Shown: positions 1 through 64,000 of the stretch, piece by piece
Position numbering within the stretch: the stretch's first letter is position 1
Layout: each line of letters begins with the position of its first letter
DNA from: Paenibacillus polygoni
Lineage (GTDB): Bacteria > Bacillota > Bacilli > Paenibacillales > Paenibacillaceae
Length of the DNA: 64,000 bases
Assembly: GCF_030263935.1 (NCBI RefSeq)
Contig: NZ_CP127162.1
Coordinates: 3,233,501-3,297,500, forward strand
Direction of reading: 5' to 3'
Notes under the pieces: generated by a model
What the model was told of the DNA's origin: nothing
The model's input: only the letters and a program-made list of their open reading frames with translations
Database searches by the model: none
Position numbers and translations under genes: made by a program

Positions 1-682
1 CATTTCCACTCAGCCACTTAAAGGCTTCCATCGTCTGATTCGCCGTTACCATCTGCACCGTCTGCGGTAAGATCCCAGCAGTATCACATGTATCCCCGCC
101 AAGCGGAACTTCTCCCAGTAAACAGTTCAGACACGGAGTCTTGCCGGGAATAAAAGTATAGGTAATTCCATAACTGCCAACACAGCCTCCATAAATCCAT
201 GGAGTATCGTATTTTACAGCCAGGTCGTTAATAATGAGTCTTGTATCAAAATTATCCGTCGCATCCATAACTAAGTCGGCAGCCTCGATCAATTCATCTA
301 GTTCATCAATCCCTGCATCCATAACATGAATATCAATGGTAATGTCAGAGTTAATAGCCTGCAGCCGTTTCTTCGCGGCCACCGCTTTTGGAAGTCGCTG
401 CTTCACATCATCTTCATTATACAGCTGCTGTCTTTGCAGATTAGACCACTCTACATAATCGCGGTCCACGATCGTAAGGTGACCTACACCGCCTCTTGCC
501 AGCGTTTCAGCGATCCCTGTGCCTAGTGCACCCGCACCGATAATAAGCACATGGCTGTCCATTAATTTTTTTTGACCTGCGGCTCCAAATGGAGCAAAAA
601 GTTCCTGCCTTGAGTATCTTTCCTGATTCAAACCTTCTATATTTTCTTCGTTATTATAAATAGAAGAAACTTCTTTGTTCAA
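1..682 (-). CDS. thiF: ThiF/MoeB-type adenylyltransferase (3' end beyond the window)
   Basis: Adenylates the C-terminal glycine of the sulfur carrier ThiS so that it can become a thiocarboxylate for thiazole synthesis. About 227 residues are visible; no stop occurs before the left edge. The E1-like features are the nucleotide-binding GAGALGTG, the QRQ segment, DATDN, and a CLNC zinc-binding pair near the visible end. The proposed TTG start at 682 overlaps the thiG stop by 4 bases, as expected in this operon (tenI-thiO-thiS-thiG-thiF). MoeB-like activity for molybdopterin is possible from sequence alone, but the position after thiG favours ThiF. Confidence 0.9.
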
Positions 683-1449
683 TTCTCAAACATCCCTTCC
701 AGCGGACTGCTTGCTGCAGCATACCGTTTTACGGGAATCATCCCGGACTCGTAAGCTTTCCTTCCCGCAAAGACTGCATATTTCATCGCTTCTGCCATCA
801 GGACCGGATTGCCTGCGCCAGATACAGCTGAATTTAGAAGCACTGCATCCGCACCTAGTTCCATGGCATACGCCGCATCGCGAGGTGAACGTATTCCTGC
901 GTCAATGATAACAGGGACAGCCGCTTGTTCTATAATGAATTCAAGTGCTCTTGGGTTATTAATACCTTGTCCAGAACCTATTGGTGACGCTCCCGGCATA
1001 ATTGCATGGACACCCATCATACCAAGTCTTTTGGCAAGAATGACATCATCCGATATATAGGGAAGGACGATAAATCCTTCCTCAAGCAAGAGTTCACATG
1101 CTTTTAGTGTTTCTAATGGGTCTGGAAGCAGTGTTCGTTCATCCGGAGTGACTTCCACCTTTATCATATCACATAGACCTGAAGCTTTCGCGAGCCTTGC
1201 AATTCGTACAGCTTCCTCAGCGGTTTTTGCACCTGCTGTATTAGGCAATAAGGTATATTTCGTAAGATCAAGCTGATCTAGAAAATAAGCTTCATTTTTC
1301 CTATCCAAATTAAGCCTGCGCACTGCAAACGTAAGAATCTCGGTTTCTGAAACTTCTACTGCCTTCCTTTGTACATCCAGACTTTCAAATTTACCTGTTC
1401 CGAGCAATAGCCGAGATTGAAAATTATATTTACCTATCGTTAACATCAT
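679..1449 (-). CDS. thiG: Thiazole synthase ThiG
   Basis: TIM-barrel enzyme that condenses deoxyxylulose 5-phosphate, dehydroglycine (from ThiO) and thiocarboxylated ThiS into the thiazole phosphate of thiamine. 256 residues, normal for the family. It carries the catalytic lysine context DMIKVEV, a [11 protein letters not shown] phosphate-binding loop and the [11 protein letters not shown] segment typical of ThiG. The ATG overlaps the thiS stop by one base (TAATG) and sits just after a GGAGGGGG ribosome binding site lying inside thiS. It is translationally coupled to thiS and thiF. Confidence 0.96.
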
Positions 1450-1652
1450 TATCCCCCTCCTACAAAATGTACAATTTCGATATGATCTCCATCCTTTAAC
1501 AAAGTGTTAGTATGCATATCTTTCGTCAAGATTTGTTCATTACATTCAATGACAACGGTCTTTACCCCAAGGTCTAGTGACTCCAGTAAATCTTTGACAC
1601 TTAATTGATCCTCTTCTATTTGCATGTGTTGTCCATTTACTCTCAGCAGCAA
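1449..1652 (-). CDS. thiS: Sulfur carrier protein ThiS
   Basis: Small ubiquitin-fold sulfur carrier for thiazole formation, 67 residues, ending in the required Gly-Gly (FVGGG). Its terminal glycine is activated by ThiF and delivers sulfur to ThiG. The start is TTG at 1652, preceded by GGAGGGG. The gene overlaps the end of thiO by 10 bases and abuts thiG, so the three are translated as a coupled unit. Here the extreme C-terminus is GGG; the last two glycines are what the family needs. Confidence 0.95.
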
Positions 1653-2824
1653 TATATTCCCCTCCTCTCCTTTATAATCCGGCTTGCGGAAAAGGACCTA
1701 ATACCGATCTCATCTTCCGTTTCTCCAGATAACAAGCGGCTCATCGTCTCTCCTGTGACTGCACTGAGTAAAACCCCATTGCGATAATGACCTACAGCAA
1801 GATACAAGCCTTGAACTTCAGAATAAGCACCAATGTAAGGTAATCCATCTACGGTTTGTGGTCTAAGACCTGCCCATGTACGAATAAAAGAGGCTTCACC
1901 TATGCCAGGAACCCAGCCTGTTGCTCTATGTAAAAGGGTATTCAGTCCAGAGGCACTTACCTTATAATCATTCCCGTAGGGAATACTCGTCGCACCGATC
2001 CAAATTTCCTGATTTGGTTTTGGAACAATGTAAACATCAGGCGTATAGATCGTGTAACGCAAGGTTTCGCCATTCATTGTTTGCGTTGTTTGCATTGATA
2101 GAGCTACCATTTCGCCTTTAACAGGATAGGTATTCAGCTGAGTACCGATGGACCTTAAGATTGCATCACTGCCAAGTCCTGCTGCAATCACTACTTTATC
2201 TGCTGTGTACGTGCCTTGATTTGTCTCTACTCCGGTAACACGGCCATTGTCGAGTAACAGCCTTGAAACGGTGCAATGATCGATAAAAGCAGCTCCATTT
2301 TTCTGTGCACCTTTGATATAAGCTTTGGTTAACTCGGCTGGTAACAGTTGATGTTCTTGGGGATAAAATAATGCTCCTTCGGCTTTCTTAGTGATCCAGG
2401 GGATTTCATCTTGAAGTTTACTCTTGTTCCACCAGTGTTTCTGCTTTGCCCGCTCTATAGTTTCTGAGAATTCTTCTTCACGTTTCCTATCCTTTATAAA
2501 GGGAACAACAAAGCCTGAGTCATTCATACCTACATTGATTTCACTGTGCAGCTTCAATTCTTTAATCAATGGTCCCATGAGCTGCTGGCTGCGCTGAGCC
2601 CATCTCCTAAGCTCCTCTGATGAAAAATGTTCTAGCCCGGCTGCAAGCATACCCGCCGCATGACCAGAAGCGCCATTTGCCTGATGAGCAGCTTCGAGCT
2701 GGGTTACCTCCAGTCCATCACATGACAAATAGTAGGCGATAGCAGATCCAATGACACCGCCTCCGATAACAAGCACTTCCGAATTCCGTCGTTTACTTTC
2801 TCTATCTACTCTTTTCATAGTCAT
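1643..2824 (-). CDS. thiO: Glycine oxidase ThiO
   Basis: FAD-dependent oxidase that converts glycine to dehydroglycine, the imine used by ThiG in aerobic Bacillales. 393 residues. The N-terminus holds the dinucleotide-binding motif GGGVIGSAIAYYLS at about residue 20. The DAO-fold C-terminus has IRTWAGLRPQTVDGLPYIG and a final AVGHYRNGVLLS segment characteristic of ThiO. The ATG at 2824 follows GGAAGGTGA. It lies 18 bases after tenI and overlaps thiS, consistent with the B. subtilis tenI-thiO-thiS-thiG-thiF order. Confidence 0.93.
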   Translation of the reverse strand: MTMKRVDRESKRRNSEVLVIGGGVIGSAIAYYLSCDGLEVTQLEAAHQANGASGHAAGMLAAGLEHFSSEELRRWAQRSQQLMGPLIKELKLHSEINVGMNDSGFVVPFIKDRKREEEFSETIERAKQKHWWNKSKLQDEIPWITKKAEGALFYPQEHQLLPAELTKAYIKGAQKNGAAFIDHCTVSRLLLDNGRVTGVETNQGTYTADKVVIAAGLGSDAILRSIGTQLNTYPVKGEMVALSMQTTQTMNGETLRYTIYTPDVYIVPKPNQEIWIGATSIPYGNDYKVSASGLNTLLHRATGWVPGIGEASFIRTWAGLRPQTVDGLPYIGAYSEVQGLYLAVGHYRNGVLLSAVTGETMSRLLSGETEDEIGIRSFSASRIIKERRGIYCC

Positions 2825-2842
2825 CTATTCACCTTCCAATCC

Positions 2843-3505
2843 TTACTCCTTGATATCTCCATACTTCGCTAATTCATTTCTATACATATAGACAGCATCC
2901 AGCGGATCTTTTGAATGCAGTACTCCTGAGATTGCGGCGATCCCACTTGCACCTGAGAGCATCAGTTCTTCGACTCGCGAGGGTGTAATTCCACCAATAG
3001 CAATAACAGGAAGTTTAACCACATCACAAATTTCTTGAAGAGAGGAAAGTGTTTTTGGGGGCATACCAGGTTTACTATGAGAAGGGTACATATGCCCGTA
3101 AAAAATATAATCGGCTCCCTGTTCTTCCGCGATCTTCGCTTCTTGTAAAGAATGGACAGAAATGCCGCATCTTAAAGCTCGTTTTGCTGTAACTGCAGCC
3201 CCATTTTCTTCTCTGTAAAATGATGTTTTCAAAGAAAGACCTGCTTCTTGTATTCCCATATGAAGAGCTCCTGTTTGGTAGGTAAGTGCAAGTTGGGTTT
3301 GACGGTTAAGGGTTAACTTATTCGCAGGGATCTTTAGCTCTTGCAACTGAAGTACGAGCTTCTCCATTTCTTCGTAAGTATTTTCCTTCTTCCGTAGATG
3401 TAATGAAGTTACATACGGCCAAATCTCAGGGAAATAGCTTCGTTCTAAGTCATGATTCTTCAGCGGCGAGGAAATCACATGGAACTCTATCATTTTTTTA
3501 GACAA
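2843..3505 (-). CDS. tenI: Thiazole tautomerase TenI
   Basis: ThiE-fold protein that aromatises the thiazole tautomer made by ThiG. 220 residues. Segments GISVHSLQEA, DYIFYGHMYPS and PVIAIGGITPSRVEEL match the TenI branch rather than thiamine-phosphate synthase ThiE. Position at the head of the thiO-thiS-thiG-thiF operon supports TenI. The start is TTG at 3505 with GGAGG seven bases upstream; the in-frame ATG four codons later has no site of its own. Expression should depend on the TPP riboswitch and terminator upstream. A ThiE function cannot be fully excluded from sequence alone. Confidence 0.85.
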   Translation of the reverse strand: MSKKMIEFHVISSPLKNHDLERSYFPEIWPYVTSLHLRKKENTYEEMEKLVLQLQELKIPANKLTLNRQTQLALTYQTGALHMGIQEAGLSLKTSFYREENGAAVTAKRALRCGISVHSLQEAKIAEEQGADYIFYGHMYPSHSKPGMPPKTLSSLQEICDVVKLPVIAIGGITPSRVEELMLSGASGIAAISGVLHSKDPLDAVYMYRNELAKYGDIKE

Positions 3506-3623
3506 GCTGATCCTCCTTACAGTTTCACTATGAGCATGAGCCCCTATTCCAGTGCTTATTCTTCTAGTAATTTACTAGGCATTGTTATGAAACTGTCATT
3601 ACTGATAACATTTGCAGTGAACG

Positions 3624-3653
3624 CAAAAAAACCACTCCTCGTAAGGAGTGGTT
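3624..3653 (-). terminator. Intrinsic terminator of the TPP riboswitch leader
   Basis: On the minus strand ACCACTCC-TTACG-GGAGTGGT type stem followed by a run of seven T. It lies between the riboswitch aptamer (3795-3885) and the tenI start, so it is the natural expression platform: with TPP bound the leader should terminate here. Confidence 0.88.
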
Positions 3654-3794
3654 TGGTTAGGCAGAATTGAAAATGAGCATTTACTAAAGTGATATATAAA
3701 GCCAGAAGGAAGGAAAGTCCCTTCGCCTTTAACATCTACTTAGCCATATACTTTATTCAATACATCATAACTCATACTAGCACAAGTCTGCTAG

Positions 3795-3885
3795 CCCACT
3801 TCCCTACGCTGGTTCTAACCAGATCAGGTTCAAAGGGTCCGGAAGTACATCCATCTCAGCCGGCAAGCGGCCCCCCTAGTGATTC
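3795..3885 (-). promoter_or_regulatory. TPP (THI-element) riboswitch aptamer
   Basis: Minus-strand RNA contains the conserved THI-box blocks in order: ACTAGGGGGGCC, GGCTGAGATGG, CCCTTTGAACCTGATCTGG, then AACCAGCGTAGGGAAG. These are the P1/P2/P3/P4/P5 signature sequences of the thiamine pyrophosphate aptamer. It precedes a thiamine biosynthesis operon and is followed by a strong intrinsic terminator at 3624-3653, indicating repression by transcription termination when thiamine pyrophosphate is plentiful. Confidence 0.97.
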
Positions 3886-3913
3886 GTCGATATAAAGTTA
3901 TATTCAGGTGCTC

Positions 3914-3942
3914 ATTTTAACACAGATGAGAAAATTTGTAAA
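3914..3942 (-). promoter_or_regulatory. Sigma-A promoter of the thiamine operon
   Basis: Minus strand: -35 TTTACA (3937-3942), 17-base spacer, -10 TAAAAT (3914-3919). Transcription would begin near 3907, just upstream of the TPP aptamer. Inferred from matches to the consensus. Confidence 0.7.
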
Positions 3943-3964
3943 AGAAAGACTCCTTAGCTTACAC

Positions 3965-5515
3965 TTAAGCTTTTTGAGACCATTCCTCCACATTCCAAGT
4001 CTTCGTTACCCAATCTTCATAGAAATCTGGTTCGTGGGATACTAGAATTACAGTCCCTTTGAATTCTTTGAGTGCACGTTTTAGCTCCTCTTTTGCCACA
4101 ACGTCTAAGTGATTTGTAGGCTCATCGAATAGAATCCAGTTCGTTTCACGCATCATTAATTTACACAGCCGAACTTTAGCCTGCTCTCCACCGCTAAGCA
4201 TATGTAGAGGTCTTGTGATGTGTTCATTTTTAAGACCGCAGCGAGCAAGATGAGCACGCACTTCATGCTGGTTCAGATGAGAGAATTCATTCCACACATC
4301 ATCGATTGGTGTGATTTTCTCAGGGCGAACTTCCTGTTCAAAATAAGAAGGGAACAAAAAGTCTCCAAGGTAGGTTTTCCCGCTGTATGCCGGAATCTTA
4401 CCTAGTATCGTTTTTAGCAGTGTTGATTTACCTACACCGTTACAGCCGACGATTGCGATTTTATCTCCACGCTCAATTGTCATCGTCATCTTAGGAAGAA
4501 GCGGACGGTCATATCCGATTTCAAAATCGATCCCTTCAAATACCGTTTTCCCGCTGGCTCTTGCTTCTTTAAATCCAAAAATAGGCTTCGCTGCTTCTTC
4601 AGGACGGTCAATGCGTTCAAGACGATCGAGCTGTTTCTCGCGGCTTTTTGCACGGCTAGATGTAGAATATCTTGCTTTATTACGCTGAATAAAGTCTTCC
4701 TGTTTCTTAATAAACTCTTGCTGCTTCTCATAAGCTTCAATATGCTGGTTTTTGTTCATATCCGCCATATCAAGGAATTTTTCGTAATTCGCTGTATACC
4801 GTGTAAGCTTCGCAAATTCTAAATGGTAGATTACATTAACAACCTTGTTCATAAATTCTGTATCATGAGAAATAAGCATGAATGCATATGGGTAATCGTT
4901 CAAATAACGAGTAAGCCATTCAATATGCTCGACATCCAAGTAGTTAGTAGGCTCATCTAAGAGGAGAACATTCGGTTTCTCAAGAAGCAATTTCGCCAGC
5001 AGTACCTTCGTACGTTGTCCCCCGCTTAGTGCGGCTACATCCCGATCAAGTCCAATAGCAGATAAACCAAGTCCGTTCGCCATTTCTTCCACTTTTACAT
5101 CAATGAGGTAGAAGTCTCCGATTTCCAGCTGCTCCTGGATTTCGCCCATTTCCTCAAGCAATTGCTCAAGTTCCTCTGGCGAGGCATCACTCATTCGTTC
5201 CGTGATTTCCATCATTTCTTTTTCAAGTTCAAGCAAAGGTAAAAAGGCATCCTTTAAGACATCCCGAATTGTTTTTCCTGGCGTAAGTTTCGTATGTTGG
5301 TCGAGGTAACCGTAACGAACTTTTGGTGTCCACTCTACTTTTCCGCTGTCTTTCAGCAGTTTGCCCGTTAAAATATTCATGAGTGTCGATTTGCCGACCC
5401 CATTCGCTCCTACAATCCCAACACGCTCTCCTGCAAGCAGGCGGAAGGAAACATTCTTAAATAATGTGCGATCTCCAAAATTGTGACTTACATTTTCAAC
5501 AGTCAATAAACTCAT
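3965..5515 (-). CDS. ABC-F family ATPase, YfmM/YbiT-like
   Basis: Soluble tandem ATP-binding-cassette protein of the ABC-F class; members bind ribosomes and modulate translation or confer antibiotic protection, with no membrane domain. 516 residues. Two complete cassettes: Walker A GANGVGKST and GCNGVGKST, signatures LSGGQRTK and LSGGEQAK, Walker B LLLLDEPTNYLD and ILFDEPTNHLD. A charged interdomain linker (about residues 245-320) contains RYSTSSRAKSREKQLDRLER. The N-terminal wording is closest to what I recall of B. subtilis YfmM. Monocistronic, divergently placed from nothing; the next gene left is the thiamine operon. Substrate or drug specificity cannot be read from the sequence. Confidence 0.93.
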   Translation of the reverse strand: MSLLTVENVSHNFGDRTLFKNVSFRLLAGERVGIVGANGVGKSTLMNILTGKLLKDSGKVEWTPKVRYGYLDQHTKLTPGKTIRDVLKDAFLPLLELEKEMMEITERMSDASPEELEQLLEEMGEIQEQLEIGDFYLIDVKVEEMANGLGLSAIGLDRDVAALSGGQRTKVLLAKLLLEKPNVLLLDEPTNYLDVEHIEWLTRYLNDYPYAFMLISHDTEFMNKVVNVIYHLEFAKLTRYTANYEKFLDMADMNKNQHIEAYEKQQEFIKKQEDFIQRNKARYSTSSRAKSREKQLDRLERIDRPEEAAKPIFGFKEARASGKTVFEGIDFEIGYDRPLLPKMTMTIERGDKIAIVGCNGVGKSTLLKTILGKIPAYSGKTYLGDFLFPSYFEQEVRPEKITPIDDVWNEFSHLNQHEVRAHLARCGLKNEHITRPLHMLSGGEQAKVRLCKLMMRETNWILFDEPTNHLDVVAKEELKRALKEFKGTVILVSHEPDFYEDWVTKTWNVEEWSQKA

Positions 5516-5671
5516 ATCGTGCGATTGGCTCCTATCTGTGAGGCAGTATGCCTATATGATCTTGTTCCTATTTCACTCTAATATGGTATCTTAGCACAAG
5601 ACAGAGCTCCACCGAAACAAGGAGTTTGAATAAGCGCCATAAATTTCTTACGATTATATATGAGAATAAAA

Positions 5672-6667
5672 CTAGAAACTGCCTTGTCCTTCATAACAAG
5701 TTCGCTCATAGTAACCAGATGCAGCCGCTTCTTTCGCATTGTTGAACCTTTCTACCGGTCGATAGGGAAACTCACAACCACTTTTATAGTAATATTTAGA
5801 ACCTGTCAATTCATCGATCGCACCGATGATCACATCTTTTTTTACTAGCCTTCCACTTCCAAAAGCATAATTATTGTAATACTGATCACCCACAGGGATT
5901 CCCTGGATAAAAGCCATGACCCCCACATCATCAATCGTGTTGTACCACTCTTCTTGTGAAATGGCAGGAAAAATGAACTGATATGCATTCCCATTACGGA
6001 ATACATGATTATTATGATAGGTTATGGCGCTCGCAAGATGCTCTTGAATGGTGCTGACGATGACTTCTCTTCTTACATTTTCAAAACCTTCTGCATCTTG
6101 CAGTAAAGGTATAGAAGTTAGAAATTGCAGCTCATCCCGGTAACCCTCTATCCATTGGTCCGTACCTTGATCATATACGTGTACATAATCATCCAGCGTC
6201 AATCGAAATAGGTTCCCATCATCATCCTCATATACATACAATTTCTTCTCCGTCCATAGATGCTTTTCTGCTTCATTTCCGGAAGGATCCTTGTAAGCAG
6301 TTGAGCGATAAAGATAGAACCCGTCATAATCGATAACGAGCAGAGCGGGCAGATAGGTAAGAAAAGCCTGCTGTGCAGGAAGGTCATTCTCAAGTCCGAA
6401 ATTGATTGAAATCGTCTCAATGAATCGATTGAGGAGAAGATCCTTATCCACTTTGAGCAGCTTGACTGAATCATAACTTGCTTCAAGTGACGGGTCCTCG
6501 TTTTGATGCATCGTCTGACTTGCATCTTGTACTGCAGTCTGAATGGACTGGTTATACTTCTGCTCAAGCCTCATTACCATAAGATCATCCGTCCCATGCA
6601 GGGAATAGACCCAAAAGAAAGGAAACATGATAATTACAAAAAGAATGGAATAATCAGTAATCCTCAT
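5672..6667 (-). CDS. Orphan membrane-anchored protein, last gene of the Tad-type operon
   Basis: 331 residues with one N-terminal membrane segment (about residues 7-24) and a large extracytoplasmic region; no enzyme motif recognised. It contains three cysteines near the C-terminus (GCEFPYRP and ERTCYEG). Start ATG at 6667 overlaps the previous gene by 14 bases, so it is translationally coupled to the pilus cluster. By position it could be a minor pseudopilin-associated or assembly protein. That is inference from context only. Confidence 0.8.
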   Translation of the reverse strand: MRITDYSILFVIIMFPFFWVYSLHGTDDLMVMRLEQKYNQSIQTAVQDASQTMHQNEDPSLEASYDSVKLLKVDKDLLLNRFIETISINFGLENDLPAQQAFLTYLPALLVIDYDGFYLYRSTAYKDPSGNEAEKHLWTEKKLYVYEDDDGNLFRLTLDDYVHVYDQGTDQWIEGYRDELQFLTSIPLLQDAEGFENVRREVIVSTIQEHLASAITYHNNHVFRNGNAYQFIFPAISQEEWYNTIDDVGVMAFIQGIPVGDQYYNNYAFGSGRLVKKDVIIGAIDELTGSKYYYKSGCEFPYRPVERFNNAKEAAASGYYERTCYEGQGSF

Positions 6668-7205
6668 TTAGCACCATACCCCCATAATTGGCGGTTACCC
6701 TATTCACAGATTCAGCTCCAAAGTGAAGCCACTCCTGAAAAATAGCGCCTGGTGTGCGGTTTGTATTCCGTACTTCAACCCGAAAAGAATCACCGCTTGT
6801 CAAAAAATACTTCCGGCTAGGATCATCCATTGGAACTAGATTGTCTGGATATAAAACAGGCATAATTTGCTCATTATAATAGCCATCCATAACCGCATCG
6901 AATTCACCTGTAAAACCCTGCTGGTTGGCGGGATCATCATACGCCGGGACATACTTTTTATGAAGATGTTCGATTTCGGTGTTATATGTATTTCCAGTTA
7001 GAGATAGTTCATTTTGAAACTGATTATACATCGTGGGAGTGATATATCCTTTTGTTCTCACTGCATCAACAAAGCTCGTGACCGCATTATATACGGTCAG
7101 CTGAGAGAGCTCGTCCTGTCGATTGGCAGCTTCTGCCGCAGGATATATATATAGCAAAAGTACTGCAAGCAGTGCGGCAAGCATTTTTGAAAGACTGTCT
7201 ACCAA
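6654..7205 (-). CDS. Small membrane-anchored protein of the Tad-type operon
   Basis: About 183 residues from the TTG at 7205, which overlaps the upstream stop (TTGGTAG) and has GGAGGG ten bases upstream. A start at 7226 is also open but would place the binding site inside the gene. One N-terminal hydrophobic helix (MLAALLAVLLLYIYPAAEA) and then a polar, probably extracellular domain. Its size and single-helix layout resemble the minor pilin-like proteins found at the end of Firmicute Tad loci. No family is recognised with certainty. Confidence 0.75.
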   Translation of the reverse strand: MVDSLSKMLAALLAVLLLYIYPAAEAANRQDELSQLTVYNAVTSFVDAVRTKGYITPTMYNQFQNELSLTGNTYNTEIEHLHKKYVPAYDDPANQQGFTGEFDAVMDGYYNEQIMPVLYPDNLVPMDDPSRKYFLTSGDSFRVEVRNTNRTPGAIFQEWLHFGAESVNRVTANYGGMVLNEDY

Positions 7206-7618
7206 GGAGCCCTTCCCTCCTTCCAAAAAGAGATCTGTTTAAGAACCCCTGCTGAATCTCTTTCGTACTCTATAAGGTACCTTGAATTCATTTCGATTAT
7301 CGCTTGTTCTAGATCTAGACCATCCACTTTTATTTTGTAGGATTCATAGGATTCTCTACTCTCCGTACTCCTCGCTTCATTGATAAGTGCATGTATATAT
7401 CCTCCTGCAACGAATTCCGTCATGGATGATTCACTTGCACTCACACCCTGAATTCTTCCATCTTCGATCGCATGGTGATTACGTCTTCCTTCTGCTGCTT
7501 CCTCCATACTGGATAGTAAAGAAAGTGTGAAAATGCAGGCGGCAAGACAAAGGCTAATGACTGCGCTTAAAAACAGGATGTCTCTTGTATGTTCTCCCAG
7601 CTTGCTCACCCTTTTCAT
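7199..7618 (-). CDS. Single-helix pilin-like protein of the Tad-type operon
   Basis: 139 residues: short charged N-terminus, a hydrophobic helix (about residues 13-36) and a small soluble domain. This layout fits a minor pilin or pseudopilin. It sits 4 bases after the preceding pilin-like gene and overlaps the next one. No prepilin cleavage motif of the classic G/XXXXEF type is evident. Function inferred from size, topology and location only. Confidence 0.72.
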   Translation of the reverse strand: MKRVSKLGEHTRDILFLSAVISLCLAACIFTLSLLSSMEEAAEGRRNHHAIEDGRIQGVSASESSMTEFVAGGYIHALINEARSTESRESYESYKIKVDGLDLEQAIIEMNSRYLIEYERDSAGVLKQISFWKEGRAPW

Positions 7619-7622
7619 CTAA

Positions 7623-8105
7623 TTATGATTGTGTAAATAAGAGTCCACGTACTACGTTGGAACTATCCTTTACTACGGTAGCTTTAAATCTTCCGCTTGG
7701 ATTGACGTACTCACTTTTACGTTCATTTAATGTATTTTCAACGGTACCTAATGTTGCCCCCTCAGGCGCTACTACTTCGCCATATGCGGAAGACTCGGTT
7801 GTTACATTAAGAGGATATCCGTACCACTGCCCTGCTGCATTTTTACCTGTTTTAATGTAAATGCCAAACTGGTCTTTTCCTTTGAATTTACGCAGTGCAT
7901 TTGTTACTTGAGATCCGCTGATGGTTGTTCCGTCATAAACGGTAAACGATGTTTGTGATAATTCAGTCTGAATATCAGCAAAGTTATTTTGAGCCGTCTT
8001 GGTTGCCTCCTGAGCAGAAATAAAGAGAATGACGACAATGGTTATTAAAGCAATGGTAAGAAAAATTCCTGCTGCTACTTTTAATGCGGAAGATGCGTTA
8101 TTCAT
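7623..8105 (-). CDS. Pilin-like protein, candidate major subunit of the Tad-type operon
   Basis: 160 residues from the ATG at 8105, which has GGAGG eight bases upstream; the longer reading from TTG at 8120 would contain that binding site. Short polar N-terminus, a hydrophobic helix (about residues 9-30), then a helix with AQEATKTAQNNFADIQTEL and a soluble beta-rich domain. This matches the shape of type IVb-like pilins. It follows the tadA and tadB/C genes directly, where Flp pilins are often encoded. Role is inferred. Confidence 0.72.
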   Translation of the reverse strand: MNNASSALKVAAGIFLTIALITIVVILFISAQEATKTAQNNFADIQTELSQTSFTVYDGTTISGSQVTNALRKFKGKDQFGIYIKTGKNAAGQWYGYPLNVTTESSAYGEVVAPEGATLGTVENTLNERKSEYVNPSGRFKATVVKDSSNVVRGLLFTQS

Positions 8106-8140
8106 TTTTAGTGCCTCCAAGTTCTAATTTGAAATTTCAT

Positions 8141-10210
8141 TTATATTTTTTGGATTTGTTCGTAATACACATTCATTTGTGTAAAACTGACCACGATGAG
8201 CGGGAGCACCAGATAAAGAAAAATCAGAGCATACATCGGTGTGAAGCCAATGATACGGCCCCATTCTGCTTTCGTCTCGATCGTCTTCGCGTATTCTTGT
8301 CTTCTCTGTTCAAAATAAAAGGACATCTGATGATCCAAATCATCGAATGCTTCCTTTATTGTGATCGTACCGAGCGCTAGGATCAGCTTGTCTACAACTC
8401 TTTGAAACTCAGGCAAAGTTATTTCTTCCTTTAATTGTTCCAAAGCTTCTTCTGGGCCATGTTCATAGTGAAGAAGACATTTTTGCAACGGAGTTTTGAA
8501 AATTACGGCGAAACGATTCAACCATTCGAGTATCTCTTCCACCGACATTCGGTCCATATCTCGAAGAATTGAAATTACAGTCTGATACTGATATACTTCA
8601 TGCCTCATATCCATCCTGCGGAAGCGTCTTTCGGTGTATAGCAGCAACAAAGGAAGATGGTAACCTATGTAAGCTGCGAACAGACAAGACAACAGTTCCC
8701 ACCAATGGAGGACTTCATGACTCCACGCATCAAGCTTCTCTGCAATCCGGTGTGCTGACAAATTTATATCTTCTTGGAGCAACTTTTTATCCGAGTGACG
8801 ACGCAAGGAACTCTCAATCTGTTCGTAGGTACTGCTCGCACTCATGTTCAAGTCTTTCATTACTCTCTGGTCGAGAGTTGTCCACCAAAGCGAAACTTCC
8901 TTCTCGGCTTGCGGTAATTCTCCAAATACAGTAGAGTTCACAACAGGCTGATTTAAGATATGTTCTCTTTCAATATGATGCAAGATTCCGACACTGCTTA
9001 TGGCAAAAATAAAACATCCGATAAAACAGATAATTCTTCTAACTTCAAACCATTCCATTTTGAGATGGGTATTCGTATCACGAAGAAGTTTCACAAGAGA
9101 TGCATAGGACCGGGTGCCCATTTTCGAGCCAAAAGCAGATGCTAAGTGCCGCATCCATTTCCACTCATACAACCTCTTTTCCCATATCCGCTTCCGGTCC
9201 CCTGCCCGGTAACCCGTCTCTTGTGTACGCTGAATCTGCTGCAATAAAGCGTAAGAACCGATGATAATGATATAAATAGACAACAGAATAATAAATCCAT
9301 GTTTGCTTTCATAAAATTCATTCATCGTAGGAAAACTGTTTCTTGCCCACTCTTCGATCGGTTTTGTGAAAAAGACAGGAGCGAGACTAATCACGTTAAG
9401 ACCTTTTAATAAATAATCCAGCTTAGCAAGTCGTAATATCTCCAGATGAATCTCCTGTGTTAGACTTCCAATTCCCTTAAGATAGATGGAATCTTGTCTT
9501 GCCTCCTGATCTCCAAACTCCATTACCATATAAGAAATTCCTGCAAATGCTTTTAAGAATCGATTAGGCGCTGTCTCATAATAACGTTCCAAAGCTTCAT
9601 CTGGATGAACAGATGTCAGTGCAGCGTAAATGTGCAGCGCATGTCTCGCAGCCTCTCCCTTAGACACCTCTGCTGCTTCGTATAATGCTTCTTCCACCAT
9701 GCCATGTTGATGGTATCTATGCCTGACTTCTGCAAATAACTCTACCATCTCAGATAAAAGTTTACGTTCTTGTCTAGCAACTGCCATATCTAGAAATAGA
9801 CTGTTAACGACAATACCTACCAGCAACACCAACAGGAAGAAATGCAAGCCAGGCTGAATTGCCATGAGAACGATACCTGAAACAAGGAAGGTAGACCATA
9901 TCAGAAAAGTCAGTTTCATCGTCTCTATCCGCAGCAGGTATTCACTCATTCCGTATTGATAACTCAGTTTCTTACGGACAAGTTGAATATATCCTGCGAC
10001 ACCAGGAATTTTAGCGGCATAAGAATAAGACTGAACTAGAAAGGCTTTCATTACAGACCTGAGACTTTTGGGACTCCTAATTTTCTGATTATCCATTCTA
10101 TAAGGCGAAAAATGATGTTTGCGATTCGTGAGCTGTAAGAAAACGTAAATGGTAACCAGACCTAAGATAGATATCGTCAGGATCAAGAATAGTACTTGTT
10201 TAAGAGACAT
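8141..10210 (-). CDS. TadB-TadC fused inner-membrane platform protein
   Basis: 689 residues from ATG 10210 (GGGGGAGC just upstream; 11-base overlap with tadA). It appears to contain two type II secretion F-like (GspF) halves: residues about 95-345 and about 510-689, each with cytoplasmic helices flanked by membrane segments. The C-terminal part has GFTPMYALIFLYLVLPLIVV. In most Tad systems these are two separate genes, tadB and tadC, that dimerise as the assembly platform for the ATPase. Here one reading frame carries both. The start upstream at 10258 would lie deep inside tadA and is less likely. Confidence 0.82.
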   Translation of the reverse strand: MSLKQVLFLILTISILGLVTIYVFLQLTNRKHHFSPYRMDNQKIRSPKSLRSVMKAFLVQSYSYAAKIPGVAGYIQLVRKKLSYQYGMSEYLLRIETMKLTFLIWSTFLVSGIVLMAIQPGLHFFLLVLLVGIVVNSLFLDMAVARQERKLLSEMVELFAEVRHRYHQHGMVEEALYEAAEVSKGEAARHALHIYAALTSVHPDEALERYYETAPNRFLKAFAGISYMVMEFGDQEARQDSIYLKGIGSLTQEIHLEILRLAKLDYLLKGLNVISLAPVFFTKPIEEWARNSFPTMNEFYESKHGFIILLSIYIIIIGSYALLQQIQRTQETGYRAGDRKRIWEKRLYEWKWMRHLASAFGSKMGTRSYASLVKLLRDTNTHLKMEWFEVRRIICFIGCFIFAISSVGILHHIEREHILNQPVVNSTVFGELPQAEKEVSLWWTTLDQRVMKDLNMSASSTYEQIESSLRRHSDKKLLQEDINLSAHRIAEKLDAWSHEVLHWWELLSCLFAAYIGYHLPLLLLYTERRFRRMDMRHEVYQYQTVISILRDMDRMSVEEILEWLNRFAVIFKTPLQKCLLHYEHGPEEALEQLKEEITLPEFQRVVDKLILALGTITIKEAFDDLDHQMSFYFEQRRQEYAKTIETKAEWGRIIGFTPMYALIFLYLVLPLIVVSFTQMNVYYEQIQKI

Positions 10211-12011
10211 GGCTGCTCCCCCAATAGGATGCTGCAAATTGTTCGAACCGTGAGGCATCTTCCCTGCTCATCTGCGAGATCATTTCCGTATGATTACGGG
10301 ACGAAATCGGAGAAACCATATGATACATGCCAGCACGATACTCCACGATATTCCGGTAAGTAAAAGCTTCCCCACCTGAGCGAGATGAAGCTAGATCTGG
10401 GACACATTCGGTAATCCGCTCGATATATCTTTCTCCATCCGCATCTTTTTTCAGATGAATATCAAAATTAAGCACACTCGCTACCTGTTCCTCCGCAATA
10501 TGCTCATGTCTAAACATTCCTACTTTAAGAAGTGAATTTCTCAGCGAAAAAATCAAATCAGGAAAGGTCTTGGCATGATGTGTAAACACGGTAAATAGAC
10601 TGGCTACCTGTGACATTTGAATCATCCAGGCTGCCACTTCGTCACTTGCAACTTCGCCGAGGATATTAACCGTCCCATCGGTCTTTTTTTGCAGGTCCAG
10701 CCCTTGTTGACCTGAAATATGATCTGTCTCCCGGAAGCTCAAAATATTACGTTTGCTATACAGCTTTCGTAAATGAAGTTCAAAAGCCATTTCCTGTACA
10801 CGAAGGGTATGATAGGGATAAATATGCTCGATCATTGCCATTAATAAGGTTGTTTTCCCGGAGCCTTGCGCACCAGTGACCGATGTAATCCTGCAGCCTT
10901 TCATAAGGTAACGAATGAGTTCGATAACCATACCTGAATTAGCGCCCGTAATTAATTTTGGCAATGTCGCACTTGGTAAATCGAATTTACGAACAAAAAA
11001 TGCCCACGATTCCGAAAAAGGAGGTCTAACAACTACCACCCTTGATCCGTCCTTCATTTCATTCACCTTATATCCTTTGGATTCTGATAACTGACCCGGA
11101 TGATTGTACTTGTATATATTCTGACATACTCTTTTCAGCTCACGTTCTGAACCAAACGATAAAAATGATAAATGAATCGTTTTACCCTTATAGAAAATCC
11201 AAACACTTTCTGTACTGCGGCTGACTTCAGATTCAATTTCGTAATCATGATCTTCCTTAAGAATAGGATGCGGCATATCCGGAATTGGATTTATCTCATA
11301 CCCTAATACTCCGCTCACCCCAGCACTCACCCCGTCAATCTGCTGATCCCGAATATCATCTACAACCGAAAATCCTTTATAATGCTGATAAACCCGTTGT
11401 ACAAGAATATTCACTTTGTCTAGAAAATGCAGTTCACGATACTCACACTCAAAAATATACATAATGTCTTTTGAAGTTATTTCGTAATATCCGCCTGAGT
11501 CTGATTCAGACTGTCTTCTTAGTTCTGCCAAATCATATGTATCAATGAGCTTTGATAATGCTTCTACTCCAAATTGCTGCTGGTAAATATAAAATATAAT
11601 CTCGAATTGATCCTGAATACTTAACTCGCCCTGACGGTCAAATGGGATGGCTTCATTAATATTACGTTCTGTCAGTCCATAACTATGAATTAGTACGTCG
11701 GTAATTAATTTCTTCACATAATGTTTATCACTGAGGCTACCCGATATACAGTCTTTCAGTGCTCTTCTCATCTCAGCTCTTTGATTTATTTTCCGCTTAT
11801 ATTCTTCTTCGTGCAGTCCTGCATCTGCCAATTGACTATGACTTAACTCATGTAACGCCTGTTTCACATACTCTGTCACATGCTCTAGTGTTGCATCTTC
11901 TTCCTTCCCTTTCTTAGGGATGGACTCTGTTATTTTTCGGTTATTCCTTAACTTCATGATTAAGAGCAGAATACAACTGGCAGACAATATGAGCAGAAGG
12001 AAAATATTCAT
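10200..12011 (-). CDS. tadA: TadA/CpaF-type secretion ATPase
   Basis: Hexameric ATPase powering pilus assembly. 603 residues. Walker A GAQGSGKTTLL (about residue 385), Walker-B-like VNILGEVASDEVAAW, and a His box TVFTHHAKT, as in VirB11/CpaF family members. Unusually, the N-terminus (residues 1-20, FLLLILSASCILLLI) is a clear membrane segment, whereas CpaF is normally soluble. ATG at 12011 has GGGAGG upstream. It follows the ParA-like gene by 20 bases and overlaps the TadB/C gene. Confidence 0.88.
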   Translation of the reverse strand: MNIFLLLILSASCILLLIMKLRNNRKITESIPKKGKEEDATLEHVTEYVKQALHELSHSQLADAGLHEEEYKRKINQRAEMRRALKDCISGSLSDKHYVKKLITDVLIHSYGLTERNINEAIPFDRQGELSIQDQFEIIFYIYQQQFGVEALSKLIDTYDLAELRRQSESDSGGYYEITSKDIMYIFECEYRELHFLDKVNILVQRVYQHYKGFSVVDDIRDQQIDGVSAGVSGVLGYEINPIPDMPHPILKEDHDYEIESEVSRSTESVWIFYKGKTIHLSFLSFGSERELKRVCQNIYKYNHPGQLSESKGYKVNEMKDGSRVVVVRPPFSESWAFFVRKFDLPSATLPKLITGANSGMVIELIRYLMKGCRITSVTGAQGSGKTTLLMAMIEHIYPYHTLRVQEMAFELHLRKLYSKRNILSFRETDHISGQQGLDLQKKTDGTVNILGEVASDEVAAWMIQMSQVASLFTVFTHHAKTFPDLIFSLRNSLLKVGMFRHEHIAEEQVASVLNFDIHLKKDADGERYIERITECVPDLASSRSGGEAFTYRNIVEYRAGMYHMVSPISSRNHTEMISQMSREDASRFEQFAASYWGSSHVS

Positions 12012-12031
12012 TACGTCCTCCCTCCCCTCTG

Positions 12032-12868
12032 TTATGCTCCTCTTTCGAGCTGTTTTAAAATACTGCGCAAACCAGCACTCTCCATAATGAATTTGGATAA
12101 CTCACGAATACTTGCAGCAAGTTCTCCCATTTCTCCATTCTTCTTATCCATATTTATTGTCTGATGAATGTAAGTACCGATATCTCTTCGATTCCATGCA
12201 TCTCTATACGGTGAGCAATAAGGAATCGGTAAGATTGGATCTTTATAACCAAAACGGCGTTTAATGTTGGCTGGAGTACAGTTAGAATCACGGTCGTATA
12301 AACCTAGCGAAATAATGATCTTCTTCTGTTCCCATTCCTGCTTCCACTTCGTGTTTGTGAAGAATCTTTCTACTTCTCGCATATTCTGATTCAAATTAAC
12401 AACCACAACATCACTATCTTTCATGATCTCCCACTCCTTACTTTCTCCGTTTCCTGCATCTAGTAATATCAGGTCATACGCCGCATTCGCAATTTTAAAA
12501 ATAGGTGATATCTGCTTCGGGCTTAGATCCAAGTCTCCCGAAACAGGAAGTCTATATTTCCCTGGAAGTAAATCGAGCTGGTTCCTGAGAAGAGGTATCG
12601 TACAATCTCTAAACTTTTCTTTTGTTAAACTTCCACTGGAATACAAACGAAACATGGCATCCCAGCCGGTTGTGGATAACTGATCCATTACAAAGTCGGT
12701 ATTCGTCTCCCGCACCGGCATCCCTAACTCACCGCTTTCTCCTGCATAATCCATATGCATGACGAGGGAACGTACACGCTCAGATAGTCCAATCATATAA
12801 GCGACTGACATCAGGTTTGATGTGGTACCGCTGCGCTTATATGGACTCCAAAAAGTAACAATACTCAT
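12032..12868 (-). CDS. ParA/MinD-like protein with altered P-loop (TadZ/CpaE-like)
   Basis: 278 residues from ATG 12868, which overlaps the upstream stop as ATGA and has AAAGGAAGAG nearby. TadZ/CpaE proteins are ParA-like and position pilus machinery at the cell pole. The N-terminal P-loop reads WSPYKRSGTTSN: the signature lysine is kept but the usual GK[ST] lysine is replaced by threonine. LILLDAGNGESKEW is the Walker-B-like strand. This kind of atypical Walker A is known in TadZ. Role assigned by fold and by location between cpaB-like and tadA genes. Confidence 0.78.
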   Translation of the reverse strand: MSIVTFWSPYKRSGTTSNLMSVAYMIGLSERVRSLVMHMDYAGESGELGMPVRETNTDFVMDQLSTTGWDAMFRLYSSGSLTKEKFRDCTIPLLRNQLDLLPGKYRLPVSGDLDLSPKQISPIFKIANAAYDLILLDAGNGESKEWEIMKDSDVVVVNLNQNMREVERFFTNTKWKQEWEQKKIIISLGLYDRDSNCTPANIKRRFGYKDPILPIPYCSPYRDAWNRRDIGTYIHQTINMDKKNGEMGELAASIRELSKFIMESAGLRSILKQLERGA

Positions 12869-13575
12869 GCTCTCTTCCTTTCTATCAGGGATAAGGCTTT
12901 TTTCGATTCCGCAAATGTCCATCCGGTAAGCAGTTCAAGTAATAACGCAAGTGATTTCTTATATTGTCTAGATAAAGGCTTTACACGAATTTTTTTGATA
13001 TGTTCATTTTCAATTTGCAGCGCCATATCCAGCTCATTCCAATAGATTGATACAGGTGTTCCGTGAAAATGTATAGGAATGTCATTAAAAAATTCCCAGG
13101 CATACTGATCTATTGTCGTATCCATGATTTGCGTCCAAAGTTTATAAAAGTTCGGTAATTCCTCGACTTGTAGTCTCTCTTGAAGTTTATAAATCCATTC
13201 CTTGCCTCTCTCAAGATCCTGCCGACGATACGTACTGACCCACAGTCTTGCATCCGCTGATATCCACTCTTCTTTTGTTAAAAAATCGATCTTTTCAATA
13301 TCAACCAGAATAAAATCATAGCGGGTTATATCCTCATCCACACTAGATAAGTAATCCACCATTCGCTTATAATTTGTGAACCCGCAAGCTACATCAAATC
13401 CTTCAAACTCAGTAATCCACTCTGGTAAAAAGATAGGATCAATGCTATACCTATAGTGTTCATATTCAGTTCCATCCACAAGCAGTACTTTAAAACCCAT
13501 GTTCGCAAGGATCTTACTAAGGTATAAAGTTACGTCTGTTTTGCTTGCCAAACCTGCAAATATCCATATTTTCAT
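12865..13575 (-). CDS. P-loop-like protein of the Tad-type operon
   Basis: 236 residues. It starts like a ParA/MinD ATPase (IWIFAGLASKTDVTLYLSKILANMG, then VLLVDGTEYEH) but the loop is degenerate: only Lys-Thr remains of the Walker A. DFILVDIEKIDFL occupies the Walker B position. It may be a second, possibly non-catalytic TadZ-like partner of the next gene, whose start it overlaps. Specific function unknown. Confidence 0.7.
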   Translation of the reverse strand: MKIWIFAGLASKTDVTLYLSKILANMGFKVLLVDGTEYEHYRYSIDPIFLPEWITEFEGFDVACGFTNYKRMVDYLSSVDEDITRYDFILVDIEKIDFLTKEEWISADARLWVSTYRRQDLERGKEWIYKLQERLQVEELPNFYKLWTQIMDTTIDQYAWEFFNDIPIHFHGTPVSIYWNELDMALQIENEHIKKIRVKPLSRQYKKSLALLLELLTGWTFAESKKALSLIERKRA

Positions 13576-13597
13576 TGGTTAGCCCTTCACCCTTCAC

Positions 13598-14650
13598 TTA
13601 AGGAGTTGTCGTCCCTGGCTGTGATAAAATTTGATTCTGCTCCGCTAACGGTCCATAAACTTCTTTGGAATTTCCGGGATCTTCAGACGCAGATTCTTTC
13701 CATACTTCTGCTTCGTTCGAACTTTCAGAGCTTGTCTGGTTCATATCTTGATCTGTGTGCCATGATTCACCCGAAGAGCTTATACCCCCACCTCGTGAAG
13801 TCAAAAGATCCTGTTCAATTGATTCTGAAACTACGTTTGTCTGAGAGGAAGCGAGCGCACTTTCTAGTGTCCCTCTCAAGTGTTTTGCTAGAGCCTGTTC
13901 CGCATGTTTTACTATATTGGGATTTACCTCGATAAGCTGGAGTACTTTTTCGTTCGCTGGATATGTAGGAATCGCTCTTTCTTGAAACTCTGGTTCTACA
14001 TAACTTAGTGAATAAAGCGATGCTTTATGTAAGTAGGCATCAACCATTGCACTCGATAAGGTCAGTATTTCTTCCTCCGTTAATGTGAACCACATGGTAG
14101 AACCGTTTAGTTTATCTACTTTTTTCTTTGATAAAACAATATAATCTTGACCTGTAGGGAACTGGATACGAACATCGACCATTTCTCCTGCTGACAATAC
14201 AGATGGAAGTTTAATGACTGAAATCTCACGGTTTCTTAGGTCAGCTGGTGTGGGTTCATCTTGGTACACCATGGCTTCGGTAATGACTGTTCCTGTTTTT
14301 AGTTCTATTTTTGCAACTGTGCCTCTTATATCTTCTAGATTATCCATTAGATTCGCTGGTGACTGGTCAGCAGGAATCTGAATCGCTTTTACATCCGAAT
14401 TCTGAATTAATGTACCCGGCCCCACATCCCGAGCAGCAACATAACCTTTCTTGCTATTTTTCTGTTCACTCTTTAACTGCTGTGTAAGCTCACCTAGCTT
14501 TAATTCGTATTGTGCTTCTTGCTTATTTTTCTTCACATTGTCAGCATAAAAATCGTAGAACATGAAACTTCCGAGAAAAAGACTAGCAGCTCCTGCACCT
14601 GCAAGGCCGGCATAGATCATTTTTTTGCTCTGTCGTCTAAGTTTTGACAC
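13598..14650 (-). CDS. CpaB/RcpC-like pilus assembly protein with SAF domain
   Basis: 350 residues. One membrane helix (about 12-31), then a coiled region and a SAF domain (about 68-130, KGYVAARDVGPGTLIQNSDV), the hallmark of the CpaB/RcpC family that stabilises the outer part of Tad machines. The last about 90 residues are rich in Ser, Glu and Gln and probably disordered. GTG start at 14650 with GGAG seven bases upstream. Encoded 42 bases after the kinase gene and 23 before the first P-loop gene. Confidence 0.85.
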   Translation of the reverse strand: MSKLRRQSKKMIYAGLAGAGAASLFLGSFMFYDFYADNVKKNKQEAQYELKLGELTQQLKSEQKNSKKGYVAARDVGPGTLIQNSDVKAIQIPADQSPANLMDNLEDIRGTVAKIELKTGTVITEAMVYQDEPTPADLRNREISVIKLPSVLSAGEMVDVRIQFPTGQDYIVLSKKKVDKLNGSTMWFTLTEEEILTLSSAMVDAYLHKASLYSLSYVEPEFQERAIPTYPANEKVLQLIEVNPNIVKHAEQALAKHLRGTLESALASSQTNVVSESIEQDLLTSRGGGISSSGESWHTDQDMNQTSSESSNEAEVWKESASEDPGNSKEVYGPLAEQNQILSQPGTTTP

Positions 14651-14691
14651 AAGTGAACTCCTATCTACACCCTTACATTGAGTGCTGTTTC

Positions 14692-16167
14692 CTAATTTCT
14701 TTTTTTGAAAAAGAAGCTTTTCTTCTTCATCGCGGGAACGATGTCCTTAAGTATGTCTGATATAGCTTCATCGACATCATCTTCTTGATCAAATGGGTCT
14801 ATTTGTAGTGGTAAACTGTATACATATTTTGAATTCAAGTTTTTTCGTAATCTTACTACCGTGTTTTTTCCGGCGAGAGGTACAACGTAATTCCATTTTG
14901 CTTTTACAGCTGATTCATAACTTCGTGAAAATAAATAGAGATCTGACTGCTTCCACTCTGCTGCTCCTCCAACCACAATCGGTACATCACTTCGCTGCAG
15001 TTCTTCCATGGAATAGGGATGACGTTCACATCCTAGATCTAGAACAATATATTGATAATTGCTATTTAAAAGCTGAAGAATCTCTTTCTTGCTTGTTCGG
15101 CGAAAATAGTGAACCCCTGATATTTCAAACATCCGCCTTTCTTCTGTTACGCCATCCTCTCCATGAGCTATCGCATCTATTCTCGAAAAAGCAGTCGCTC
15201 GCTGAGAAAATTCGATAATGGCTACCTTGCATTTCAATCTAGCCAGATAATGAGCAATGGCTATGGACGTATGAGTAACACCGACGCCAGGGCCTGTGCC
15301 TATAACCGAGACAACACAAGTTCCGTGTGGAAACACCGCTCCTTGCTCTTGTATATCAGGTAACGAGCGATGGGATAATTTGAACATCTCTTCTCTAAGC
15401 TCTTCTACTGACTGATATCTGCTTCCTGGATCAGAGCGAAGCAGTTTCCGGATGATCGGAATATAAGGACGAAATGCCTCATGTCGAAGCAGTTGCTCTA
15501 CGCCCGGTATCCATTCGCTGTGTGCTCCCCTTGTTATCAAAAATAAGAATAATGCTCCAAGACTATACAAATCGGACCTTACATCCGTCTGACCGCTGCC
15601 ATACTGTTCAGGTGAGGCAAATCCAATGGTTCCGAGTTTCACTGTATCCTGCTGATGAGTCTCCTTATAATTACGAGCAATCCCAAAATCGATAAGTCGA
15701 AGTTCTTCAGCCCCCGTGATCATGATGTTTCCCGGCTTCAGATCCCGATATATAATGGCCGGTGAACGGTGATGTAAATAATCAAGAACCTCCATTACCT
15801 CTTGGATCATCCGAATGATCTTGTCAAAGGGAAGTATAAAATCATGTTTGTTAAGATATTCAGTGAGTGTTATTCCCTGGATATAATCCATTACTAGATA
15901 GGTATATCCGTTTGCATCAGGTTCAAAAAAATCTACAATCTGCGGCAAACGAGGGTGCTGTAGTTCAATCAGCATCTCGGCTTCTGTAACTACATTCCCT
16001 TGATATCCTGGATGCGCCAAGCTTTCTTTGATTGCCCATTTCTTACCGGGTAGCCTTAAATCTTCTGCCATATATACATGACTCATTCCACCAGAACCGA
16101 TACTCCTGACAATCTGGTATCTCCCTCCGAGGATAGAACCTCTTTCTAAACGCGAAGGAAATCGCAT
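14692..16167 (-). CDS. Ser/Thr protein kinase fused to a ParA-like domain
   Basis: 491 residues from ATG 16167 preceded by TAAGGAGG; an upstream ATG at 16314 lies in the leader hairpin region and has no such site. Residues about 10-270 are a Hanks-type kinase: glycine loop GSGGMSHVY, lysine in WAIKES, catalytic IIYRDLKPGNIM (HRD changed to YRD), LIDFGIA and ASPEQYG. Residues about 285-460 resemble a ParA/CpaE ATPase (VVSVIGTGPGVGVTHTSIAIA) but the P-loop lysine is missing. No membrane helix or PASTA repeats. First gene of the Tad-type operon; it may regulate or localise the machine. Confidence 0.85.
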   Translation of the reverse strand: MRFPSRLERGSILGGRYQIVRSIGSGGMSHVYMAEDLRLPGKKWAIKESLAHPGYQGNVVTEAEMLIELQHPRLPQIVDFFEPDANGYTYLVMDYIQGITLTEYLNKHDFILPFDKIIRMIQEVMEVLDYLHHRSPAIIYRDLKPGNIMITGAEELRLIDFGIARNYKETHQQDTVKLGTIGFASPEQYGSGQTDVRSDLYSLGALFLFLITRGAHSEWIPGVEQLLRHEAFRPYIPIIRKLLRSDPGSRYQSVEELREEMFKLSHRSLPDIQEQGAVFPHGTCVVSVIGTGPGVGVTHTSIAIAHYLARLKCKVAIIEFSQRATAFSRIDAIAHGEDGVTEERRMFEISGVHYFRRTSKKEILQLLNSNYQYIVLDLGCERHPYSMEELQRSDVPIVVGGAAEWKQSDLYLFSRSYESAVKAKWNYVVPLAGKNTVVRLRKNLNSKYVYSLPLQIDPFDQEDDVDEAISDILKDIVPAMKKKSFFFKKRN

Positions 16168-16187
16168 GATGACCTCCTTATGTACAT

Positions 16188-16263
16188 AAAAAAAGAGAAA
16201 GCCCCCTATTGCTGAATCTGCAATCAATACTTGCAAATCCATACAACAGGGATGCTTTCCCTC
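16188..16263 (-). terminator. Long hairpin with T-run in the leader of the kinase/Tad operon
   Basis: On the minus strand GGGAAAGCATCCCTGTTGT pairs with GCAATAGGGGGCTTTCTC, enclosing an inner 10-bp stem built around TTGCA/TGCAA, and is followed by seven T. It lies after a good promoter (16292-16321) and 21 bases before the kinase ribosome binding site (spanning to the ATG at 16167). It therefore sits where an attenuator would. It could instead simply terminate read-through from the upstream operon. No known riboswitch consensus (including c-di-GMP-I) was recognised in it. Confidence 0.7.
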
Positions 16264-16291
16264 ATTTATCGTACTGGTTAATTTTGGATTC

Positions 16292-16321
16292 ATTATATGA
16301 CAGAAATGAACCAAATGTAAA
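16292..16321 (-). promoter_or_regulatory. Sigma-A-type promoter of the kinase/Tad operon
   Basis: Minus strand -35 TTTACA (16316-16321), 18-base spacer, -10 TATAAT (16292-16297). Transcription would begin about 16285, giving a leader of about 120 bases that includes the hairpin at 16188-16263. Confidence 0.65.
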
Positions 16322-16357
16322 GCACTTTTTCAATTCTTTTTTAAATGTTATTTTATA

Positions 16358-16397
16358 GGGTAAAAGGCATATGTTTATCTAGACATGTCCCTTTACC
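16358..16397 (-). terminator. Possible weak terminator after the RlmM-like gene
   Basis: GGTAAAGGG and CCTTTTACC can form a 9-bp stem with a 20-base loop just past the stop at 16403; the following sequence is A/T rich but lacks a clean T-run. Confidence 0.35.
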
Positions 16398-16402
16398 ACC
16401 GT

Positions 16403-17452
16403 TTAATACTTAATCATATATAACGTAATCTCGTCCCGATTGTGAAATAGCTGCTTAGCACGCTGAATCTGCATTCGAGAATCTTCAAACATTTGGGTTA
16501 CTTCCTTAATCAGCGCCATTGGTTTTTTATGCATTAGCTTTACAGTGACGACAGCAGTACCGCCAGGTCGTAAGCTGTAAAGTAAATCGGTAACTAATCT
16601 CGCCATCAGTTTTGGACTCCAGCTCATATCACATACAAGAAGATCAAATTCATTTTCCTTAAATTTTACATCTCCCGCATTTTTAGATACATATTTAAGA
16701 TTAGGGTTCTTAAGAAGAACTGGATTCATTTTGGCAGGATCAACTGCGGTAACCTTAAGCCCTCTTTCCAGCAAGAAGGAAGTCCATCCTCCTGGTGCTG
16801 CACCGATATCCACTGCATGATGAAATGATGAAAAAGGAATTCCTAATGTCTTCTCAGCCTCAAGCAGTTTGAATTTAGCTCTTGAGATCTGTCCCTCTTC
16901 CTTTTGAAAGCGAACAGCTCCTCCATTCCAGTCCGACAGATTATCTGCCGCACAGGATACACCTGCATACAAACGTTCCTCTGTAAGATATACAGATACA
17001 ATAAGATCCGCATCCTGCACCACGTGCTGCGCAGGGAGAAGTTCAATGCCTTGTAAGATATGCTGTTTAAATGCACCGGAAGTTCCTTCGTAATGGCTTC
17101 GTTCTGTCTTTCTTACCTGCAGACTGAATGTGCCTTCTTGCAGTGCACTATGATTCAGTAAAAACCGAAATAACTGATCATAAGCATGGTCTTGATCGTC
17201 CATCCCCACTTCAAAGTGGATAGGGAATAAATGCCTTAGAAAAATGGGAGGCGTTTGATACAGAAGCTCTGTAACTTCTCCCTGAGGTGCTGACAAAGTA
17301 GCTAAAAACACTTCACCAGAGACAAGCATTGTACTTTTTACGGTACCAAACATTCTCCGAAGTTCTTCTTGTGCATAAGGAGCAAATCCATGGTTTGCTG
17401 TACATATAAAACGGGTTGTGATTCCTTCTGCCGTCTGTTCTTGATTACTCAA
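16403..17452 (-). CDS. RlmM/FtsJ-like SAM-dependent RNA methyltransferase
   Basis: 349 residues. The C-terminal half is an RrmJ/FtsJ-type fold: SAM site DIGAAPGGWTSFLL (about residue 214), VDPAKM, LLVCDMSWSP, and catalytic Lys/Glu in VVTVKLMHKK and DEITLYM. The N-terminal 130 residues resemble the RlmM (23S rRNA C2498 2'-O-methyltransferase) pre-domain. It is the last gene of the mutM-nfo-receiver-thioredoxin-ABC operon. RlmM-like is my best call; the exact target nucleotide in Firmicutes is not established here. Confidence 0.8.
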   Translation of the reverse strand: MSNQEQTAEGITTRFICTANHGFAPYAQEELRRMFGTVKSTMLVSGEVFLATLSAPQGEVTELLYQTPPIFLRHLFPIHFEVGMDDQDHAYDQLFRFLLNHSALQEGTFSLQVRKTERSHYEGTSGAFKQHILQGIELLPAQHVVQDADLIVSVYLTEERLYAGVSCAADNLSDWNGGAVRFQKEEGQISRAKFKLLEAEKTLGIPFSSFHHAVDIGAAPGGWTSFLLERGLKVTAVDPAKMNPVLLKNPNLKYVSKNAGDVKFKENEFDLLVCDMSWSPKLMARLVTDLLYSLRPGGTAVVTVKLMHKKPMALIKEVTQMFEDSRMQIQRAKQLFHNRDEITLYMIKY

Positions 17453-17458
17453 TTCTTA

Positions 17459-18232
17459 TTAACCTCCACTGCATACTCGTATCCAAGGGCGTTCATGAAA
17501 CCAATCCAGCTCCACAGAAATTCCGTACGTTTCCATTATTGTTTCTTTTGTTAATACTTCTTTTTTAGGACCCGCCGCAGCGACCTTCCCATCTTTGATA
17601 AGCACAATATGAGTAAATAAGGGCATAATCTCTTCAATATGATGTGTTACATACACAATCGCAATATCTTGCTTTCTTAGATTATCTACGGCCTGTAACA
17701 TATTCTCCCGCTCGTACAGATCTAGTCCAGCACAGGGCTCGTCCATAATTAATAGTTTGGGATGGGCCATAAGCGACCTGGCCAGGAGTACTTTTTTACG
17801 TTCCCCTTGTGATAACGTTCCAAAAGGCTGCTGTGCCAGATGGGCAAATCCGATATCCGCAAGTTTGGCATGTGCTTCTTCTTTTACTTCATCCGGGATG
17901 TGCTGATAGAAACGCAAAAAAGCGTAAGCTCCGGTAGCGACTACTTCCCATACTGGATCTTTTAACGCCAGCTTTTCTATTAATGTTTGACTAATGTAGC
18001 CGATTTCTTTACGGACTTCACGGACGTCACATTCTCCATAGGTATAATCAAGTACATTCACTTTCCCTTTCGTTGGGAACAAATAACCCATCATCATTTC
18101 AAGAATCGTCGTTTTTCCGCTTCCGTTTCTTCCTAAAATGACCCAGTTTTCATCTTTACCCATTTGAATGTTTACATCATCTAGTATAAGCTTGTCACCG
18201 CGCTGAAGTGATACATTTTGCATCCCAATCAT
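17459..18232 (-). CDS. Single-domain ABC ATPase, YlmA/ModF-like
   Basis: 257 residues: Walker A GRNGSGKTT, signature LSQGERKK, Walker B LLIMDEPCAGLD and H-loop THHIEEI. No permease gene adjoins, which is typical for YlmA-like cassettes of unknown substrate. The start overlaps the end of the thioredoxin-like gene by 4 bases (ATGA), so it belongs to the same operon. Confidence 0.85.
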   Translation of the reverse strand: MIGMQNVSLQRGDKLILDDVNIQMGKDENWVILGRNGSGKTTILEMMMGYLFPTKGKVNVLDYTYGECDVREVRKEIGYISQTLIEKLALKDPVWEVVATGAYAFLRFYQHIPDEVKEEAHAKLADIGFAHLAQQPFGTLSQGERKKVLLARSLMAHPKLLIMDEPCAGLDLYERENMLQAVDNLRKQDIAIVYVTHHIEEIMPLFTHIVLIKDGKVAAAGPKKEVLTKETIMETYGISVELDWFHERPWIRVCSGG

Positions 18233-18546
18233 GAAGATACCACCCTCCTGATTTGATTCAACAAATGCTGAGCCGATTCCATTTTATAAATGTGAGTCGG
18301 AAGTTGCTTCTCTCCGCTAAACAATAGTAAAGCAGGTACACTCGTAATCTGATATTGCTGAACCACGTTCTGTATATCTGTTATATTTGCTTCATAGAGG
18401 ATTCCTTCTGGCAAGAGATACTCTGCCACTTCAAGCATCCGCAAACCCGCCTGACAAGTGCCGCATAAAGGAGTATACACATACAGAGCAAAGGCTTTCC
18501 CTTCCCATGCCATTCGCAGTATTTCATTCTGTTCAATAGGTATCAT
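18229..18546 (-). CDS. Thioredoxin-like protein
   Basis: 105 residues with thioredoxin fold features: CGTC active site (YTPLCGTCQAG) about residue 28 and cis-proline region ITSVPALLLF. No signal peptide, so cytoplasmic. It overlaps genes on both sides by 4 bases (ATGA), indicating tight coupling with the receiver-like protein and the ABC ATPase. Redox partner unknown. Confidence 0.85.
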   Translation of the reverse strand: MIPIEQNEILRMAWEGKAFALYVYTPLCGTCQAGLRMLEVAEYLLPEGILYEANITDIQNVVQQYQITSVPALLLFSGEKQLPTHIYKMESAQHLLNQIRRVVSS

Positions 18547-18887
18547 TGTTTGATTCTCGATGTTTGCGCAATTTGTTCAAGCAGCTCCTGCGGCATAGGG
18601 CCATTATGAACTTCTGTACGATCCGGCTTATTCATGTATAGTAATTCATACATTGCTCTTCGTCCAGCATCGCTTGAAGTATGCAAATAAATTACATTCG
18701 GATACATCTGCTTATTCACGATAAATGAAGCAATGTCAAGACCCGTTGGATTTCCATAACCTAGATCATAATCCAAGGATAAAATATTTACATCATATTC
18801 AATAAGAAGCAGCTTACACTCTTCTACATCCCTTGCAAGGGTAAATCCAGGCGGACATGTTCGATAATCATCCAGAAATAAGTTCAT
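18543..18887 (-). CDS. Stand-alone receiver-like protein (cyclic-phosphate processing type)
   Basis: 114 residues beginning NLFLDDYRTCP, with the acidic pair of a receiver domain, an aspartate in SLDYDLG and a conserved YLHTSSDAGRRAM. This pattern matches the family often called cyclic-phosphate processing receiver (cREC). No output domain, kinase or DNA-binding domain is attached. It lies in the operon with nfo and mutM, suggesting a nucleic-acid-end or nucleotide-processing role, which is inference. Confidence 0.75.
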   Translation of the reverse strand: MNLFLDDYRTCPPGFTLARDVEECKLLLIEYDVNILSLDYDLGYGNPTGLDIASFIVNKQMYPNVIYLHTSSDAGRRAMYELLYMNKPDRTEVHNGPMPQELLEQIAQTSRIKQ

Positions 18888-18914
18888 TCTCCCCTCACCT
18901 TCCTAAAACAGCTT

Positions 18915-19775
18915 TCAAGTTAACCAAGTTCGGATTAACTCTATGTCTTCCTGATGAGTTCCATCTTCACCTGTTTCCGTTTCCAGTACCCATATCGAGC
19001 CCTTCACGTCTTTTTGCTGTAACAGCCAGGCAAGTCCTTTCTCCCCTATATATCCTTTACCCACTCGTTCATGGCGGTCTTTATTAGAACGATATCCATA
19101 CTTTGAATCATTCACATGAATGGCAACAAGCGCATCAAAATAACCTAGACTTTGTCCTTTTTCAAACAGTTCTGGATCTTCTGATCCGTTCCAAAGACCG
19201 CTCGCATAGGCATGACAAGTATCTAAACAAAAACCAATCGAGTCAGCGTATCGGGACAAGTTACGTATTTGCACCATTTCTTCGATCGTTGTACCCATAG
19301 GACCATGATCCCCTGCTTGATTTTCGATTAAAATCTTAGATTTGCCTTCCCAGCCCGTTAGAACATCGTCTAAAAACTGAATAACGTGACGATACCCCAC
19401 AAGCGGATCACTCATCTTCACATGACCAAAATGAACGACAACACCCGCTGAACCACAAGCTTCCGCAATGTGTAGATCATTTTGTAAAGAAGCTATCATT
19501 CCTTGGTAATGACTATCCCCTTTGCTACGACCTAGAGCGGGATTCGTAGGATAGGGAGAGTGTGCGATAGATCGAAGCCCATATTTTATACAGAAAGCTT
19601 TGCAACGCATTGCTTCTGTCATATCAAAATTTTTCACACGAAGTCCTCGAGGATTTTTCGGAAAGTACTGAAACGCACTCGCTCCCATATCAAATGCTCT
19701 TTGAGCTGCTTTCGAATAACCCCCGCGAGTACTTACGTGACTACCTATATATAAGTTAAGGGTCAATGCTGACAT
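18915..19775 (-). CDS. nfo: Endonuclease IV (AP endonuclease)
   Basis: Zinc-dependent AP endonuclease of base excision repair. 286 residues, normal size. Metal-ligand motifs: GSHVSTRGG, VVHFGH, ENQAGDHGPMG, GFCLDTCHAYASG, HVNDSKYGYRSNKDRHERVG and LETETG. The ATG at 19775 overlaps the end of mutM by 13 bases. Pairing with mutM makes sense: MutM excises oxidised bases and leaves a site that Nfo cleaves or cleans. Confidence 0.96.
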   Translation of the reverse strand: MSALTLNLYIGSHVSTRGGYSKAAQRAFDMGASAFQYFPKNPRGLRVKNFDMTEAMRCKAFCIKYGLRSIAHSPYPTNPALGRSKGDSHYQGMIASLQNDLHIAEACGSAGVVVHFGHVKMSDPLVGYRHVIQFLDDVLTGWEGKSKILIENQAGDHGPMGTTIEEMVQIRNLSRYADSIGFCLDTCHAYASGLWNGSEDPELFEKGQSLGYFDALVAIHVNDSKYGYRSNKDRHERVGKGYIGEKGLAWLLQQKDVKGSIWVLETETGEDGTHQEDIELIRTWLT

Positions 19776-20581
19776 ACGGGGCAGAAAAAAGCTTTCTTCC
19801 CGGTAATCTCCACTTTATTAATGATCCCCTCGTTACATCTCGTGCAGGTCTCACCCTCTCGGTCGTAGACACGGCACTGTTCATCATACTTTCCTGTCAA
19901 TTCGTCACCTGCATACAGCGGCATTTCCATGTAACCCCCGCCTGCAGTCGCTTCGCGCAGAACAGATTGGATCGCATGATAGAGTCTTGATAAAGCATCC
20001 TCGTTAAGAAGAACATCTTGTATTTTCGTATCAGGTCTTAGACTGGCAGCAAAAGCGATTTCATCGGAATAACAGTTCCCAATTCCCGCAATAACACGCT
20101 GATTCACAAGTGTTGTTTTTATCGTACCTCTTCTACCTTTTAATCGTTCTTTGAACTTTTCTAACGTAAAACGATAGTCAAGAGGTTCGGGTCCAAGATC
20201 AGACATGAGCTCATCCGTCTCTTTAGCACTCAATAAGTGAAGATAACCGAGTCTCAGGCCGATAAAATAAAGAACGACTTCACCAAATTCAATTTCCACT
20301 TGAGTTGACCGTTTTGGACGCTCTTGTTCTGTTCCGATATAAAGTATGCCTCCAAGCATGAGATGCAGTACAAGTCTTTTACCCGTGCTCATATGAAAAA
20401 TCAAATGTTTACCCCTGCGCTCGATATAAACAATCCGCTCATTTACAAGTTCTTTTTCAAAAACTTCTGGAGTTACATTAATTGATTTTTCTCGGCTAAC
20501 GGTAACGTTTGTAATGGATTGATCCAGTATTCGTTCCGATAATAACTTTCGGTAGTTCTCCATCTCCGGTAATTCCGGCAT
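19763..20581 (-). CDS. mutM: Fpg/Nei-family DNA glycosylase
   Basis: 272 residues. Starts MPELPEMENY with catalytic Pro2 and Glu3; conserved lysine in RRGKHLIF; helix-two-turn-helix VIAGIGNCYSDEI; C-terminal zinc finger with CRVYDREGETCTRC and CPVCQ. It removes oxidised purines and nicks the strand. The start sequence differs from classic MutM (MPELPEVET), so this may be a Nei-like paralogue; the family call is firm, the substrate less so. First gene of the operon running to 16403. Confidence 0.88.
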   Translation of the reverse strand: MPELPEMENYRKLLSERILDQSITNVTVSREKSINVTPEVFEKELVNERIVYIERRGKHLIFHMSTGKRLVLHLMLGGILYIGTEQERPKRSTQVEIEFGEVVLYFIGLRLGYLHLLSAKETDELMSDLGPEPLDYRFTLEKFKERLKGRRGTIKTTLVNQRVIAGIGNCYSDEIAFAASLRPDTKIQDVLLNEDALSRLYHAIQSVLREATAGGGYMEMPLYAGDELTGKYDEQCRVYDREGETCTRCNEGIINKVEITGKKAFFCPVCQH

Positions 20582-20634
20582 ATGAACCTCTTCCTTCCCT
20601 TGATGCTATATAAATAGTTTATTCTATGTTCTAG

Positions 20635-21417
20635 TTAGATGGTGGTTATCAAATCATGAAGATTTTTATGAATCTCATTTGGTTTAATGCCTGTAGCGCG
20701 CATGTGAGTCTCTAGGTTAGCTTCCGTCGTCACTCCGGTTAGTACGAGAATGGAACGGCATCCAGCCGCTTCTCCAGCAGCGATATCCGTTCGCATATTG
20801 TCTCCAATCACTGCAACCTCGCTAGCAGGAAGACCCAGACGATCAATCGCATGCTTCATAAGAATGCTGGAAGGTTTTCCGATCACGACAGGTTTCACAC
20901 CCGATGCGGCTTCAATAGCTGCTCCCAAAGTTCCTGCGCCCGGTGTCAGACCATCGTCTGCTGGCAGCTGTAGATCGGGGTTAGTTAAAATGAATTTGGC
21001 CCCTCCCATAATCCAGCGAAGCGCTTTTGTCAGCTTTTCATATGTAAATTCACGGTCAATACCCTGAATTACGTACTCTGGTGATTCTTCGGTAATATGA
21101 AGTCCTGCAGAGATGAGTGCTTGCTCCAGTCCATCTTCACCAATAAATGCGACCTTGGCACCAGGTGATTCAGAAGCTACATATTCAGCCGCTGCCACCG
21201 CAGATGTACACACTTCTTCTCCACTCGCTTCTATTCCAAGAGATCGCAGATGTTCTGCTACTCCTTCTGGTGTTCTTGATGAATTATTCGTTACGTATAG
21301 GTAAGGTATGTTGGAGTTTTTTAAATGCTGTATCAGCAAATCTGCTCCATCAATACGATGTTTTCCGTGATAGATTGTTCCGTCTAAGTCTAACAAATAA
21401 GCTTTAGGTGAATTCAT
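20635..21417 (-). CDS. HAD-superfamily sugar/nucleotide phosphatase, NagD/YutF-like
   Basis: 260 residues from ATG 21417, which has AAAGGAG ten bases upstream; longer in-frame starts to 21531 lack a site. HAD motifs: LLDLDGTIYHG (I), VTNNSS (II), PVVIGKPS (III) and VIGDNMRTDIAAG (IV), with the C2 cap of the NagD subfamily between II and III. Cytoplasmic phosphatase of small phosphorylated metabolites; physiological substrate unknown. Confidence 0.88.
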   Translation of the reverse strand: MNSPKAYLLDLDGTIYHGKHRIDGADLLIQHLKNSNIPYLYVTNNSSRTPEGVAEHLRSLGIEASGEEVCTSAVAAAEYVASESPGAKVAFIGEDGLEQALISAGLHITEESPEYVIQGIDREFTYEKLTKALRWIMGGAKFILTNPDLQLPADDGLTPGAGTLGAAIEAASGVKPVVIGKPSSILMKHAIDRLGLPASEVAVIGDNMRTDIAAGEAAGCRSILVLTGVTTEANLETHMRATGIKPNEIHKNLHDLITTI

Positions 21418-21573
21418 AGCTGTCGTACTCCTTTCAAAAGACAAGTTCATATTCTTATATAAATAAGCATTATGCCCATCGTACAATCTTTTTAAGAGGA
21501 TTGCAAAGCAGAAATAACAGACAATTTGCATGTCTTATTTTGCCAGTGTAACTAGTTTATAAAGCCTTATAAA

Positions 21574-22491
21574 TCAGATTTGGATTAACTCATGCTCCAT
21601 AGCAAGTCTTGTGTTTGGAAATACAGACTGTGCCTCCAAGAGCAGTGGCTCCAGATGTTCTGCATCTTTGTATCTTGAGCTGAAATGAGTCAAAATCAGT
21701 CTGCCTGCACCCGCTTCTTTTGCCGCCTCAGCAGCTTGAAGGGCTGTACTATGATAATATTCGTGGGCTGTAGACGCAAGTTCATGCAAAAAAGTAGCTT
21801 CATGGACAACGACATCAGCACCTGCCGATAAAGGTACCACATTTGGAGTAGGTCTTGTATCGCCTAGAATAGTAATGACTTTTCCCGGTTTCGGTGAGCC
21901 AAGTACATCTTCCGGATGAACGATAACCCCATCTTCAAGTTCGATGCTTTCGCCTCGTTTGAGTCTTCCAAAAAGTGGACCTGGTTTAAGCCCGTGCACG
22001 GCAAGTTTCGAAGGATCAATGCTGCCAGGGCGATCCTTTTCCATAATTCGGTAGCCGTAACTATCAATCCGATGTTCAAGGAACGCCGACTCCACTACAA
22101 ACATATCATCTTCAAAAATAATGCCGCCCTCATGTTCCACGATGTTCAGTTCATAATTCACACGGGACTGACTAAGCTCCAGTGAAGTCTCCACGTATTT
22201 ACGAATCCCCGGCGGGCCATAGATCGTAAGCGGTGTTACACCGCCTTGGTAGGCTCTGCTTGACAATAAACCAGGTAAACCAAAGATATGATCACCGTGT
22301 AGATGAGTAATAAAGATCTTTTCAAGCTTACTCAGTTTAAGGGGTGATTTCAAAAATTGATGCTGTGTGCCTTCCCCGCAGTCAAACAGCCACATCGACC
22401 GGCGTTCCTCCATCAGACGCAGTGCAATCGAAGTTACGTTGCGCTGCAGCGACGGTACGCCAGCATTTGTTCCTAAAAAATATAATTCCAT
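21574..22491 (-). CDS. rnz: Ribonuclease Z
   Basis: tRNA 3'-end processing metallo-beta-lactamase. 305 residues from ATG 22491 (GAGGTG nearby; the frame is also open from 22506 but that ATG overlaps the binding site). Metal site THLHGDHIFGLPG, further ligands in GDTRPTPN and LTHFSSRY, and FLGTNAGVPS at the N-terminus. Exosite region with GPPGIRKYVETSLEL. Monocistronic between the HAD gene and metH. Confidence 0.95.
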   Translation of the reverse strand: MELYFLGTNAGVPSLQRNVTSIALRLMEERRSMWLFDCGEGTQHQFLKSPLKLSKLEKIFITHLHGDHIFGLPGLLSSRAYQGGVTPLTIYGPPGIRKYVETSLELSQSRVNYELNIVEHEGGIIFEDDMFVVESAFLEHRIDSYGYRIMEKDRPGSIDPSKLAVHGLKPGPLFGRLKRGESIELEDGVIVHPEDVLGSPKPGKVITILGDTRPTPNVVPLSAGADVVVHEATFLHELASTAHEYYHSTALQAAEAAKEAGAGRLILTHFSSRYKDAEHLEPLLLEAQSVFPNTRLAMEHELIQI

Positions 22492-22527
22492 AATGTTACA
22501 CCTCATCTGACTCTATGAATGATAAAA

Positions 22528-22556
22528 ATCCCCCGATTTAGGATCGGAGGATTCCT
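22528..22556 (-). terminator. Intrinsic terminator after metH
   Basis: Minus strand AATCCTCCGAT-CCTAA-ATCGGGGGATT stem followed by five T, 17 bases past the metH stop and just upstream of the rnz start. Confidence 0.85.
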
Positions 22557-22573
22557 TACTTTGTTCTACATTT

Positions 22574-25500
22574 TCACGCTTTTTCCACGTTAAAATATTG
22601 TGCCTCCGGATGGCTGAACACCATCGCTGAAACCGAAGCTTCCGGTTCCATCATAAATCCTTCGGTTAGTTCTACCCCGATATCTTCCGGATGCATTAGT
22701 TCAAACAGAGGACCTTGATCTTCAAGATCAGGACAAGCCGGGTAACCGAACGATACCCTGATTCCTTGATACCTGGCTCCTAGACGCTGTTTCATCGTCA
22801 TTTCAGGAGGATCTGAAAATCCCCAAGTATCACGCATTATATGATGAATACGTTCTGCAAGTCCTTCTGCCACTTCTAATGCAATCGACTGCAAAGCATG
22901 AAATCTCAAGTAATCGCCTTTTTCTTTCCAAGCCTGTGCGAGCTCCGAAATTCCATGTCCTGCAGTTACCACGAGAAAACCGACATAATCCATTGTACCG
23001 GATTCTACGGGTTTCAGAAAGTCCGCGAGACACAAATGTGGTTCGACCTTTTGACGAGGGAACTCAAACGTGTGTAATACTTGGGTATGATCTTCTGGGT
23101 TATAGATAAAAATTTCGTTTCCTTTAGACTGAGCTGGGAAAAATCGATATATGGCATTCGCTTTAATAATCCCATCTCGTACAGCAAGGTCCATAATTTC
23201 ATCAACCGTTTGCTTCAGCTGAACCGCCTTGGGGTCACCTGCTGCAAGCAATTGTTCTACATTGCCTTTAAGCCCCAAATGATGACCCAGCAGCATCTGC
23301 ATGTTCACATAAGGAAGAATATGTCCAATTGGATAATTACGAAGCGTGTGTCTAATAAGATCAGGCGGCTGATATACAGGAGCATCTGCTGATATCTTGG
23401 AACGTTCCACCCGAGTAAGTTTAGGAAGAGAGACCACTTTATCTGCTGCACTTGCTTCCGCTTCTTGTTCTTGCTTCATCTCCATAACCATCACTTCTCT
23501 GCTCGCAGGATCCATCAGTTTATTTGCAATATCAAGACCATCCATCGCATCTTTAGCATAGAGAACCATCCCATTATATTCAGGTCTGATCCGGGTTCTA
23601 GTAAATTTGCGAGTAAGCGCTGCGCCTCCAACCATAATAGGTACGTCAATACCCGCATTTCGTAAATCCTGTGCAGTCATCACCATTTGTTGTGCAGATT
23701 TCACAAGTAATCCCGATAGACCAATTGCATCCACTTTCTCTTCACGGAAAGACTCGATAATACGTTCCGGTGGTACTTTTATACCCAAATTCACAATCTG
23801 GTAACCGTTATTAGCTAGAATGATCTCCACTAGATTTTTTCCAATGTCATGTACATCACCTTTTACAGTGGCGAGCATGATTTTTCCTTTTACAGAAGTT
23901 TCGTTCTTCTGCATAAATTGTTCGAGGTAGGATACCGAAGCTTTCATCACTTCTGCGCTTTGGAGCACTTCAGCAACAATCAGCTCATTGTTGTTAAACA
24001 GTCTCCCGACTTCTTCCATCCCCTTCATTAAAGGGCCATTGATGATCTGAAGGGGGCTGTATTTCGCTCTCGCGAGTTCTAAATCCGGAATAAGACCTTC
24101 TTTGCTGCCTTCAACAACATAAGTTGCAAGACGCTCTTCTAGGGAAAGATTCGAGATTTTTTCTTTTTTCTCTACTTTTTTATTACGAAAAGCCGCTACA
24201 AAAGCAGCTAACGTCTCATCACTGGTCCGGTAGATCAGATCTTCTGCCAATTTTCTATCCTCTGGCGTAATTGAAGCATAACGTTCTACCTTCTCTGTGT
24301 TTACAATCGCATAATCAAGACCCGCCTTTGTACATTCGTACAAAAATACAGAGTTCAGGACTTCTCTACCCGCTTCCGGCAGACCAAATGAAACGTTACT
24401 AACACCCAAAATCGTATGCGCTTCAGGCAGTGCTTCTTTGATCAGACGGATTCCTTCAATCGTCTCTCCAGCAGAACCAATATACTGTTCATCTCCTGTA
24501 CCAACAGGGAAAACAAGGGTATCAAAAATAATATCTTCAGGACGCAGATGATATTTATTGACTAGCAGATCATACGAACGCTTCGCTACTTCAAGCTTAT
24601 CTTCACGGGTAATCGCCTGTCCTCGCTCGTCTATTGTACCTACCACGACCGCTCCGCCATATTTTCGTAGAATAGGTGTTACTTTTTCAAACTTTTCTTC
24701 ACCATCTTCTAAATTTATAGAGTTGATAATAGCTTTACCCTGAGAGTACTGTAAAGATAGATCAATGACATCCGCATCGGTTGTATCAATCATTAACGGA
24801 ACTTTCACTTTTTTCACAACCAGCTCTAAAAACTTGCGCATATCCTCTGCCTCATCACGGTCAGGGTCTTGTACACAGATATCAACAACTTGGGCTCCAT
24901 TCTTAACCTGGGCGCGAGCAACTTCAGAAGCTTCTTCATACTTCCCTTCGAAAATGAGTCGCTTAAATTTTCGTGATCCCAGTACATTTGTACGTTCCCC
25001 TACCATATAAGGGCGATTATCTTGTTCGATATAAACAGGATCAATCCCCGAGATTGCCGGAGGGTGTGTACCCGTTAGCGGACGAGGTTCAATCAAATCC
25101 AGCTTGGTCTTTAATGCACGGATATGTTCCGGAGTGGTTCCGCAGCATCCTCCGGCAATGTTAAGCCATCCTTGCTCCGCAAAGGCAGCAATTTTCACAG
25201 CTAAAGACTCAGGGGATTCATGGTAGTGACCATTCTCATCTGGCAGACCTGCATTTGGATAACAACTCACTGCAGCGCTTGACATAGCAGAAAGAGTACG
25301 GATATGATCCCTCATGAATTCTGGACCTGTCGCACAGTTGAGACCAATCGATATGGGACTCAAATGTTCTAAAGAGACATAAAAAGATTCTATATTTTGA
25401 CCTGCCAGCGTCGTACCCATAGGTTCAATGGTACCGGATATCATAATTGGCAGTGTTATTTTACGAGCTTCAAAAGCATTACGAATTCCAATACTCGCTG

Positions 25501-26014
25501 CTTTTACGTTCAGTGTATCTTGGCATGTTTCAAGGAGAAGAGCATCCACGCCTCCATCAATCAGCGCTAGAGCCTGTTCTTCATAAGTTGCAATAAGTTC
25601 ATTAAATGTTACTCCGCCTGTTACAGATAAAGTCTTAGTGGTTGGACCCATGGCACCGACCACATAACGCGGAGACTCGGGAGTACTGTATTTATCTACA
25701 GCCGCTCTTGCCAGCTTTGCAGCAATCAGATTGATTTCTCTCGCCCGATCTTGTATATCATATTCTGCCAAAACCACAGAAGTTGCACCAAAGGTGTTTG
25801 TTTCAATAAGGTCCGCACCCGCTTCAAGGTAACGTTCGTGTATCGTCTGGATGATGTCAGGCCTTGTGAGCACTAACATTTCATTGCATCCATCCAGTTC
25901 TTCCCCGCCAAAGTCTTCCGAAGTCAATTCTTCCTGTTGAATCATAGTGCCCATAGCACCATCTAAGATCAATATTCGCTTCTGTAATAACTCTTGCAAA
26001 CTGATTTTATCCAC
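22574..26014 (-). CDS. metH: Cobalamin-dependent methionine synthase
   Basis: Methylates homocysteine using 5-methyltetrahydrofolate and B12. About 1146 residues from the GTG at 26014 with GGGAGG upstream; the frame is also open from TTG 26032 but that would place the site inside the gene. Domains in order: homocysteine-binding barrel with zinc cysteines (GLNCATGPEF, GGCCGTTPEH), pterin-binding barrel (GERTNVLGSRKF), cobalamin-binding module with DVHDIGKNLV, and C-terminal reactivation domain (GARYQGIRVSFGYPACPD). All four modules are present. No SAM riboswitch was seen in front of it. Confidence 0.97.
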   Translation of the reverse strand: MDKISLQELLQKRILILDGAMGTMIQQEELTSEDFGGEELDGCNEMLVLTRPDIIQTIHERYLEAGADLIETNTFGATSVVLAEYDIQDRAREINLIAAKLARAAVDKYSTPESPRYVVGAMGPTTKTLSVTGGVTFNELIATYEEQALALIDGGVDALLLETCQDTLNVKAASIGIRNAFEARKITLPIMISGTIEPMGTTLAGQNIESFYVSLEHLSPISIGLNCATGPEFMRDHIRTLSAMSSAAVSCYPNAGLPDENGHYHESPESLAVKIAAFAEQGWLNIAGGCCGTTPEHIRALKTKLDLIEPRPLTGTHPPAISGIDPVYIEQDNRPYMVGERTNVLGSRKFKRLIFEGKYEEASEVARAQVKNGAQVVDICVQDPDRDEAEDMRKFLELVVKKVKVPLMIDTTDADVIDLSLQYSQGKAIINSINLEDGEEKFEKVTPILRKYGGAVVVGTIDERGQAITREDKLEVAKRSYDLLVNKYHLRPEDIIFDTLVFPVGTGDEQYIGSAGETIEGIRLIKEALPEAHTILGVSNVSFGLPEAGREVLNSVFLYECTKAGLDYAIVNTEKVERYASITPEDRKLAEDLIYRTSDETLAAFVAAFRNKKVEKKEKISNLSLEERLATYVVEGSKEGLIPDLELARAKYSPLQIINGPLMKGMEEVGRLFNNNELIVAEVLQSAEVMKASVSYLEQFMQKNETSVKGKIMLATVKGDVHDIGKNLVEIILANNGYQIVNLGIKVPPERIIESFREEKVDAIGLSGLLVKSAQQMVMTAQDLRNAGIDVPIMVGGAALTRKFTRTRIRPEYNGMVLYAKDAMDGLDIANKLMDPASREVMVMEMKQEQEAEASAADKVVSLPKLTRVERSKISADAPVYQPPDLIRHTLRNYPIGHILPYVNMQMLLGHHLGLKGNVEQLLAAGDPKAVQLKQTVDEIMDLAVRDGIIKANAIYRFFPAQSKGNEIFIYNPEDHTQVLHTFEFPRQKVEPHLCLADFLKPVESGTMDYVGFLVVTAGHGISELAQAWKEKGDYLRFHALQSIALEVAEGLAERIHHIMRDTWGFSDPPEMTMKQRLGARYQGIRVSFGYPACPDLEDQGPLFELMHPEDIGVELTEGFMMEPEASVSAMVFSHPEAQYFNVEKA

Positions 26015-26134
26015 TCCTATACCTCCCGCCAAACGTTACGTCTAATTTTAGCAGAAAAGGTATTTTTATGAAAGGAGATTTGGGAGGCGAAGAAATGCGT
26101 CACAACAATGTATTTAGGATAATAATTAGGATAA

Positions 26135-26178
26135 TTGACAAAAAGTCAATCGACAAAAAGGTGAGGATTCGCTATAAT
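26135..26178 (+). promoter_or_regulatory. mtnD promoter with an inverted repeat
   Basis: -35 TCGACA (26150-26155), 17 bases, -10 TATAAT (26173-26178). A short perfect inverted repeat TTGAC-AAAAA-GTCAA lies directly upstream (26135-26149) and might be an operator; no regulator is identified. Confidence 0.55.
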
Positions 26179-26212
26179 AGCAATTAAACCAAGTGGAAAA
26201 GAGGGAAAATAC

Positions 26213-26755
26213 ATGGCAGAAATCTTAATACGAAACACGAACGAAAGAATCACAGGCGAAGATAATGTTCGTTCCTTCCTCAAACAATATGAAGTACTTT
26301 TTGAAAAATGGGATACTTCCAAACTTCCAGCTGAACTTCATCATAAATTTGTATTAAATGAAGAAGAAAAACAACAGATCCTAGATGTTTACGATACCGA
26401 AATTAAAGATTTGGCTGCCCGCCGAGGTTATCAGATTTGGGATATCATCACGCTGTCAGAAGCCACTCCTGATCTGGAAGAAAAGCTTGCCAAGTTTGAA
26501 GAAATTCATACACATGCAGAAGACGAGATTCGTGCCATCATTTCTGGTAAAGGGATCTTTATCATTAAAGGTGACGAACAAACAGGCTACTTCAACGTAG
26601 AGCTTGAGCCAGGTGATGTCATTTCTGTTCCTGAAAATACCCCTCACTTCTTTACACTTATGGATAACAAACAAATCATCGCTGTTCGATTGTTTATTGA
26701 ACAGAATGGCTGGGTTGCAGATCCGTACCCAGATCCTAGCTTTATCAAGGCCTAA
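26213..26755 (+). CDS. mtnD: Acireductone dioxygenase (ARD)
   Basis: Cupin-fold metalloenzyme of the methionine salvage pathway, oxidising acireductone to the keto-acid precursor of methionine. 180 residues. The metal-binding motif HTHAEDEIRAIISG (H-x-H-x5-E) is followed by GDVISVPENTPHFFTL with the last histidine ligand. A ribosome binding site (GAGGGAAA) precedes the ATG. It is alone on this strand, so the rest of the mtn pathway must be elsewhere; metH next door makes the methionine link plausible. Confidence 0.92.
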   Translation: MAEILIRNTNERITGEDNVRSFLKQYEVLFEKWDTSKLPAELHHKFVLNEEEKQQILDVYDTEIKDLAARRGYQIWDIITLSEATPDLEEKLAKFEEIHTHAEDEIRAIISGKGIFIIKGDEQTGYFNVELEPGDVISVPENTPHFFTLMDNKQIIAVRLFIEQNGWVADPYPDPSFIKA

Positions 26756-26774
26756 CTCATATGATAAGCAAATA

Positions 26775-26812
26775 TACCACCCTGAGAAATCACTCCAAGG
26801 GTGGTTTTTTAT
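26775..26812 (+). terminator. Intrinsic terminator of mtnD
   Basis: ACCACCCT-(loop)-AGGGTGGT stem with six T following; it lies between the convergent mtnD and lipoprotein genes and may serve both strands. Confidence 0.88.
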
Positions 26813-26814
26813 GA

Positions 26815-27219
26815 CTATTCTTCAGTAACTTCTACTTGTTTCGATGGCATGGAGTGCATCCCTCTCGCTGTTACATGAGAAATAACTTTATATACTCCTT
26901 CAACCGGGAACTGATAAACTGCGGTATATTTCCCTTCCCCTTCGTATGTCGCCGCCACTTCTAGTCCCATGCTGCCTTCTAACGAAATTTCAAATGTTAC
27001 ATCATCTGCATCATCTATGTATTCATCTTGCTGAGTAACGATGGCTTCCAATTGTACAAGGTCAGCGACCGTTACTGCTTCCTCTTCAGGAACAACGAGT
27101 TCTACGTTTATGGGATGGGACAATTCCATTTGCGTAAATTCGTTTTTATCCTTTTGGCATCCGCTTAATAACATAAGAAAGATCATCGTAGAACATAGTA
27201 GTACAATGAATCGTCTCAT
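26815..27219 (-). CDS. FixH/YtkA-like lipoprotein
   Basis: 134 residues. Lipoprotein signal with hydrophobic core and lipobox LLSGC (Cys about residue 21), then a beta-sandwich domain. The segment EGKYTAVYQFPVEGVYKVISHVT resembles the YtkA/FixH-like domains found in membrane-anchored copper or cytochrome-oxidase-related proteins. Monocistronic; the partner is not evident nearby. Function uncertain. Confidence 0.75.
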   Translation of the reverse strand: MRRFIVLLCSTMIFLMLLSGCQKDKNEFTQMELSHPINVELVVPEEEAVTVADLVQLEAIVTQQDEYIDDADDVTFEISLEGSMGLEVAATYEGEGKYTAVYQFPVEGVYKVISHVTARGMHSMPSKQVEVTEE

Positions 27220-27263
27220 CTTTATAAATCCTCTCTTCGATTTTTATGGTATGTAGATAAAAG

Positions 27264-27300
27264 AAAACCGCTTCTGTTTTAATCAAACAGCCAAGCGGTT
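27264..27300 (-). terminator. Intrinsic terminator after the HAD gene
   Basis: Minus strand AACCGCTTGGCTGTTT-GATTA-AAACAGAAGCGGTT hairpin followed by TTCTTTT; just past the stop at 27329. Confidence 0.82.
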
Positions 27301-27328
27301 CATGGAAGTAGAATCTGAAGTTGTTCTT

Positions 27329-28114
27329 TTATGATAATAGTTCGTAAATTTCGGTAAGATGTTTAATTTCAACATCAGGGTTAAAAGATTGGTCGTTTGT
27401 TTTTCCATTACGGTTAATCCAAACAGCTTTAATTCCTGCGGAGAGCGCACCCTTAATATCAGTAGTCAGCTTGTCCCCGACCATTAACGCCTCCTCAGCA
27501 GACACATCAAGCTGGGATAAAGCATGATGGAATATCGAAGCATCCGGCTTTCCTTTACCAAACTGCCCAGAAATAATAATGTGATCAAAATAAGGGACCA
27601 AATCAGGAACACCATCGAGCTTCTCTTGCTGTAAAGAAGGACATCCATTGGTGAGCAGCAGCAGCTTCACTTTACCTTTCAGCTCGGTTAGAACTTCGAG
27701 AGTTTCATCATACATATAAGGACGAGATCTTCTCTCTTCACCAAATTTGTCAGCTAACTCTGCACCTAGTTCACTATCATTCACACCAAGTGCCGCAAGA
27801 CCGTTTGTCCAAGCGTCTTTACGATATCCGGGTACTAATTGTTCGAGCTTTCTAAATTCTGGCTGTTCCCCGGCATTAAATTTCGCCCATAGTCCCTCAA
27901 AGGGATTGATGCCAATCAGTTTCGTAAATGGATATGTTTCATAAGATTCATACAGCTTTCTAGCTTCATCTCTTACCGATACTTCAAGTTCATGAGGATC
28001 TACACCGCATTTTTTTGAGGCATAGAGACATGTTTCGTAGAAAGCTTCTTCTACACTTTTTTCATCCCACAGCAGGGTATCATCCAAGTCGAACATTACT
28101 GCTTTAATTGACAT
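27329..28114 (-). CDS. HAD-family hydrolase, YjjG/haloacid-dehalogenase type
   Basis: 261 residues with HAD motifs AVMFDLDDTLLWD (I), LLLLTNG (II), GKGKPDASIF (III) and MVGDKLTTDIKGA (IV); C1-type helical cap between I and II. Likely a small-molecule phosphatase; pyrimidine nucleotidase (YjjG) is one option. Overlap or operon partner: 28144-28671, 29 bases upstream. Confidence 0.88.
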   Translation of the reverse strand: MSIKAVMFDLDDTLLWDEKSVEEAFYETCLYASKKCGVDPHELEVSVRDEARKLYESYETYPFTKLIGINPFEGLWAKFNAGEQPEFRKLEQLVPGYRKDAWTNGLAALGVNDSELGAELADKFGEERRSRPYMYDETLEVLTELKGKVKLLLLTNGCPSLQQEKLDGVPDLVPYFDHIIISGQFGKGKPDASIFHHALSQLDVSAEEALMVGDKLTTDIKGALSAGIKAVWINRNGKTNDQSFNPDVEIKHLTEIYELLS

Positions 28115-28143
28115 CTTGCTCTCTCCCCCTAGAGTTGATCGAT

Positions 28144-28671
28144 TTATTTAGCTTCTTTAAGAGCTTTCTTATCCTCTACCGGAATCTGATGTGTCTGTGC
28201 AAAGGTAATGAGTCTTTCGCCCATTGCGTCAGTATCATACAAATTAAGCAAACGGCTGAAAGCCCAGTTACTGCCTTTAGCGTTGTGTTCAATAATGATC
28301 GAACCTTTATCTACCACAATGCGCTTAATGTCTTCTACACCAAGTGAACGTTCTCTGCTCAGCTTAATGGTCTTAATCCGTTTTTTCCCTACTTTAAGAT
28401 AAGGACGGCGTAAGAAGTACATTAGTGCAAGTCCAATATAAAGGACAAATACAAACCAATCAAAACCAGACACACCGTCTTTTGTAACACCGCTGAGTGT
28501 TAGGAACATAAAAGCAAGTACGACGAGTACGAAAGGAAAGATAAAGGCTCTTCCTTTGAAAATATCTTCATTTTCTACTCCGGAACCAAGGACGGGTTGT
28601 CCCTTTTTTTTGCGGTTCTTATTTACTTTCTGTTGATTCCTTTTGACTGCTCTTTCAAATGAACTTGCCAT
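28144..28671 (-). CDS. Two-helix membrane protein of unknown function
   Basis: 175 residues. Lysine/arginine-rich N-terminus (residues 9-25), two membrane segments (about 42-60 and 70-86) and a C-terminal soluble domain of about 85 residues with KIGKKRIKTI-type basic patches. No catalytic motif is recognised. It shares its operon with the downstream HAD gene; context gives no clear role. Confidence 0.78.
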   Translation of the reverse strand: MASSFERAVKRNQQKVNKNRKKKGQPVLGSGVENEDIFKGRAFIFPFVLVVLAFMFLTLSGVTKDGVSGFDWFVFVLYIGLALMYFLRRPYLKVGKKRIKTIKLSRERSLGVEDIKRIVVDKGSIIIEHNAKGSNWAFSRLLNLYDTDAMGERLITFAQTHQIPVEDKKALKEAK

Positions 28672-28922
28672 GAAAATCCCCCTTTAAAATCTGTACATTG
28701 CAGTTATTCTATCATGGTAGTTATATACTAACTTTCCACTCATAACTATGATTAAACCTATACTTTTATCACGGGAATAATATGAGTTTAGTATAAAGGA
28801 AACTATCATCCTTCCTCTAAATTGCTCCCCTTAAAAAAGCACAATCTACTTAACTTTGCCATGTAAATAAAGGGTTGTCAAGGTATATACCTGTATGGCT
28901 GAACCTCGTTATGTAAACAACA

Positions 28923-28953
28923 AAAAAAGGACACAATTGTGAATTGCGCCCTT
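28923..28953 (-). terminator. Intrinsic terminator after yneA
   Basis: Minus strand GGGCGCAATT-CAC-AATTGTGTCC, a 10-bp stem with seven T after it. The surrounding 28672-29092 holds no other gene; I see nothing else convincing in that 421-base stretch. Confidence 0.85.
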
Positions 28954-29092
28954 GCCGGTCGTCCATAAAAAAATGATATAAATAGCATAAAATGAACTGT
29001 ATATGAAAGTGAACTGCATTAATTAGCAGATAACATTCAGATAACTTAACTGATAACATTCAGAAACGCTCAAAGTATATAAAGCATTTCCC

Positions 29093-29464
29093 CTACTCTA
29101 CATGAGGTAAACTTAATACTTGCCCTGTTTGAATATCACTTGTTTCCATCACATTCAGCTGTTTGATTCGATCTATATATTCTCTCGTATCCATGTGATA
29201 CGGTTTATGATCTAAAGCAATCGACCATAAGGAATCCCCTGTAGATACAACAAACTCTTGATAGGAAACAATTTCACTTGCGCTCGTAAGCACCGTCATA
29301 AACCCAGTTAGACACAAAAAAGAAACACTAAGAATAATAACAAGGCGAACCAAAAAACGTCTATTATTATCCATCATTTGATGAAATAACTTACCAAACA
29401 AAGTATGATCCTGAGCTCCTTCAGTATTGCTATAGATACTATTGTATGTACTGTATTTAAGCAT
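29093..29464 (-). CDS. yneA: YneA-like SOS cell-division inhibitor with LysM domain
   Basis: 123 residues from ATG 29464 with GGAGG nine bases upstream (a longer reading to 29536 is open but lacks a site and covers the LexA boxes). One membrane helix, then a LysM-like domain: VSTGDSLWSIA...DIQTGQVLSLP. YneA blocks division during DNA damage in B. subtilis and is repressed by LexA. Divergent arrangement with lexA and four LexA-type boxes between them support this. Confidence 0.88.
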   Translation of the reverse strand: MLKYSTYNSIYSNTEGAQDHTLFGKLFHQMMDNNRRFLVRLVIILSVSFLCLTGFMTVLTSASEIVSYQEFVVSTGDSLWSIALDHKPYHMDTREYIDRIKQLNVMETSDIQTGQVLSLPHVE

Positions 29465-29478
29465 ATAAACCGTCCTCC

Positions 29479-29598
29479 AAACGTTTGTTCTCATTTCTAT
29501 ATTGATCACTATAACACGAACATGTGTTTTGGACAATAACTTTTTAGAACAATTGTTCGTTCTATTTTAGAACTAACGTTTGTACGAACGGAGGTTCT
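29479..29598. promoter_or_regulatory. Four LexA (DinR) boxes in the yneA-lexA intergenic region
   Basis: Matches to GAAC-N4-GTTC: AAACGTTTGTTC (29479-29490), CGAACATGTGTTTT (29517-29530), AGAACAATTGTTCG (29546-29559) and CGAACGGAGGTTCT (29585-29598). The last lies inside the lexA promoter spacer, the first two face yneA. Confidence 0.88.
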
Positions 29599-29608
29599 AT
29601 GCTATAAT
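29580..29608 (+). promoter_or_regulatory. lexA promoter
   Basis: -35 TTGTAC (29580-29585), 17 bases, -10 TATAAT (29603-29608); a LexA box (29585-29598) occupies the spacer, consistent with autorepression. Confidence 0.7.
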
Positions 29609-29642
29609 TTTCCCAAACGTTATAAAGTGGAGTTGATACGGT

Positions 29643-30269
29643 ATGTCGAAGGTGTCCAGCAGGCAATTAGCAATCTTGGAGTTTATACGAAATGAAGTTC
29701 GATTAAAAGGATATCCACCGTCCGTAAGAGAGATTGGTGAAGCTGTCGGACTCGCGTCCAGCTCCACTGTTCACGGACACTTGGATCGTTTGGAGAAGAA
29801 AGGTTTAATTCGCAGAGACCCTACGAAACCTCGTGCAATCGAGCTGTTAAGTCATGATGAGTTAGATGAGACAAGCCAGTTTGCTCAGACGGTTGTCAGA
29901 GTTCCTGTCGTTGGTAAGGTAACTGCAGGTATTCCTATTACTGCAACAGAGAATATCGAAGACTATTTCCCTCTCCCTATGCAATATGTTGGAGAAGAGA
30001 AAGTATTTATGTTGAATGTAGTAGGCGATAGTATGATCGAAGCGGGTATTGTCAATGGGGATTATGTCATTGTTCGTCAGCAGCAAACGGCTAACAATGG
30101 TGAGATTGTCGTAGCAATGACGGAAGATGATGAAGCTACAGTGAAGACTTTCTACAAAGAAAAAGATCATGTTCGTCTTCAGCCTGAGAATCCTACATAT
30201 GAACCTCTCCGGCTTACAAAAGTAACGATACTAGGTAAAGTTATTGGTCTCTTCCGTGATTTTCATTAA
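29643..30269 (+). CDS. lexA: LexA repressor
   Basis: SOS repressor, 208 residues. N-terminal winged helix (1-65, [26 protein letters not shown]). The self-cleavage pair Ala95-Gly96 in VTAGIP, catalytic Ser130 in VVGDSM and Lys168 in EATVKTFY are all present, so it should be autoproteolytic with RecA. GGAG precedes the ATG. Divergent yneA and its own boxes show autoregulation. It may also act on the SOS-like boxes in the accessory region at 43655-43693. Confidence 0.97.
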
Positions 30270-30336
30270 TTGATTTTTTATTTTTTGGTTTTTTATAGTT
30301 AAATATAAATGAATTACTGCACTTATATTCTTAAGC

Positions 30337-30366
30337 AGAGATCTTATAACGCAGATCTCTGCTTTT
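30337..30366 (+). terminator. Intrinsic terminator of lexA
   Basis: AGCAGAGATC-TTATAAC-GATCTCTGCT type hairpin followed by TTTTC and more T. Confidence 0.85.
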
Positions 30367-30396
30367 CTCGTTTTACTCCACTACTAATCATTAGGA

Positions 30397-30819
30397 TCAA
30401 CTTACCTCATCATTGATAAGTCCTTTTTCCCATTCCATTCTTAATTCATTTCCAAACTTCCTTACTTCAGTATCTGTTACATTCAGTTGGCAGGCTATCC
30501 TGGAATCATATAATCGTAATCGATATGTATCTTTCTCTTTCCGCTTTTCCCACTCCAATCCATAAAGGTGATTCTCAAAAGACATGTATAAATTATTTAG
30601 TATAAAGTCATTTAACATATCCAGCGGAAAAGCCGCTGTTACTTCAATGTAATTTTCAATAGTGAGATTTGTCCAACCAAAAATGAAGTCATGTACTTTT
30701 TCATGATTTAGATAATACTTAAAATTCAGCTGACAACCTTCAAATTTACCTGGAATACACTTAACAAAATTAAATTCAACATAGGTACCATTGCTAAATA
30801 TATCTCGTAAAATTGCCAT
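30397..30819 (-). CDS. Orphan protein of unknown function
   Basis: About 140 residues from ATG 30819 with AAAGGGG six bases upstream; a TTG reading to 30879 is open but without a site. No membrane segment, signal peptide or recognised motif. Rich in aromatic residues (YVEFNFVKC, FKYYLNHEKVHDF). Not part of an operon; it lies at the chromosomal edge just before the accessory region. Confidence 0.65.
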   Translation of the reverse strand: MAILRDIFSNGTYVEFNFVKCIPGKFEGCQLNFKYYLNHEKVHDFIFGWTNLTIENYIEVTAAFPLDMLNDFILNNLYMSFENHLYGLEWEKRKEKDTYRLRLYDSRIACQLNVTDTEVRKFGNELRMEWEKGLINDEVS

Positions 30820-30990
30820 TTTATTCCCCTTTACATTAAAATTCATCCGGTCCTTTATATGTGTAGGAAATGTACTCAAATAATAACAAGGAATTTTGGC
30901 TTGTATCCAATTATTAAAAACATTCTAATTCGTCCAATAAATTCCGTAATACATAAATTCATCAGTATTCAACGTAAAATAATTATGTTT

Positions 30991-31692
30991 CTAACCCATT
31001 GCTGTTAACAATACCGCTATTGTATTAAACATTCCATGAACAATCATACCAGGCACGACCGATCCCGTGCGTTCGTAGGCCCATGCGAACACAATTCCAC
31101 TAATAAAATTCACCGGCATGGCATTCAACGTGGGAAAATGTGCAAGTGTAAAGATTAGCGAACTAATCACAATCGCCCATCTCATACTTATACGAGTCCG
31201 CAGCCACTGATATATAAAACCACGGTAAAATATCTCTTCATAGATTGGTGACACGATCCCAGCTGAAGCAATACCTATGATCAAAGTAAATATAGTGACA
31301 TTTTGCTGCAGACTCTCTGTTTTGCTGTTGTCCACCGTATTTCCAAAAAAGCTCGTGAGATAAACTGCCGTTACACTGGATACAATGAGGACTAATAACC
31401 AGAGCACGATTCTCCAACAATCTTTAGCAGGAAATCCTTTCACTCCTACATCCGCCCACGTCAACTTTTTCGGTCGTAAAGAAATTAAATACAATCCTAG
31501 CAAAAGCGTAATCGCAATAGTAAGCCCTGTAAGTGTTCCTGAATAAAGTGTGTTCTCTAACCATTTCTCATACAATGCCTGTAATGCGTATTTAATAACA
31601 ATCATTACGAATACAAATTCAAGAGCAAGTAAAGCAGCTAGCTCACGCCATGTCCACAGTTCCGTATTCTTCCATATTTCTGTTCTAATCAT
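30991..31692 (-). CDS. CPBP-family (CAAX/Abi) intramembrane protease
   Basis: 233 residues with about six to seven membrane segments. Active-site motifs: EEIFYRGFIYQWLRTR (motif 1, EExxxR) and AHFPTLNAM (FxxxH type), plus a third region with GSVVPGMIVHGMFN. The family includes CAAX proteases and bacteriocin self-immunity proteins. It is divergent from the MerR gene, with an operator-like palindrome between them, so the regulator probably controls it. Confidence 0.9.
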   Translation of the reverse strand: MIRTEIWKNTELWTWRELAALLALEFVFVMIVIKYALQALYEKWLENTLYSGTLTGLTIAITLLLGLYLISLRPKKLTWADVGVKGFPAKDCWRIVLWLLVLIVSSVTAVYLTSFFGNTVDNSKTESLQQNVTIFTLIIGIASAGIVSPIYEEIFYRGFIYQWLRTRISMRWAIVISSLIFTLAHFPTLNAMPVNFISGIVFAWAYERTGSVVPGMIVHGMFNTIAVLLTAMG

Positions 31693-31725
31693 TCTTAACC
31701 CCTCAATCCTCTATGATATAATTCA

Positions 31726-31756
31726 ATGATATTAGGTGACGTTACGTTACCTGCAA
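31726..31756 (-). promoter_or_regulatory. Candidate MerR operator and promoter of the CPBP gene
   Basis: AGGTGACGTTACGTTACCT (31734-31752) is a 19-base imperfect palindrome. On the minus strand it fills the spacer between TTGCAG (31751-31756) and TATCAT (31726-31731), giving a 19-base spacer, the unusual length that MerR activators need. Confidence 0.55.
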
Positions 31757-31781
31757 GCTTTTTTGAGGAGGAAATAGAAAC

Positions 31782-32525
31782 ATGCATAGATGGACTACAG
31801 GACAAGTATCCAAACTGCGGAACATCTCCGTAAGGACACTGCGTTATTACGATCAAATCGGTCTCTTGACACCAAGTTATAGGGAAGATAATGGGCGTCG
31901 TCATTATTCAGAAGGAGATCTATTCACTCTCGAAAAAATAACTCTTCTTAAATCGTTGTCACTACCACTAGCAGACATTCAAAATGTAATAAACAAACTC
32001 TCTTTTCGCCATATTCTAGTCGCACATCATAATTATCTACAAGAGCAGCTCACTTCTCTTCAAAGCAGCATTTCTAACACCGCTTCCATAATCAACATGA
32101 TCGATCTAGAAGGAACACTTTCCTGGGACCAGGTTTCTCATCTAGCCCATAACGTACAGCCTATATCTAAACAATGGGTCAATTACTTTAACGATGACGA
32201 AAGTGAATTTCTACAAAGTGCTCTCCCCAATCTAAGTAGTAACAACGAAACTACTCAGCAGTATATTTCTTTACTACGCCGAATTGAGCGGTGTATACAG
32301 CAATCTATCCCACCTGAATCTGATGAAGGTTATGATATTGCCTGCGAGTTAATAAATTTGTCACACGAAACCTTTAATGGAGACGAAAAATTGATGGAGA
32401 AGTTTTGGGAAGTCAGGAAGCTGCCTGCATTAGAGTCAGGTTTATATCCCGTATCTGAAGAAGTATTGAACTTTGTAGAGAACTGCATTGCTTGTGCTCT
32501 AGAAAAAGAGAAGGAACAGAAATGA
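31782..32525 (+). CDS. MerR-family transcriptional regulator with TipAS-like effector domain
   Basis: 247 residues. N-terminal MerR winged helix (TTGQVSKLRNISVRTLRYYDQIGLLTPS, residues 5-75), a coiled coil, and a C-terminal region of about 130 residues resembling the TipAS-type drug-binding domain. It has GAGGAGG upstream. Divergent CPBP protease gene is the likely target. The ligand is unknown. Confidence 0.88.
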   Translation: MHRWTTGQVSKLRNISVRTLRYYDQIGLLTPSYREDNGRRHYSEGDLFTLEKITLLKSLSLPLADIQNVINKLSFRHILVAHHNYLQEQLTSLQSSISNTASIINMIDLEGTLSWDQVSHLAHNVQPISKQWVNYFNDDESEFLQSALPNLSSNNETTQQYISLLRRIERCIQQSIPPESDEGYDIACELINLSHETFNGDEKLMEKFWEVRKLPALESGLYPVSEEVLNFVENCIACALEKEKEQK

Positions 32526-32540
32526 CAGAAAAAATATAAA

Positions 32541-32712
32541 GACTACAGAACTTTGGGGTCATTCTGTGGGCACTAATGGCAATAGACATTTCTCCAAAAA
32601 AATCCCTTGACGCTTAGAGGCACCAAGGGTTTCAAGTTTTAGTACAGTGTCAAACATTGATCGCGTTCACATTGATGTACTTGCGTTCTGTGTATAACCC
32701 AAAACATCAAAG
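32541..32712 (-). repeat. glnA 3'-end copy 1 (attachment-site-like repeat)
   Basis: Minus strand 32639-32698 encodes HRTQVHQCERDQCLTLY-stop, close to the last 17 residues of glnA (48131), followed by a degenerate terminator (32595-32632). To its left is an integrase-tail-like segment (ACTTTGGGGTCATT). A G-rich repeat pair (GCAGGTGATT, GTAGGTGATT) lies at about 32797-32834. Reads as the most worn of the attachment-site copies. Confidence 0.75.
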
Positions 32713-32964
32713 GGCTTTTTAAATGTTATTCTATATACGTTTATTCGATATTGTGTTACTTCACCCTTCATAATCTTTTATAGTTCTCAGATTTTTGCAG
32801 GTGATTTTTTTAGTATATTGTAGGTGATTATAATTCAATAAATTTACTTTTGAATAAAAAGTATTTTATAGTGCTCCCTTTTATTCGAGATATCGAGTCT
32901 ATCTTCAACAATCTCCATTCTATGTACACTAACATTCTCTTTTATAATAAAACATCGTATTGGA

Positions 32965-33243
32965 AATAAGCACTACTAAAATAAAATTCTTCGTTTTGGC
33001 TTTAACGAACCCTGTGGTAATCTGGCTCTCACTTCTAATTCTAAACTTTTCCATGATTCGACTGTACATCCAACCTTCTTCTACTCGCAAACAGACAGCC
33101 TCTATCTTCTTTTCTTCACTATATCGAATAAAATTTCAACCTTTCTTTGCTGGCATAACAAAAATCCCCTTCGGTTCTCCAGTGTTTGAGTTCATTGTAA
33201 CATGTTCTCATTTTCCACTGTCTACCATGAGGGGATAATACCA
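32965..33243 (-). pseudogene. IS3-family OrfA remnant
   Basis: Minus strand translation begins MPAKKG-stop-NFIRYSEEKKIEAVCLRVEEGW, matching the helix-turn-helix start of the OrfA at 38384-38728 but with an internal stop and no further transposase. The outer end TTATCCCCTCATGGTAGACA resembles that element's terminus. A decayed insertion sequence. Confidence 0.75.
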
Positions 33244-33256
33244 TTAAGTCATTTTA

Positions 33257-34183
33257 TCATTTCATTTTTTCTTTGTATGCCTCAATAAGGAACACGATAT
33301 TCGTTGCACATAAATGTAAGGCATAAGCGACTAGGTATCTTGGAATTTTGACGCTTTTTTCACCTTGACCGTGTCCGGTATTCTGGTTCCTAATTGTTGC
33401 AAGTCCTTCTAACGTCGTCTTTAACGAATTGAGCTGAGTTTGAAGATTAGAAGGGATAAGTTCCTTTTCAAACAACCCAGAAATTAAAGGACTTGCTGTT
33501 TGTTTTGATGGCAAGTTCCATCCTTTTTTTATAAAAATAGTTTTCATGGTGCTTTCAAATGCCTTCAATGCTTCAGTCACAGATTCTTTATCATTACCCT
33601 TTTTGAAATGTTGGTGAGCCTTCATAAACTCCTCTGAAGCTCCTTCAAATCCTTCTCCAAAAAGTAGGTTGACAGCAGGTTCAACAGCCTCATGATAAAT
33701 ATATTCAGAATCTACACGAACTATATTCTGATTAATATACTGATAACCAAGGCCATGTTCCTGGAACCTTTTATTGAGTTCCTCAATTGCGTCCTCTGGA
33801 CTTTGAATTATTTCTTTATTTACCCAATTTCTGTGGTCATCCCTTACAACTATGTCTATCACTCTGAAAGATATTTCAATGATATCAAGAACTCTTTCAA
33901 CTGAGTCTTCGTCTAGTAGAAAATTAAAACAATAATCGCGTGAATTATGTCCTTTTGTACTTAAAGAAAAAACCCCGTACTCCTTACATAATACTTTGTG
34001 AATAAAATCCCAAGTTTCATTTGAAGCTTCATTTTGGTAATAAGCACCTTTTGCATATTTACCAATCGCGTCTCGTAAAATATGAATTATTTGTACCCTC
34101 AACGTGTGAGGTAGTTCGTCATGCTTAAATATAGCCTGTTGATTTTCTTTATTTCTTTTAGAGAAGATATTAAAAATCCCCAA
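33257..34183 (-). CDS. AbiJ-like / STM4504-CBY_0614 family protein
   Basis: 308 residues. N-terminus FNIFSKRNKE...LPHTLRVQIIHILRDA matches what I recall of the STM4504/CBY_0614 family with an AbiJ N-terminal domain (about residues 20-110), and the C-terminus (about 200-308, with KAFESTMKTIF and IRNQNTGHGQG) looks like the abortive-infection C-terminal domain. A phage-defence role is inference. The TTG start at 34183 lies only five bases from the IS at 34189, so the native ribosome binding site has been displaced. Reading without the IS restores an in-frame ATG at 35663. Confidence 0.75.
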   Translation of the reverse strand: MGIFNIFSKRNKENQQAIFKHDELPHTLRVQIIHILRDAIGKYAKGAYYQNEASNETWDFIHKVLCKEYGVFSLSTKGHNSRDYCFNFLLDEDSVERVLDIIEISFRVIDIVVRDDHRNWVNKEIIQSPEDAIEELNKRFQEHGLGYQYINQNIVRVDSEYIYHEAVEPAVNLLFGEGFEGASEEFMKAHQHFKKGNDKESVTEALKAFESTMKTIFIKKGWNLPSKQTASPLISGLFEKELIPSNLQTQLNSLKTTLEGLATIRNQNTGHGQGEKSVKIPRYLVAYALHLCATNIVFLIEAYKEKMK

Positions 34184-34282
34184 TGTTATAAACTGTACCC
34201 TACAGAGTAGACACTTTGAAAAAAGTCTATCCTGTGGGGTACTTTTGTTTATAATAAGAAAAAAACATCGGAGCGAATAAAG

Positions 34283-34711
34283 ATGACCAAACGATTATTT
34301 ACGGAAAAAGAACAAGCCCAACTAAAGCGTAATCCTCATGTCCGATCTGTTAGCAACAAAGCGATTACATATACAGATGAGTTTAAACGACTATTTATTA
34401 ATGAAAATAAGAAAGGAAAGTTACCCAGAACTATTTTTGAAGAAGCTGGCTTAGACGCTGAGCTAATCGGCATAAAACGCATCCATTCTGCTGGAAAGCG
34501 TTGGCGTGGAGCTTATCGTGAACATGGAGATGAAGGTCTACAGGATACAAGAAAAACAAACTCTGGTCGCCCCTTAGAGCGAGAATTAAGTTTAGAAGAA
34601 AAGGTTTTACGACTAGAAGCAAAAAATCGATTATTACAGGCTGAGAATGAACTTTTAAAAAAGCTCGATCTACTCGAAAGGCAGATGTTGAAGAAGAAAT
34701 TAAACTCGTAA
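34283..34711 (+). CDS. IS3-family transposase OrfA (copy A)
   Basis: 142 residues with a helix-turn-helix region and a C-terminal leucine zipper (EKVLRLEAKNRLLQAENELLKKL). The slippery A-AAA-AAG heptamer at 34657-34663 would allow -1 frameshifting into OrfB to make the active OrfAB transposase, as in other IS3 elements. Confidence 0.93.
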   Translation: MTKRLFTEKEQAQLKRNPHVRSVSNKAITYTDEFKRLFINENKKGKLPRTIFEEAGLDAELIGIKRIHSAGKRWRGAYREHGDEGLQDTRKTNSGRPLERELSLEEKVLRLEAKNRLLQAENELLKKLDLLERQMLKKKLNS

Positions 34712-34767
34712 CAAAACAGAAGTTTGAATTAATTCGTCAGACCATTGAAAAATATCAGCTAAATCGC

Positions 34768-35616
34768 TTGGTACACTATTTGTGTGAAACGATCGGTGTG
34801 TCTCGTTCTGGCTACTATAATTATTTCCACGAAAAATCAGTACGAAAGCGTACAGTACGCAATATAGCAGATGAAAAAGTAAGAGATATCATTTTAAAAG
34901 CCTATCATTTCCGTCGAAGAAAGAAAGGTGCTCGTCAAATTAAAATGACATTAAAAAATCAATATCATATCATTTACAACTTAAAACGAATTCGTCGCAT
35001 CATGAAGAAGTTCAATATATTTTGTCCGATCCGAAAAGCGAATCCTTATCGTCGGATGGCGAAAGCGACGCACGAACACCGTACATGTCCAAACCTCTTG
35101 CAGCGCCAGTTTAAACAAGGTGTAGCAGGCAAGGTATTATTAACGGACATCACTTACTTATCCTACGCTCACGGTAAACGTGCGTATTTGTCGACGATAA
35201 AAGATGCCGAAACGAATGAGATTTTAGCCTATGAAATATCTGATAAGATCACTCTAGATATTGCTTTAAATACGCTACGCCAATTAAAACGCAATCATTC
35301 GCACTTTGCGAAAGATGCATTTATTCATTCAGATCAAGGATTCCACTACACAAATCCCCAGTTTCAAAAGTTGGTAAAGAAAATGAAATTAGGACAATCT
35401 ATGTCACGCCGGGGAAACTGTTGGGATAATGCACCACAAGAATCTTTCTTTGGACATTTAAAAGATGAGATCGATTTAAAGACCTGTGAGACCTTACACG
35501 ATGTGAAACGTGAAGTGAGAAGTTATATGCTCTATTACAATCATTATCGTGGACAGTGGAACCTAAAGAAGATGCCGCCTGCAAAATACAGACAGCATCT
35601 CCTTCAAGTGGCTTAG
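34768..35616 (+). CDS. IS3-family transposase OrfB, DDE integrase domain (copy A)
   Basis: 282 residues in the track; the frame is open upstream to the slippery site at 34657-34663, so the fused protein would begin in OrfA. DDE residues: Asp in LLTDITYLS, Asp in IHSDQGFHY and Glu in APQESFFGH. TTG start listed, but natural expression is probably by frameshift. Confidence 0.93.
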   Translation: MVHYLCETIGVSRSGYYNYFHEKSVRKRTVRNIADEKVRDIILKAYHFRRRKKGARQIKMTLKNQYHIIYNLKRIRRIMKKFNIFCPIRKANPYRRMAKATHEHRTCPNLLQRQFKQGVAGKVLLTDITYLSYAHGKRAYLSTIKDAETNEILAYEISDKITLDIALNTLRQLKRNHSHFAKDAFIHSDQGFHYTNPQFQKLVKKMKLGQSMSRRGNCWDNAPQESFFGHLKDEIDLKTCETLHDVKREVRSYMLYYNHYRGQWNLKKMPPAKYRQHLLQVA

Positions 35617-35656
35617 CTTTTTTTAAAGTGTCCTTTACAAAGGGTACAGTTTATTA

Positions 35657-36167
35657 GTCTCATCACCTTTTTTTATGAAATTATACCACTCATTCATATT
35701 TTATAACCAGATATTAAATAACCCAACAAGCAACTAAACATTTCACTTATGTGGTGACTTTCTAGTAACAAATTTTTATATTTAATATTTCTCATTTCAC
35801 TGCTTCAATTACTAATTTTACGGAGATAGCAGTGTCAATACCTTTGAACTTCATTACGCTGCGGGAGCACCACTCGGGGACTTTCAAAATATCATTGTCT
35901 TTTAAATCTTTAAGCCATATCAACACTCCAACTCCATCCCGTACTTAGAATTCGGCTTATCTATTGGCTATTTTGGTATGTATGTTTCTCTTTCCCATCC
36001 CTCATAATTAAAATTCTTTCATGACTCTACTTCTCTTCCCATGCTATGTAATTATCATTTTCCATTTGTATTTGTTCTTATATCAATGACAAAAAAAGTG
36101 TAAAACTCAATAAGCTCACTAATAAAAAAACAGCAGTGACCTAGTGCAAATTAAAATATACTAGTTA
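35657..36167. other. Gene-poor stretch between IS copy A and the next gene
   Basis: 511 bases. The left part includes the displaced upstream region of the AbiJ-like gene: TATAAT-type -10 at 35680-35685 and AAAGGTG at about 35665-35671 on the minus strand. The rest is mostly a decayed copy of the winged-helix gene described in the next entry. Confidence 0.6.
35900..36085 (-). pseudogene. Decayed copy of the SOS-controlled winged-helix gene
   Basis: Minus strand fragments resemble the 3' end and upstream region of 43360-43638: encoded pieces such as GWERET and PNSKY, and shared TACTTAGAATTCGGCTT and GTTCTTATATCAAT blocks. Stops and frameshifts remove any coding capacity. Confidence 0.65.
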
Positions 36168-36863
36168 CTACTGGTTATTATCACTTGATCCGAACTTACT
36201 ACGAACAACTAGAAAACTGTTAAATGATTGTTTAAAATACCGAATTTTCGTTAACCATATAAAACCCAAATATCTCTTTTTGAGGCGCTCTTTGTACAAG
36301 TTCTTCTTTGTTCTTTTATAGCTATATTTAAATGTTTCAAAATTAGCTGTTGTATAGGTAATAACCAATTCAAGATTCGTCGAGAAGGTGGACTTGCTAC
36401 AATAAACTGTTTGTGGCAGATATAATGTGGTTTTGTGCTCCCACACCGGCATAATAAACATCTCATCAACTTTTTCACCCTCCTTACTACCATAGACAGT
36501 TCTGATTTTTACATTAATTACATTATTTTCAGTTACATTCTTCAAAACTAAAAATTGAAGAGGTGATCTAGTTCTTGCTCCTTTATAAAAATCTAAAGCT
36601 TCGTTCGTTATGTTTTTTCCGTTAGAACCTAGAAGTATTCTTCCATTACCATGATTCTCACTAACTTTATTCTCAAAAGGGTAATCAAATGTGTATTCTG
36701 CGTAATCAAGTATCACTCTTTTGGGTATATTCATTGCTTTCCGTTCTTTGAATGATGTAAACAATGAAGTAAGAATAAATGTAAGCACTGCCGTGATAAG
36801 TGGAACGACCACAGTCATATACTGAATAGTAGTGGGCACTGCATTTGTTGTAAGTGTATTCAA
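36168..36863 (-). CDS. Membrane-anchored orphan protein, element cargo
   Basis: 231 residues: one or two hydrophobic segments (about 17-40), then a cytoplasmic domain of beta-rich character (LQFLVLKNVTENNVINVKIRT). C-terminal 50 residues are strongly basic and aromatic. No family recognised. It occupies the slot between the winged-helix gene and the small conserved gene, the same slot held by the TPR protein at 43781-47302, suggesting variable cargo. Confidence 0.7.
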   Translation of the reverse strand: MNTLTTNAVPTTIQYMTVVVPLITAVLTFILTSLFTSFKERKAMNIPKRVILDYAEYTFDYPFENKVSENHGNGRILLGSNGKNITNEALDFYKGARTRSPLQFLVLKNVTENNVINVKIRTVYGSKEGEKVDEMFIMPVWEHKTTLYLPQTVYCSKSTFSTNLELVITYTTANFETFKYSYKRTKKNLYKERLKKRYLGFIWLTKIRYFKQSFNSFLVVRSKFGSSDNNQ

Positions 36864-36980
36864 ATAATTAACCTCGCTTTTTTATGATCTCATTAAGGAT
36901 GAGAGAGTCTGAAATGATATGTAATATATTCTGCTTTGATAAAATCAATATAACAGTATTAGATTATATTGTAAATTCGA

Positions 36981-37171
36981 GGGTGAAAAGCGAAGTTTGG
37001 ATTGAGAAAACCATGTTATAGGAAGCATATCAGCGCAAGAATAAGCATAAAAGTCAGCTAATACATAGCCTACAGCTGTAAATGCCAAAGGAGATGGGAT
37101 CAATCACTAACTCCATAACAAGATTTATAACAAGACTACATTGGATATATTTAAGCTGATAAAAAGGTATT
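36981..37171 (+). pseudogene. Decayed copy of a small conserved phage/element gene
   Basis: Plus strand AKFGLRKPCYRKHISARISIKVS then, after a frameshift, QLIHSLQL and MPKEMGSITNS. It is homologous to the copy at 47430-47612 (FGLRKPSYRKHISAKTSIKRQ). Frameshifts and stops make it non-functional. Confidence 0.7.
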
Positions 37172-37534
37172 CCGTTAAAGCTAATGAATTGAATTTATTT
37201 TTATGTAGAGATGGTGGCAGTTTTTTGCCGAAATCAACCTTGCCTCATGCATTTTCGAGAATATTTAATAAAGCTGAATTACCAAGTATACCTACCCATT
37301 GATTAAGGCATACTCACGCTTTATTACTTTTACAAACAGGTGTTGAGAAGAACGACTTGGCCATGGAAGTATCAGTATCACTTCAGATATCTATGCTTAC
37401 GTATCAAAGAAAAAAATAGAAAAAGACCCAACTGAAAAGTATGAGAAATACACAAACTTTGTGGGTGTTTCTGGGGTGACCCCCACAATTAACTTCCCCA
37501 TTGTCCTCTCCCCGAAAAAGAAAAACCCTTGGCG
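37172..37534 (+). pseudogene. Tyrosine integrase C-terminal remnant
   Basis: Plus strand encodes NELNLFLCRDGGSFLPKSTL...THxLRHTHALLLLQTGVE (the LRHTHA catalytic box) and, after frame changes, SDIYAYVSKKKIEKDP with the expected Tyr of the integrase (DIYAYVSKK type). Stops and frameshifts break it. The final codons run into the glnA-terminator copy at 37450-37539. It is the recombinase that would have used the glnA site. Confidence 0.82.
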
Positions 37535-37577
37535 CTAAGTGGTCAAGACCCCATTTTGTAGACATTGAAAAAAGACC

Positions 37578-38279
37578 CTAGGCGGTAAACTGGCGTCGGT
37601 ACTCTACCGGCGTCAGTTTTTTTAGTTTCCGTTGTGGCCGCCTTCGGTTATAAAAACGGATGTATTTCTCCATTCGCCTTTGTGCCTCTGCAAGATTTCG
37701 TATATCATAAGGGTAGAGTCCTTCCGTTTTGAGATGCGAGAAGAAACTCTCCATAGAGGCGTTGTCTAGGCAATTGCCTCGGCGAGACATGCTGATTTGG
37801 GCGCCAACCTTTGGCAGCATGTCGTGGTAAGCATGGGACGTGTACTGGAACCCTTGGTCGCTGTGAACGACTAGTCCGGTCACGTCTTTTTGCTTGGAAA
37901 AGGCTTTTGCGAACGTTTGAAGTACCAGCTCATTATCATTACGCTCACTAAGTTGGTAGGCTACAATCTCGTTATTAAATAGATCTTTCACTGCCGAGAG
38001 ATACAACCAGCGCTCGCCTACTCGGTATTGGGTCACATCCGTCACCCATTTCTGGTTTGGTTTTTCAGCCGTGAAATTACGCTTAAGCAGATTATCAGCA
38101 ACACGCTCGGCTGCCTGGTATGTCGCGTTAAATCGACGTTTCCGGCGAATACTGGCTTGAAGACCCATGTTTTGCATCAGGCGTAGTACCTTCTTGTGGT
38201 TCATCCATACACCTTCATCCTGCCACAAGAATAGCTGGATCTGTCGGTAGCCATATTTCCCTTCATAGCGTTTGTACAC
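37578..38279 (-). CDS. IS3-family transposase OrfB
   Basis: 233 residues listed; the frame extends upstream to the slippery site. DDE residues in WVTDVTQYR, VVHSDQGFQY and SMESFFSHL. Likely produced as an OrfAB fusion by a -1 shift at A-AAA-AAG (38462-38468). Confidence 0.92.
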   Translation of the reverse strand: MYKRYEGKYGYRQIQLFLWQDEGVWMNHKKVLRLMQNMGLQASIRRKRRFNATYQAAERVADNLLKRNFTAEKPNQKWVTDVTQYRVGERWLYLSAVKDLFNNEIVAYQLSERNDNELVLQTFAKAFSKQKDVTGLVVHSDQGFQYTSHAYHDMLPKVGAQISMSRRGNCLDNASMESFFSHLKTEGLYPYDIRNLAEAQRRMEKYIRFYNRRRPQRKLKKLTPVEYRRQFTA

Positions 38280-38383
38280 CGTACGGATGAGTTGTTTAGC
38301 CTCGGCATCTCGGTCGTTCTTCTTCCGCTTTACATATGCATAGTAGCCGCTTCTAGAGACACCAAGAAGTTGGCAATGTTCTG

Positions 38384-38728
38384 CTATTTGGCCGGTGGTC
38401 GCCGTTTGTTCGATGAGCCTGAAGCTTTGCTCTTTCCCTCCTGCATCCAGATTTTCAAATACTTTTTTAGTGTGGCATTCTCCCGTTTCAGCTGCTGGAC
38501 ATATCGCTCCTGATCTAAATACTCTTTTCGTCTTCCTCGTTGATCCAACAAACCAAACTCACCTTGTTCACGGTATTTACGCATCCAACGTTTCATTCGG
38601 CCCTGATCTTGAATTCCTAAATGATCGTTGATTTGCCGATACGTCCATTTTTCCTCTACGTGCAAACGGATTGCCTCCATCTTGAGTTCCTCAGAATATG
38701 TCTTAAACTTTTGACCTTTCATTGCCAT
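38384..38728 (-). CDS. IS3-family transposase OrfA
   Basis: 114 residues: helix-turn-helix (YSEELKMEAIRLHVEEKWTYRQIN) and a coiled coil. The frameshift heptamer A-AAA-AAG lies at 38462-38468 on the minus strand. Related to the remnant at 32965-33243. Confidence 0.92.
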   Translation of the reverse strand: MAMKGQKFKTYSEELKMEAIRLHVEEKWTYRQINDHLGIQDQGRMKRWMRKYREQGEFGLLDQRGRRKEYLDQERYVQQLKRENATLKKYLKIWMQEGKSKASGSSNKRRPPAK

Positions 38729-38967
38729 AAAAAATACACCCCCTAGAATTTCATCGGTTAACCCAGGGGTTTTTCCAATGTCTATTCTAAGGGGTGCACT
38801 TCACTAAGAGCGCCAAGGGTTACATATTCTAGTACAGCGTCAAATATTGATCGAGTTCCCATTGATGTACTTGAGTTCTATGTATAACCCAAGACATCAA
38901 TGGAATTTTTTCTCTGTCATTATATCTGTATTTATTTGCACAGTAACATTTTACCTCTCAAATCTTT

Positions 38968-39465
38968 TTATAGTATTTCAGTTTTTTGTGGGTGATTTTG
39001 GGGTGAATTTGTGGGTGATTCTAAATTTGTTTGATCTACTTTCTTTTTAATCTTACCATAGTGTAATAGTGAAGCGCATAAGCTAAGAAGAGAAAGTCCG
39101 CTTAATATATGTGCAGATAAAAATATATCTGTTTTTCCGTGAAGTGCTTCAATAAATTCTTGCAATTGAAATGGAAATATTTTAACAAAAAATGCTAAAA
39201 CAAAGGCAAAAATTGCCGTTAAATACAAAATTCCTTTAACCAAATATAGTAGAATTCGGTTTTTTCCCTGAATAGTGAATCCAGTGTATACAGTAGCAAT
39301 AATAGTCGCTATTCCACCAAATCTATTAATAAAAGATTCCCACTGCATTAAGCCAGAATTTCCTCCGGTCAATGTTAATTCTATCCCATACCAAACTACA
39401 ATTATCGCAAAAATAAATAATAACCAAAGAAACAAATTTATGAATTTCGCCTGATTAGTTCCCAT
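38968..39465 (-). CDS. Orphan membrane protein, element cargo
   Basis: About 165 residues from ATG 39465 preceded by AAGGTGG; the frame is also open from 39504. Roughly four membrane segments. The C-terminal tail (ESPTNSPQNHPQ) is translated from the G-rich repeat region near glnA copy 2, so its end may be a fusion into the repeat. No family recognised. Confidence 0.65.
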   Translation of the reverse strand: MGTNQAKFINLFLWLLFIFAIIVVWYGIELTLTGGNSGLMQWESFINRFGGIATIIATVYTGFTIQGKNRILLYLVKGILYLTAIFAFVLAFFVKIFPFQLQEFIEALHGKTDIFLSAHILSGLSLLSLCASLLHYGKIKKKVDQTNLESPTNSPQNHPQKTEIL

Positions 39466-39583
39466 AAAATCCACCTTTAAGTGAGATAAATGCACACTAT
39501 ACACTTAATTGTTCTTTCGAACCGGAATAATTCCTAATGTGTAATCATAATAACTATTTGTTTTTCAGCTGATTAGGCAATTC

Positions 39584-39970
39584 CTAATTTTGGTTCCTCA
39601 AACGGATCGTAATATATCTCGTAGTAATAATTGGTTTTATCACTAATGCTCGATATGTACTTTGAAAGTCTCTTATTTCTATGTACTCAAATTTGGCTTC
39701 CTCCACAGTGTATCCCTCAGTTAAACCAGTATTTTTATAAGTATCTGCGTCTTTATCATTTTTGCAGTTAATTCTTATAATAGATGGTTTGCCAATTAAG
39801 AATTCAATAGAAACATTCTTAATTGGTATGTTTTGCGTCTCATCATTTATAACTATATGTGCGGTGAACTCAGCAGTATCTACGGCATTAAATGCTTTGC
39901 GAATTGCAGTTTCACTCTTTTTTATTGCTGCATCGCTTATTACTTTCTTTGATACTTTCATTCTTTTCAC
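39584..39970 (-). CDS. Orphan protein of unknown function, element cargo
   Basis: 128 residues with a basic N-terminus, no membrane segment, and a mixed alpha/beta composition. No recognised motif. It stands alone between two membrane-protein genes, with no obvious ribosome binding site change or operon partner. Confidence 0.6.
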   Translation of the reverse strand: MKRMKVSKKVISDAAIKKSETAIRKAFNAVDTAEFTAHIVINDETQNIPIKNVSIEFLIGKPSIIRINCKNDKDADTYKNTGLTEGYTVEEAKFEYIEIRDFQSTYRALVIKPIITTRYITIRLRNQN

Positions 39971-40973
39971 ATCCTACTGAATAAATTATTTATACAAGAA
40001 CCTTATTTGTTGTAAAAAGCACCACGATATACGGGTAAATCTCTCCTCTTATCAGACTATTCATAGAAGTATAATATCAATTTCCACAGTTCCAAAAATA
40101 TAAACGGTCAAGTCATTTCTTTTCTTTCTTCCATTCTCCATTTATAAAAAACCTATTTATTACTATGTTTGCCGCATAACCTAAAATAATCAGATCAATA
40201 ATTTTAGCAGTAGTCATATGAAAGAATTGTACAATTTTTAAATGACTCTCTTGCATAACAGCCGAAGCCATATCACTGTAAAATCCAATGCTTGGAGCAG
40301 GGAGAGAAACATGCAAGCAAAACGAATAAAAAAAGGACTGCGTAAAAATGTTTATGGTACTAACAAAATTTTCTTCAATAAACTCTAATCTAAACTGTAC
40401 AGCTTGATCGCTTGTGGAAAAGAAAAGATACGCAATAGAAAAAGTAACATCAGCAATAAGAAATGCAAGTAATATTACAACAAAATAAAAATTTGGTTGC
40501 GATTTTTTATATTTGAGATATTATTGCGCAAATAAAAAATGTAAATATACTTACCAACCGTATATCAGAGTCATTTATCAAATCAACAATTACAGAATCT
40601 TGTTTTGTAGTGAGTCGAGATACTAAATTAGCAGTTACAAACCACGCTAAAAAGACTGTAAATATCCATCCTACATATTTTATAGAAAGAGAAAGCATTC
40701 TGAAAAAAAAGTTCAAATCTGCTATTTGTTCAAATTCTTCAACTGACTCTAATTCAGGCCAACCATATTTAAAAATAATAAGTAAGCAATTTATAAGCAA
40801 AACAATTGCAAAAACAAACCACCAAATATCTATATATAAGGGTGCGGTAATAAGAATTAAAAAAAAGACTATATGAATCTAAACTGTACCCTACAGAGTA
40901 GACACTTTGAAAAAAGTCTATCCTGTGGGGTACTTTTGTTTATAATAAGAAAAAAACATCGGAGCGAATAAAG

Positions 40974-41402
40974 ATGACCAAACGATTATTTACGGAAAAA
41001 GAACAAGCCCAACTAAAGCGTAATCCTCATGTCCGATCTGTTAGCAACAAAGCGATTACATATACAGATGAGTTTAAACGACTATTTATTAATGAAAATA
41101 AGAAAGGAAAGTTACCCAGAACTATTTTTGAAGAAGCTGGCTTAGACGCTGAGCTAATCGGCATAAAACGCATCCATTCTGCTGGAAAGCGTTGGCGTGG
41201 AGCTTATCGTGAACATGGAGATGAAGGTCTACAGGATACAAGAAAAACAAACTCTGGTCGCCCCTTAGAGCGAGAATTAAGTTTAGAAGAAAAGGTTTTA
41301 CGACTAGAAGCAAAAAATCGATTATTACAGGCTGAGAATGAACTTTTAAAAAAGCTCGATCTACTCGAAAGGCAGATGTTGAAGAAGAAATTAAACTCGT
41401 AA
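40974..41402 (+). CDS. IS3-family transposase OrfA (copy B)
   Basis: Protein identical to the copy A OrfA, including the leucine-zipper C-terminus and the A-AAA-AAG slippery site before its stop. Confidence 0.93.
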   Translation: MTKRLFTEKEQAQLKRNPHVRSVSNKAITYTDEFKRLFINENKKGKLPRTIFEEAGLDAELIGIKRIHSAGKRWRGAYREHGDEGLQDTRKTNSGRPLERELSLEEKVLRLEAKNRLLQAENELLKKLDLLERQMLKKKLNS

Positions 41403-41458
41403 CAAAACAGAAGTTTGAATTAATTCGTCAGACCATTGAAAAATATCAGCTAAATCGC

Positions 41459-42307
41459 TTGGTACACTATTTGTGTGAAACGATCGGTGTGTCTCGTTCT
41501 GGCTACTATAATTATTTCCACGAAAAATCAGTACGAAAGCGTACAGTACGCAATATAGCAGATGAAAAAGTAAGAGATATCATTTTAAAAGCCTATCATT
41601 TCCGTCGAAGAAAGAAAGGTGCTCGTCAAATTAAAATGACATTAAAAAATCAATATCATATCATTTACAACTTAAAACGAATTCGTCGCATCATGAAGAA
41701 GTTCAATATATTTTGTCCGATCCGAAAAGCGAATCCTTATCGTCGGATGGCGAAAGCGACGCACGAACACCGTACATGTCCAAACCTCTTGCAGCGCCAG
41801 TTTAAACAAGGTGTAGCAGGCAAGGTATTATTAACGGACATCACTTACTTATCCTACGCTCACGGTAAACGTGCGTATTTGTCGACGATAAAAGATGCCG
41901 AAACGAATGAGATTTTAGCCTATGAAATATCTGATAAGATCACTCTAGATATTGCTTTAAATACGCTACGCCAATTAAAACGCAATCATTCGCACTTTGC
42001 GAAAGATGCATTTATTCATTCAGATCAAGGATTCCACTACACAAATCCCCAGTTTCAAAAGTTGGTAAAGAAAATGAAATTAGGACAATCTATGTCACGC
42101 CGGGGAAACTGTTGGGATAATGCACCACAAGAATCTTTCTTTGGACATTTAAAAGATGAGATCGATTTAAAGACCTGTGAGACCTTACACGATGTGAAAC
42201 GTGAAGTGAGAAGTTATATGCTCTATTACAATCATTATCGTGGACAGTGGAACCTAAAGAAGATGCCGCCTGCAAAATACAGACAGCATCTCCTTCAAGT
42301 GGCTTAG
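41459..42307 (+). CDS. IS3-family transposase OrfB (copy B)
   Basis: Protein identical to copy A OrfB, with an intact DDE triad; expected to be made by frameshift from OrfA. Confidence 0.93.
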   Translation: MVHYLCETIGVSRSGYYNYFHEKSVRKRTVRNIADEKVRDIILKAYHFRRRKKGARQIKMTLKNQYHIIYNLKRIRRIMKKFNIFCPIRKANPYRRMAKATHEHRTCPNLLQRQFKQGVAGKVLLTDITYLSYAHGKRAYLSTIKDAETNEILAYEISDKITLDIALNTLRQLKRNHSHFAKDAFIHSDQGFHYTNPQFQKLVKKMKLGQSMSRRGNCWDNAPQESFFGHLKDEIDLKTCETLHDVKREVRSYMLYYNHYRGQWNLKKMPPAKYRQHLLQVA

Positions 42308-42646
42308 CTTTTTTTAAAGTGTCCTTTACAAAGGGTACAGTTTAATCCACTTTTGTCTTAAAGTTCTATTTTTTAAAGTATGAATGTATACTGCATAGTT
42401 AACAAGAAAAGCATAAATAATAACTAGTTTTCCTATCGAAGATTCCTCAAAGAAAAATAAAAGCAGTGATAAAATCAACGAAAAATAGAAACCATTCGTT
42501 ATAATATCAATTATTTTAGAAAGTTTATCTTTAAATATCTGATAAAATGAAAAAGTTACCACTCGCCTTACTCTTACTCTGTATAACTTTTTTCCTTCTT
42601 TTGTTATTCCAATGAAAACTTTGTGCTCAGACATAAGTATCCTCAT

Positions 42647-43016
42647 ATAAAATATTGTGTATGTTATATTTTTAGTTTAGTGTAGATAAAAAGTTTAAAA
42701 CCCAGTATTCAAATTATCAATAAGTTCATTTTAACATAATTATAAAAATCATATCAGTCATATTAACTCTAAATCAAGTCAACTTCTCTAAAATGATTAG
42801 CTACTTCATAGTTTGTAAACCCACTTAAAGCTTTCACGCTAAATTCTTATTATAAAGTTCTTTGAACTTGTGTTCTATTTATAACCCTCTACATCATAAC
42901 GATTCAAGTCGTTTTAACGTATATTATAGGAAGAGATTTTTCTTAAAGATCACACTTTGTTCTGTATCGGGGGCAAATGGGGGGCGTTTTGGGGGCGCCT
43001 CCCTCAACTAATTATC
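42647..43016. other. Gene-free stretch with a possible fourth glnA-end trace
   Basis: 370 bases without a gene. At 42861-42900, CTTGTGTTCTATTTATAACCC followed by ACATCAT resembles the glnA tail region of the other copies (CTTGTGTTCTATACATATCC in glnA). At about 42969-42997 lies GGGGGCAAATGGGGGGCG, like the G-rich repeats next to copies 1 and 2. Too degenerate to be sure. Confidence 0.4.
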
Positions 43017-43357
43017 TTACAGACGTGCAGCGATAATATCAGTAATCTTTATCCATTCCCATTCATCCGCTGCAATAGATAATTTGATATCTCGGGTATA
43101 CCTATTAATAGTAGTTACAATTCCTGTTATGTGCCTGTCTTCATTGGTATCAAACAGAGCTAGATCCACTTTACAATGCTGATTAAATGATTCAAGCAGA
43201 GCACCTTCAATTAATTGCATTTCTTGATCATCAAGAACAGGTTTACGGCGTTCGCAGTACTTTAACTGATCTTGTCTTTGAATCCAAGCCTCTTTATGCT
43301 CCGGGAGTACAATTCGAGAACCTTCGAATATTCCGTAACCTGTAGTTTCTTAGCCAT
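43017..43357 (-). pseudogene. YolD-like gene, frameshifted near its start
   Basis: YolD-like proteins accompany Y-family polymerase UvrX in SOS-induced operons. From ATG 43357 the frame reads MAKKLQ and then shifts; a one-base loss near 43338-43340 would restore GYGIFEGSRIVLPEHKEAW, the family signature, ending at ATKIIAARL-type tail (TDIIAARL). The intact 67 residues from 43220 are the remainder. No polymerase gene follows. It begins 2 bases after the winged-helix gene. Confidence 0.75.
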
Positions 43358-43359
43358 AT

Positions 43360-43638
43360 TCAATACTCAGTCCAATACTTAGAATTCGGCTTCACTGTCG
43401 ACTGCTTTGGCGTGTCTGTTTCTCTTTCCCATCCTTCGGTAATCAAGATCCGTTCCAGACTCGACTTATCTTCCCAAACTATGTAACTCTCTTTCTCCAG
43501 AAGCAGCAGAGCCTCTTTTATACGTTGCTTACTCAGTCCTGTCTTGATCTCCAGTTCATGAATATTCGGCATCCGACTGCGCTGGCTAGTATAGTTGTGC
43601 AAAATTCCAAGGACTTTTCTTTCGTAGTCAGGTAACAT
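43360..43638 (-). CDS. Small winged-helix protein under SOS-like boxes
   Basis: 92 residues from ATG 43638, eight bases after GGGAG; a longer reading to 43686 overlaps the operator. A short winged-helix fold (LPDYERKVLGILHNYT...NIHELEIKTGLSKQRIKEALLLLEKESYIVW). Probably a DNA-binding partner or regulator. Directly upstream of the YolD-like gene, with two LexA-type boxes (43655-43693). Confidence 0.7.
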   Translation of the reverse strand: MLPDYERKVLGILHNYTSQRSRMPNIHELEIKTGLSKQRIKEALLLLEKESYIVWEDKSSLERILITEGWERETDTPKQSTVKPNSKYWTEY

Positions 43639-43654
43639 TGTCATCACTCCCACA

Positions 43655-43693
43655 AGAACATATGTTTGTGTATTATTCCCAAACATACGTTCT
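43655..43693 (-). promoter_or_regulatory. Two LexA-type boxes upstream of the winged-helix/YolD genes
   Basis: AGAACATATGTTTG (43655-43668) and CAAACATACGTTCT (43680-43693), both GAAC-N4-GTTY form. A TTGATA-17-GAATAA promoter-like pair overlaps them on the minus strand. Suggests SOS control of the element. Confidence 0.72.
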
Positions 43694-43736
43694 TATATCA
43701 ATAACAAATAAAGGCAACAGTTTGTTTAGGATAAAT

Positions 43737-43775
43737 AAAAAAAAGCGTAAAGGCGATTTCCATTTTACGCTTTTT
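43737..43775 (-). terminator. Intrinsic terminator of the TPR gene
   Basis: Minus strand AAAGCGTAAA and TTTACGCTTT, 10-bp stem followed by eight T; may act on both strands. Confidence 0.85.
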
Positions 43776-43780
43776 CTAAA

Positions 43781-46700
43781 TCATATGATTGACTGAGACT
43801 GAAGCCACTGTTCAATATTATGTCTCATTCTTTCCCATTGATGAAGTACTAATATAGAAAACTTTGATTTGCTATGCTGTATCAATTTTTGTATTGAATC
43901 GTATTTAGTTTTGTTAGTCGTTAGAATAGAGCATAGATAATCGGTAATTGGTTCTCTTTTGTGCTTACAACTTTCTTCTGTCCATATCCAAAAGAGAATA
44001 TCCGATAACACATCGATTACGAACTCTGTGTTAAATTCTTTAATTTCCAGATAATCGAAAACCAAAGCAGTTTCATTATCTATATTATAATTATTCTTCG
44101 ATAGATAATGAATAAATACATCACTTTTGACTGGGATCAATGTATAACCCATTATCATTAAATCACCTAATAGCTCGCACTGTCTTGCTTTATCAATTTT
44201 CCCTTTATCGAGTAGAGCAAATATAAAATCGATGATTGTAAAACAATCAACTTTATAATTATCTCTAGCGTGCTTGACGACAAGGAAGCTATCGGTCAGC
44301 ATACGTAAATTATTTTGTTTACTGATTTTAATTGGATTATTTATAAATCCGATTTCATCCTTTCTAACTTCTGGGTCGTTGGTTATAGCATCCCCGACTA
44401 AGTTGCAATTTTCTTTAATCCACTTGATCATATCCTCATGGCGTTTTACTACATATTCTACTTCTAATGAAGAAAACTCTTCGACTAAAATTTTCCCGTC
44501 TTTAAATCCCATCGTTTTAAGGCCTTCATCACTAACTAATTTAATGTCGTTATATTCCTGGAGGGCTAACATAAATTGATCATAATGAACAAACAAATTA
44601 AAGTTTTCTTTTATTATCTCCAGTAGATTTAGATTATTTAGTGCGAATAGAACTGTTATATCACACAAAACATCCTTAGATTCTGTAGCCAGATTTCTAC
44701 CCAGATCTAAATCAATAAACATGCCAGATGAAGCCCAGATGTGTAGACCTCTCTCATTTATAACATTAGACCACGTCCTAAACGGTCCTCTCTGTAATTG
44801 ATTTACGAGAACACTTATAGGCAGTCTATTATTCTCATACATGTTCATGGTTTGTAAATGAGACTGCGATAAAAGTTTCAGTTCTTCAATAAAACTCTCT
44901 GAAATATTATCGTCCTCTATTATATCAAACTTTTTGAATAACGGAGCTGCATCGGGAAATTGTATTTCGAATTGTTCAAACATCATTTGGTACTCGCTCA
45001 GCCATTTATTATCTGGATCTTTTACAAATTGCAGTAGTTGAGACATTTGACCAAAATAGAAATGCCACGTCTCCGGTTCTTCTTTTCCCGCTATAAATGC
45101 ATGATATGCATGTTCCATAGATTTTCGGTGCTCTAGTGCATTCATGTATGCGATACTCAGTAAATAAAAATCCTCTTTCTTACCACTCCTCATTACCCTA
45201 GTTTCAACAGTACCTAGAACCTCTAACGCTTCTTCAGTTTCACCTAAGCGTAATAAGCAATTTGCATATCCTAGATGATAGCCTAAAGCATCTGTCTGTC
45301 TGTAAAGTGATAGATAATTTTTTTTGGCAGTATCATACCATCCTAAATTAAAGTATATATTTGTAATTATCTCAAGGAAGTAAGAGTTTATGTGGGATAG
45401 CCGAGTACTTAATGTGATGATTTTTTCATAGGATTCTATCTCGTATAATGCTTTCACATATCGATTAATTAAAAACTCAAATTCCATCCAATTTGGTATA
45501 GACTCTATGAGATTAATTAATTTCACATAATCTTCTCTCTCACATCTATTTAAGTAAGCTAGGGTCAATTGAACTTTTGCATCAATTAATTCATTACCTT
45601 CTAAAACTTCAACACAAGATTCAAAATGATCAATTGCTTTGGACCAATTGTGTAGTTTCCCCTCATAATACCCTTTTACCATGTTTAAATGTGAGGTATC
45701 AGATGTCGTATTTTCGAGGGTAATAATCAAAGTTCTAACGTCATTGTGTTTCAAATCAAGCAATAAGGCATCAATATACGTAATAAAATACTCATAATCT
45801 AATTTTTCTTCAGTTAGAAATAAGTTTCTTTTATCCTGGACTAAATCTGTAGCTTTTTCGGTTTCACCAATCTCAATATAAGATCTTGCTAAATCAATAA
45901 TATAAGCCTTATTAGTGCTTCCACTATCTAATACTTCAGTAAGAAGTTCTATGACTCTAATCCAATCTGCATTACACATACAGACCGCAATTAAATTTTT
46001 TAAGTGCAGTTCATTCATTGAGACGCGGTAAATATCCTCATACAATACTCTTGCTTCTGAGAAACGTTTATTCCTGAATAATAATGCAGCTTGCAATTCT
46101 TTTACTCTATTTGTGATTAGTATATTCTCTATATCTCTCTTTAAAATTTCATTTAGTAATGACATTACATTATCTAGTACAAATTTAGGGTCAAGTTTTT
46201 CATGCTCTAAATTGCTTTCTTCCATTTTTAATATCATGGATTCCGCTTTAATTATTGACCAATCAATACTACTGGGTTCTTCTACTAAATGTTTCTCAGC
46301 AAGTCTGATTGCTTCATCGTAATTTTGAGTTCTTTGTAATACATTCGCTTTAAGCTTTACTAAACTAACTTCTTGATGTTCATCTATTATGCGCAAAGCT
46401 TCATCATATTCCTTTTGCATAAGGTGTATATTGATTAGGAGTTCTAAGTTTTTTTTAGTATTACCCTCTACCTCTATCGCTTCATTGATTTTCTTTAGTG
46501 CATCATCAAAACGCTCCTCAAAAAGCTCAATTAACGCTGTTAATCTATTTTTTAATGCATTATCATCACAATTACCAACAGCTGTATATAAATGTGGGAT
46601 TGCTTCCTTTTCATTGCCACTAATTATATATGAGTTAGCTATCAGGGAATGCAACCCTAAGATATCTTGACGATTTAGTCTTTGTCGGCTAAGTCTCTCT

Positions 46701-47302
46701 TTGGCTAATTCACGAGCAGTACTTGTTTTCCCTTGATTAATAAGTTCGTTTAAATCATCAACATTAGTTGGGGTAGTAAATTCCTTAAATATACTTTCTG
46801 TTAGCTGAATTGTCTGATTTTGTTTTTCTTCTATTCTTTCTAAGCCGTTTTCAACTTTTTGTTCCAAACGTTCAATACCATACAATATCTCCAAAAATTC
46901 TGGGTCCCAATGTATTTTCTTGTATTCTGCAGTCTCAGCTAAGATAGATTCGAAAAAAGGAACTAATCTATCTTGATACCTTGGATACGATTCCCAATAA
47001 GGCTCGAGATTTAATCTATGTTTATCAAAATCTTTAAGTGACACTCCTTCTAGTATCCAGCGAAAGACTTCGTCTCTATTTGTCTTATCTTCCAATAACT
47101 CACGAACCAATATATCAGGCAAGTCAAAAATCTCTTTTGCATCTAATACTGCAGCTTCAAATAACAATGTAGTTTTAGACGCGTAGTTATCTGCCTGCCA
47201 TTTCGCTTTAATATCACGAATCGACTTTGAATTTTTTATTCTAGGCCACATAAAAGCAAAAAAACTATTACCTACACTTTTTAAAAAAGAAGCAAGTTCC
47301 AT
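43781..47302 (-). CDS. Large TPR protein with PIN-like C-terminal domain
   Basis: 1173 residues, intact. Residues about 190-760 are TPR-like repeats (for example LLINIHLMQKEYDEALRIIDE). The C-terminal third (about 900-1100) resembles a PIN nuclease domain of TPR-PIN proteins: KDVLCDITVLFALNNLNLLEII, then MLTDSFLVVKHARDN and LGDLMIMGYTLIPV. A first half of coiled and helical sequence precedes. Similar TPR-PIN proteins have been noted in conflict systems; a defence role is inference. RBS GAAGGGTG precedes the ATG. Located in the cargo slot of the element. Confidence 0.75.
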   Translation of the reverse strand: MELASFLKSVGNSFFAFMWPRIKNSKSIRDIKAKWQADNYASKTTLLFEAAVLDAKEIFDLPDILVRELLEDKTNRDEVFRWILEGVSLKDFDKHRLNLEPYWESYPRYQDRLVPFFESILAETAEYKKIHWDPEFLEILYGIERLEQKVENGLERIEEKQNQTIQLTESIFKEFTTPTNVDDLNELINQGKTSTARELAKERLSRQRLNRQDILGLHSLIANSYIISGNEKEAIPHLYTAVGNCDDNALKNRLTALIELFEERFDDALKKINEAIEVEGNTKKNLELLINIHLMQKEYDEALRIIDEHQEVSLVKLKANVLQRTQNYDEAIRLAEKHLVEEPSSIDWSIIKAESMILKMEESNLEHEKLDPKFVLDNVMSLLNEILKRDIENILITNRVKELQAALLFRNKRFSEARVLYEDIYRVSMNELHLKNLIAVCMCNADWIRVIELLTEVLDSGSTNKAYIIDLARSYIEIGETEKATDLVQDKRNLFLTEEKLDYEYFITYIDALLLDLKHNDVRTLIITLENTTSDTSHLNMVKGYYEGKLHNWSKAIDHFESCVEVLEGNELIDAKVQLTLAYLNRCEREDYVKLINLIESIPNWMEFEFLINRYVKALYEIESYEKIITLSTRLSHINSYFLEIITNIYFNLGWYDTAKKNYLSLYRQTDALGYHLGYANCLLRLGETEEALEVLGTVETRVMRSGKKEDFYLLSIAYMNALEHRKSMEHAYHAFIAGKEEPETWHFYFGQMSQLLQFVKDPDNKWLSEYQMMFEQFEIQFPDAAPLFKKFDIIEDDNISESFIEELKLLSQSHLQTMNMYENNRLPISVLVNQLQRGPFRTWSNVINERGLHIWASSGMFIDLDLGRNLATESKDVLCDITVLFALNNLNLLEIIKENFNLFVHYDQFMLALQEYNDIKLVSDEGLKTMGFKDGKILVEEFSSLEVEYVVKRHEDMIKWIKENCNLVGDAITNDPEVRKDEIGFINNPIKISKQNNLRMLTDSFLVVKHARDNYKVDCFTIIDFIFALLDKGKIDKARQCELLGDLMIMGYTLIPVKSDVFIHYLSKNNYNIDNETALVFDYLEIKEFNTEFVIDVLSDILFWIWTEESCKHKREPITDYLCSILTTNKTKYDSIQKLIQHSKSKFSILVLHQWERMRHNIEQWLQSQSII

Positions 47303-47429
47303 TGTTTCACCCTTCGATAGTATATTTTGTTTATAATTTCAAGGGAATTGAGCTAGTAATTTAGTATAGATATGACCTTGGAAAATATATATATCTTGAT
47401 TCACAATATTTGTAAATTAGAGGTGTGGA

Positions 47430-47612
47430 GTGAAGTTTGGATTGAGGAAACCAAGTTACAGGAAACATATAAGTGCAAAAACAAGCATTAAAAGACAACT
47501 TATACATAGCTTAGGGCTGAAAATGCCAAAAGGGACGGGATGAATTACTAATTCCAAGAAAGCAGCCTATAACCAGATTTACAGTAAGACAACATTGATA
47601 TATTCAAGATAA
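47430..47612 (+). pseudogene. Small conserved phage/element gene with one internal stop
   Basis: GTG start with GAGGTGTGGA upstream; 60 codons reading MKFGLRKPSYRKHIS...LGLKMPKGTG-stop-ITNSKKAAYNQIYSKTT. A single TGA (probably from Trp) breaks it. Families of this size are common in Firmicute prophages and mobile elements. A decayed duplicate is at 36981-37171. Confidence 0.72.
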
Positions 47613-47652
47613 TTAGAAAGAGAAATAAAGCCACTTCCATTAGACAGGGCTT

Positions 47653-48020
47653 TCAGACTGTAGACAAACAAACTTAAACTAGTTTGTCTACAGTCTGATT
47701 TATTTTACGATAGAATTAACTTTTCATATGAGGTGATAATCATTCTACAGAAACAATCATCCACTCAGCATGACCAACTCGAAATGGTTTCTCTTGATCA
47801 ACTTGTGTCAGAAAATAATTTGGTTCAGGATCATTATTCGAAAATTGGACGGCCTAGCATCGATCCGATCATCTTAATTAACTCCCCCTGTTCAATACAC
47901 CTTTGGTATTCTTCTATGCGAAAAACTATTGAAGAAATACAGACCTAAATGACGTATCGTTGGTTATTTGGCTATGGATTTTATGATGAAGTTCCTTATT
48001 TCTTCACTTTTGGAAAGAAA
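47653..48020 (+). pseudogene. IS1182-like transposase fragment with end hairpin
   Basis: A perfect 17-bp hairpin (47653-47669 with 47682-47698) followed by MIIILQKQSS...YSKIGRPSIDPIILI and, after a stop, RWLFGYGFYDEVPYFFTFGKK. This matches the N-terminal part of IS1182-type transposases with an internal deletion. It replaces the integrase expected next to this glnA copy. Confidence 0.75.
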
Positions 48021-48084
48021 CATATACTTTGTGGGTATTTCTAGGGTAACTATCCACAATCAACTTCCCCGTTGTATTCTCTCA

Positions 48085-48123
48085 GAAAAAGAAAAACCCT
48101 CAACGCTAAGAGCGCCAAGGGTT
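48085..48123 (-). terminator. glnA terminator (also attachment core region)
   Basis: Minus strand AACCCTTGGCGCT-CTT-AGCGTTGAGGGTT, 13-bp stem (three G-U), followed by TTTC and five T. The same block recurs in copies 1 and 2. Confidence 0.9.
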
Positions 48124-48130
48124 ACAAGTT

Positions 48131-49459
48131 CTAGTACAGCGTCAAATATTGATCGCGTTCCCATTGATGTACTTGTGTTCTATACATATCCCACTCGATT
48201 TCTTTCAATTCATAGAAATGAGCAAGTGCGTGCTCGCCTAGTGCGTCCGTAACTACTTCACTGCGGATCAATTCATGCAGTGCTTCTTTCAGGTCAGCTG
48301 GCAAGGAAGGAATGCCTTCTTCAATACGCTCTTCTTCTGACATGATGTAGATATTACGGTCAATCGGAGCTGGTAATGCTAGTTCACGTTTGATACCGTC
48401 AAGACCAGCTTTCAGCATTACAGCAAGTGCAAGGTAAGGGTTTGCTGCTGGATCCGGGTTACGAACCTCAACACGAGTACTTAGACCGCGTGATGCTGGA
48501 ATACGGATCATCGGGCTGCGGTTACTTGCTGACCATGCTACGTAACAAGGTGCTTCATATCCCGGAACCAAACGTTTGTAAGAGTTCACCGTTGGATTCG
48601 TGATCGCTGCCATTGCGCGAGCATGTTTCAGAATACCTGCCATATAATGGCGAGCTTCTTTACTCAGACCAAGTTCATCAGACTCATCATAGAATGTATT
48701 TACATTACCTTTAAATAAGGACTGGTGGCAGTGCATCCCTGATCCGTTCATACCAAATAGAGGTTTTGGCATAAAGGTTGCATGCAGACCATGCTGACGA
48801 GCAATCGTTTTTACTACGAGTTTAAAAGTTTGAATCTCATCCGCAGCTTTGACAGCTTCTTCATATTTGAAGTCGATCTCATGTTGTCCTGGAGCCACTT
48901 CATGGTGAGAAGCTTCCACTTCAAAGCCCATCTCTTCCAAAGTAAGTACGATCTCACGACGGCAGTTTTCACCAAGATCCATTGGAGCAAGGTCAAAATA
49001 ACCACCTTGGTCATTGAGTTCTGTTGTCGGATTACCGTTCGCATCCGTACGGAATAAGAAGAATTCAGGTTCAGGTCCCACGTTCATGGAAGTGTAGCCC
49101 ATTTCTTCCGCTTCTTTAAGTACACGTTTTAAAATACCGCGCGGGTCTCCTGCAAATGGAGTACCATCTGGCATATATACATCACAGATAAGACGTGCAA
49201 CACGGTTCTCAGCAACCCAAGGGAATACAACCCAAGTGTCTAGATCCGGGTACAAGTACATATCCGATTCTTCAATACGAACATAACCTTCAATGGAAGA
49301 TCCATCAAACATCATTTTATTATCCAATGCTTTTTGTAACTGGCTTACTGGAATTTCAACGTTCTTGATCGTACCGAGCAGATCAGTAAATTGCAAACGG
49401 ATAAAGCGTACATTTTCTTCTTTTGCAATACGAATAATGTCCTCTTTAGTATAACTCAC
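48131..49459 (-). CDS. glnA: Glutamine synthetase, type I
   Basis: ATP-dependent amidation of glutamate to glutamine. 442 residues, normal for Firmicute GS. Motifs: [77 protein letters not shown]. The C-terminus [12 protein letters not shown] is the source of the duplicated copies to the left. GAGAGG upstream. Preceded by glnR in the conserved glnRA order. Confidence 0.97.
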
Positions 49460-49580
49460 AAAATCCTCTCCCTTTTCTTCATATAAGTATCAGCTTCAAT
49501 GAGTGCATGCAGGACAGCCGATCCGTTTTCTAAAGTAATATCACAGCTCTTATGCTTTAGAAAATGTTGGTTCCCCATTC

Positions 49581-49609
49581 ATTGTCACAGGCGCACTTCC
49601 TCATGTCAA
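49581..49609 (-). promoter_or_regulatory. Possible secondary promoter for glnA
   Basis: Minus strand TTGACA (49604-49609), 17 bases, GACAAT (49581-49586). A short hairpin (AAGTTTCG/CGAAACTT) overlaps the glnR stop about 49648-49670. glnA could thus be expressed separately from glnR. Confidence 0.5.
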
Positions 49610-49665
49610 GAAAGTGAACCTGGAGTCCTATTTCAACTTATCACCTAAGTTTCGGCTTACGAAAC

Positions 49666-50079
49666 TTACTTTTTGTTAAAGAAGCGTGACAACTCACCTT
49701 GAATCAAAGAAACCTGACCTGGACGTTTACCAGCAACCAACTGTTGCTTGAGCATCCGGTGCAGCTGAGAATCCGACAGTTCTCTTCGTTTCACTTCAGT
49801 GTCTGGAGTAATAACCGTTGCTTCCTCTGATTCTTTTGTAACTGGGTTCATTACTTGCTTAATCCCCGCAATATTGACCCCTTTTTCAATTAAAGCTTTA
49901 ATTTCAAGCAATCGTTCTACATCGTTAAAAGAGAAAAGACGTTGATTTCCTGATGTACGCGCTGGGACGATTAAATTATGCTGCTCATAGTAGCGAATTT
50001 GTCTTGCAGAAAGATCCGTAAGTTTCATAACGATTCCAATAGGAAATAAGGCCATATTTCTGCGGATTTCATCACCCAT
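49666..50079 (-). CDS. glnR: GlnR nitrogen regulator
   Basis: MerR-type repressor of glnRA under nitrogen excess. About 137 residues from ATG 50079 (GDEIRRNMALFPIGIV matches B. subtilis GlnR; the 3-codon-longer start at 50088 is possible). Winged helix MKLTDLSARQIRYYEQHNLI and a C-terminal tail for GS interaction. GlnR/TnrA-type site at 50152-50168 supports autoregulation. Confidence 0.95.
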   Translation of the reverse strand: MGDEIRRNMALFPIGIVMKLTDLSARQIRYYEQHNLIVPARTSGNQRLFSFNDVERLLEIKALIEKGVNIAGIKQVMNPVTKESEEATVITPDTEVKRRELSDSQLHRMLKQQLVAGKRPGQVSLIQGELSRFFNKK

Positions 50080-50116
50080 GTCGTTCATCTACCTTCCAAG
50101 TATTCTATATACCATC

Positions 50117-50168
50117 ATTGTACATTTATATGATATGAAGTGTCAATGATATGTAAGGAAAACTCACA
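50117..50168 (-). promoter_or_regulatory. glnR promoter and GlnR/TnrA box
   Basis: TTGACA (50141-50146), 18 bases, TACAAT (50117-50122). TGTAAGGAAAACTCACA (50152-50168) fits TGTNA-N7-TNACA exactly and overlaps the ynbB stop codon. Confidence 0.8.
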
Positions 50169-51420
50169 GTAAATTACGATCTTTCATTGTTTGCAGTGCC
50201 ATAAGAACGCCGTATTTTACATGAGAGTAAGTAAGACCACCTTGCATATATCCTATGTAAGGTTCTCTAATCGGTGCGTCTGCGGATAGTTCAAGGCTTC
50301 CACCTTGAATAAAAGTTCCTGCTGCCATGATCACGGGATGCTCATACCCCGGCATGTCCCAAGGTTCTGGTACCACATGACTATCGATGGCTGAAGCTTT
50401 CTGAATTCCTTGTACAAAAGCAATGAGATGGTCTGGACCATCAAAAGAGACAGCCTGAATGAGATCGGTCCTCATCTCATGCCATGCCGGTTTTGTGGTA
50501 AAGCCAACCGCTTCAAACATAGCCGCAGCAAATACACTTCCTTTGATTGCTTGTCCAACAGTGGAAGGAGCTAGATATAAACCTTGGTAAATCCCTCTTG
50601 TCGTCCCCAGCATCGCTCCCACTTCGCCGCCGATTCCTGGTGCTGTAAGCCGGTAAGCAGCAAGCTGAACATACTTTTCTTTTCCGCAAATATAGCCACC
50701 GGTTTCGGCAATACCGCCGCCCGGATTTTTAATCAGAGAACCTGCAATTAGATCAGCGCCTACTTCTGTAGGTTCCTTCTCTTCCGTAAATTCTCCATAA
50801 CAATTGTCCACAAAAACAATGACGTCTTCTTTTAACGCCTTCACTTTTTGAACCATCTCTTCAATTTGTGCCACCGTAAACGAGGATCTCCAGTCATAAC
50901 CTCTGGAACGCTGAATACCGATCACTTTTGTACGTTCATTGATTGCTGCTTCCACCGCACTCCAATCAATGTTACCCTCAGCAGTAAGCGCAGTCTCCTG
51001 ATACGTAATTCCAAAATCATGTAATGAACCTGTGCCATCTCCAGCTTTTCCTATGACTTTATGTAACGTATCATACGGTGTGCCTGTAATATACAGCAGT
51101 TCATCTCCTGGACGAAGCACTCCATATAGCGCTGTAGCAATGGTATGTGTTCCTGAGGCAAAATGCGGGCGCACTAATGCTGCTTCTGCCCCGAAGACTT
51201 CAGCATACACTTCATCCAGCACTTCACGTCCGCGATCATTGTATGCATATCCAGTCGATCCTGCAAAATGGTAATCACTTACTTGCTTCTTCTGAAAAGC
51301 TTCAATGACTTTCCACTGATTCTTGTCGATGATTCGGTCGACTTCTCTAAGTCTACCTTCAATCTTTTCTTCAATCTCTTGCCCTAAACGTACAATTTCT
51401 TCTGAAAAAACGGCCTTCAT
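50164..51420 (-). CDS. ynbB: YnbB-like PLP-dependent protein (aluminium-resistance/methionine gamma-lyase family)
   Basis: 418 residues of the fold-type-I PLP enzymes: PHFASGTHTIATALYG, the DNCYGEF strand and the lysine context AGSLIKNPGGG. Family members are annotated as aluminium-resistance proteins or methionine gamma-lyases; the reaction is not established. Conserved neighbour of glnR and hflX in Bacillales. Confidence 0.88.
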   Translation of the reverse strand: MKAVFSEEIVRLGQEIEEKIEGRLREVDRIIDKNQWKVIEAFQKKQVSDYHFAGSTGYAYNDRGREVLDEVYAEVFGAEAALVRPHFASGTHTIATALYGVLRPGDELLYITGTPYDTLHKVIGKAGDGTGSLHDFGITYQETALTAEGNIDWSAVEAAINERTKVIGIQRSRGYDWRSSFTVAQIEEMVQKVKALKEDVIVFVDNCYGEFTEEKEPTEVGADLIAGSLIKNPGGGIAETGGYICGKEKYVQLAAYRLTAPGIGGEVGAMLGTTRGIYQGLYLAPSTVGQAIKGSVFAAAMFEAVGFTTKPAWHEMRTDLIQAVSFDGPDHLIAFVQGIQKASAIDSHVVPEPWDMPGYEHPVIMAAGTFIQGGSLELSADAPIREPYIGYMQGGLTYSHVKYGVLMALQTMKDRNLL

Positions 51421-51522
51421 GTTCTTCTTCTCTCCTCATGCGTACAAATCTGACATGATATGCACTTTAGTATGTTGATGATATTCCAGTTAGATCACGT
51501 CAAATTATTAATAAATGAAATT

Positions 51523-52812
51523 TTAAACTTCAATAAAATCTTTCAGCAAGTATCCGTGCTTCTCATATTCCCCTTGCTGAACTTGTACTTCATATATAAC
51601 ATCACTTTCATCATATTCTGTGTTAATTACATCACCCACACGATATATAACGGAAGTAATGTCTCCTCTTTCTGCAGGTATACGGAACTTTACCGTTTCT
51701 CCTGCCAGTTCCTCTTGGATCATCTCACGAATACTGAGTAAATCCGCTTCATCAAAGGCACTAATCTTCTTGTACCCTTTACCTGATGGCAGCATTTGAA
51801 GCTGTTCTGGTGTACACGCGTCTTTTTTATTAAATAGAACAATCTGCGGTTTATCCGCCGCTCCAAGCTCTTCCAGGATCTTATGAACCACTTTCATCTG
51901 GTCTTCTCTCATCTCGGACGATGCATCCACTACATGAAGGATGAGATCAGCCTCATTCACTTCTTCAAGAGTAGCGCGGAATGCCGCGACTAAATCATGC
52001 GGTAAATTTTGAATAAATCCAACCGTATCGGTTAGAACAATTTCCTTGCCGTTTGGAAGTTCCATCGTACGAGAAGTAGGATCTAGGGTGGCAAATAATT
52101 GATTCTCAATATAGACATCTGCTGCTGTCAGTTGTTTGAGCAGGGTGGATTTCCCCGCGTTCGTATAACCAACAAGAGCAACCTGAATAACTCCGCTCTT
52201 TTTACGGCGCTCTCTGTATAGTTTACGATGGCGCGTCACTTCTTCCAATTGACGTTTCAAATCGCTGATTCGATTACGAATATGTCTACGATCTGTTTCA
52301 AGCTTGCTTTCCCCCGGTCCACGGGTACCAATTCCGCCGCCTAGACGTGATAAATTCTTGCCATGACCGGACAAACGCGGAAGTAAATAAGAGTGCTGTG
52401 CGAGTTCGACTTGGATAATACCTTCTCTTGTATTTGCTCTTTGGGCAAAAATATCAAGGATGAGCTGAGTACGGTCAATGATTTTGAGATCAAGGCTTGC
52501 TTCCAGGTTCCTTACTTGAGCACCCGAGAGATCTTGATCAAAAATAGCCGTAGTTGCCCCAAGCTCATCCGCGACGAGTCTAAGTTCTTCCACTTTTCCT
52601 TTTCCGATAAACCATTTGGTATCTGCTTTTTCCTTATTCTGCGAAATTACGCTAAGTACTTCAACTCCTGCTGTCTCAGCCAGTTTCACAAGTTCCTCCA
52701 GTGAATACTCTGGGTTAATTCCGCTTTTTTTCACTTGATCTGTCACCAGACTAACCAAAATTGCTTTATCTTTCATATCCATATTTGTTTCGTGCGTGGA
52801 GTTTGCCATCAT
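51523..52812 (-). CDS. hflX: HflX GTPase (ribosome rescue)
   Basis: 429 residues. N-terminal HflX domain, glycine-rich linker (RLSGHGKNLSRLGGGIGTRGPGESKLE) and GTPase with G1 GYTNAGKST, G3 DTVGFI, G4 FNKKD. It splits stalled or hibernating 70S ribosomes. The start is ATG 52812 or 52809. Located between ynbB and spoVK as in B. subtilis. Confidence 0.95.
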   Translation of the reverse strand: MMANSTHETNMDMKDKAILVSLVTDQVKKSGINPEYSLEELVKLAETAGVEVLSVISQNKEKADTKWFIGKGKVEELRLVADELGATTAIFDQDLSGAQVRNLEASLDLKIIDRTQLILDIFAQRANTREGIIQVELAQHSYLLPRLSGHGKNLSRLGGGIGTRGPGESKLETDRRHIRNRISDLKRQLEEVTRHRKLYRERRKKSGVIQVALVGYTNAGKSTLLKQLTAADVYIENQLFATLDPTSRTMELPNGKEIVLTDTVGFIQNLPHDLVAAFRATLEEVNEADLILHVVDASSEMREDQMKVVHKILEELGAADKPQIVLFNKKDACTPEQLQMLPSGKGYKKISAFDEADLLSIREMIQEELAGETVKFRIPAERGDITSVIYRVGDVINTEYDESDVIYEVQVQQGEYEKHGYLLKDFIEV

Positions 52813-52865
52813 GTTTGCTCCTTATTGTTCATATCGTTTGCTTGTATTATATATTGCCTTTGTGT

Positions 52866-53855
52866 TTATTTTGTCTCCAGTTTTAAATCCTCTGTTCGTA
52901 TGGTCATCAGCTCAAGCTTTCCTGGATTTCCTGATGAATATTGATTTAGCAGCCGGACCGCCTGATGACGAATCGACTTTTCAATAATATTTCGAACATA
53001 TCTTGCGTTGCTGAATGCTTGAGAGGTATCATTCTTTTCTTCTAGTAAATGTTGTTTTAACTTGAGTATGGTCTGCGGCATTAAAATATAATCCCGTTCT
53101 TTCGCCATAAGTTCAGATATTTGGATCAATTGATCAAGGGAGTAGTCAGGAAACTCGATCTGAATGGGAAAACGAGAAGGCAAACCAGGATTGGTTTGCA
53201 TAAAAAAGTCGATTTCCTCTGAGTATCCGGCCAGGATGAGGATAAATTGATTCTTGTGGTCTTCCATTGCCTTTACTAATGTATCAATCGCTTCTTTACC
53301 AAAATCTTTCTCTCCACCGCGAGCGAGACTATAGGCTTCATCAATAAATAAAATACCACCGAGCGATTTTTTTACAAGATCCCGCGTTTTTTGAGCGGTA
53401 TGTCCAATATATTCACCCACAAGATCGGCCCGTTCTACCTCTACTAAATGTCCTTTGGTGAGAACCCCCATCTTCTGAAATAGTTTCGCAACAATTCGCG
53501 CAACCGTTGTTTTACCTGTACCCGGATTTCCTTTAAAGACCATGTGGTAAACATGAGAGCCGCTAATAAGGCCCGCCTCAGTCCTCATTTGTGCAATTTG
53601 CAAAAACGCATAGATTTCGAACACAAAATCTTTTATGCTATCAAGTCCCACAAGTTCGTCTAACTCTTTTTGAATATCTTGGTACATGGCAAATTGAGGA
53701 TTATCTTTGATCTGAGCCTGCGTTGTATCCACCTCTGCTGCTGAGCCGCCCTGTACACTATACAAATCGGTCTGATTACGAAGTACCACATTAATCTGCC
53801 GGGAAGGTCTGCCTTCCTGACCCCCTCCAGCTGCCATCGCTCTTCCATTCATCAT
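52866..53855 (-). CDS. spoVK: Stage V sporulation protein K (AAA ATPase)
   Basis: 329 residues. Walker A GNPGTGKTT, Walker B GGILFIDEAYSL and arginine-finger region of the CbxX/CfqX AAA family. Needed late in sporulation in B. subtilis. Its presence supports an endospore former. Gene order hfq-spoVK-hflX-ynbB is as expected. Confidence 0.93.
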   Translation of the reverse strand: MMNGRAMAAGGGQEGRPSRQINVVLRNQTDLYSVQGGSAAEVDTTQAQIKDNPQFAMYQDIQKELDELVGLDSIKDFVFEIYAFLQIAQMRTEAGLISGSHVYHMVFKGNPGTGKTTVARIVAKLFQKMGVLTKGHLVEVERADLVGEYIGHTAQKTRDLVKKSLGGILFIDEAYSLARGGEKDFGKEAIDTLVKAMEDHKNQFILILAGYSEEIDFFMQTNPGLPSRFPIQIEFPDYSLDQLIQISELMAKERDYILMPQTILKLKQHLLEEKNDTSQAFSNARYVRNIIEKSIRHQAVRLLNQYSSGNPGKLELMTIRTEDLKLETK

Positions 53856-53947
53856 ACGCTCACCTCTACTCTTCAGGGGCTTAACTTCCTCTACTTAAGG
53901 TATTCTAGCGAAGCGGATGTTATTAGAAGTTTTGCGAAAGTAGGTTG

Positions 53948-54604
53948 TTAGAAAGAGAGCATAATCTGGTCCATCTTCCACTTCGAGTAAGCAAGACTTT
54001 CTCTTATTTGGCTAGGCCAAAATGGCATGGCAACAGATTCAGCTAATGAAATCATGGGTTGATCATAATCAAGGAATGCAGCAATTTCAAGCGATCTCAT
54101 ACCATGAAAATCATGAGTAATGATGACCGAAGAACGAAGGCCATGTTCATTCATGATACGTCTACTGTATAGTAAATTCTCGTACGTACTTGTAGCTTCA
54201 TTCTCTAAAAGAATGTACTTTGGATCTACTCCCTGCCGAACAAGATACTGCTGCATCCCTTCAGCTTCCGTGTATCTATGCTCAGAACTATCAAGCCCTC
54301 CGCTCACGATGAAATAAGTAAAAGTCCCTTTTTCATATAACATCAGCGCATGGTCCAATCGTTCCTGCAAACCAGGACTCGGTACATCTCCCCAAAGCGA
54401 GGCTCCAAGTACAATTCCGACATCTACCTTTTGTCCGCTTATATGGGTTTCGCTTGGTGTAAGGATTCTCCACTGGGTATACCCGATCCAAATTACAAAG
54501 AGAACAGCAAGCAGAAGGATTGTCTTAAAAAATCGCTTTCTAGCCTTCGTGGCATAGATAACCTCTTTTAATCTTTGTCTCTTACTTATCTTCTCTATCT
54601 TCAT
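53948..54604 (-). CDS. DUF218 / YdcF-SanA-like membrane protein
   Basis: 218 residues with a membrane helix (about 24-46) and DUF218 domain: VGIVLGASLWGDVPSPGLQERLDHAL, then YFIVSGG and TYENLLYSRR. Family members are linked to cell-envelope integrity and vancomycin tolerance; the activity is unclear. It lies 2 bases after the DUF402 gene. Confidence 0.85.
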   Translation of the reverse strand: MKIEKISKRQRLKEVIYATKARKRFFKTILLLAVLFVIWIGYTQWRILTPSETHISGQKVDVGIVLGASLWGDVPSPGLQERLDHALMLYEKGTFTYFIVSGGLDSSEHRYTEAEGMQQYLVRQGVDPKYILLENEATSTYENLLYSRRIMNEHGLRSSVIITHDFHGMRSLEIAAFLDYDQPMISLAESVAMPFWPSQIRESLAYSKWKMDQIMLSF

Positions 54605-54606
54605 GT

Positions 54607-55158
54607 TTACTCCTTAAAGTCACCATTTTCAAATAAATTTGCCCGATCTTCCAAGGACATTTTGAAATAAGGAAAGGAATGAGCATCGATCGTCTGAAGA
54701 AGATACTGAGCCGTTCTCGTTGATAATTCATAATCTGCTGTTGTGATGTGGCCTTTCTCCAGCGCATCATCCAGTTCATCTTCATCCAGTAAAAATATCT
54801 CTCCATCTTTGAGGACAATCACATCAAGATATAAATCATCAAACCAAGGTACTCCTTGATCCGTAATCCCCTGATTACGACACGTATCAATGTACCATTC
54901 AACAATTTGGTCCTGATCATCAAACATTGCTGTCACAACGTAGTGTTCATCTTTTGGAAAATACTGAAGCCAAGAGTAACCTTTATCTGCCGTACAAAAC
55001 GTATATCCGCCGTAAGTCTTCCACAGCGGTTCCTTCAAATCATGAATCGTATAAAGGGATAAATATCCTGTGAATTCTTCGCTCTCCACATAGCGGCAAG
55101 CAAACTGCCGATTGGTAATTCTTCGCCAATTGGCCCGATCTCCGAATTTTCTTTTCAT
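54607..55158 (-). CDS. DUF402-domain protein
   Basis: 183 residues from ATG 55158; the longer start at 55164 is also possible. DUF402 region with YVVTAMFDDQDQIVEWYIDTC and DDLYLDVIVLKDGEIFLLDEDEL. Some relatives hydrolyse nucleotides or RNA; no experimental function is claimed. Co-transcribed with the DUF218 gene. Confidence 0.83.
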   Translation of the reverse strand: MKRKFGDRANWRRITNRQFACRYVESEEFTGYLSLYTIHDLKEPLWKTYGGYTFCTADKGYSWLQYFPKDEHYVVTAMFDDQDQIVEWYIDTCRNQGITDQGVPWFDDLYLDVIVLKDGEIFLLDEDELDDALEKGHITTADYELSTRTAQYLLQTIDAHSFPYFKMSLEDRANLFENGDFKE

Positions 55159-55343
55159 CCTCATCCCTCTTCATTCATTACTCACATCCTAGCGGATGCC
55201 TTTCATTGTGGATAAAGTGATCCCTTCACTGCATCCAAGTTCTTAATTTATATAATTTCGTATTCAATCAAGAACGATCTACAAGGTATTTACAGCTTAC
55301 CATATTTAAGATATACACTCAAAGCCGCTTCCCATAGAACAGA

Positions 55344-55382
55344 AAGAAGCCAGCAGGCGGCTTTACCTGCTGGCTTCTTTCT
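55344..55382 (-). terminator. Terminator between the DUF402 gene and the PBP gene
   Basis: AGAAAGAAGCCAGCAGG and CCTGCTGGCTTCTTTCT form a near-perfect hairpin; placed just past the penicillin-binding-protein stop. Confidence 0.85.
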
Positions 55383-55399
55383 AAATTCAAATCATTTAT

Positions 55400-58102
55400 T
55401 TAGGGTGTAGCTCCATCTTGTTTATTGGTATCGGCTTGAGGTGTAGTGGCTCCATTCGTAGTAGGAGGGGTTTCACTAGCAGGAGGAGTCGTTTCCTCTG
55501 GAGCGGTAGTTTCATTTCCCCCACCGGAATCGCTGTTTTCACCACGATCAGGGGTTTCTACTTGACCACCGCCACTTTCATTTCCTGCATTATTTCCATC
55601 ACTATTGCCATTGGCGTTTCCATTACCGTTACCGTTACCGTTACCGTTGCCGGTGTTGCCATTCCCGCTGCCATTACCATTTCCTTCATTAGATCCATTA
55701 CCCGGGCCATTTCCATTACCATTTTCGTTATTTTCGCCATTATCATTACCATTCTGGTTTTCGCCAGAGTTTTCATTTCCCTCATCAGGAGTAACTTCTG
55801 GCTGCTCTGGCTCTTCTGGTATGACCTCTTCTGCTTCAATGAAGAGAGTAACCGTATTTGATGGAGCAGAGTCTTCTCCGTTCTCTGGGTTAATGGCTGT
55901 TACATAGTACTCATAAGTGAGCCCTGGTAATGCTCCCGTATCGGTCGCACTTGTATCTGAGATTCCATCCAGGATTCGGGTAAATGAACCTTCTGAAGAT
56001 TCTTTACGATACACGCGGTACTTCTCACCCTCCGCCGATGAACCTTTCCAGCTAAGAGATACCGCTTTTTGGTTAACATCATACGAAGCACTCAGACCGC
56101 TGACAGATACATCTACTTTCGGTTCTTCTACCGGAGGAGCCACTGGCGTGTCAGGAATTTCATTCTTTGGTGTAAAGAATTCTTTCCGTTCTACTCCTTC
56201 CAGTGCCTTTTCCATAACGGTACTAAAGAAAGTTGCAGCAAGTTTACTGCTGTTTTTCAGCATGTGTTTTGCATCTGGATTATCATATCCCATCCATACG
56301 GCTGCCGTATATTCCGGTGTATAACCAACAAACCATACATCACGGTTTGCACTGTTTCCAGAAATACCGCTTTGAGTCGTACCTGTCTTACCAGCAACGG
56401 GACGGCTCAGTCTAGCACTTGTACCCGTACCGCTGTTCACAACTTCTTGCAACATCTGGGTCATTTGATAAGCTGTTTCTTCACTCATCACTTGTTCTTT
56501 ATCATCTTTATGCTCATAGATTGTTTTGCCATCACTATTTACAATCTTCGTAATTGCATAACCTTCCTGGTATTGACCGCGATTAGCAAATGCACTGTAG
56601 GCTGCCGCCATTTCAAGTGTATTCGTCCCTTTGTTCAGACCGCCGAGCGCCATCGAAAGGTTACGATCATCTTCGGTCATCGTAATACCAAGCTTTTTAG
56701 CAAAGTCGTAACCTGTACCTACACCAATTTGGTTAAGCAACCAAACTGCTGGGATATTCTCCGATTTTGTAATCGCATCTGCCATTCCAATCGTGCTGGA
56801 GTATCCATGTAAGTTCTTCGGACAGTAATTACCAAAACATTGCTGTTCATTACTCAAACTAGAGTTTTTCGTAAATTTCCCTGTCTCAAGAGCTGGTGCA
56901 TAGGATGCAATCGGTTTAAATGCCGATCCTGGCTGACGATAACTGCTTGTTGCTCGGTTGAAGCCTTGACGCTGATAATCGCGTCCTCCTTGAAGAGCAA
57001 CGATACTTCCTGTCTCATGATCCATAATCACCATGGATCCTTGAACTTTCTGATCATCAGGACTCTCTTCAAACAAGTTATCATTTTTGAAAGCTTCTTC
57101 GACCGCTTCCTGAGCCTGTGTACTCATCGCTGTATAAATCTGATATCCGCCAATATTCAAATCATCGGTAGTTTTGCCTGTTACCTCTTCGGCTTCTTTC
57201 AGCACATAGTCGACATACGAATCATATTTACGTTCTTCTTTTGGTCTTTCGTATGTGTACTCAGCTTCCTTCGCTTCTTCCATCTCTTCCTTCGAGATAT
57301 ATCCTTGTTCATACATCAGATCAAGAACTACACCCCGGCGAGCTTTGGAATCAATGGGGTTCCCTGAAGGATTATAAGCAGACGGTCCTTTTGGAATCGC
57401 AGCCAATGTCGCAATTTCCCATAGTTCAAGATCATTCAAATCCTCTTTACCAAAATAAAACTGTGAAGCAGCTTTAATTCCATACTCCTGATATCCAAAC
57501 CATACCCGGTTCAAATACATGGTTAGAATCTCGTCTTTGGTATACTTCCGTTCAATCGCGAGAGCAATAGACACTTCCGTAGCTTTACGGAAGAACGTTT
57601 TATCCCGAGTTAAGAATACGTTCTTAGCTAACTGCTGGGAAATGGTACTGCCCCCTTCTACTAATGAACGGGCCATAACGTCTTTTACCGCAGCACGGGC
57701 AATGGACCAAAGGTCAACCCCTTTATGTTCATAAAATCTGCGGTCCTCTGTAGCAACAAATGCATCTTTTACAATCTGGGGAATTTCTTCTTCTGTAGCC
57801 GGTTCCCAGTTTTCTATCGATAGCTCACTAATTTCATTACCTTGTGAGTCATAAACCTTCGATGTTTCGTTCACGGTCATTTTATCCAGATTCGCAGTTA
57901 GAATGCGTTCTCCGCTAACCATAATGAACAAGTACCCAGCCAGTGCGATGAATATGGCAAAAGCTGCTGTGAAAAACAAAGTCCAACCTACGCGTTTACG
58001 TGTGAATTTCTTCTTCTTAGATCCGGCTTTCTTATCGCTTGGTTTCTTTTTATTATTCTTATTGTTGCGATTGCCGGATCTGGACAGTGTATCGTTTGAC
58101 AT
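55400..58102 (-). CDS. Class A penicillin-binding protein (PBP1A-like)
   Basis: About 900 residues from ATG 58102 preceded by GGGAGG. Lysine-rich cytoplasmic N-terminus, one membrane helix, GT51 transglycosylase (EDRRFYEHKGVD), transpeptidase with SAFKP (SxxK), KSEN and KTGTTQSG, then a fibronectin-III-like domain and about 110 residues of Gly/Asn/Glu-rich tail. Synthesises peptidoglycan at the membrane. A 70-residue stretch dominated by Gly-Asn is unusual. Independent operon between hfq and the DUF402 gene. Confidence 0.93.
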   Translation of the reverse strand: MSNDTLSRSGNRNNKNNKKKPSDKKAGSKKKKFTRKRVGWTLFFTAAFAIFIALAGYLFIMVSGERILTANLDKMTVNETSKVYDSQGNEISELSIENWEPATEEEIPQIVKDAFVATEDRRFYEHKGVDLWSIARAAVKDVMARSLVEGGSTISQQLAKNVFLTRDKTFFRKATEVSIALAIERKYTKDEILTMYLNRVWFGYQEYGIKAASQFYFGKEDLNDLELWEIATLAAIPKGPSAYNPSGNPIDSKARRGVVLDLMYEQGYISKEEMEEAKEAEYTYERPKEERKYDSYVDYVLKEAEEVTGKTTDDLNIGGYQIYTAMSTQAQEAVEEAFKNDNLFEESPDDQKVQGSMVIMDHETGSIVALQGGRDYQRQGFNRATSSYRQPGSAFKPIASYAPALETGKFTKNSSLSNEQQCFGNYCPKNLHGYSSTIGMADAITKSENIPAVWLLNQIGVGTGYDFAKKLGITMTEDDRNLSMALGGLNKGTNTLEMAAAYSAFANRGQYQEGYAITKIVNSDGKTIYEHKDDKEQVMSEETAYQMTQMLQEVVNSGTGTSARLSRPVAGKTGTTQSGISGNSANRDVWFVGYTPEYTAAVWMGYDNPDAKHMLKNSSKLAATFFSTVMEKALEGVERKEFFTPKNEIPDTPVAPPVEEPKVDVSVSGLSASYDVNQKAVSLSWKGSSAEGEKYRVYRKESSEGSFTRILDGISDTSATDTGALPGLTYEYYVTAINPENGEDSAPSNTVTLFIEAEEVIPEEPEQPEVTPDEGNENSGENQNGNDNGENNENGNGNGPGNGSNEGNGNGSGNGNTGNGNGNGNGNGNANGNSDGNNAGNESGGGQVETPDRGENSDSGGGNETTAPEETTPPASETPPTTNGATTPQADTNKQDGATP

Positions 58103-58191
58103 GATACCTCCCTGACTCCTTTTTCGGTACGCATGGTGCATGCTACCTTCTGTCTTTTTCTTTACCTTTTGTAGAAACATGGAAAAATACC

Positions 58192-58224
58192 GCAGGAAGT
58201 AAAAGAACAACCTTTACAGGTTGC
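58192..58224 (-). terminator. Terminator after hfq
   Basis: Minus strand CAACCT-GTAA-AGGTTG stem followed by TTCTTTT; just past the hfq stop. Confidence 0.65.
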
Positions 58225-58277
58225 TCCGCCAATTCCTTATCACTATTAACAATTTCATTTTAAGAAAGTTTCATGCT

Positions 58278-58517
58278 TTATTCTTCGTTGTTTCCATTTT
58301 GCATCAGTGAAATGTTGCGCTGAGGTGTAAATGTGGATATGGCATGTTTATAGATCATTTGCTGGCGTCCGTCACTATCGACAACTATCGTATAATTATC
58401 AAATGCCTTTACCGTACCTCGAATTTGAAAACCGTTGACTAGAAATATGGTTGCTGGAATATTTTCTTTCCGCATTTGATTCAAGAACGTATCCTGGATG
58501 TTGATGGACTTGGTCAT
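58278..58517 (-). CDS. hfq: RNA chaperone Hfq
   Basis: 79 residues. Sm1 motif region [21 protein letters not shown] and Sm2 IYKHAIST, ready to form the hexameric ring. Follows miaA as in Bacillales (miaA-hfq). Confidence 0.97.
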
Positions 58518-58563
58518 TTAGCCGTACCCCCAATAATTCTATTAGATTGTTTTGAAGATGATG

Positions 58564-59511
58564 TTACTTCAAATTCAGCTTTTCAGCTATTATATCACGT
58601 ATCATAGCGAAACTCGTAGAAAAATTTGCTGTATCCGTCATATCTACCCAGTGAATATCTTTCATATGTCTGAACCAGGATAGCTGTCGTTTGGCGAAGC
58701 GACGCGTATCTCTCTTCAGTTCACTTACTGCGGTTTCTAGCGGAACTTCTCCTCGAAGATAGGAAGCAATCTCTTTATAACCGAGACCTTGCATAGAAAT
58801 GCAGCCTGGTCCCACACCATGGTCTAGCAGCGCAGCTACTTCCTGTACTAAACCTTCTTCCATCATTTCATCAATACGGTCTTCAATACGTTTATATAGC
58901 ATTTGTCTATCCATTGTCAAACCGACGATACACAGATCATACGGAGATTCCTTTTTTTGTGCTGCAAGCTGGTCGGATTGTCTCATGCCTGTCATATGAT
59001 AAATTTCAAGTGCTCTGATCACACGTCTTACATCATTAGGATGTAATCTTTCGGCACTCGGCGGATCAATTTCTCTTAATTTCTCATGAAGTTTCTCCGG
59101 TCCGTGTACATCCGCATAATCAAATTGTTCCTTACGGAACTCTTCATCAGAGCCCACTTCCGAGAACTGAAAATTATAACACACGGATTCCACATAAAGG
59201 CCTGTGCCTCCTACGATAAAAGGTAGCTTCCCTCTCGCATGAATATCTTCGATCAAATGACGGCAGTTCGCCTGAAATTCTGCCACTGAATAAGGATAGT
59301 CCGGCTCATGAATATCAATGAGATGATGAGGAATTCCATCCATTTCTTCTGGTTTAATCTTCGCTGTCCCAATGTCCATCTGCCGATATACCTGCATAGA
59401 ATCACCTGAAATGATCTCAGCATTAAATGTTTTGGCCAATTCTATACTCATTTTTGTCTTTCCCACCGCTGTAGGGCCTACAAGGACAAGCAGCTTGGGC
59501 TTATTGCTCAT
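58564..59511 (-). CDS. miaA: tRNA dimethylallyltransferase MiaA
   Basis: 315 residues from ATG 59511, with the stop of the upstream gene overlapping. P-loop VGPTAVGKTKMS, isopentenyl-transfer motifs GGTGLYVESV and LAAQKKESPYD. Adds the dimethylallyl group to A37 of tRNAs reading U-initial codons. Co-transcribed with the methyltransferase and mutL genes. Confidence 0.96.
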   Translation of the reverse strand: MSNKPKLLVLVGPTAVGKTKMSIELAKTFNAEIISGDSMQVYRQMDIGTAKIKPEEMDGIPHHLIDIHEPDYPYSVAEFQANCRHLIEDIHARGKLPFIVGGTGLYVESVCYNFQFSEVGSDEEFRKEQFDYADVHGPEKLHEKLREIDPPSAERLHPNDVRRVIRALEIYHMTGMRQSDQLAAQKKESPYDLCIVGLTMDRQMLYKRIEDRIDEMMEEGLVQEVAALLDHGVGPGCISMQGLGYKEIASYLRGEVPLETAVSELKRDTRRFAKRQLSWFRHMKDIHWVDMTDTANFSTSFAMIRDIIAEKLNLK

Positions 59512-60286
59512 TGTCAAGTTCAATCACTCCGTACACTATTTTCGACCTCGAACGATCGGGTTTTTGAAACCCCAGTCTTGTAAATTCGCCGCTTCCGGCT
59601 TTTTCTTTCAATACGATTCGCTTTCTTGCGACCCTGCGCGCCTCTATTATACTCTCTAACTGCAGTGCAGCACGATTTGCGAAGGGGCGAAGCGGGTTTA
59701 TACCGCTCGAATCCAGCATCGGCTGACGAAACATAGGATCGAAATAAATAACATCAACACTCTTATCTTCCATCTGCTTAAGCAAACTCAGGTGATCACC
59801 ATGTTTTAGTTCAATCGATCTTAATGCCTCATTTACCTCAGGCTTGCCTGTACGGTAGTACTTCATTCCTTCAAGTAATAAGGTATATAAGGAATGTGAG
59901 CTTTCACAAGCAATAACGTGACCGCTTTTCCCAACAGCTACAGCAAAAACCAGGGCATCCGAACCTAACCCGGCTGTACAATCAAGTACGGTATCCCCTT
60001 CCTTGATGTCACATGCCGTGAGCATTGGATCACTTTCCCCCCGTAAAATACGCCTTGCCCTGACATAACCCATACTCGGGTGAAAAGAAAGCTCTGGCTC
60101 GTTTTGACGACTGAGACGTGCTCCATCTTTTACGACGACAACAACCTCATCATCCTTATACTCTTTTGCAATGAGGGCTATAGACGTTTTATTTCTTGGG
60201 ACATATAAGGATCCAGTAGCTTCTGCCAGCTGCATTGCTCTTTTCACTAGATCCCCATTCACTGTTTCCCCCGTTGTAATTAACAT
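59501..60286 (-). CDS. RsmJ/YhiQ-like class I SAM methyltransferase
   Basis: 261 residues. SAM site LDCTAGLGSDALVFA and the DPMFRQ motif typical of the RsmJ (16S rRNA guanine N2-methyltransferase) group. Sits between mutL and miaA and overlaps miaA by 11 bases. The target in this organism is inferred. Confidence 0.8.
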   Translation of the reverse strand: MLITTGETVNGDLVKRAMQLAEATGSLYVPRNKTSIALIAKEYKDDEVVVVVKDGARLSRQNEPELSFHPSMGYVRARRILRGESDPMLTACDIKEGDTVLDCTAGLGSDALVFAVAVGKSGHVIACESSHSLYTLLLEGMKYYRTGKPEVNEALRSIELKHGDHLSLLKQMEDKSVDVIYFDPMFRQPMLDSSGINPLRPFANRAALQLESIIEARRVARKRIVLKEKAGSGEFTRLGFQKPDRSRSKIVYGVIELDNEQ

Positions 60287-60310
60287 AATTTCTCCGTTCC
60301 TTATACCAAT

Positions 60311-62356
60311 TTACATAACTCTTTTAAACATTTTTTCTAAATCATACGTTGAAAAGGAAACGACAATAGGTCTTCCATGTGGACATGTGTACGGCTGCTT
60401 ACACGCTGCGAGTCTTTCAAGCAAGACCTCGGCCTCTTTTTCAGTCAATTTCTGATTTGCCTTAATTGATGCCTTACACGAACACATAATAGAAGATGCT
60501 TCCCGCAGTTTCGATAAGTCAATGGACCTTTCCGATAACACCCATTCTGCCATTTCTAGTATGATTGATTCTTCACTTCCTTTTGGGAACCAATAAGGGT
60601 AGGAAGTAACACGAAAAGTCTGCCCTCCAAAATGCTCGAGATAGACACCTGCTTTCTCAAACCACGTCAGCTTCGTTTTCAGCTGTTCTGTTTCTGAAGG
60701 GGTAAACTCAAGTGTGATCGGAAGCAGCAGCTCCTGAGATGCCTCTACTGGATTACCAAACTGCTTGTAATAAAACTCATAATTTATTCGCTCGTGAGCA
60801 GCATGCTGATCGATCAAATAAAGCCCGCTGTCATTTTGCGCAATCAGATACGTTCCGTGATGCTGACCAATCAGAGAAAGTTCAGGAAACTCAGGAAGCT
60901 CTGGACTCTCCGAAGACTGATGATGAGCATCATTCGGTTTGTTACTTTTGGGTGCAGCGATATCGCGATAATAGTCTTTAAAGGACTTATTGAGCTGAGA
61001 TTGTCTCCGTTGTTGAGGCTCGTTTCTCACTTCTGAAGAAGTCGCTGAATAATGAAAGGGTGAAGGAGTCTCCTGCTGCCCATCCGGCTGAATGTAGTCT
61101 TCATCCAGATCATCTTTCAAACTCTTAGAAGGAAGTACCTGATCCTTAACCCGATCCTGCCCATCGTAGGGAATCACGCGCTCTCTCATCTCAGTAGCAG
61201 GTAACTCTTTTTCTTCAGTTATAGGCAATTGCTTCGCAAACGAACCCGAGAACTGCTTGGTTTCTGCACGATCTTCAATCCTACCTCTTGGAAAATGGAA
61301 TTGTTCCTGCACCGTAGAAGTGCTGCCCGGCTTTCCAATCGTTTGCTTAACTACCTGCGGTATTAACACTTCCTGCCGCAGAGCAGCATGTACAATTTCC
61401 TCTACAAAAGCGTAAAGTTCAGCTTCTTTACTAAACCTTACTTCGAGCTTAGCCGGATGCACGTTCACATCTACGAGCGAAGGGTGCATCTCAAGCTGCA
61501 ACACGGCCAGCGGGAACCGATTAATAGGCAGCAAGGTATGGTACGCTTTAAGCAGCGCTTGATTCAGTCCATAGTTTCGAATATATCTTCCGTTTATAAT
61601 CGTTGATATACCGTTACGGTTAGCTCTAGTAAAATCAGGCCGGCTCACAAATCCGCTAATCTTATAATCCAGGTTTTCTCCGTTTACCGGAAGCATCGTT
61701 TTGGCCGCAGATGTTCCATATATTGCAGCAATCACCTGAACTAAATCTCCGTTCCCAATCGTCTGTAGCAGCATATTCCCATTATGTCTCAGGGTAAATG
61801 CGATATCAGGATGCGATAGTGCCATTCGGTAGATCGCATCCGAAATATGACCAAGCTCTGTCTGGATAGTCTTCATATATTTCAGTCTTGCGGGTGTATT
61901 ATAGAACAGTTCTTCTACTGTAAAATCCGTACCTTGAGAAGCGGTAATATCCTCATGCCGGATTAATTTACCGCCTTCAATTACAATCTCTCTTCCCCGC
62001 CCGTCATCCTTATTTGAGCTGACAAGACGAACTTTAGACACGGCAGCGATACTCGGAAGTGCTTCTCCTCGAAATCCTAAACTCGTAATTTCAAAGAGAT
62101 CTCTGCCATTCTCGATTTTACTTGTAGCGTGACGGTAAAAGGCGGTCTCCATATCATCGGGATCTATGCCGCCGCCGTTATCCGTGACACGAATCGTTTG
62201 AAGTCCCCCTTCATAGACGGAGACGTCAATTCGAGTACTGCCTGCATCGATCGAATTTTCTACAAGCTCCTTTACTACAGAAGCGGGTCTTTCTACTACC
62301 TCACCTGCAGCAATCTGGTTTGCAATATGTTCATCCAGGACATGAATTTTAGCCAC
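60311..62356 (-). CDS. mutL: DNA mismatch repair protein MutL
   Basis: 681 residues. N-terminal GHKL ATPase (IAAGEVVERPASVVKELVENSIDAG, DNGGGI, GFRGEALPSI). The C-terminus has the MutL endonuclease motifs DQHAAHERINYE, CSCKASIKA and CPHGRP, so it should nick DNA rather than need MutH. A long variable linker lies about residues 340-500. 37 bases after mutS. Confidence 0.97.
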   Translation of the reverse strand: MAKIHVLDEHIANQIAAGEVVERPASVVKELVENSIDAGSTRIDVSVYEGGLQTIRVTDNGGGIDPDDMETAFYRHATSKIENGRDLFEITSLGFRGEALPSIAAVSKVRLVSSNKDDGRGREIVIEGGKLIRHEDITASQGTDFTVEELFYNTPARLKYMKTIQTELGHISDAIYRMALSHPDIAFTLRHNGNMLLQTIGNGDLVQVIAAIYGTSAAKTMLPVNGENLDYKISGFVSRPDFTRANRNGISTIINGRYIRNYGLNQALLKAYHTLLPINRFPLAVLQLEMHPSLVDVNVHPAKLEVRFSKEAELYAFVEEIVHAALRQEVLIPQVVKQTIGKPGSTSTVQEQFHFPRGRIEDRAETKQFSGSFAKQLPITEEKELPATEMRERVIPYDGQDRVKDQVLPSKSLKDDLDEDYIQPDGQQETPSPFHYSATSSEVRNEPQQRRQSQLNKSFKDYYRDIAAPKSNKPNDAHHQSSESPELPEFPELSLIGQHHGTYLIAQNDSGLYLIDQHAAHERINYEFYYKQFGNPVEASQELLLPITLEFTPSETEQLKTKLTWFEKAGVYLEHFGGQTFRVTSYPYWFPKGSEESIILEMAEWVLSERSIDLSKLREASSIMCSCKASIKANQKLTEKEAEVLLERLAACKQPYTCPHGRPIVVSFSTYDLEKMFKRVM

Positions 62357-62393
62357 CTTTTAACCCTCCCTTTACTTCAAACTATATTTTTAA

Positions 62394-64000
62394 TTATAAA
62401 TCATTTACTTTCTTTTTCAGGTCATTCACAAACTGCATCGTTTCCAGCGGGGTCATATTCATTAAATCCGCTGTTTTGAGTTTCTTGATGATTTGCTTCA
62501 CCGCTGGGTCTACCTCTGCGTGGGATGCTTTTTTCTTCGGCACAATGTCTTCTTCATCAAAAATCGAGAGCTGAACGACTTCCGTATCTTGCGTACTCTC
62601 TTCAGCTGTCTCGAAGAGCGGCGATTCCATGACATATTCATCTGTCTTACGTCCATCCGACTTGGAGGATAGACTAGAATGCGTATTGTCATCAGTAGTT
62701 GCCGCCTCAGTTGTTGCCGCGCTTTGTTCTCTGCCAGTAGCAGCCTCTGTCCGTGCATTCTTCTCTTGGTCATGCTTGTCCATCGTACCAACAGTCTCAT
62801 GAATGAGACCTTTTGCCCGCTCGATAATCGAGTCAGGCAGACCTGCAAGTCTAGCAACGTAAATACCGTAACTGCTGCTCGCAGCTCCTGGAATTAATTT
62901 GCGCAGGAACTGCACTTCATCTTCTTTTTCCTGAACTGCCATCGAGTAGTTGCGAAGAGAAGATAAACTATCCTCGAGATGAGACAGCTCATGAAAATGA
63001 GTCGATACAAGCGCCTTACAGCCAATATGATCATGCACATATTCAATCACAGACTGAGCGATGGCCATTCCTTCACTTGTAGAGGTACCTCGGCCAAGCT
63101 CATCAATAATAATCAAACTCCGTGGTGTTGCTTTTTCAGTCATGATCTGAATATCAGCCATTTCCACCATGAATGTACTTTGACCTCCAATGAGATCATC
63201 ACCTGCGCCAATTCTTGTAAAAATCCGGTCCATAATTGGAACTTCTGCCGATGCAGCAGGTACAAACGAACCCATTTGCGCTAAAATGGAAATCAAGGCA
63301 ACCTGCCGCATGTAGGTACTTTTTCCTGCCATATTAGGTCCAGTGATTAGCAAAATACGCGGATCTTCTTGTTCCATCACCGTATCATTAGCCATAAACG
63401 ATCCATCTCTCATGACGGATTCTACGACCGGATGTCGGCCTTGCTTAATCTTCATATCAAATGCATCTGTAATAACAGGTTTTACAAAACCTCGCTCTGC
63501 ACTCACCGTAGCAAGGGATTGATAGACATCAATCTCTGCGACTTGCTCGGCAAGACGCTGAAGTCTTTTAATTTCACCTGCCAGCTTATCCCGAAGTTCA
63601 ATGAAAAGAGAATATTCGAGTCCTACCATTTTTTCTTCGGCTTCCAGAATCAGTGACTCCTTCTCTTTCAGCTCCGGAGTGATGTAACGTTCCGCATTCG
63701 CAAGCGTCTGCTTCCGCTCATATCTTCCTTCTGGCAAGGAAGCAACATTCGATTTGGTCACTTCAATGTAATAACCGAATACTTTGTTGTATCCAATCTT
63801 AAGAGAGCGAATCCCTGTTGCTTCACGTTCTCTTGCCTCAAGCTCAGCGATCCAGCGTTTCCCGTTCACACTCGCATAACGCAGCTCGTCAAGATGCTCA
63901 TGGTACCCTTCACGAATCATTCCCCCGTCCCGTACGGAAACAGGCGGCTCATCCACAATAGCTTCCTCGATGAGTTCCTTTAGGTCAGAACAGTGATCTA
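62394..64000 (-). CDS. mutS: DNA mismatch repair protein MutS (5' end beyond the window)
   Basis: About 535 C-terminal residues are visible; the frame continues to the right edge. Contains domain III/IV parts, ATPase GPNMAGKSTYMRQV, DELGRGTSTSEG and ALVSTHFHELS, followed by an acidic/Thr-rich tail that includes a proposed dimerisation end (VNDLKKKVNDL). Adjacent mutL completes the mismatch-repair pair. Confidence 0.96.
   Translation of the reverse strand, partial: DHCSDLKELIEEAIVDEPPVSVRDGGMIREGYHEHLDELRYASVNGKRWIAELEAREREATGIRSLKIGYNKVFGYYIEVTKSNVASLPEGRYERKQTLANAERYITPELKEKESLILEAEEKMVGLEYSLFIELRDKLAGEIKRLQRLAEQVAEIDVYQSLATVSAERGFVKPVITDAFDMKIKQGRHPVVESVMRDGSFMANDTVMEQEDPRILLITGPNMAGKSTYMRQVALISILAQMGSFVPAASAEVPIMDRIFTRIGAGDDLIGGQSTFMVEMADIQIMTEKATPRSLIIIDELGRGTSTSEGMAIAQSVIEYVHDHIGCKALVSTHFHELSHLEDSLSSLRNYSMAVQEKEDEVQFLRKLIPGAASSSYGIYVARLAGLPDSIIERAKGLIHETVGTMDKHDQEKNARTEAATGREQSAATTEAATTDDNTHSSLSSKSDGRKTDEYVMESPLFETAEESTQDTEVVQLSIFDEEDIVPKKKASHAEVDPAVKQIIKKLKTADLMNMTPLETMQFVNDLKKKVNDL

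What the first reader, a model, noticed from the sequence alone, without database searches (positions are those of the whole stretch)
32541..48200. Repeated glnA 3' ends mark a decayed integration hot spot between lexA and glnA
Sequence shows the last ~17 glnA codons plus terminator at 48131 repeated at 38829-38888 ([17 protein letters not shown]) and 32639-32698 (HRTQVHQCERDQCLTLY), all in one orientation. An integrase remnant (37172-37534) ends inside copy 2. In related genomes lexA and glnA are near neighbours, so the ~15.5 kb between them is an insertion. The simplest reading is repeated integration by tyrosine-recombinase elements at the glnA 3' end, with the target restored each time. 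The use of glnA as an attachment gene is not one I can name from the literature.
Basis: partly seen in the sequence, partly recalled or inferred. Interest (0 to 1): 0.75.

Follow-up and report, generated by a model that had tools for sequence, protein, structure and literature searches.

The report
Stacked mobile elements at glnA's end
The stretch between lexA and glnA in this Paenibacillus genome is a decayed stack of mobile DNA elements that inserted one after another at the end of the glutamine synthetase gene, each restoring the gene, and relatives of their integrase use the same landing site in many related bacteria.

Summary
Observation confirmed; interpretation supported and extended. 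Copies of the glnA 3' end (last ~17 codons plus terminator) lie in one orientation at 32.6, 38.8 and 48.1 kb. They are junctions of two tandem, decayed integrated elements: E1 (32.7-37.5 kb, ruined tyrosine recombinase) and E2 (38.9-48.1 kb); weaker traces suggest two more. One near relative (G018) has the empty site; another (G005) carries only E1, 98-100% identical although the DNA to its left is 81-88%. Open integrase genes of this family end 70-121 bp from glnA in six other Paenibacillus genomes. Of the best 80 integrase loci from public genomes, 77 have the GlnA tail just downstream; phage SPbetaL5 carries such a tail as apparent attP. Of 75 same-genus genomes, at least 27 hold extra tails. 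attL/attR pairs point to a 7-bp crossover over Tyr-Arg-Thr codons, with mostly synonymous variation. Elements share this core but differ in short arm repeats, whose type matches at both ends in 10 of 10 arrays over 40 kb (20 of 25 overall). glnA-adjacent prophages are in print for Macrococcus and, tentatively, Staphylococcus aureus; my searches found none for Paenibacillus or Bacillus. No activity was tested.

The parts
48131..49459 (-). glnA (glutamine synthetase, 442 aa), the attachment gene; 7-bp crossover candidate GTTCTAT at 48177-48183
   Evidence: ORF; 59 of 59 relatives matched; overlap from attL/attR pairs
48095..48130 (.). glnA terminator-like hairpin, on the element side of the crossover
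   Evidence: sequence
32597..32698 (-). glnA 3'-end copy 1 (attL of E1), tail HRTQVHQCERDQCLTLY plus terminator
38804..38888 (-). glnA 3'-end copy 2 (E1/E2 junction); its outer terminator half lies at 37515-37539 beyond the insertion IS-B
42863..42887 (-). partial fourth att (core plus P' side only) of a further element
   Evidence: 0 expected by chance for the four matches
42969..42999 (+). GGGGGC-type arm repeats of the partial fourth att
   Evidence: read
32552..32574 (+). GTGGGCA-type P arm of a possible earlier element (E0), integrase not seen
   Evidence: only match in 64 kb; 6 and 7 of 100 shuffles had one too; resembles the P arm of G318
32798..32829 (+). E1 P' arm repeats (GTGGGTGATT type, decayed)
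33257..34183 (-). E1 cargo: AbiJ_NTD4/DUF7014 protein, abortive-infection-like
   Evidence: Pfam; PADLOC candidate family PDC-S32, E 1.7e-12
34189..35653 (+). IS-A copy 1 (transposase with rve, HTH_21), 1465 bp identical to copy 2; 3-bp repeat TTA; absent from the same place in G005
36168..36863 (-). E1 ORF, 231 aa, no Pfam or PADLOC hit
37186..37454 (+). E1 integrase C-terminal remnant (frameshift, internal stop)
37460..37489 (+). E1 P arm repeats (GTGGGTG type)
37540..38803 (-). IS-B (IS3-like by its ORFs, recalled, no family scan) in the loop of copy 2's terminator; repeats CTAAG at 37535-37539 and 38804-38808
38988..39020 (+). E2 P' arm repeats (GTGGGTG type)
40880..42344 (+). IS-A copy 2
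43017..43220 (-). YolD-like gene in the E2 region
43781..47302 (-). E2 region cargo: 1173-aa TPR protein with a PIN-TPR-GreABC domain
   Evidence: no PADLOC hit
47422..48059 (+). E2 integrase-end remnant: a repeat shared with E1, a fragment repeated elsewhere in the genome (47900-48019), and the P arm at 48030-48059
30991..32525 (.). Two genes (30991-31692, CPBP-like by recall; 31782-32525, MerR) absent from the empty site in G018: possible E0 cargo (uncertain)
   Evidence: MerR by Pfam

Best explanation
The lexA-glnA interval is an accretion array of integrative elements that use the 3' end of glnA as attB. Each element's tyrosine recombinase sits at the element end next to glnA. Its attP carries the last 16 or so codons of glnA plus a terminator, so integration swaps the gene's end for an equivalent one, keeps GlnA intact, and leaves the old end as attL at the far side. 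Repeating this stacks elements in tandem, with a copy of the glnA end at each junction. In the window E1 and E2 are both decayed (E1's integrase is cut short and frameshifted; E2's is gone, with a repeated sequence in its place), and traces of perhaps two more elements remain. Shown by sequence: the repeats, empty sites, open integrase genes in relatives, tandem elements, attL/attR/attP structure. Inferred: that strand exchange occurs in the 7 bp over the Tyr-Arg-Thr codons, that the 11-bp-spaced repeats bind the integrase's N-terminal arm domain, and that the elements could excise.
For: Repeats. Empty site in G018 and E1-only state in G005. Identity to G005 is 81-88% through 30.8-32.5 kb, then 98-100% through E1. 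Integrase homology with a GlnA tail within 700 nt in 17 of 36 loci examined (L051-L086); six have open frames of 382-406 aa ending 70-121 bp from glnA, a seventh has 309 aa. Tail within 700 nt of the integrase in 77 of the best 80 public-genome loci; shuffled maximum score 34 against a threshold of 45. In a class-wide search with a more distant integrase, 12 of the 30 loci returned. At least 27 of 75 genus genomes have extra tails; in all 25 with both on one contig they lie downstream of glnA in the same orientation (my count). attL and attR are identical in the 7 bp in 15 of 27 pairs (shuffled mean 3.8), or 14 of 22 after dropping truncated and split-contig pairs (3.5); arm types match in 20 of 25 (8.3) and 10 of 10 at 40 kb or more (4.6). 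SPbetaL5 carries a matching attP-like site.
Against: No integration or excision was observed. E2's integrase is reduced to its end region. L129 (Thalassobacillus) carries a related integrase without a glnA tail. 8 of 22 attL/attR pairs differ in the 7 bp, and 5 of 25 arm pairs differ, all five in arrays of 9 kb or less, which I read as composites. Of two further pairs seen but not in that count, L055 shows no arm repeat at its far end and L056 shows a different type. The shuffles ignore the relatedness of hosts and elements. E1's shared block begins about 70 bp outside copy 1, so E1 may have spread by ordinary homologous recombination rather than by its integrase.
Confidence: 0.92

Rival explanations
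1. The copies of the glnA end arose by local duplication (slippage or unequal recombination) and the intervening DNA filled in later.
For: The copies are direct repeats in one orientation next to the parent gene.
Against: Empty and one-element states exist in near relatives; integrases abut the tails in many genera; attL copies continue into an element flank whose arm repeats mostly match the other end.
Confidence: 0.02
2. The elements first entered by site-specific integration, but the present array was mainly reshaped and spread as passive DNA by homologous recombination between strains, with glnA tails and neighbouring genes as homology. This is compatible with the best explanation for first entry and differs only on later spread.
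For: E1 in G005 also lacks an open integrase and is 98-100% identical while the DNA to its left is 81-88%; the high-identity block starts near 32525, outside the tail.
Against: Does not explain first entry; mobilisation by a related integrase might look similar; on the glnA side identity is 90-98%, so no sharp step was shown there.
Confidence: 0.45
3. The insertion was assembled by IS elements (composite transposition).
For: Two identical 1465-bp IS copies and another IS-like insertion lie inside.
Against: They lie inside E1, E2 and copy 2, not at the outer borders; IS-A is absent from E1 in G005, so at that site it is not part of E1's origin.
Confidence: 0.01

Closest known systems
Prophages integrated downstream of glnA in Macrococcus psychrotolerans (PMC12016501, passages read), and a phage site between glnA and its neighbour in S. 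aureus from macaques (PMC9570271, passages read; identification called not safe there)
   Same: Same attachment gene and same side of the gene
   Different: In the passages I read there is no attachment sequence, no link to a Bacillales-wide integrase clade and no tandem decayed array
Accretion arrays and CIMEs (cis-mobilisable elements) of ICE biology (recalled)
   Same: Elements without a working integrase, flanked by att sites, stacked in tandem at one target
   Different: Known cases use other genes (recalled); the one relative whose genes I scanned here looks phage-like
Integrative elements in 3' ends of protein genes such as guaA, icd, prfC, fda (recalled)
   Same: Gene end restored by the element
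   Different: glnA target; in this genus the apparent overlap varies only at synonymous positions of Tyr-Arg-Thr codons
Core-genome transfer hotspot next to glnA in S. aureus, attributed to ICE6013 (PMC4036114, section 8 read)
   Same: glnA named the hottest core gene beside a variable mobile-element region with vestigial phage genes
   Different: No site-specific use of glnA is proposed in that section
Lambda and HK022 integrases (recalled)
   Same: Tyrosine integrases with separate arm and core binding
   Different: As recalled, that pair shares arm sites and differs in core; here the core is shared and the arm repeats differ

Membership tests
Tyrosine-recombinase integrative element in a gene 3' end | Tyrosine recombinase at one element end | tested here: met
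   Remnant in E1; intact relatives with Arm-DNA-bind_4, SAM_3 and Phage_integrase domains (3 proteins). E2 keeps only the end region.
Tyrosine-recombinase integrative element in a gene 3' end | Direct repeats holding the gene's end at both borders | tested here: met
Tyrosine-recombinase integrative element in a gene 3' end | Empty site in relatives | tested here: met
   G018; 95-279 bp lexA-glnA gaps in 5 of 40 stretches
Tyrosine-recombinase integrative element in a gene 3' end | Excision and integration activity | not testable with these tools
   needs bench work
Accretion array / CIME | Tandem elements sharing a junction att | tested here: met
   copy 2 as E1/E2 junction; tandem cases in P. 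ottowii and PAMC 26794
Accretion array / CIME | Element flanked by att sites but without a working integrase | tested here: met
   E1 and E2: no open integrase frame, remnant only
Accretion array / CIME | Mobilisation by a related element | not testable with these tools
   E1 sharing with G005 is compatible with it but also with homologous recombination
Prophage | Phage structural genes in E1 or E2 | tested here: inconclusive
   None among 8 element ORFs scanned with Pfam; E1/E2 not scanned with PHROGs. In relative L151, 4 of 5 proteins hit phage replication or ParB families; structural genes were not looked for.
Conjugative element (ICE) | Relaxase and conjugation genes | not tested
   no dedicated search

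The most novel reading that the evidence does not exclude
A Bacillales-wide integrase clade shares one core site, the last codons of glnA, with a 7-bp overlap that varies mostly at synonymous positions, while its arm-binding repeats have diversified into some ten or more types, so that elements stacked at one gene can be recognised and excised separately. Repeated replacement of the gene's end would also homogenise its last codons and could help drive the recombination hotspot seen at glnA in S. aureus.
Probability: 0.4. Interest if true: 0.7.

Novelty: new member of a known kind. Interest (0 to 1): 0.55.

Why it matters
glnA encodes a central enzyme of nitrogen assimilation, and in the literature I could search it appears only piecemeal as a phage site. 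Here it is a preferred landing gene for a large integrase clade found in Paenibacillus, Bacillus, Brevibacillus, Domibacillus, Oceanobacillus and others, with stacked elements and cargo that looks defence-related in this window. It offers a natural set of integrases with one core site and many arm types, useful for asking how tandem elements avoid mis-excision, and a concrete test for why glnA is a recombination hotspot in S. aureus.

Tried and rejected
Local duplication and IS-driven assembly were considered and rejected (see rivals). The seven extra genome matches that cover query 1-120 are not att copies: they match 47900-48019 only. I tested whether the last codons are hypervariable at synonymous sites, an idea from one pair (L051/L052). 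Over all 595 genus pairs codons 426-431 are not clearly so (0.446 against a window mean of 0.390, 72nd percentile), though high in two identity bins (92nd and 97th percentile). Codons 432-442 are low over all pairs (0.242, 1st percentile), but not among the closest pairs (72nd percentile). I expected glnA targeting to be one clade; the careful tree of 94 integrases needs 6 label changes, 4 of them forced. Two rows labelled 'other' inside the main group are weak negatives (L110 has glnA 1.5 kb away; L101 has 825 bp of flank and a tail only on its far side). Reading the site at 42863 as the left end of the glnA-adjacent element was dropped because arm types disagree (GGGGGC against GTGGGT); its origin is unresolved.

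Literature: 10 searches. Of the 29 papers listed I opened 5: passages and one section; 24 were seen as listing only. Passages were also read in PMC8270828 (its table of SPbeta integration loci was only partly visible), PMC8955182, PMC12884075, PMC12424338 and PMC7891712. The 2020 NAR survey of protein-gene targets by Mageeney and colleagues (recalled) is not held, so I cannot say whether glnA is in it.
Full report
What is in the window. glnA runs on the minus strand at 48131-49459. Its 3' end with the terminator is repeated at 38810-38910 and 32620-32720. A 29-nt tail probe allowing 3 mismatches finds only these three places in 64 kb and none in 100 shuffles. A probe for the core plus the element side of the junction finds a fourth, partial site at 42863-42887. 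The copies are attachment-site junctions: on the lexA side each carries tail and terminator, and on the glnA side copies 1 and 2 run into a related flank with short repeats.

Integrase remnants. The C-terminal hundred or so residues of an integrase can be recognised at 37186-37454, in two frames with one stop (PF00589 E=5.8e-4, under the cut-off). Beside glnA, repeats D5-D7 match the surroundings of that remnant, but the integrase itself is gone. A fragment in its place, 47900-48019, has six more matches in the genome at 84% and one at 81%. IS-A occurs twice, identical over 1465 bp; at the first site G005 has the empty place and the repeat is TTA. IS-B sits in the loop of copy 2's terminator with a 5-bp repeat. 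I call IS-B IS3-like from its ORFs, by recall; only IS-A's transposase was scanned.

Relatives. The window lies in a 4.94-Mb genome. Its same-genus group includes contigs recognisable by length (G002 = Paenibacillus sp. PAMC 26794, G015 = P. ottowii MS2379, G029 = P. barcinonensis), so I take the genus to be Paenibacillus. Of 40 fetched glnA stretches, lexA was found in 27. The gap was 95-279 bp in five (four outside the genus) and 711 bp in G018. G018 shows the empty site and G005 shows E1 alone. Against G005 the window is 81-88% identical from 30.8 to 32.5 kb, 98-100% through E1, and 90-98% on the glnA side; the step lies near 32525. E1 has thus been shared between strains more recently than the DNA to its left, by its own site, with help from a related integrase, or by homologous recombination; since the step lies about 70 bp outside the tail, the last has some support. 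A GTGGGCA-type arm at 32552-32574, just there and the only match in the window (6 and 7 of 100 shuffles also had one), suggests that another element once lay to the left.

The integrase clade. An alignment of five intact integrases was used to scan one genome for each of 84,980 species; 186 loci encoded relatives and the best 80 were kept. tblastn of GlnA finds at least its tail in 78 of the 80, in L101 only on the far side. By the stricter test (within 700 nt downstream, score at least 45; shuffled maximum 34 over 216 loci) it is 77 of 80; the exceptions are L101, L110 (glnA 1.5 kb away) and L129. These are the best relatives, so the rate holds for the clade, not for integrases at large. In a search of 250 genomes of the class with the more distant L063 integrase, 68 had a match and 30 loci were returned, best first. 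Twelve of the 30 are next to the glnA tail; two of the twelve (G016, G025) repeat loci already in the first set, and two of the eighteen others have under 250 bp of flank. The twelve include two that group with a Staphylococcus epidermidis phage integrase; the DNA around one matches Staphylococcus phages, though over about 170 bp only. Of 80 viral-contig loci 14 have the tail, among them all 10 with at least 250 bp of flank. The quick tree of 94 rows groups 64 glnA-linked integrases with two weak negatives, SH-aLRT 97; the careful tree needs 6 changes of the glnA label against 23.6 in shuffles, so one origin is not shown.

attP. Among 50,697 phage records a 44-aa GlnA tail query matched 12. 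Six unannotated Listeria or Enterococcus records match over all 44 residues, which looks like host DNA; five more are weak (E 0.03-4) and were not opened. SPbetaL5 carries only the tail, the last 19 residues as in Bacillus GlnA, then unrelated DNA, beside an integrase 53% identical to L069.

Tandem arrays elsewhere. In 75 genomes of the genus, the window's own included, 72 matched the 62-nt tail probe. Twenty-five have two or more matches, and in two more (G014, G004) the one match is an extra copy, giving 27 (my count; two of these, G306 and G307, rest on 28-nt matches). This is a lower bound: one search had shown further tails in L055 and L057 (G033, G032). In all 25 of the 27 with both on one contig the extra copy is downstream of glnA in the same orientation, 1.9 to 113 kb away. 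P. ottowii has three tails exactly 59,740 bp apart, and the 11,356 bp compared at the two integrase ends are identical: tandem identical prophages, or an assembly artefact. PAMC 26794 stacks elements with integrases 36% (at glnA) and 59% (at the extra tail) identical to the query.

Crossover and arms. In G014 and G312 the attL and attR tails differ at 5 and 3 of the 14 nt left of the core but share GTTCTGT and then diverge again. That leaves 7 bp, reading GTNCNRT on this strand: two bases of a Tyr codon, an Arg codon and two bases of a Thr codon. Among the genus pairs that are neither truncated nor decayed the variants are synonymous; elsewhere they are not always so (Phe in Bacillus-type tails, Lys in L095 and L099). 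Fifteen of 27 pairs are identical in these 7 bp (shuffled mean 3.8); after dropping three truncated (G004, G306, G307) and two split-contig pairs (G029, G328), 14 of 22 (3.5). G270 counts as different at 7 places only because of a 1-bp insertion; aligned, it differs at one. Beside each tail stand short repeats: by a simple rule 71 of 87 integrase loci show one, 64 of them with 11-bp spacing, 16 show none (my count). The types, sorted by eye, include GTGGGT, GTGGGC, GGGGGC, GGGGGA, GCGGTC, GTGGTC, TCGGGC, TTGGGC, GTGGGA and GGGGTG. Of 28 end pairs 3 lack an arm at one end; in the other 25 the types match in 20 (shuffled mean 8.3), in 10 of 10 at 40 kb or more (4.6), in 8 of 13 below that (4.2), and in both split-contig pairs. 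Relatedness is not removed by these shuffles, and G306 and G307 are near copies. Three integrases scanned carry an Arm-DNA-bind_4 domain, which I infer binds these repeats.

Cargo. E1 carries an AbiJ_NTD4/DUF7014 protein (PADLOC candidate family PDC-S32, E 1.7e-12); the E2 region carries a 1173-aa TPR protein with a PIN-TPR-GreABC domain and a YolD-like gene. GC is 0.346 (E1) and 0.331 (E2) against 0.401 for the window. One relative scanned, L151, looks phage-like: 4 of 5 proteins hit phage replication or ParB families and one a phage family of unknown function.

Known or new. Prophages downstream of glnA are in print for Macrococcus psychrotolerans (PMC12016501); for S. aureus a phage site beside glnA is listed, its content not safely identified (PMC9570271). 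PMC4036114 names glnA the hottest core gene beside a variable mobile region in S. aureus. In ten searches of the held library, with most hits seen as listing only, I found nothing on Paenibacillus or Bacillus, on the attachment sequence, or on the clade; a key survey is not held. I therefore file the window as a new member of a known kind and keep the shared-core, many-arms reading as the novel case.

Noticed in passing
L066 (G034) 8268-9595: glnA matches in two pieces that meet near codon 197, a frameshift or an assembly error.
   Followed up: no
G015:C21 81322, 141062, 200802: Three glnA tails exactly 59,740 bp apart and 100% identity over the 11,356 bp compared: tandem identical prophages or an assembly artefact.
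   Followed up: partly
glnA codons 432-442: Synonymous diversity in the last 11 codons is low over all genus pairs (1st percentile of windows) though not among the closest pairs; homogenisation by elements or constraint from DNA binding could explain it.
   Followed up: partly
L147 11302-12603: In Priestia abyssalis the integrase lies beside a divergent GlnA (55% identical), so a paralogue may also serve as target.
   Followed up: no
window 43781-47302: 1173-aa TPR protein with a PIN-TPR-GreABC domain, a possible defence gene without a PADLOC hit.
   Followed up: no
window 42863-42999: Partial att with GGGGGC-type arms inside E2, whose own arms are GTGGGT-type; how it came there is unexplained.
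   Followed up: partly
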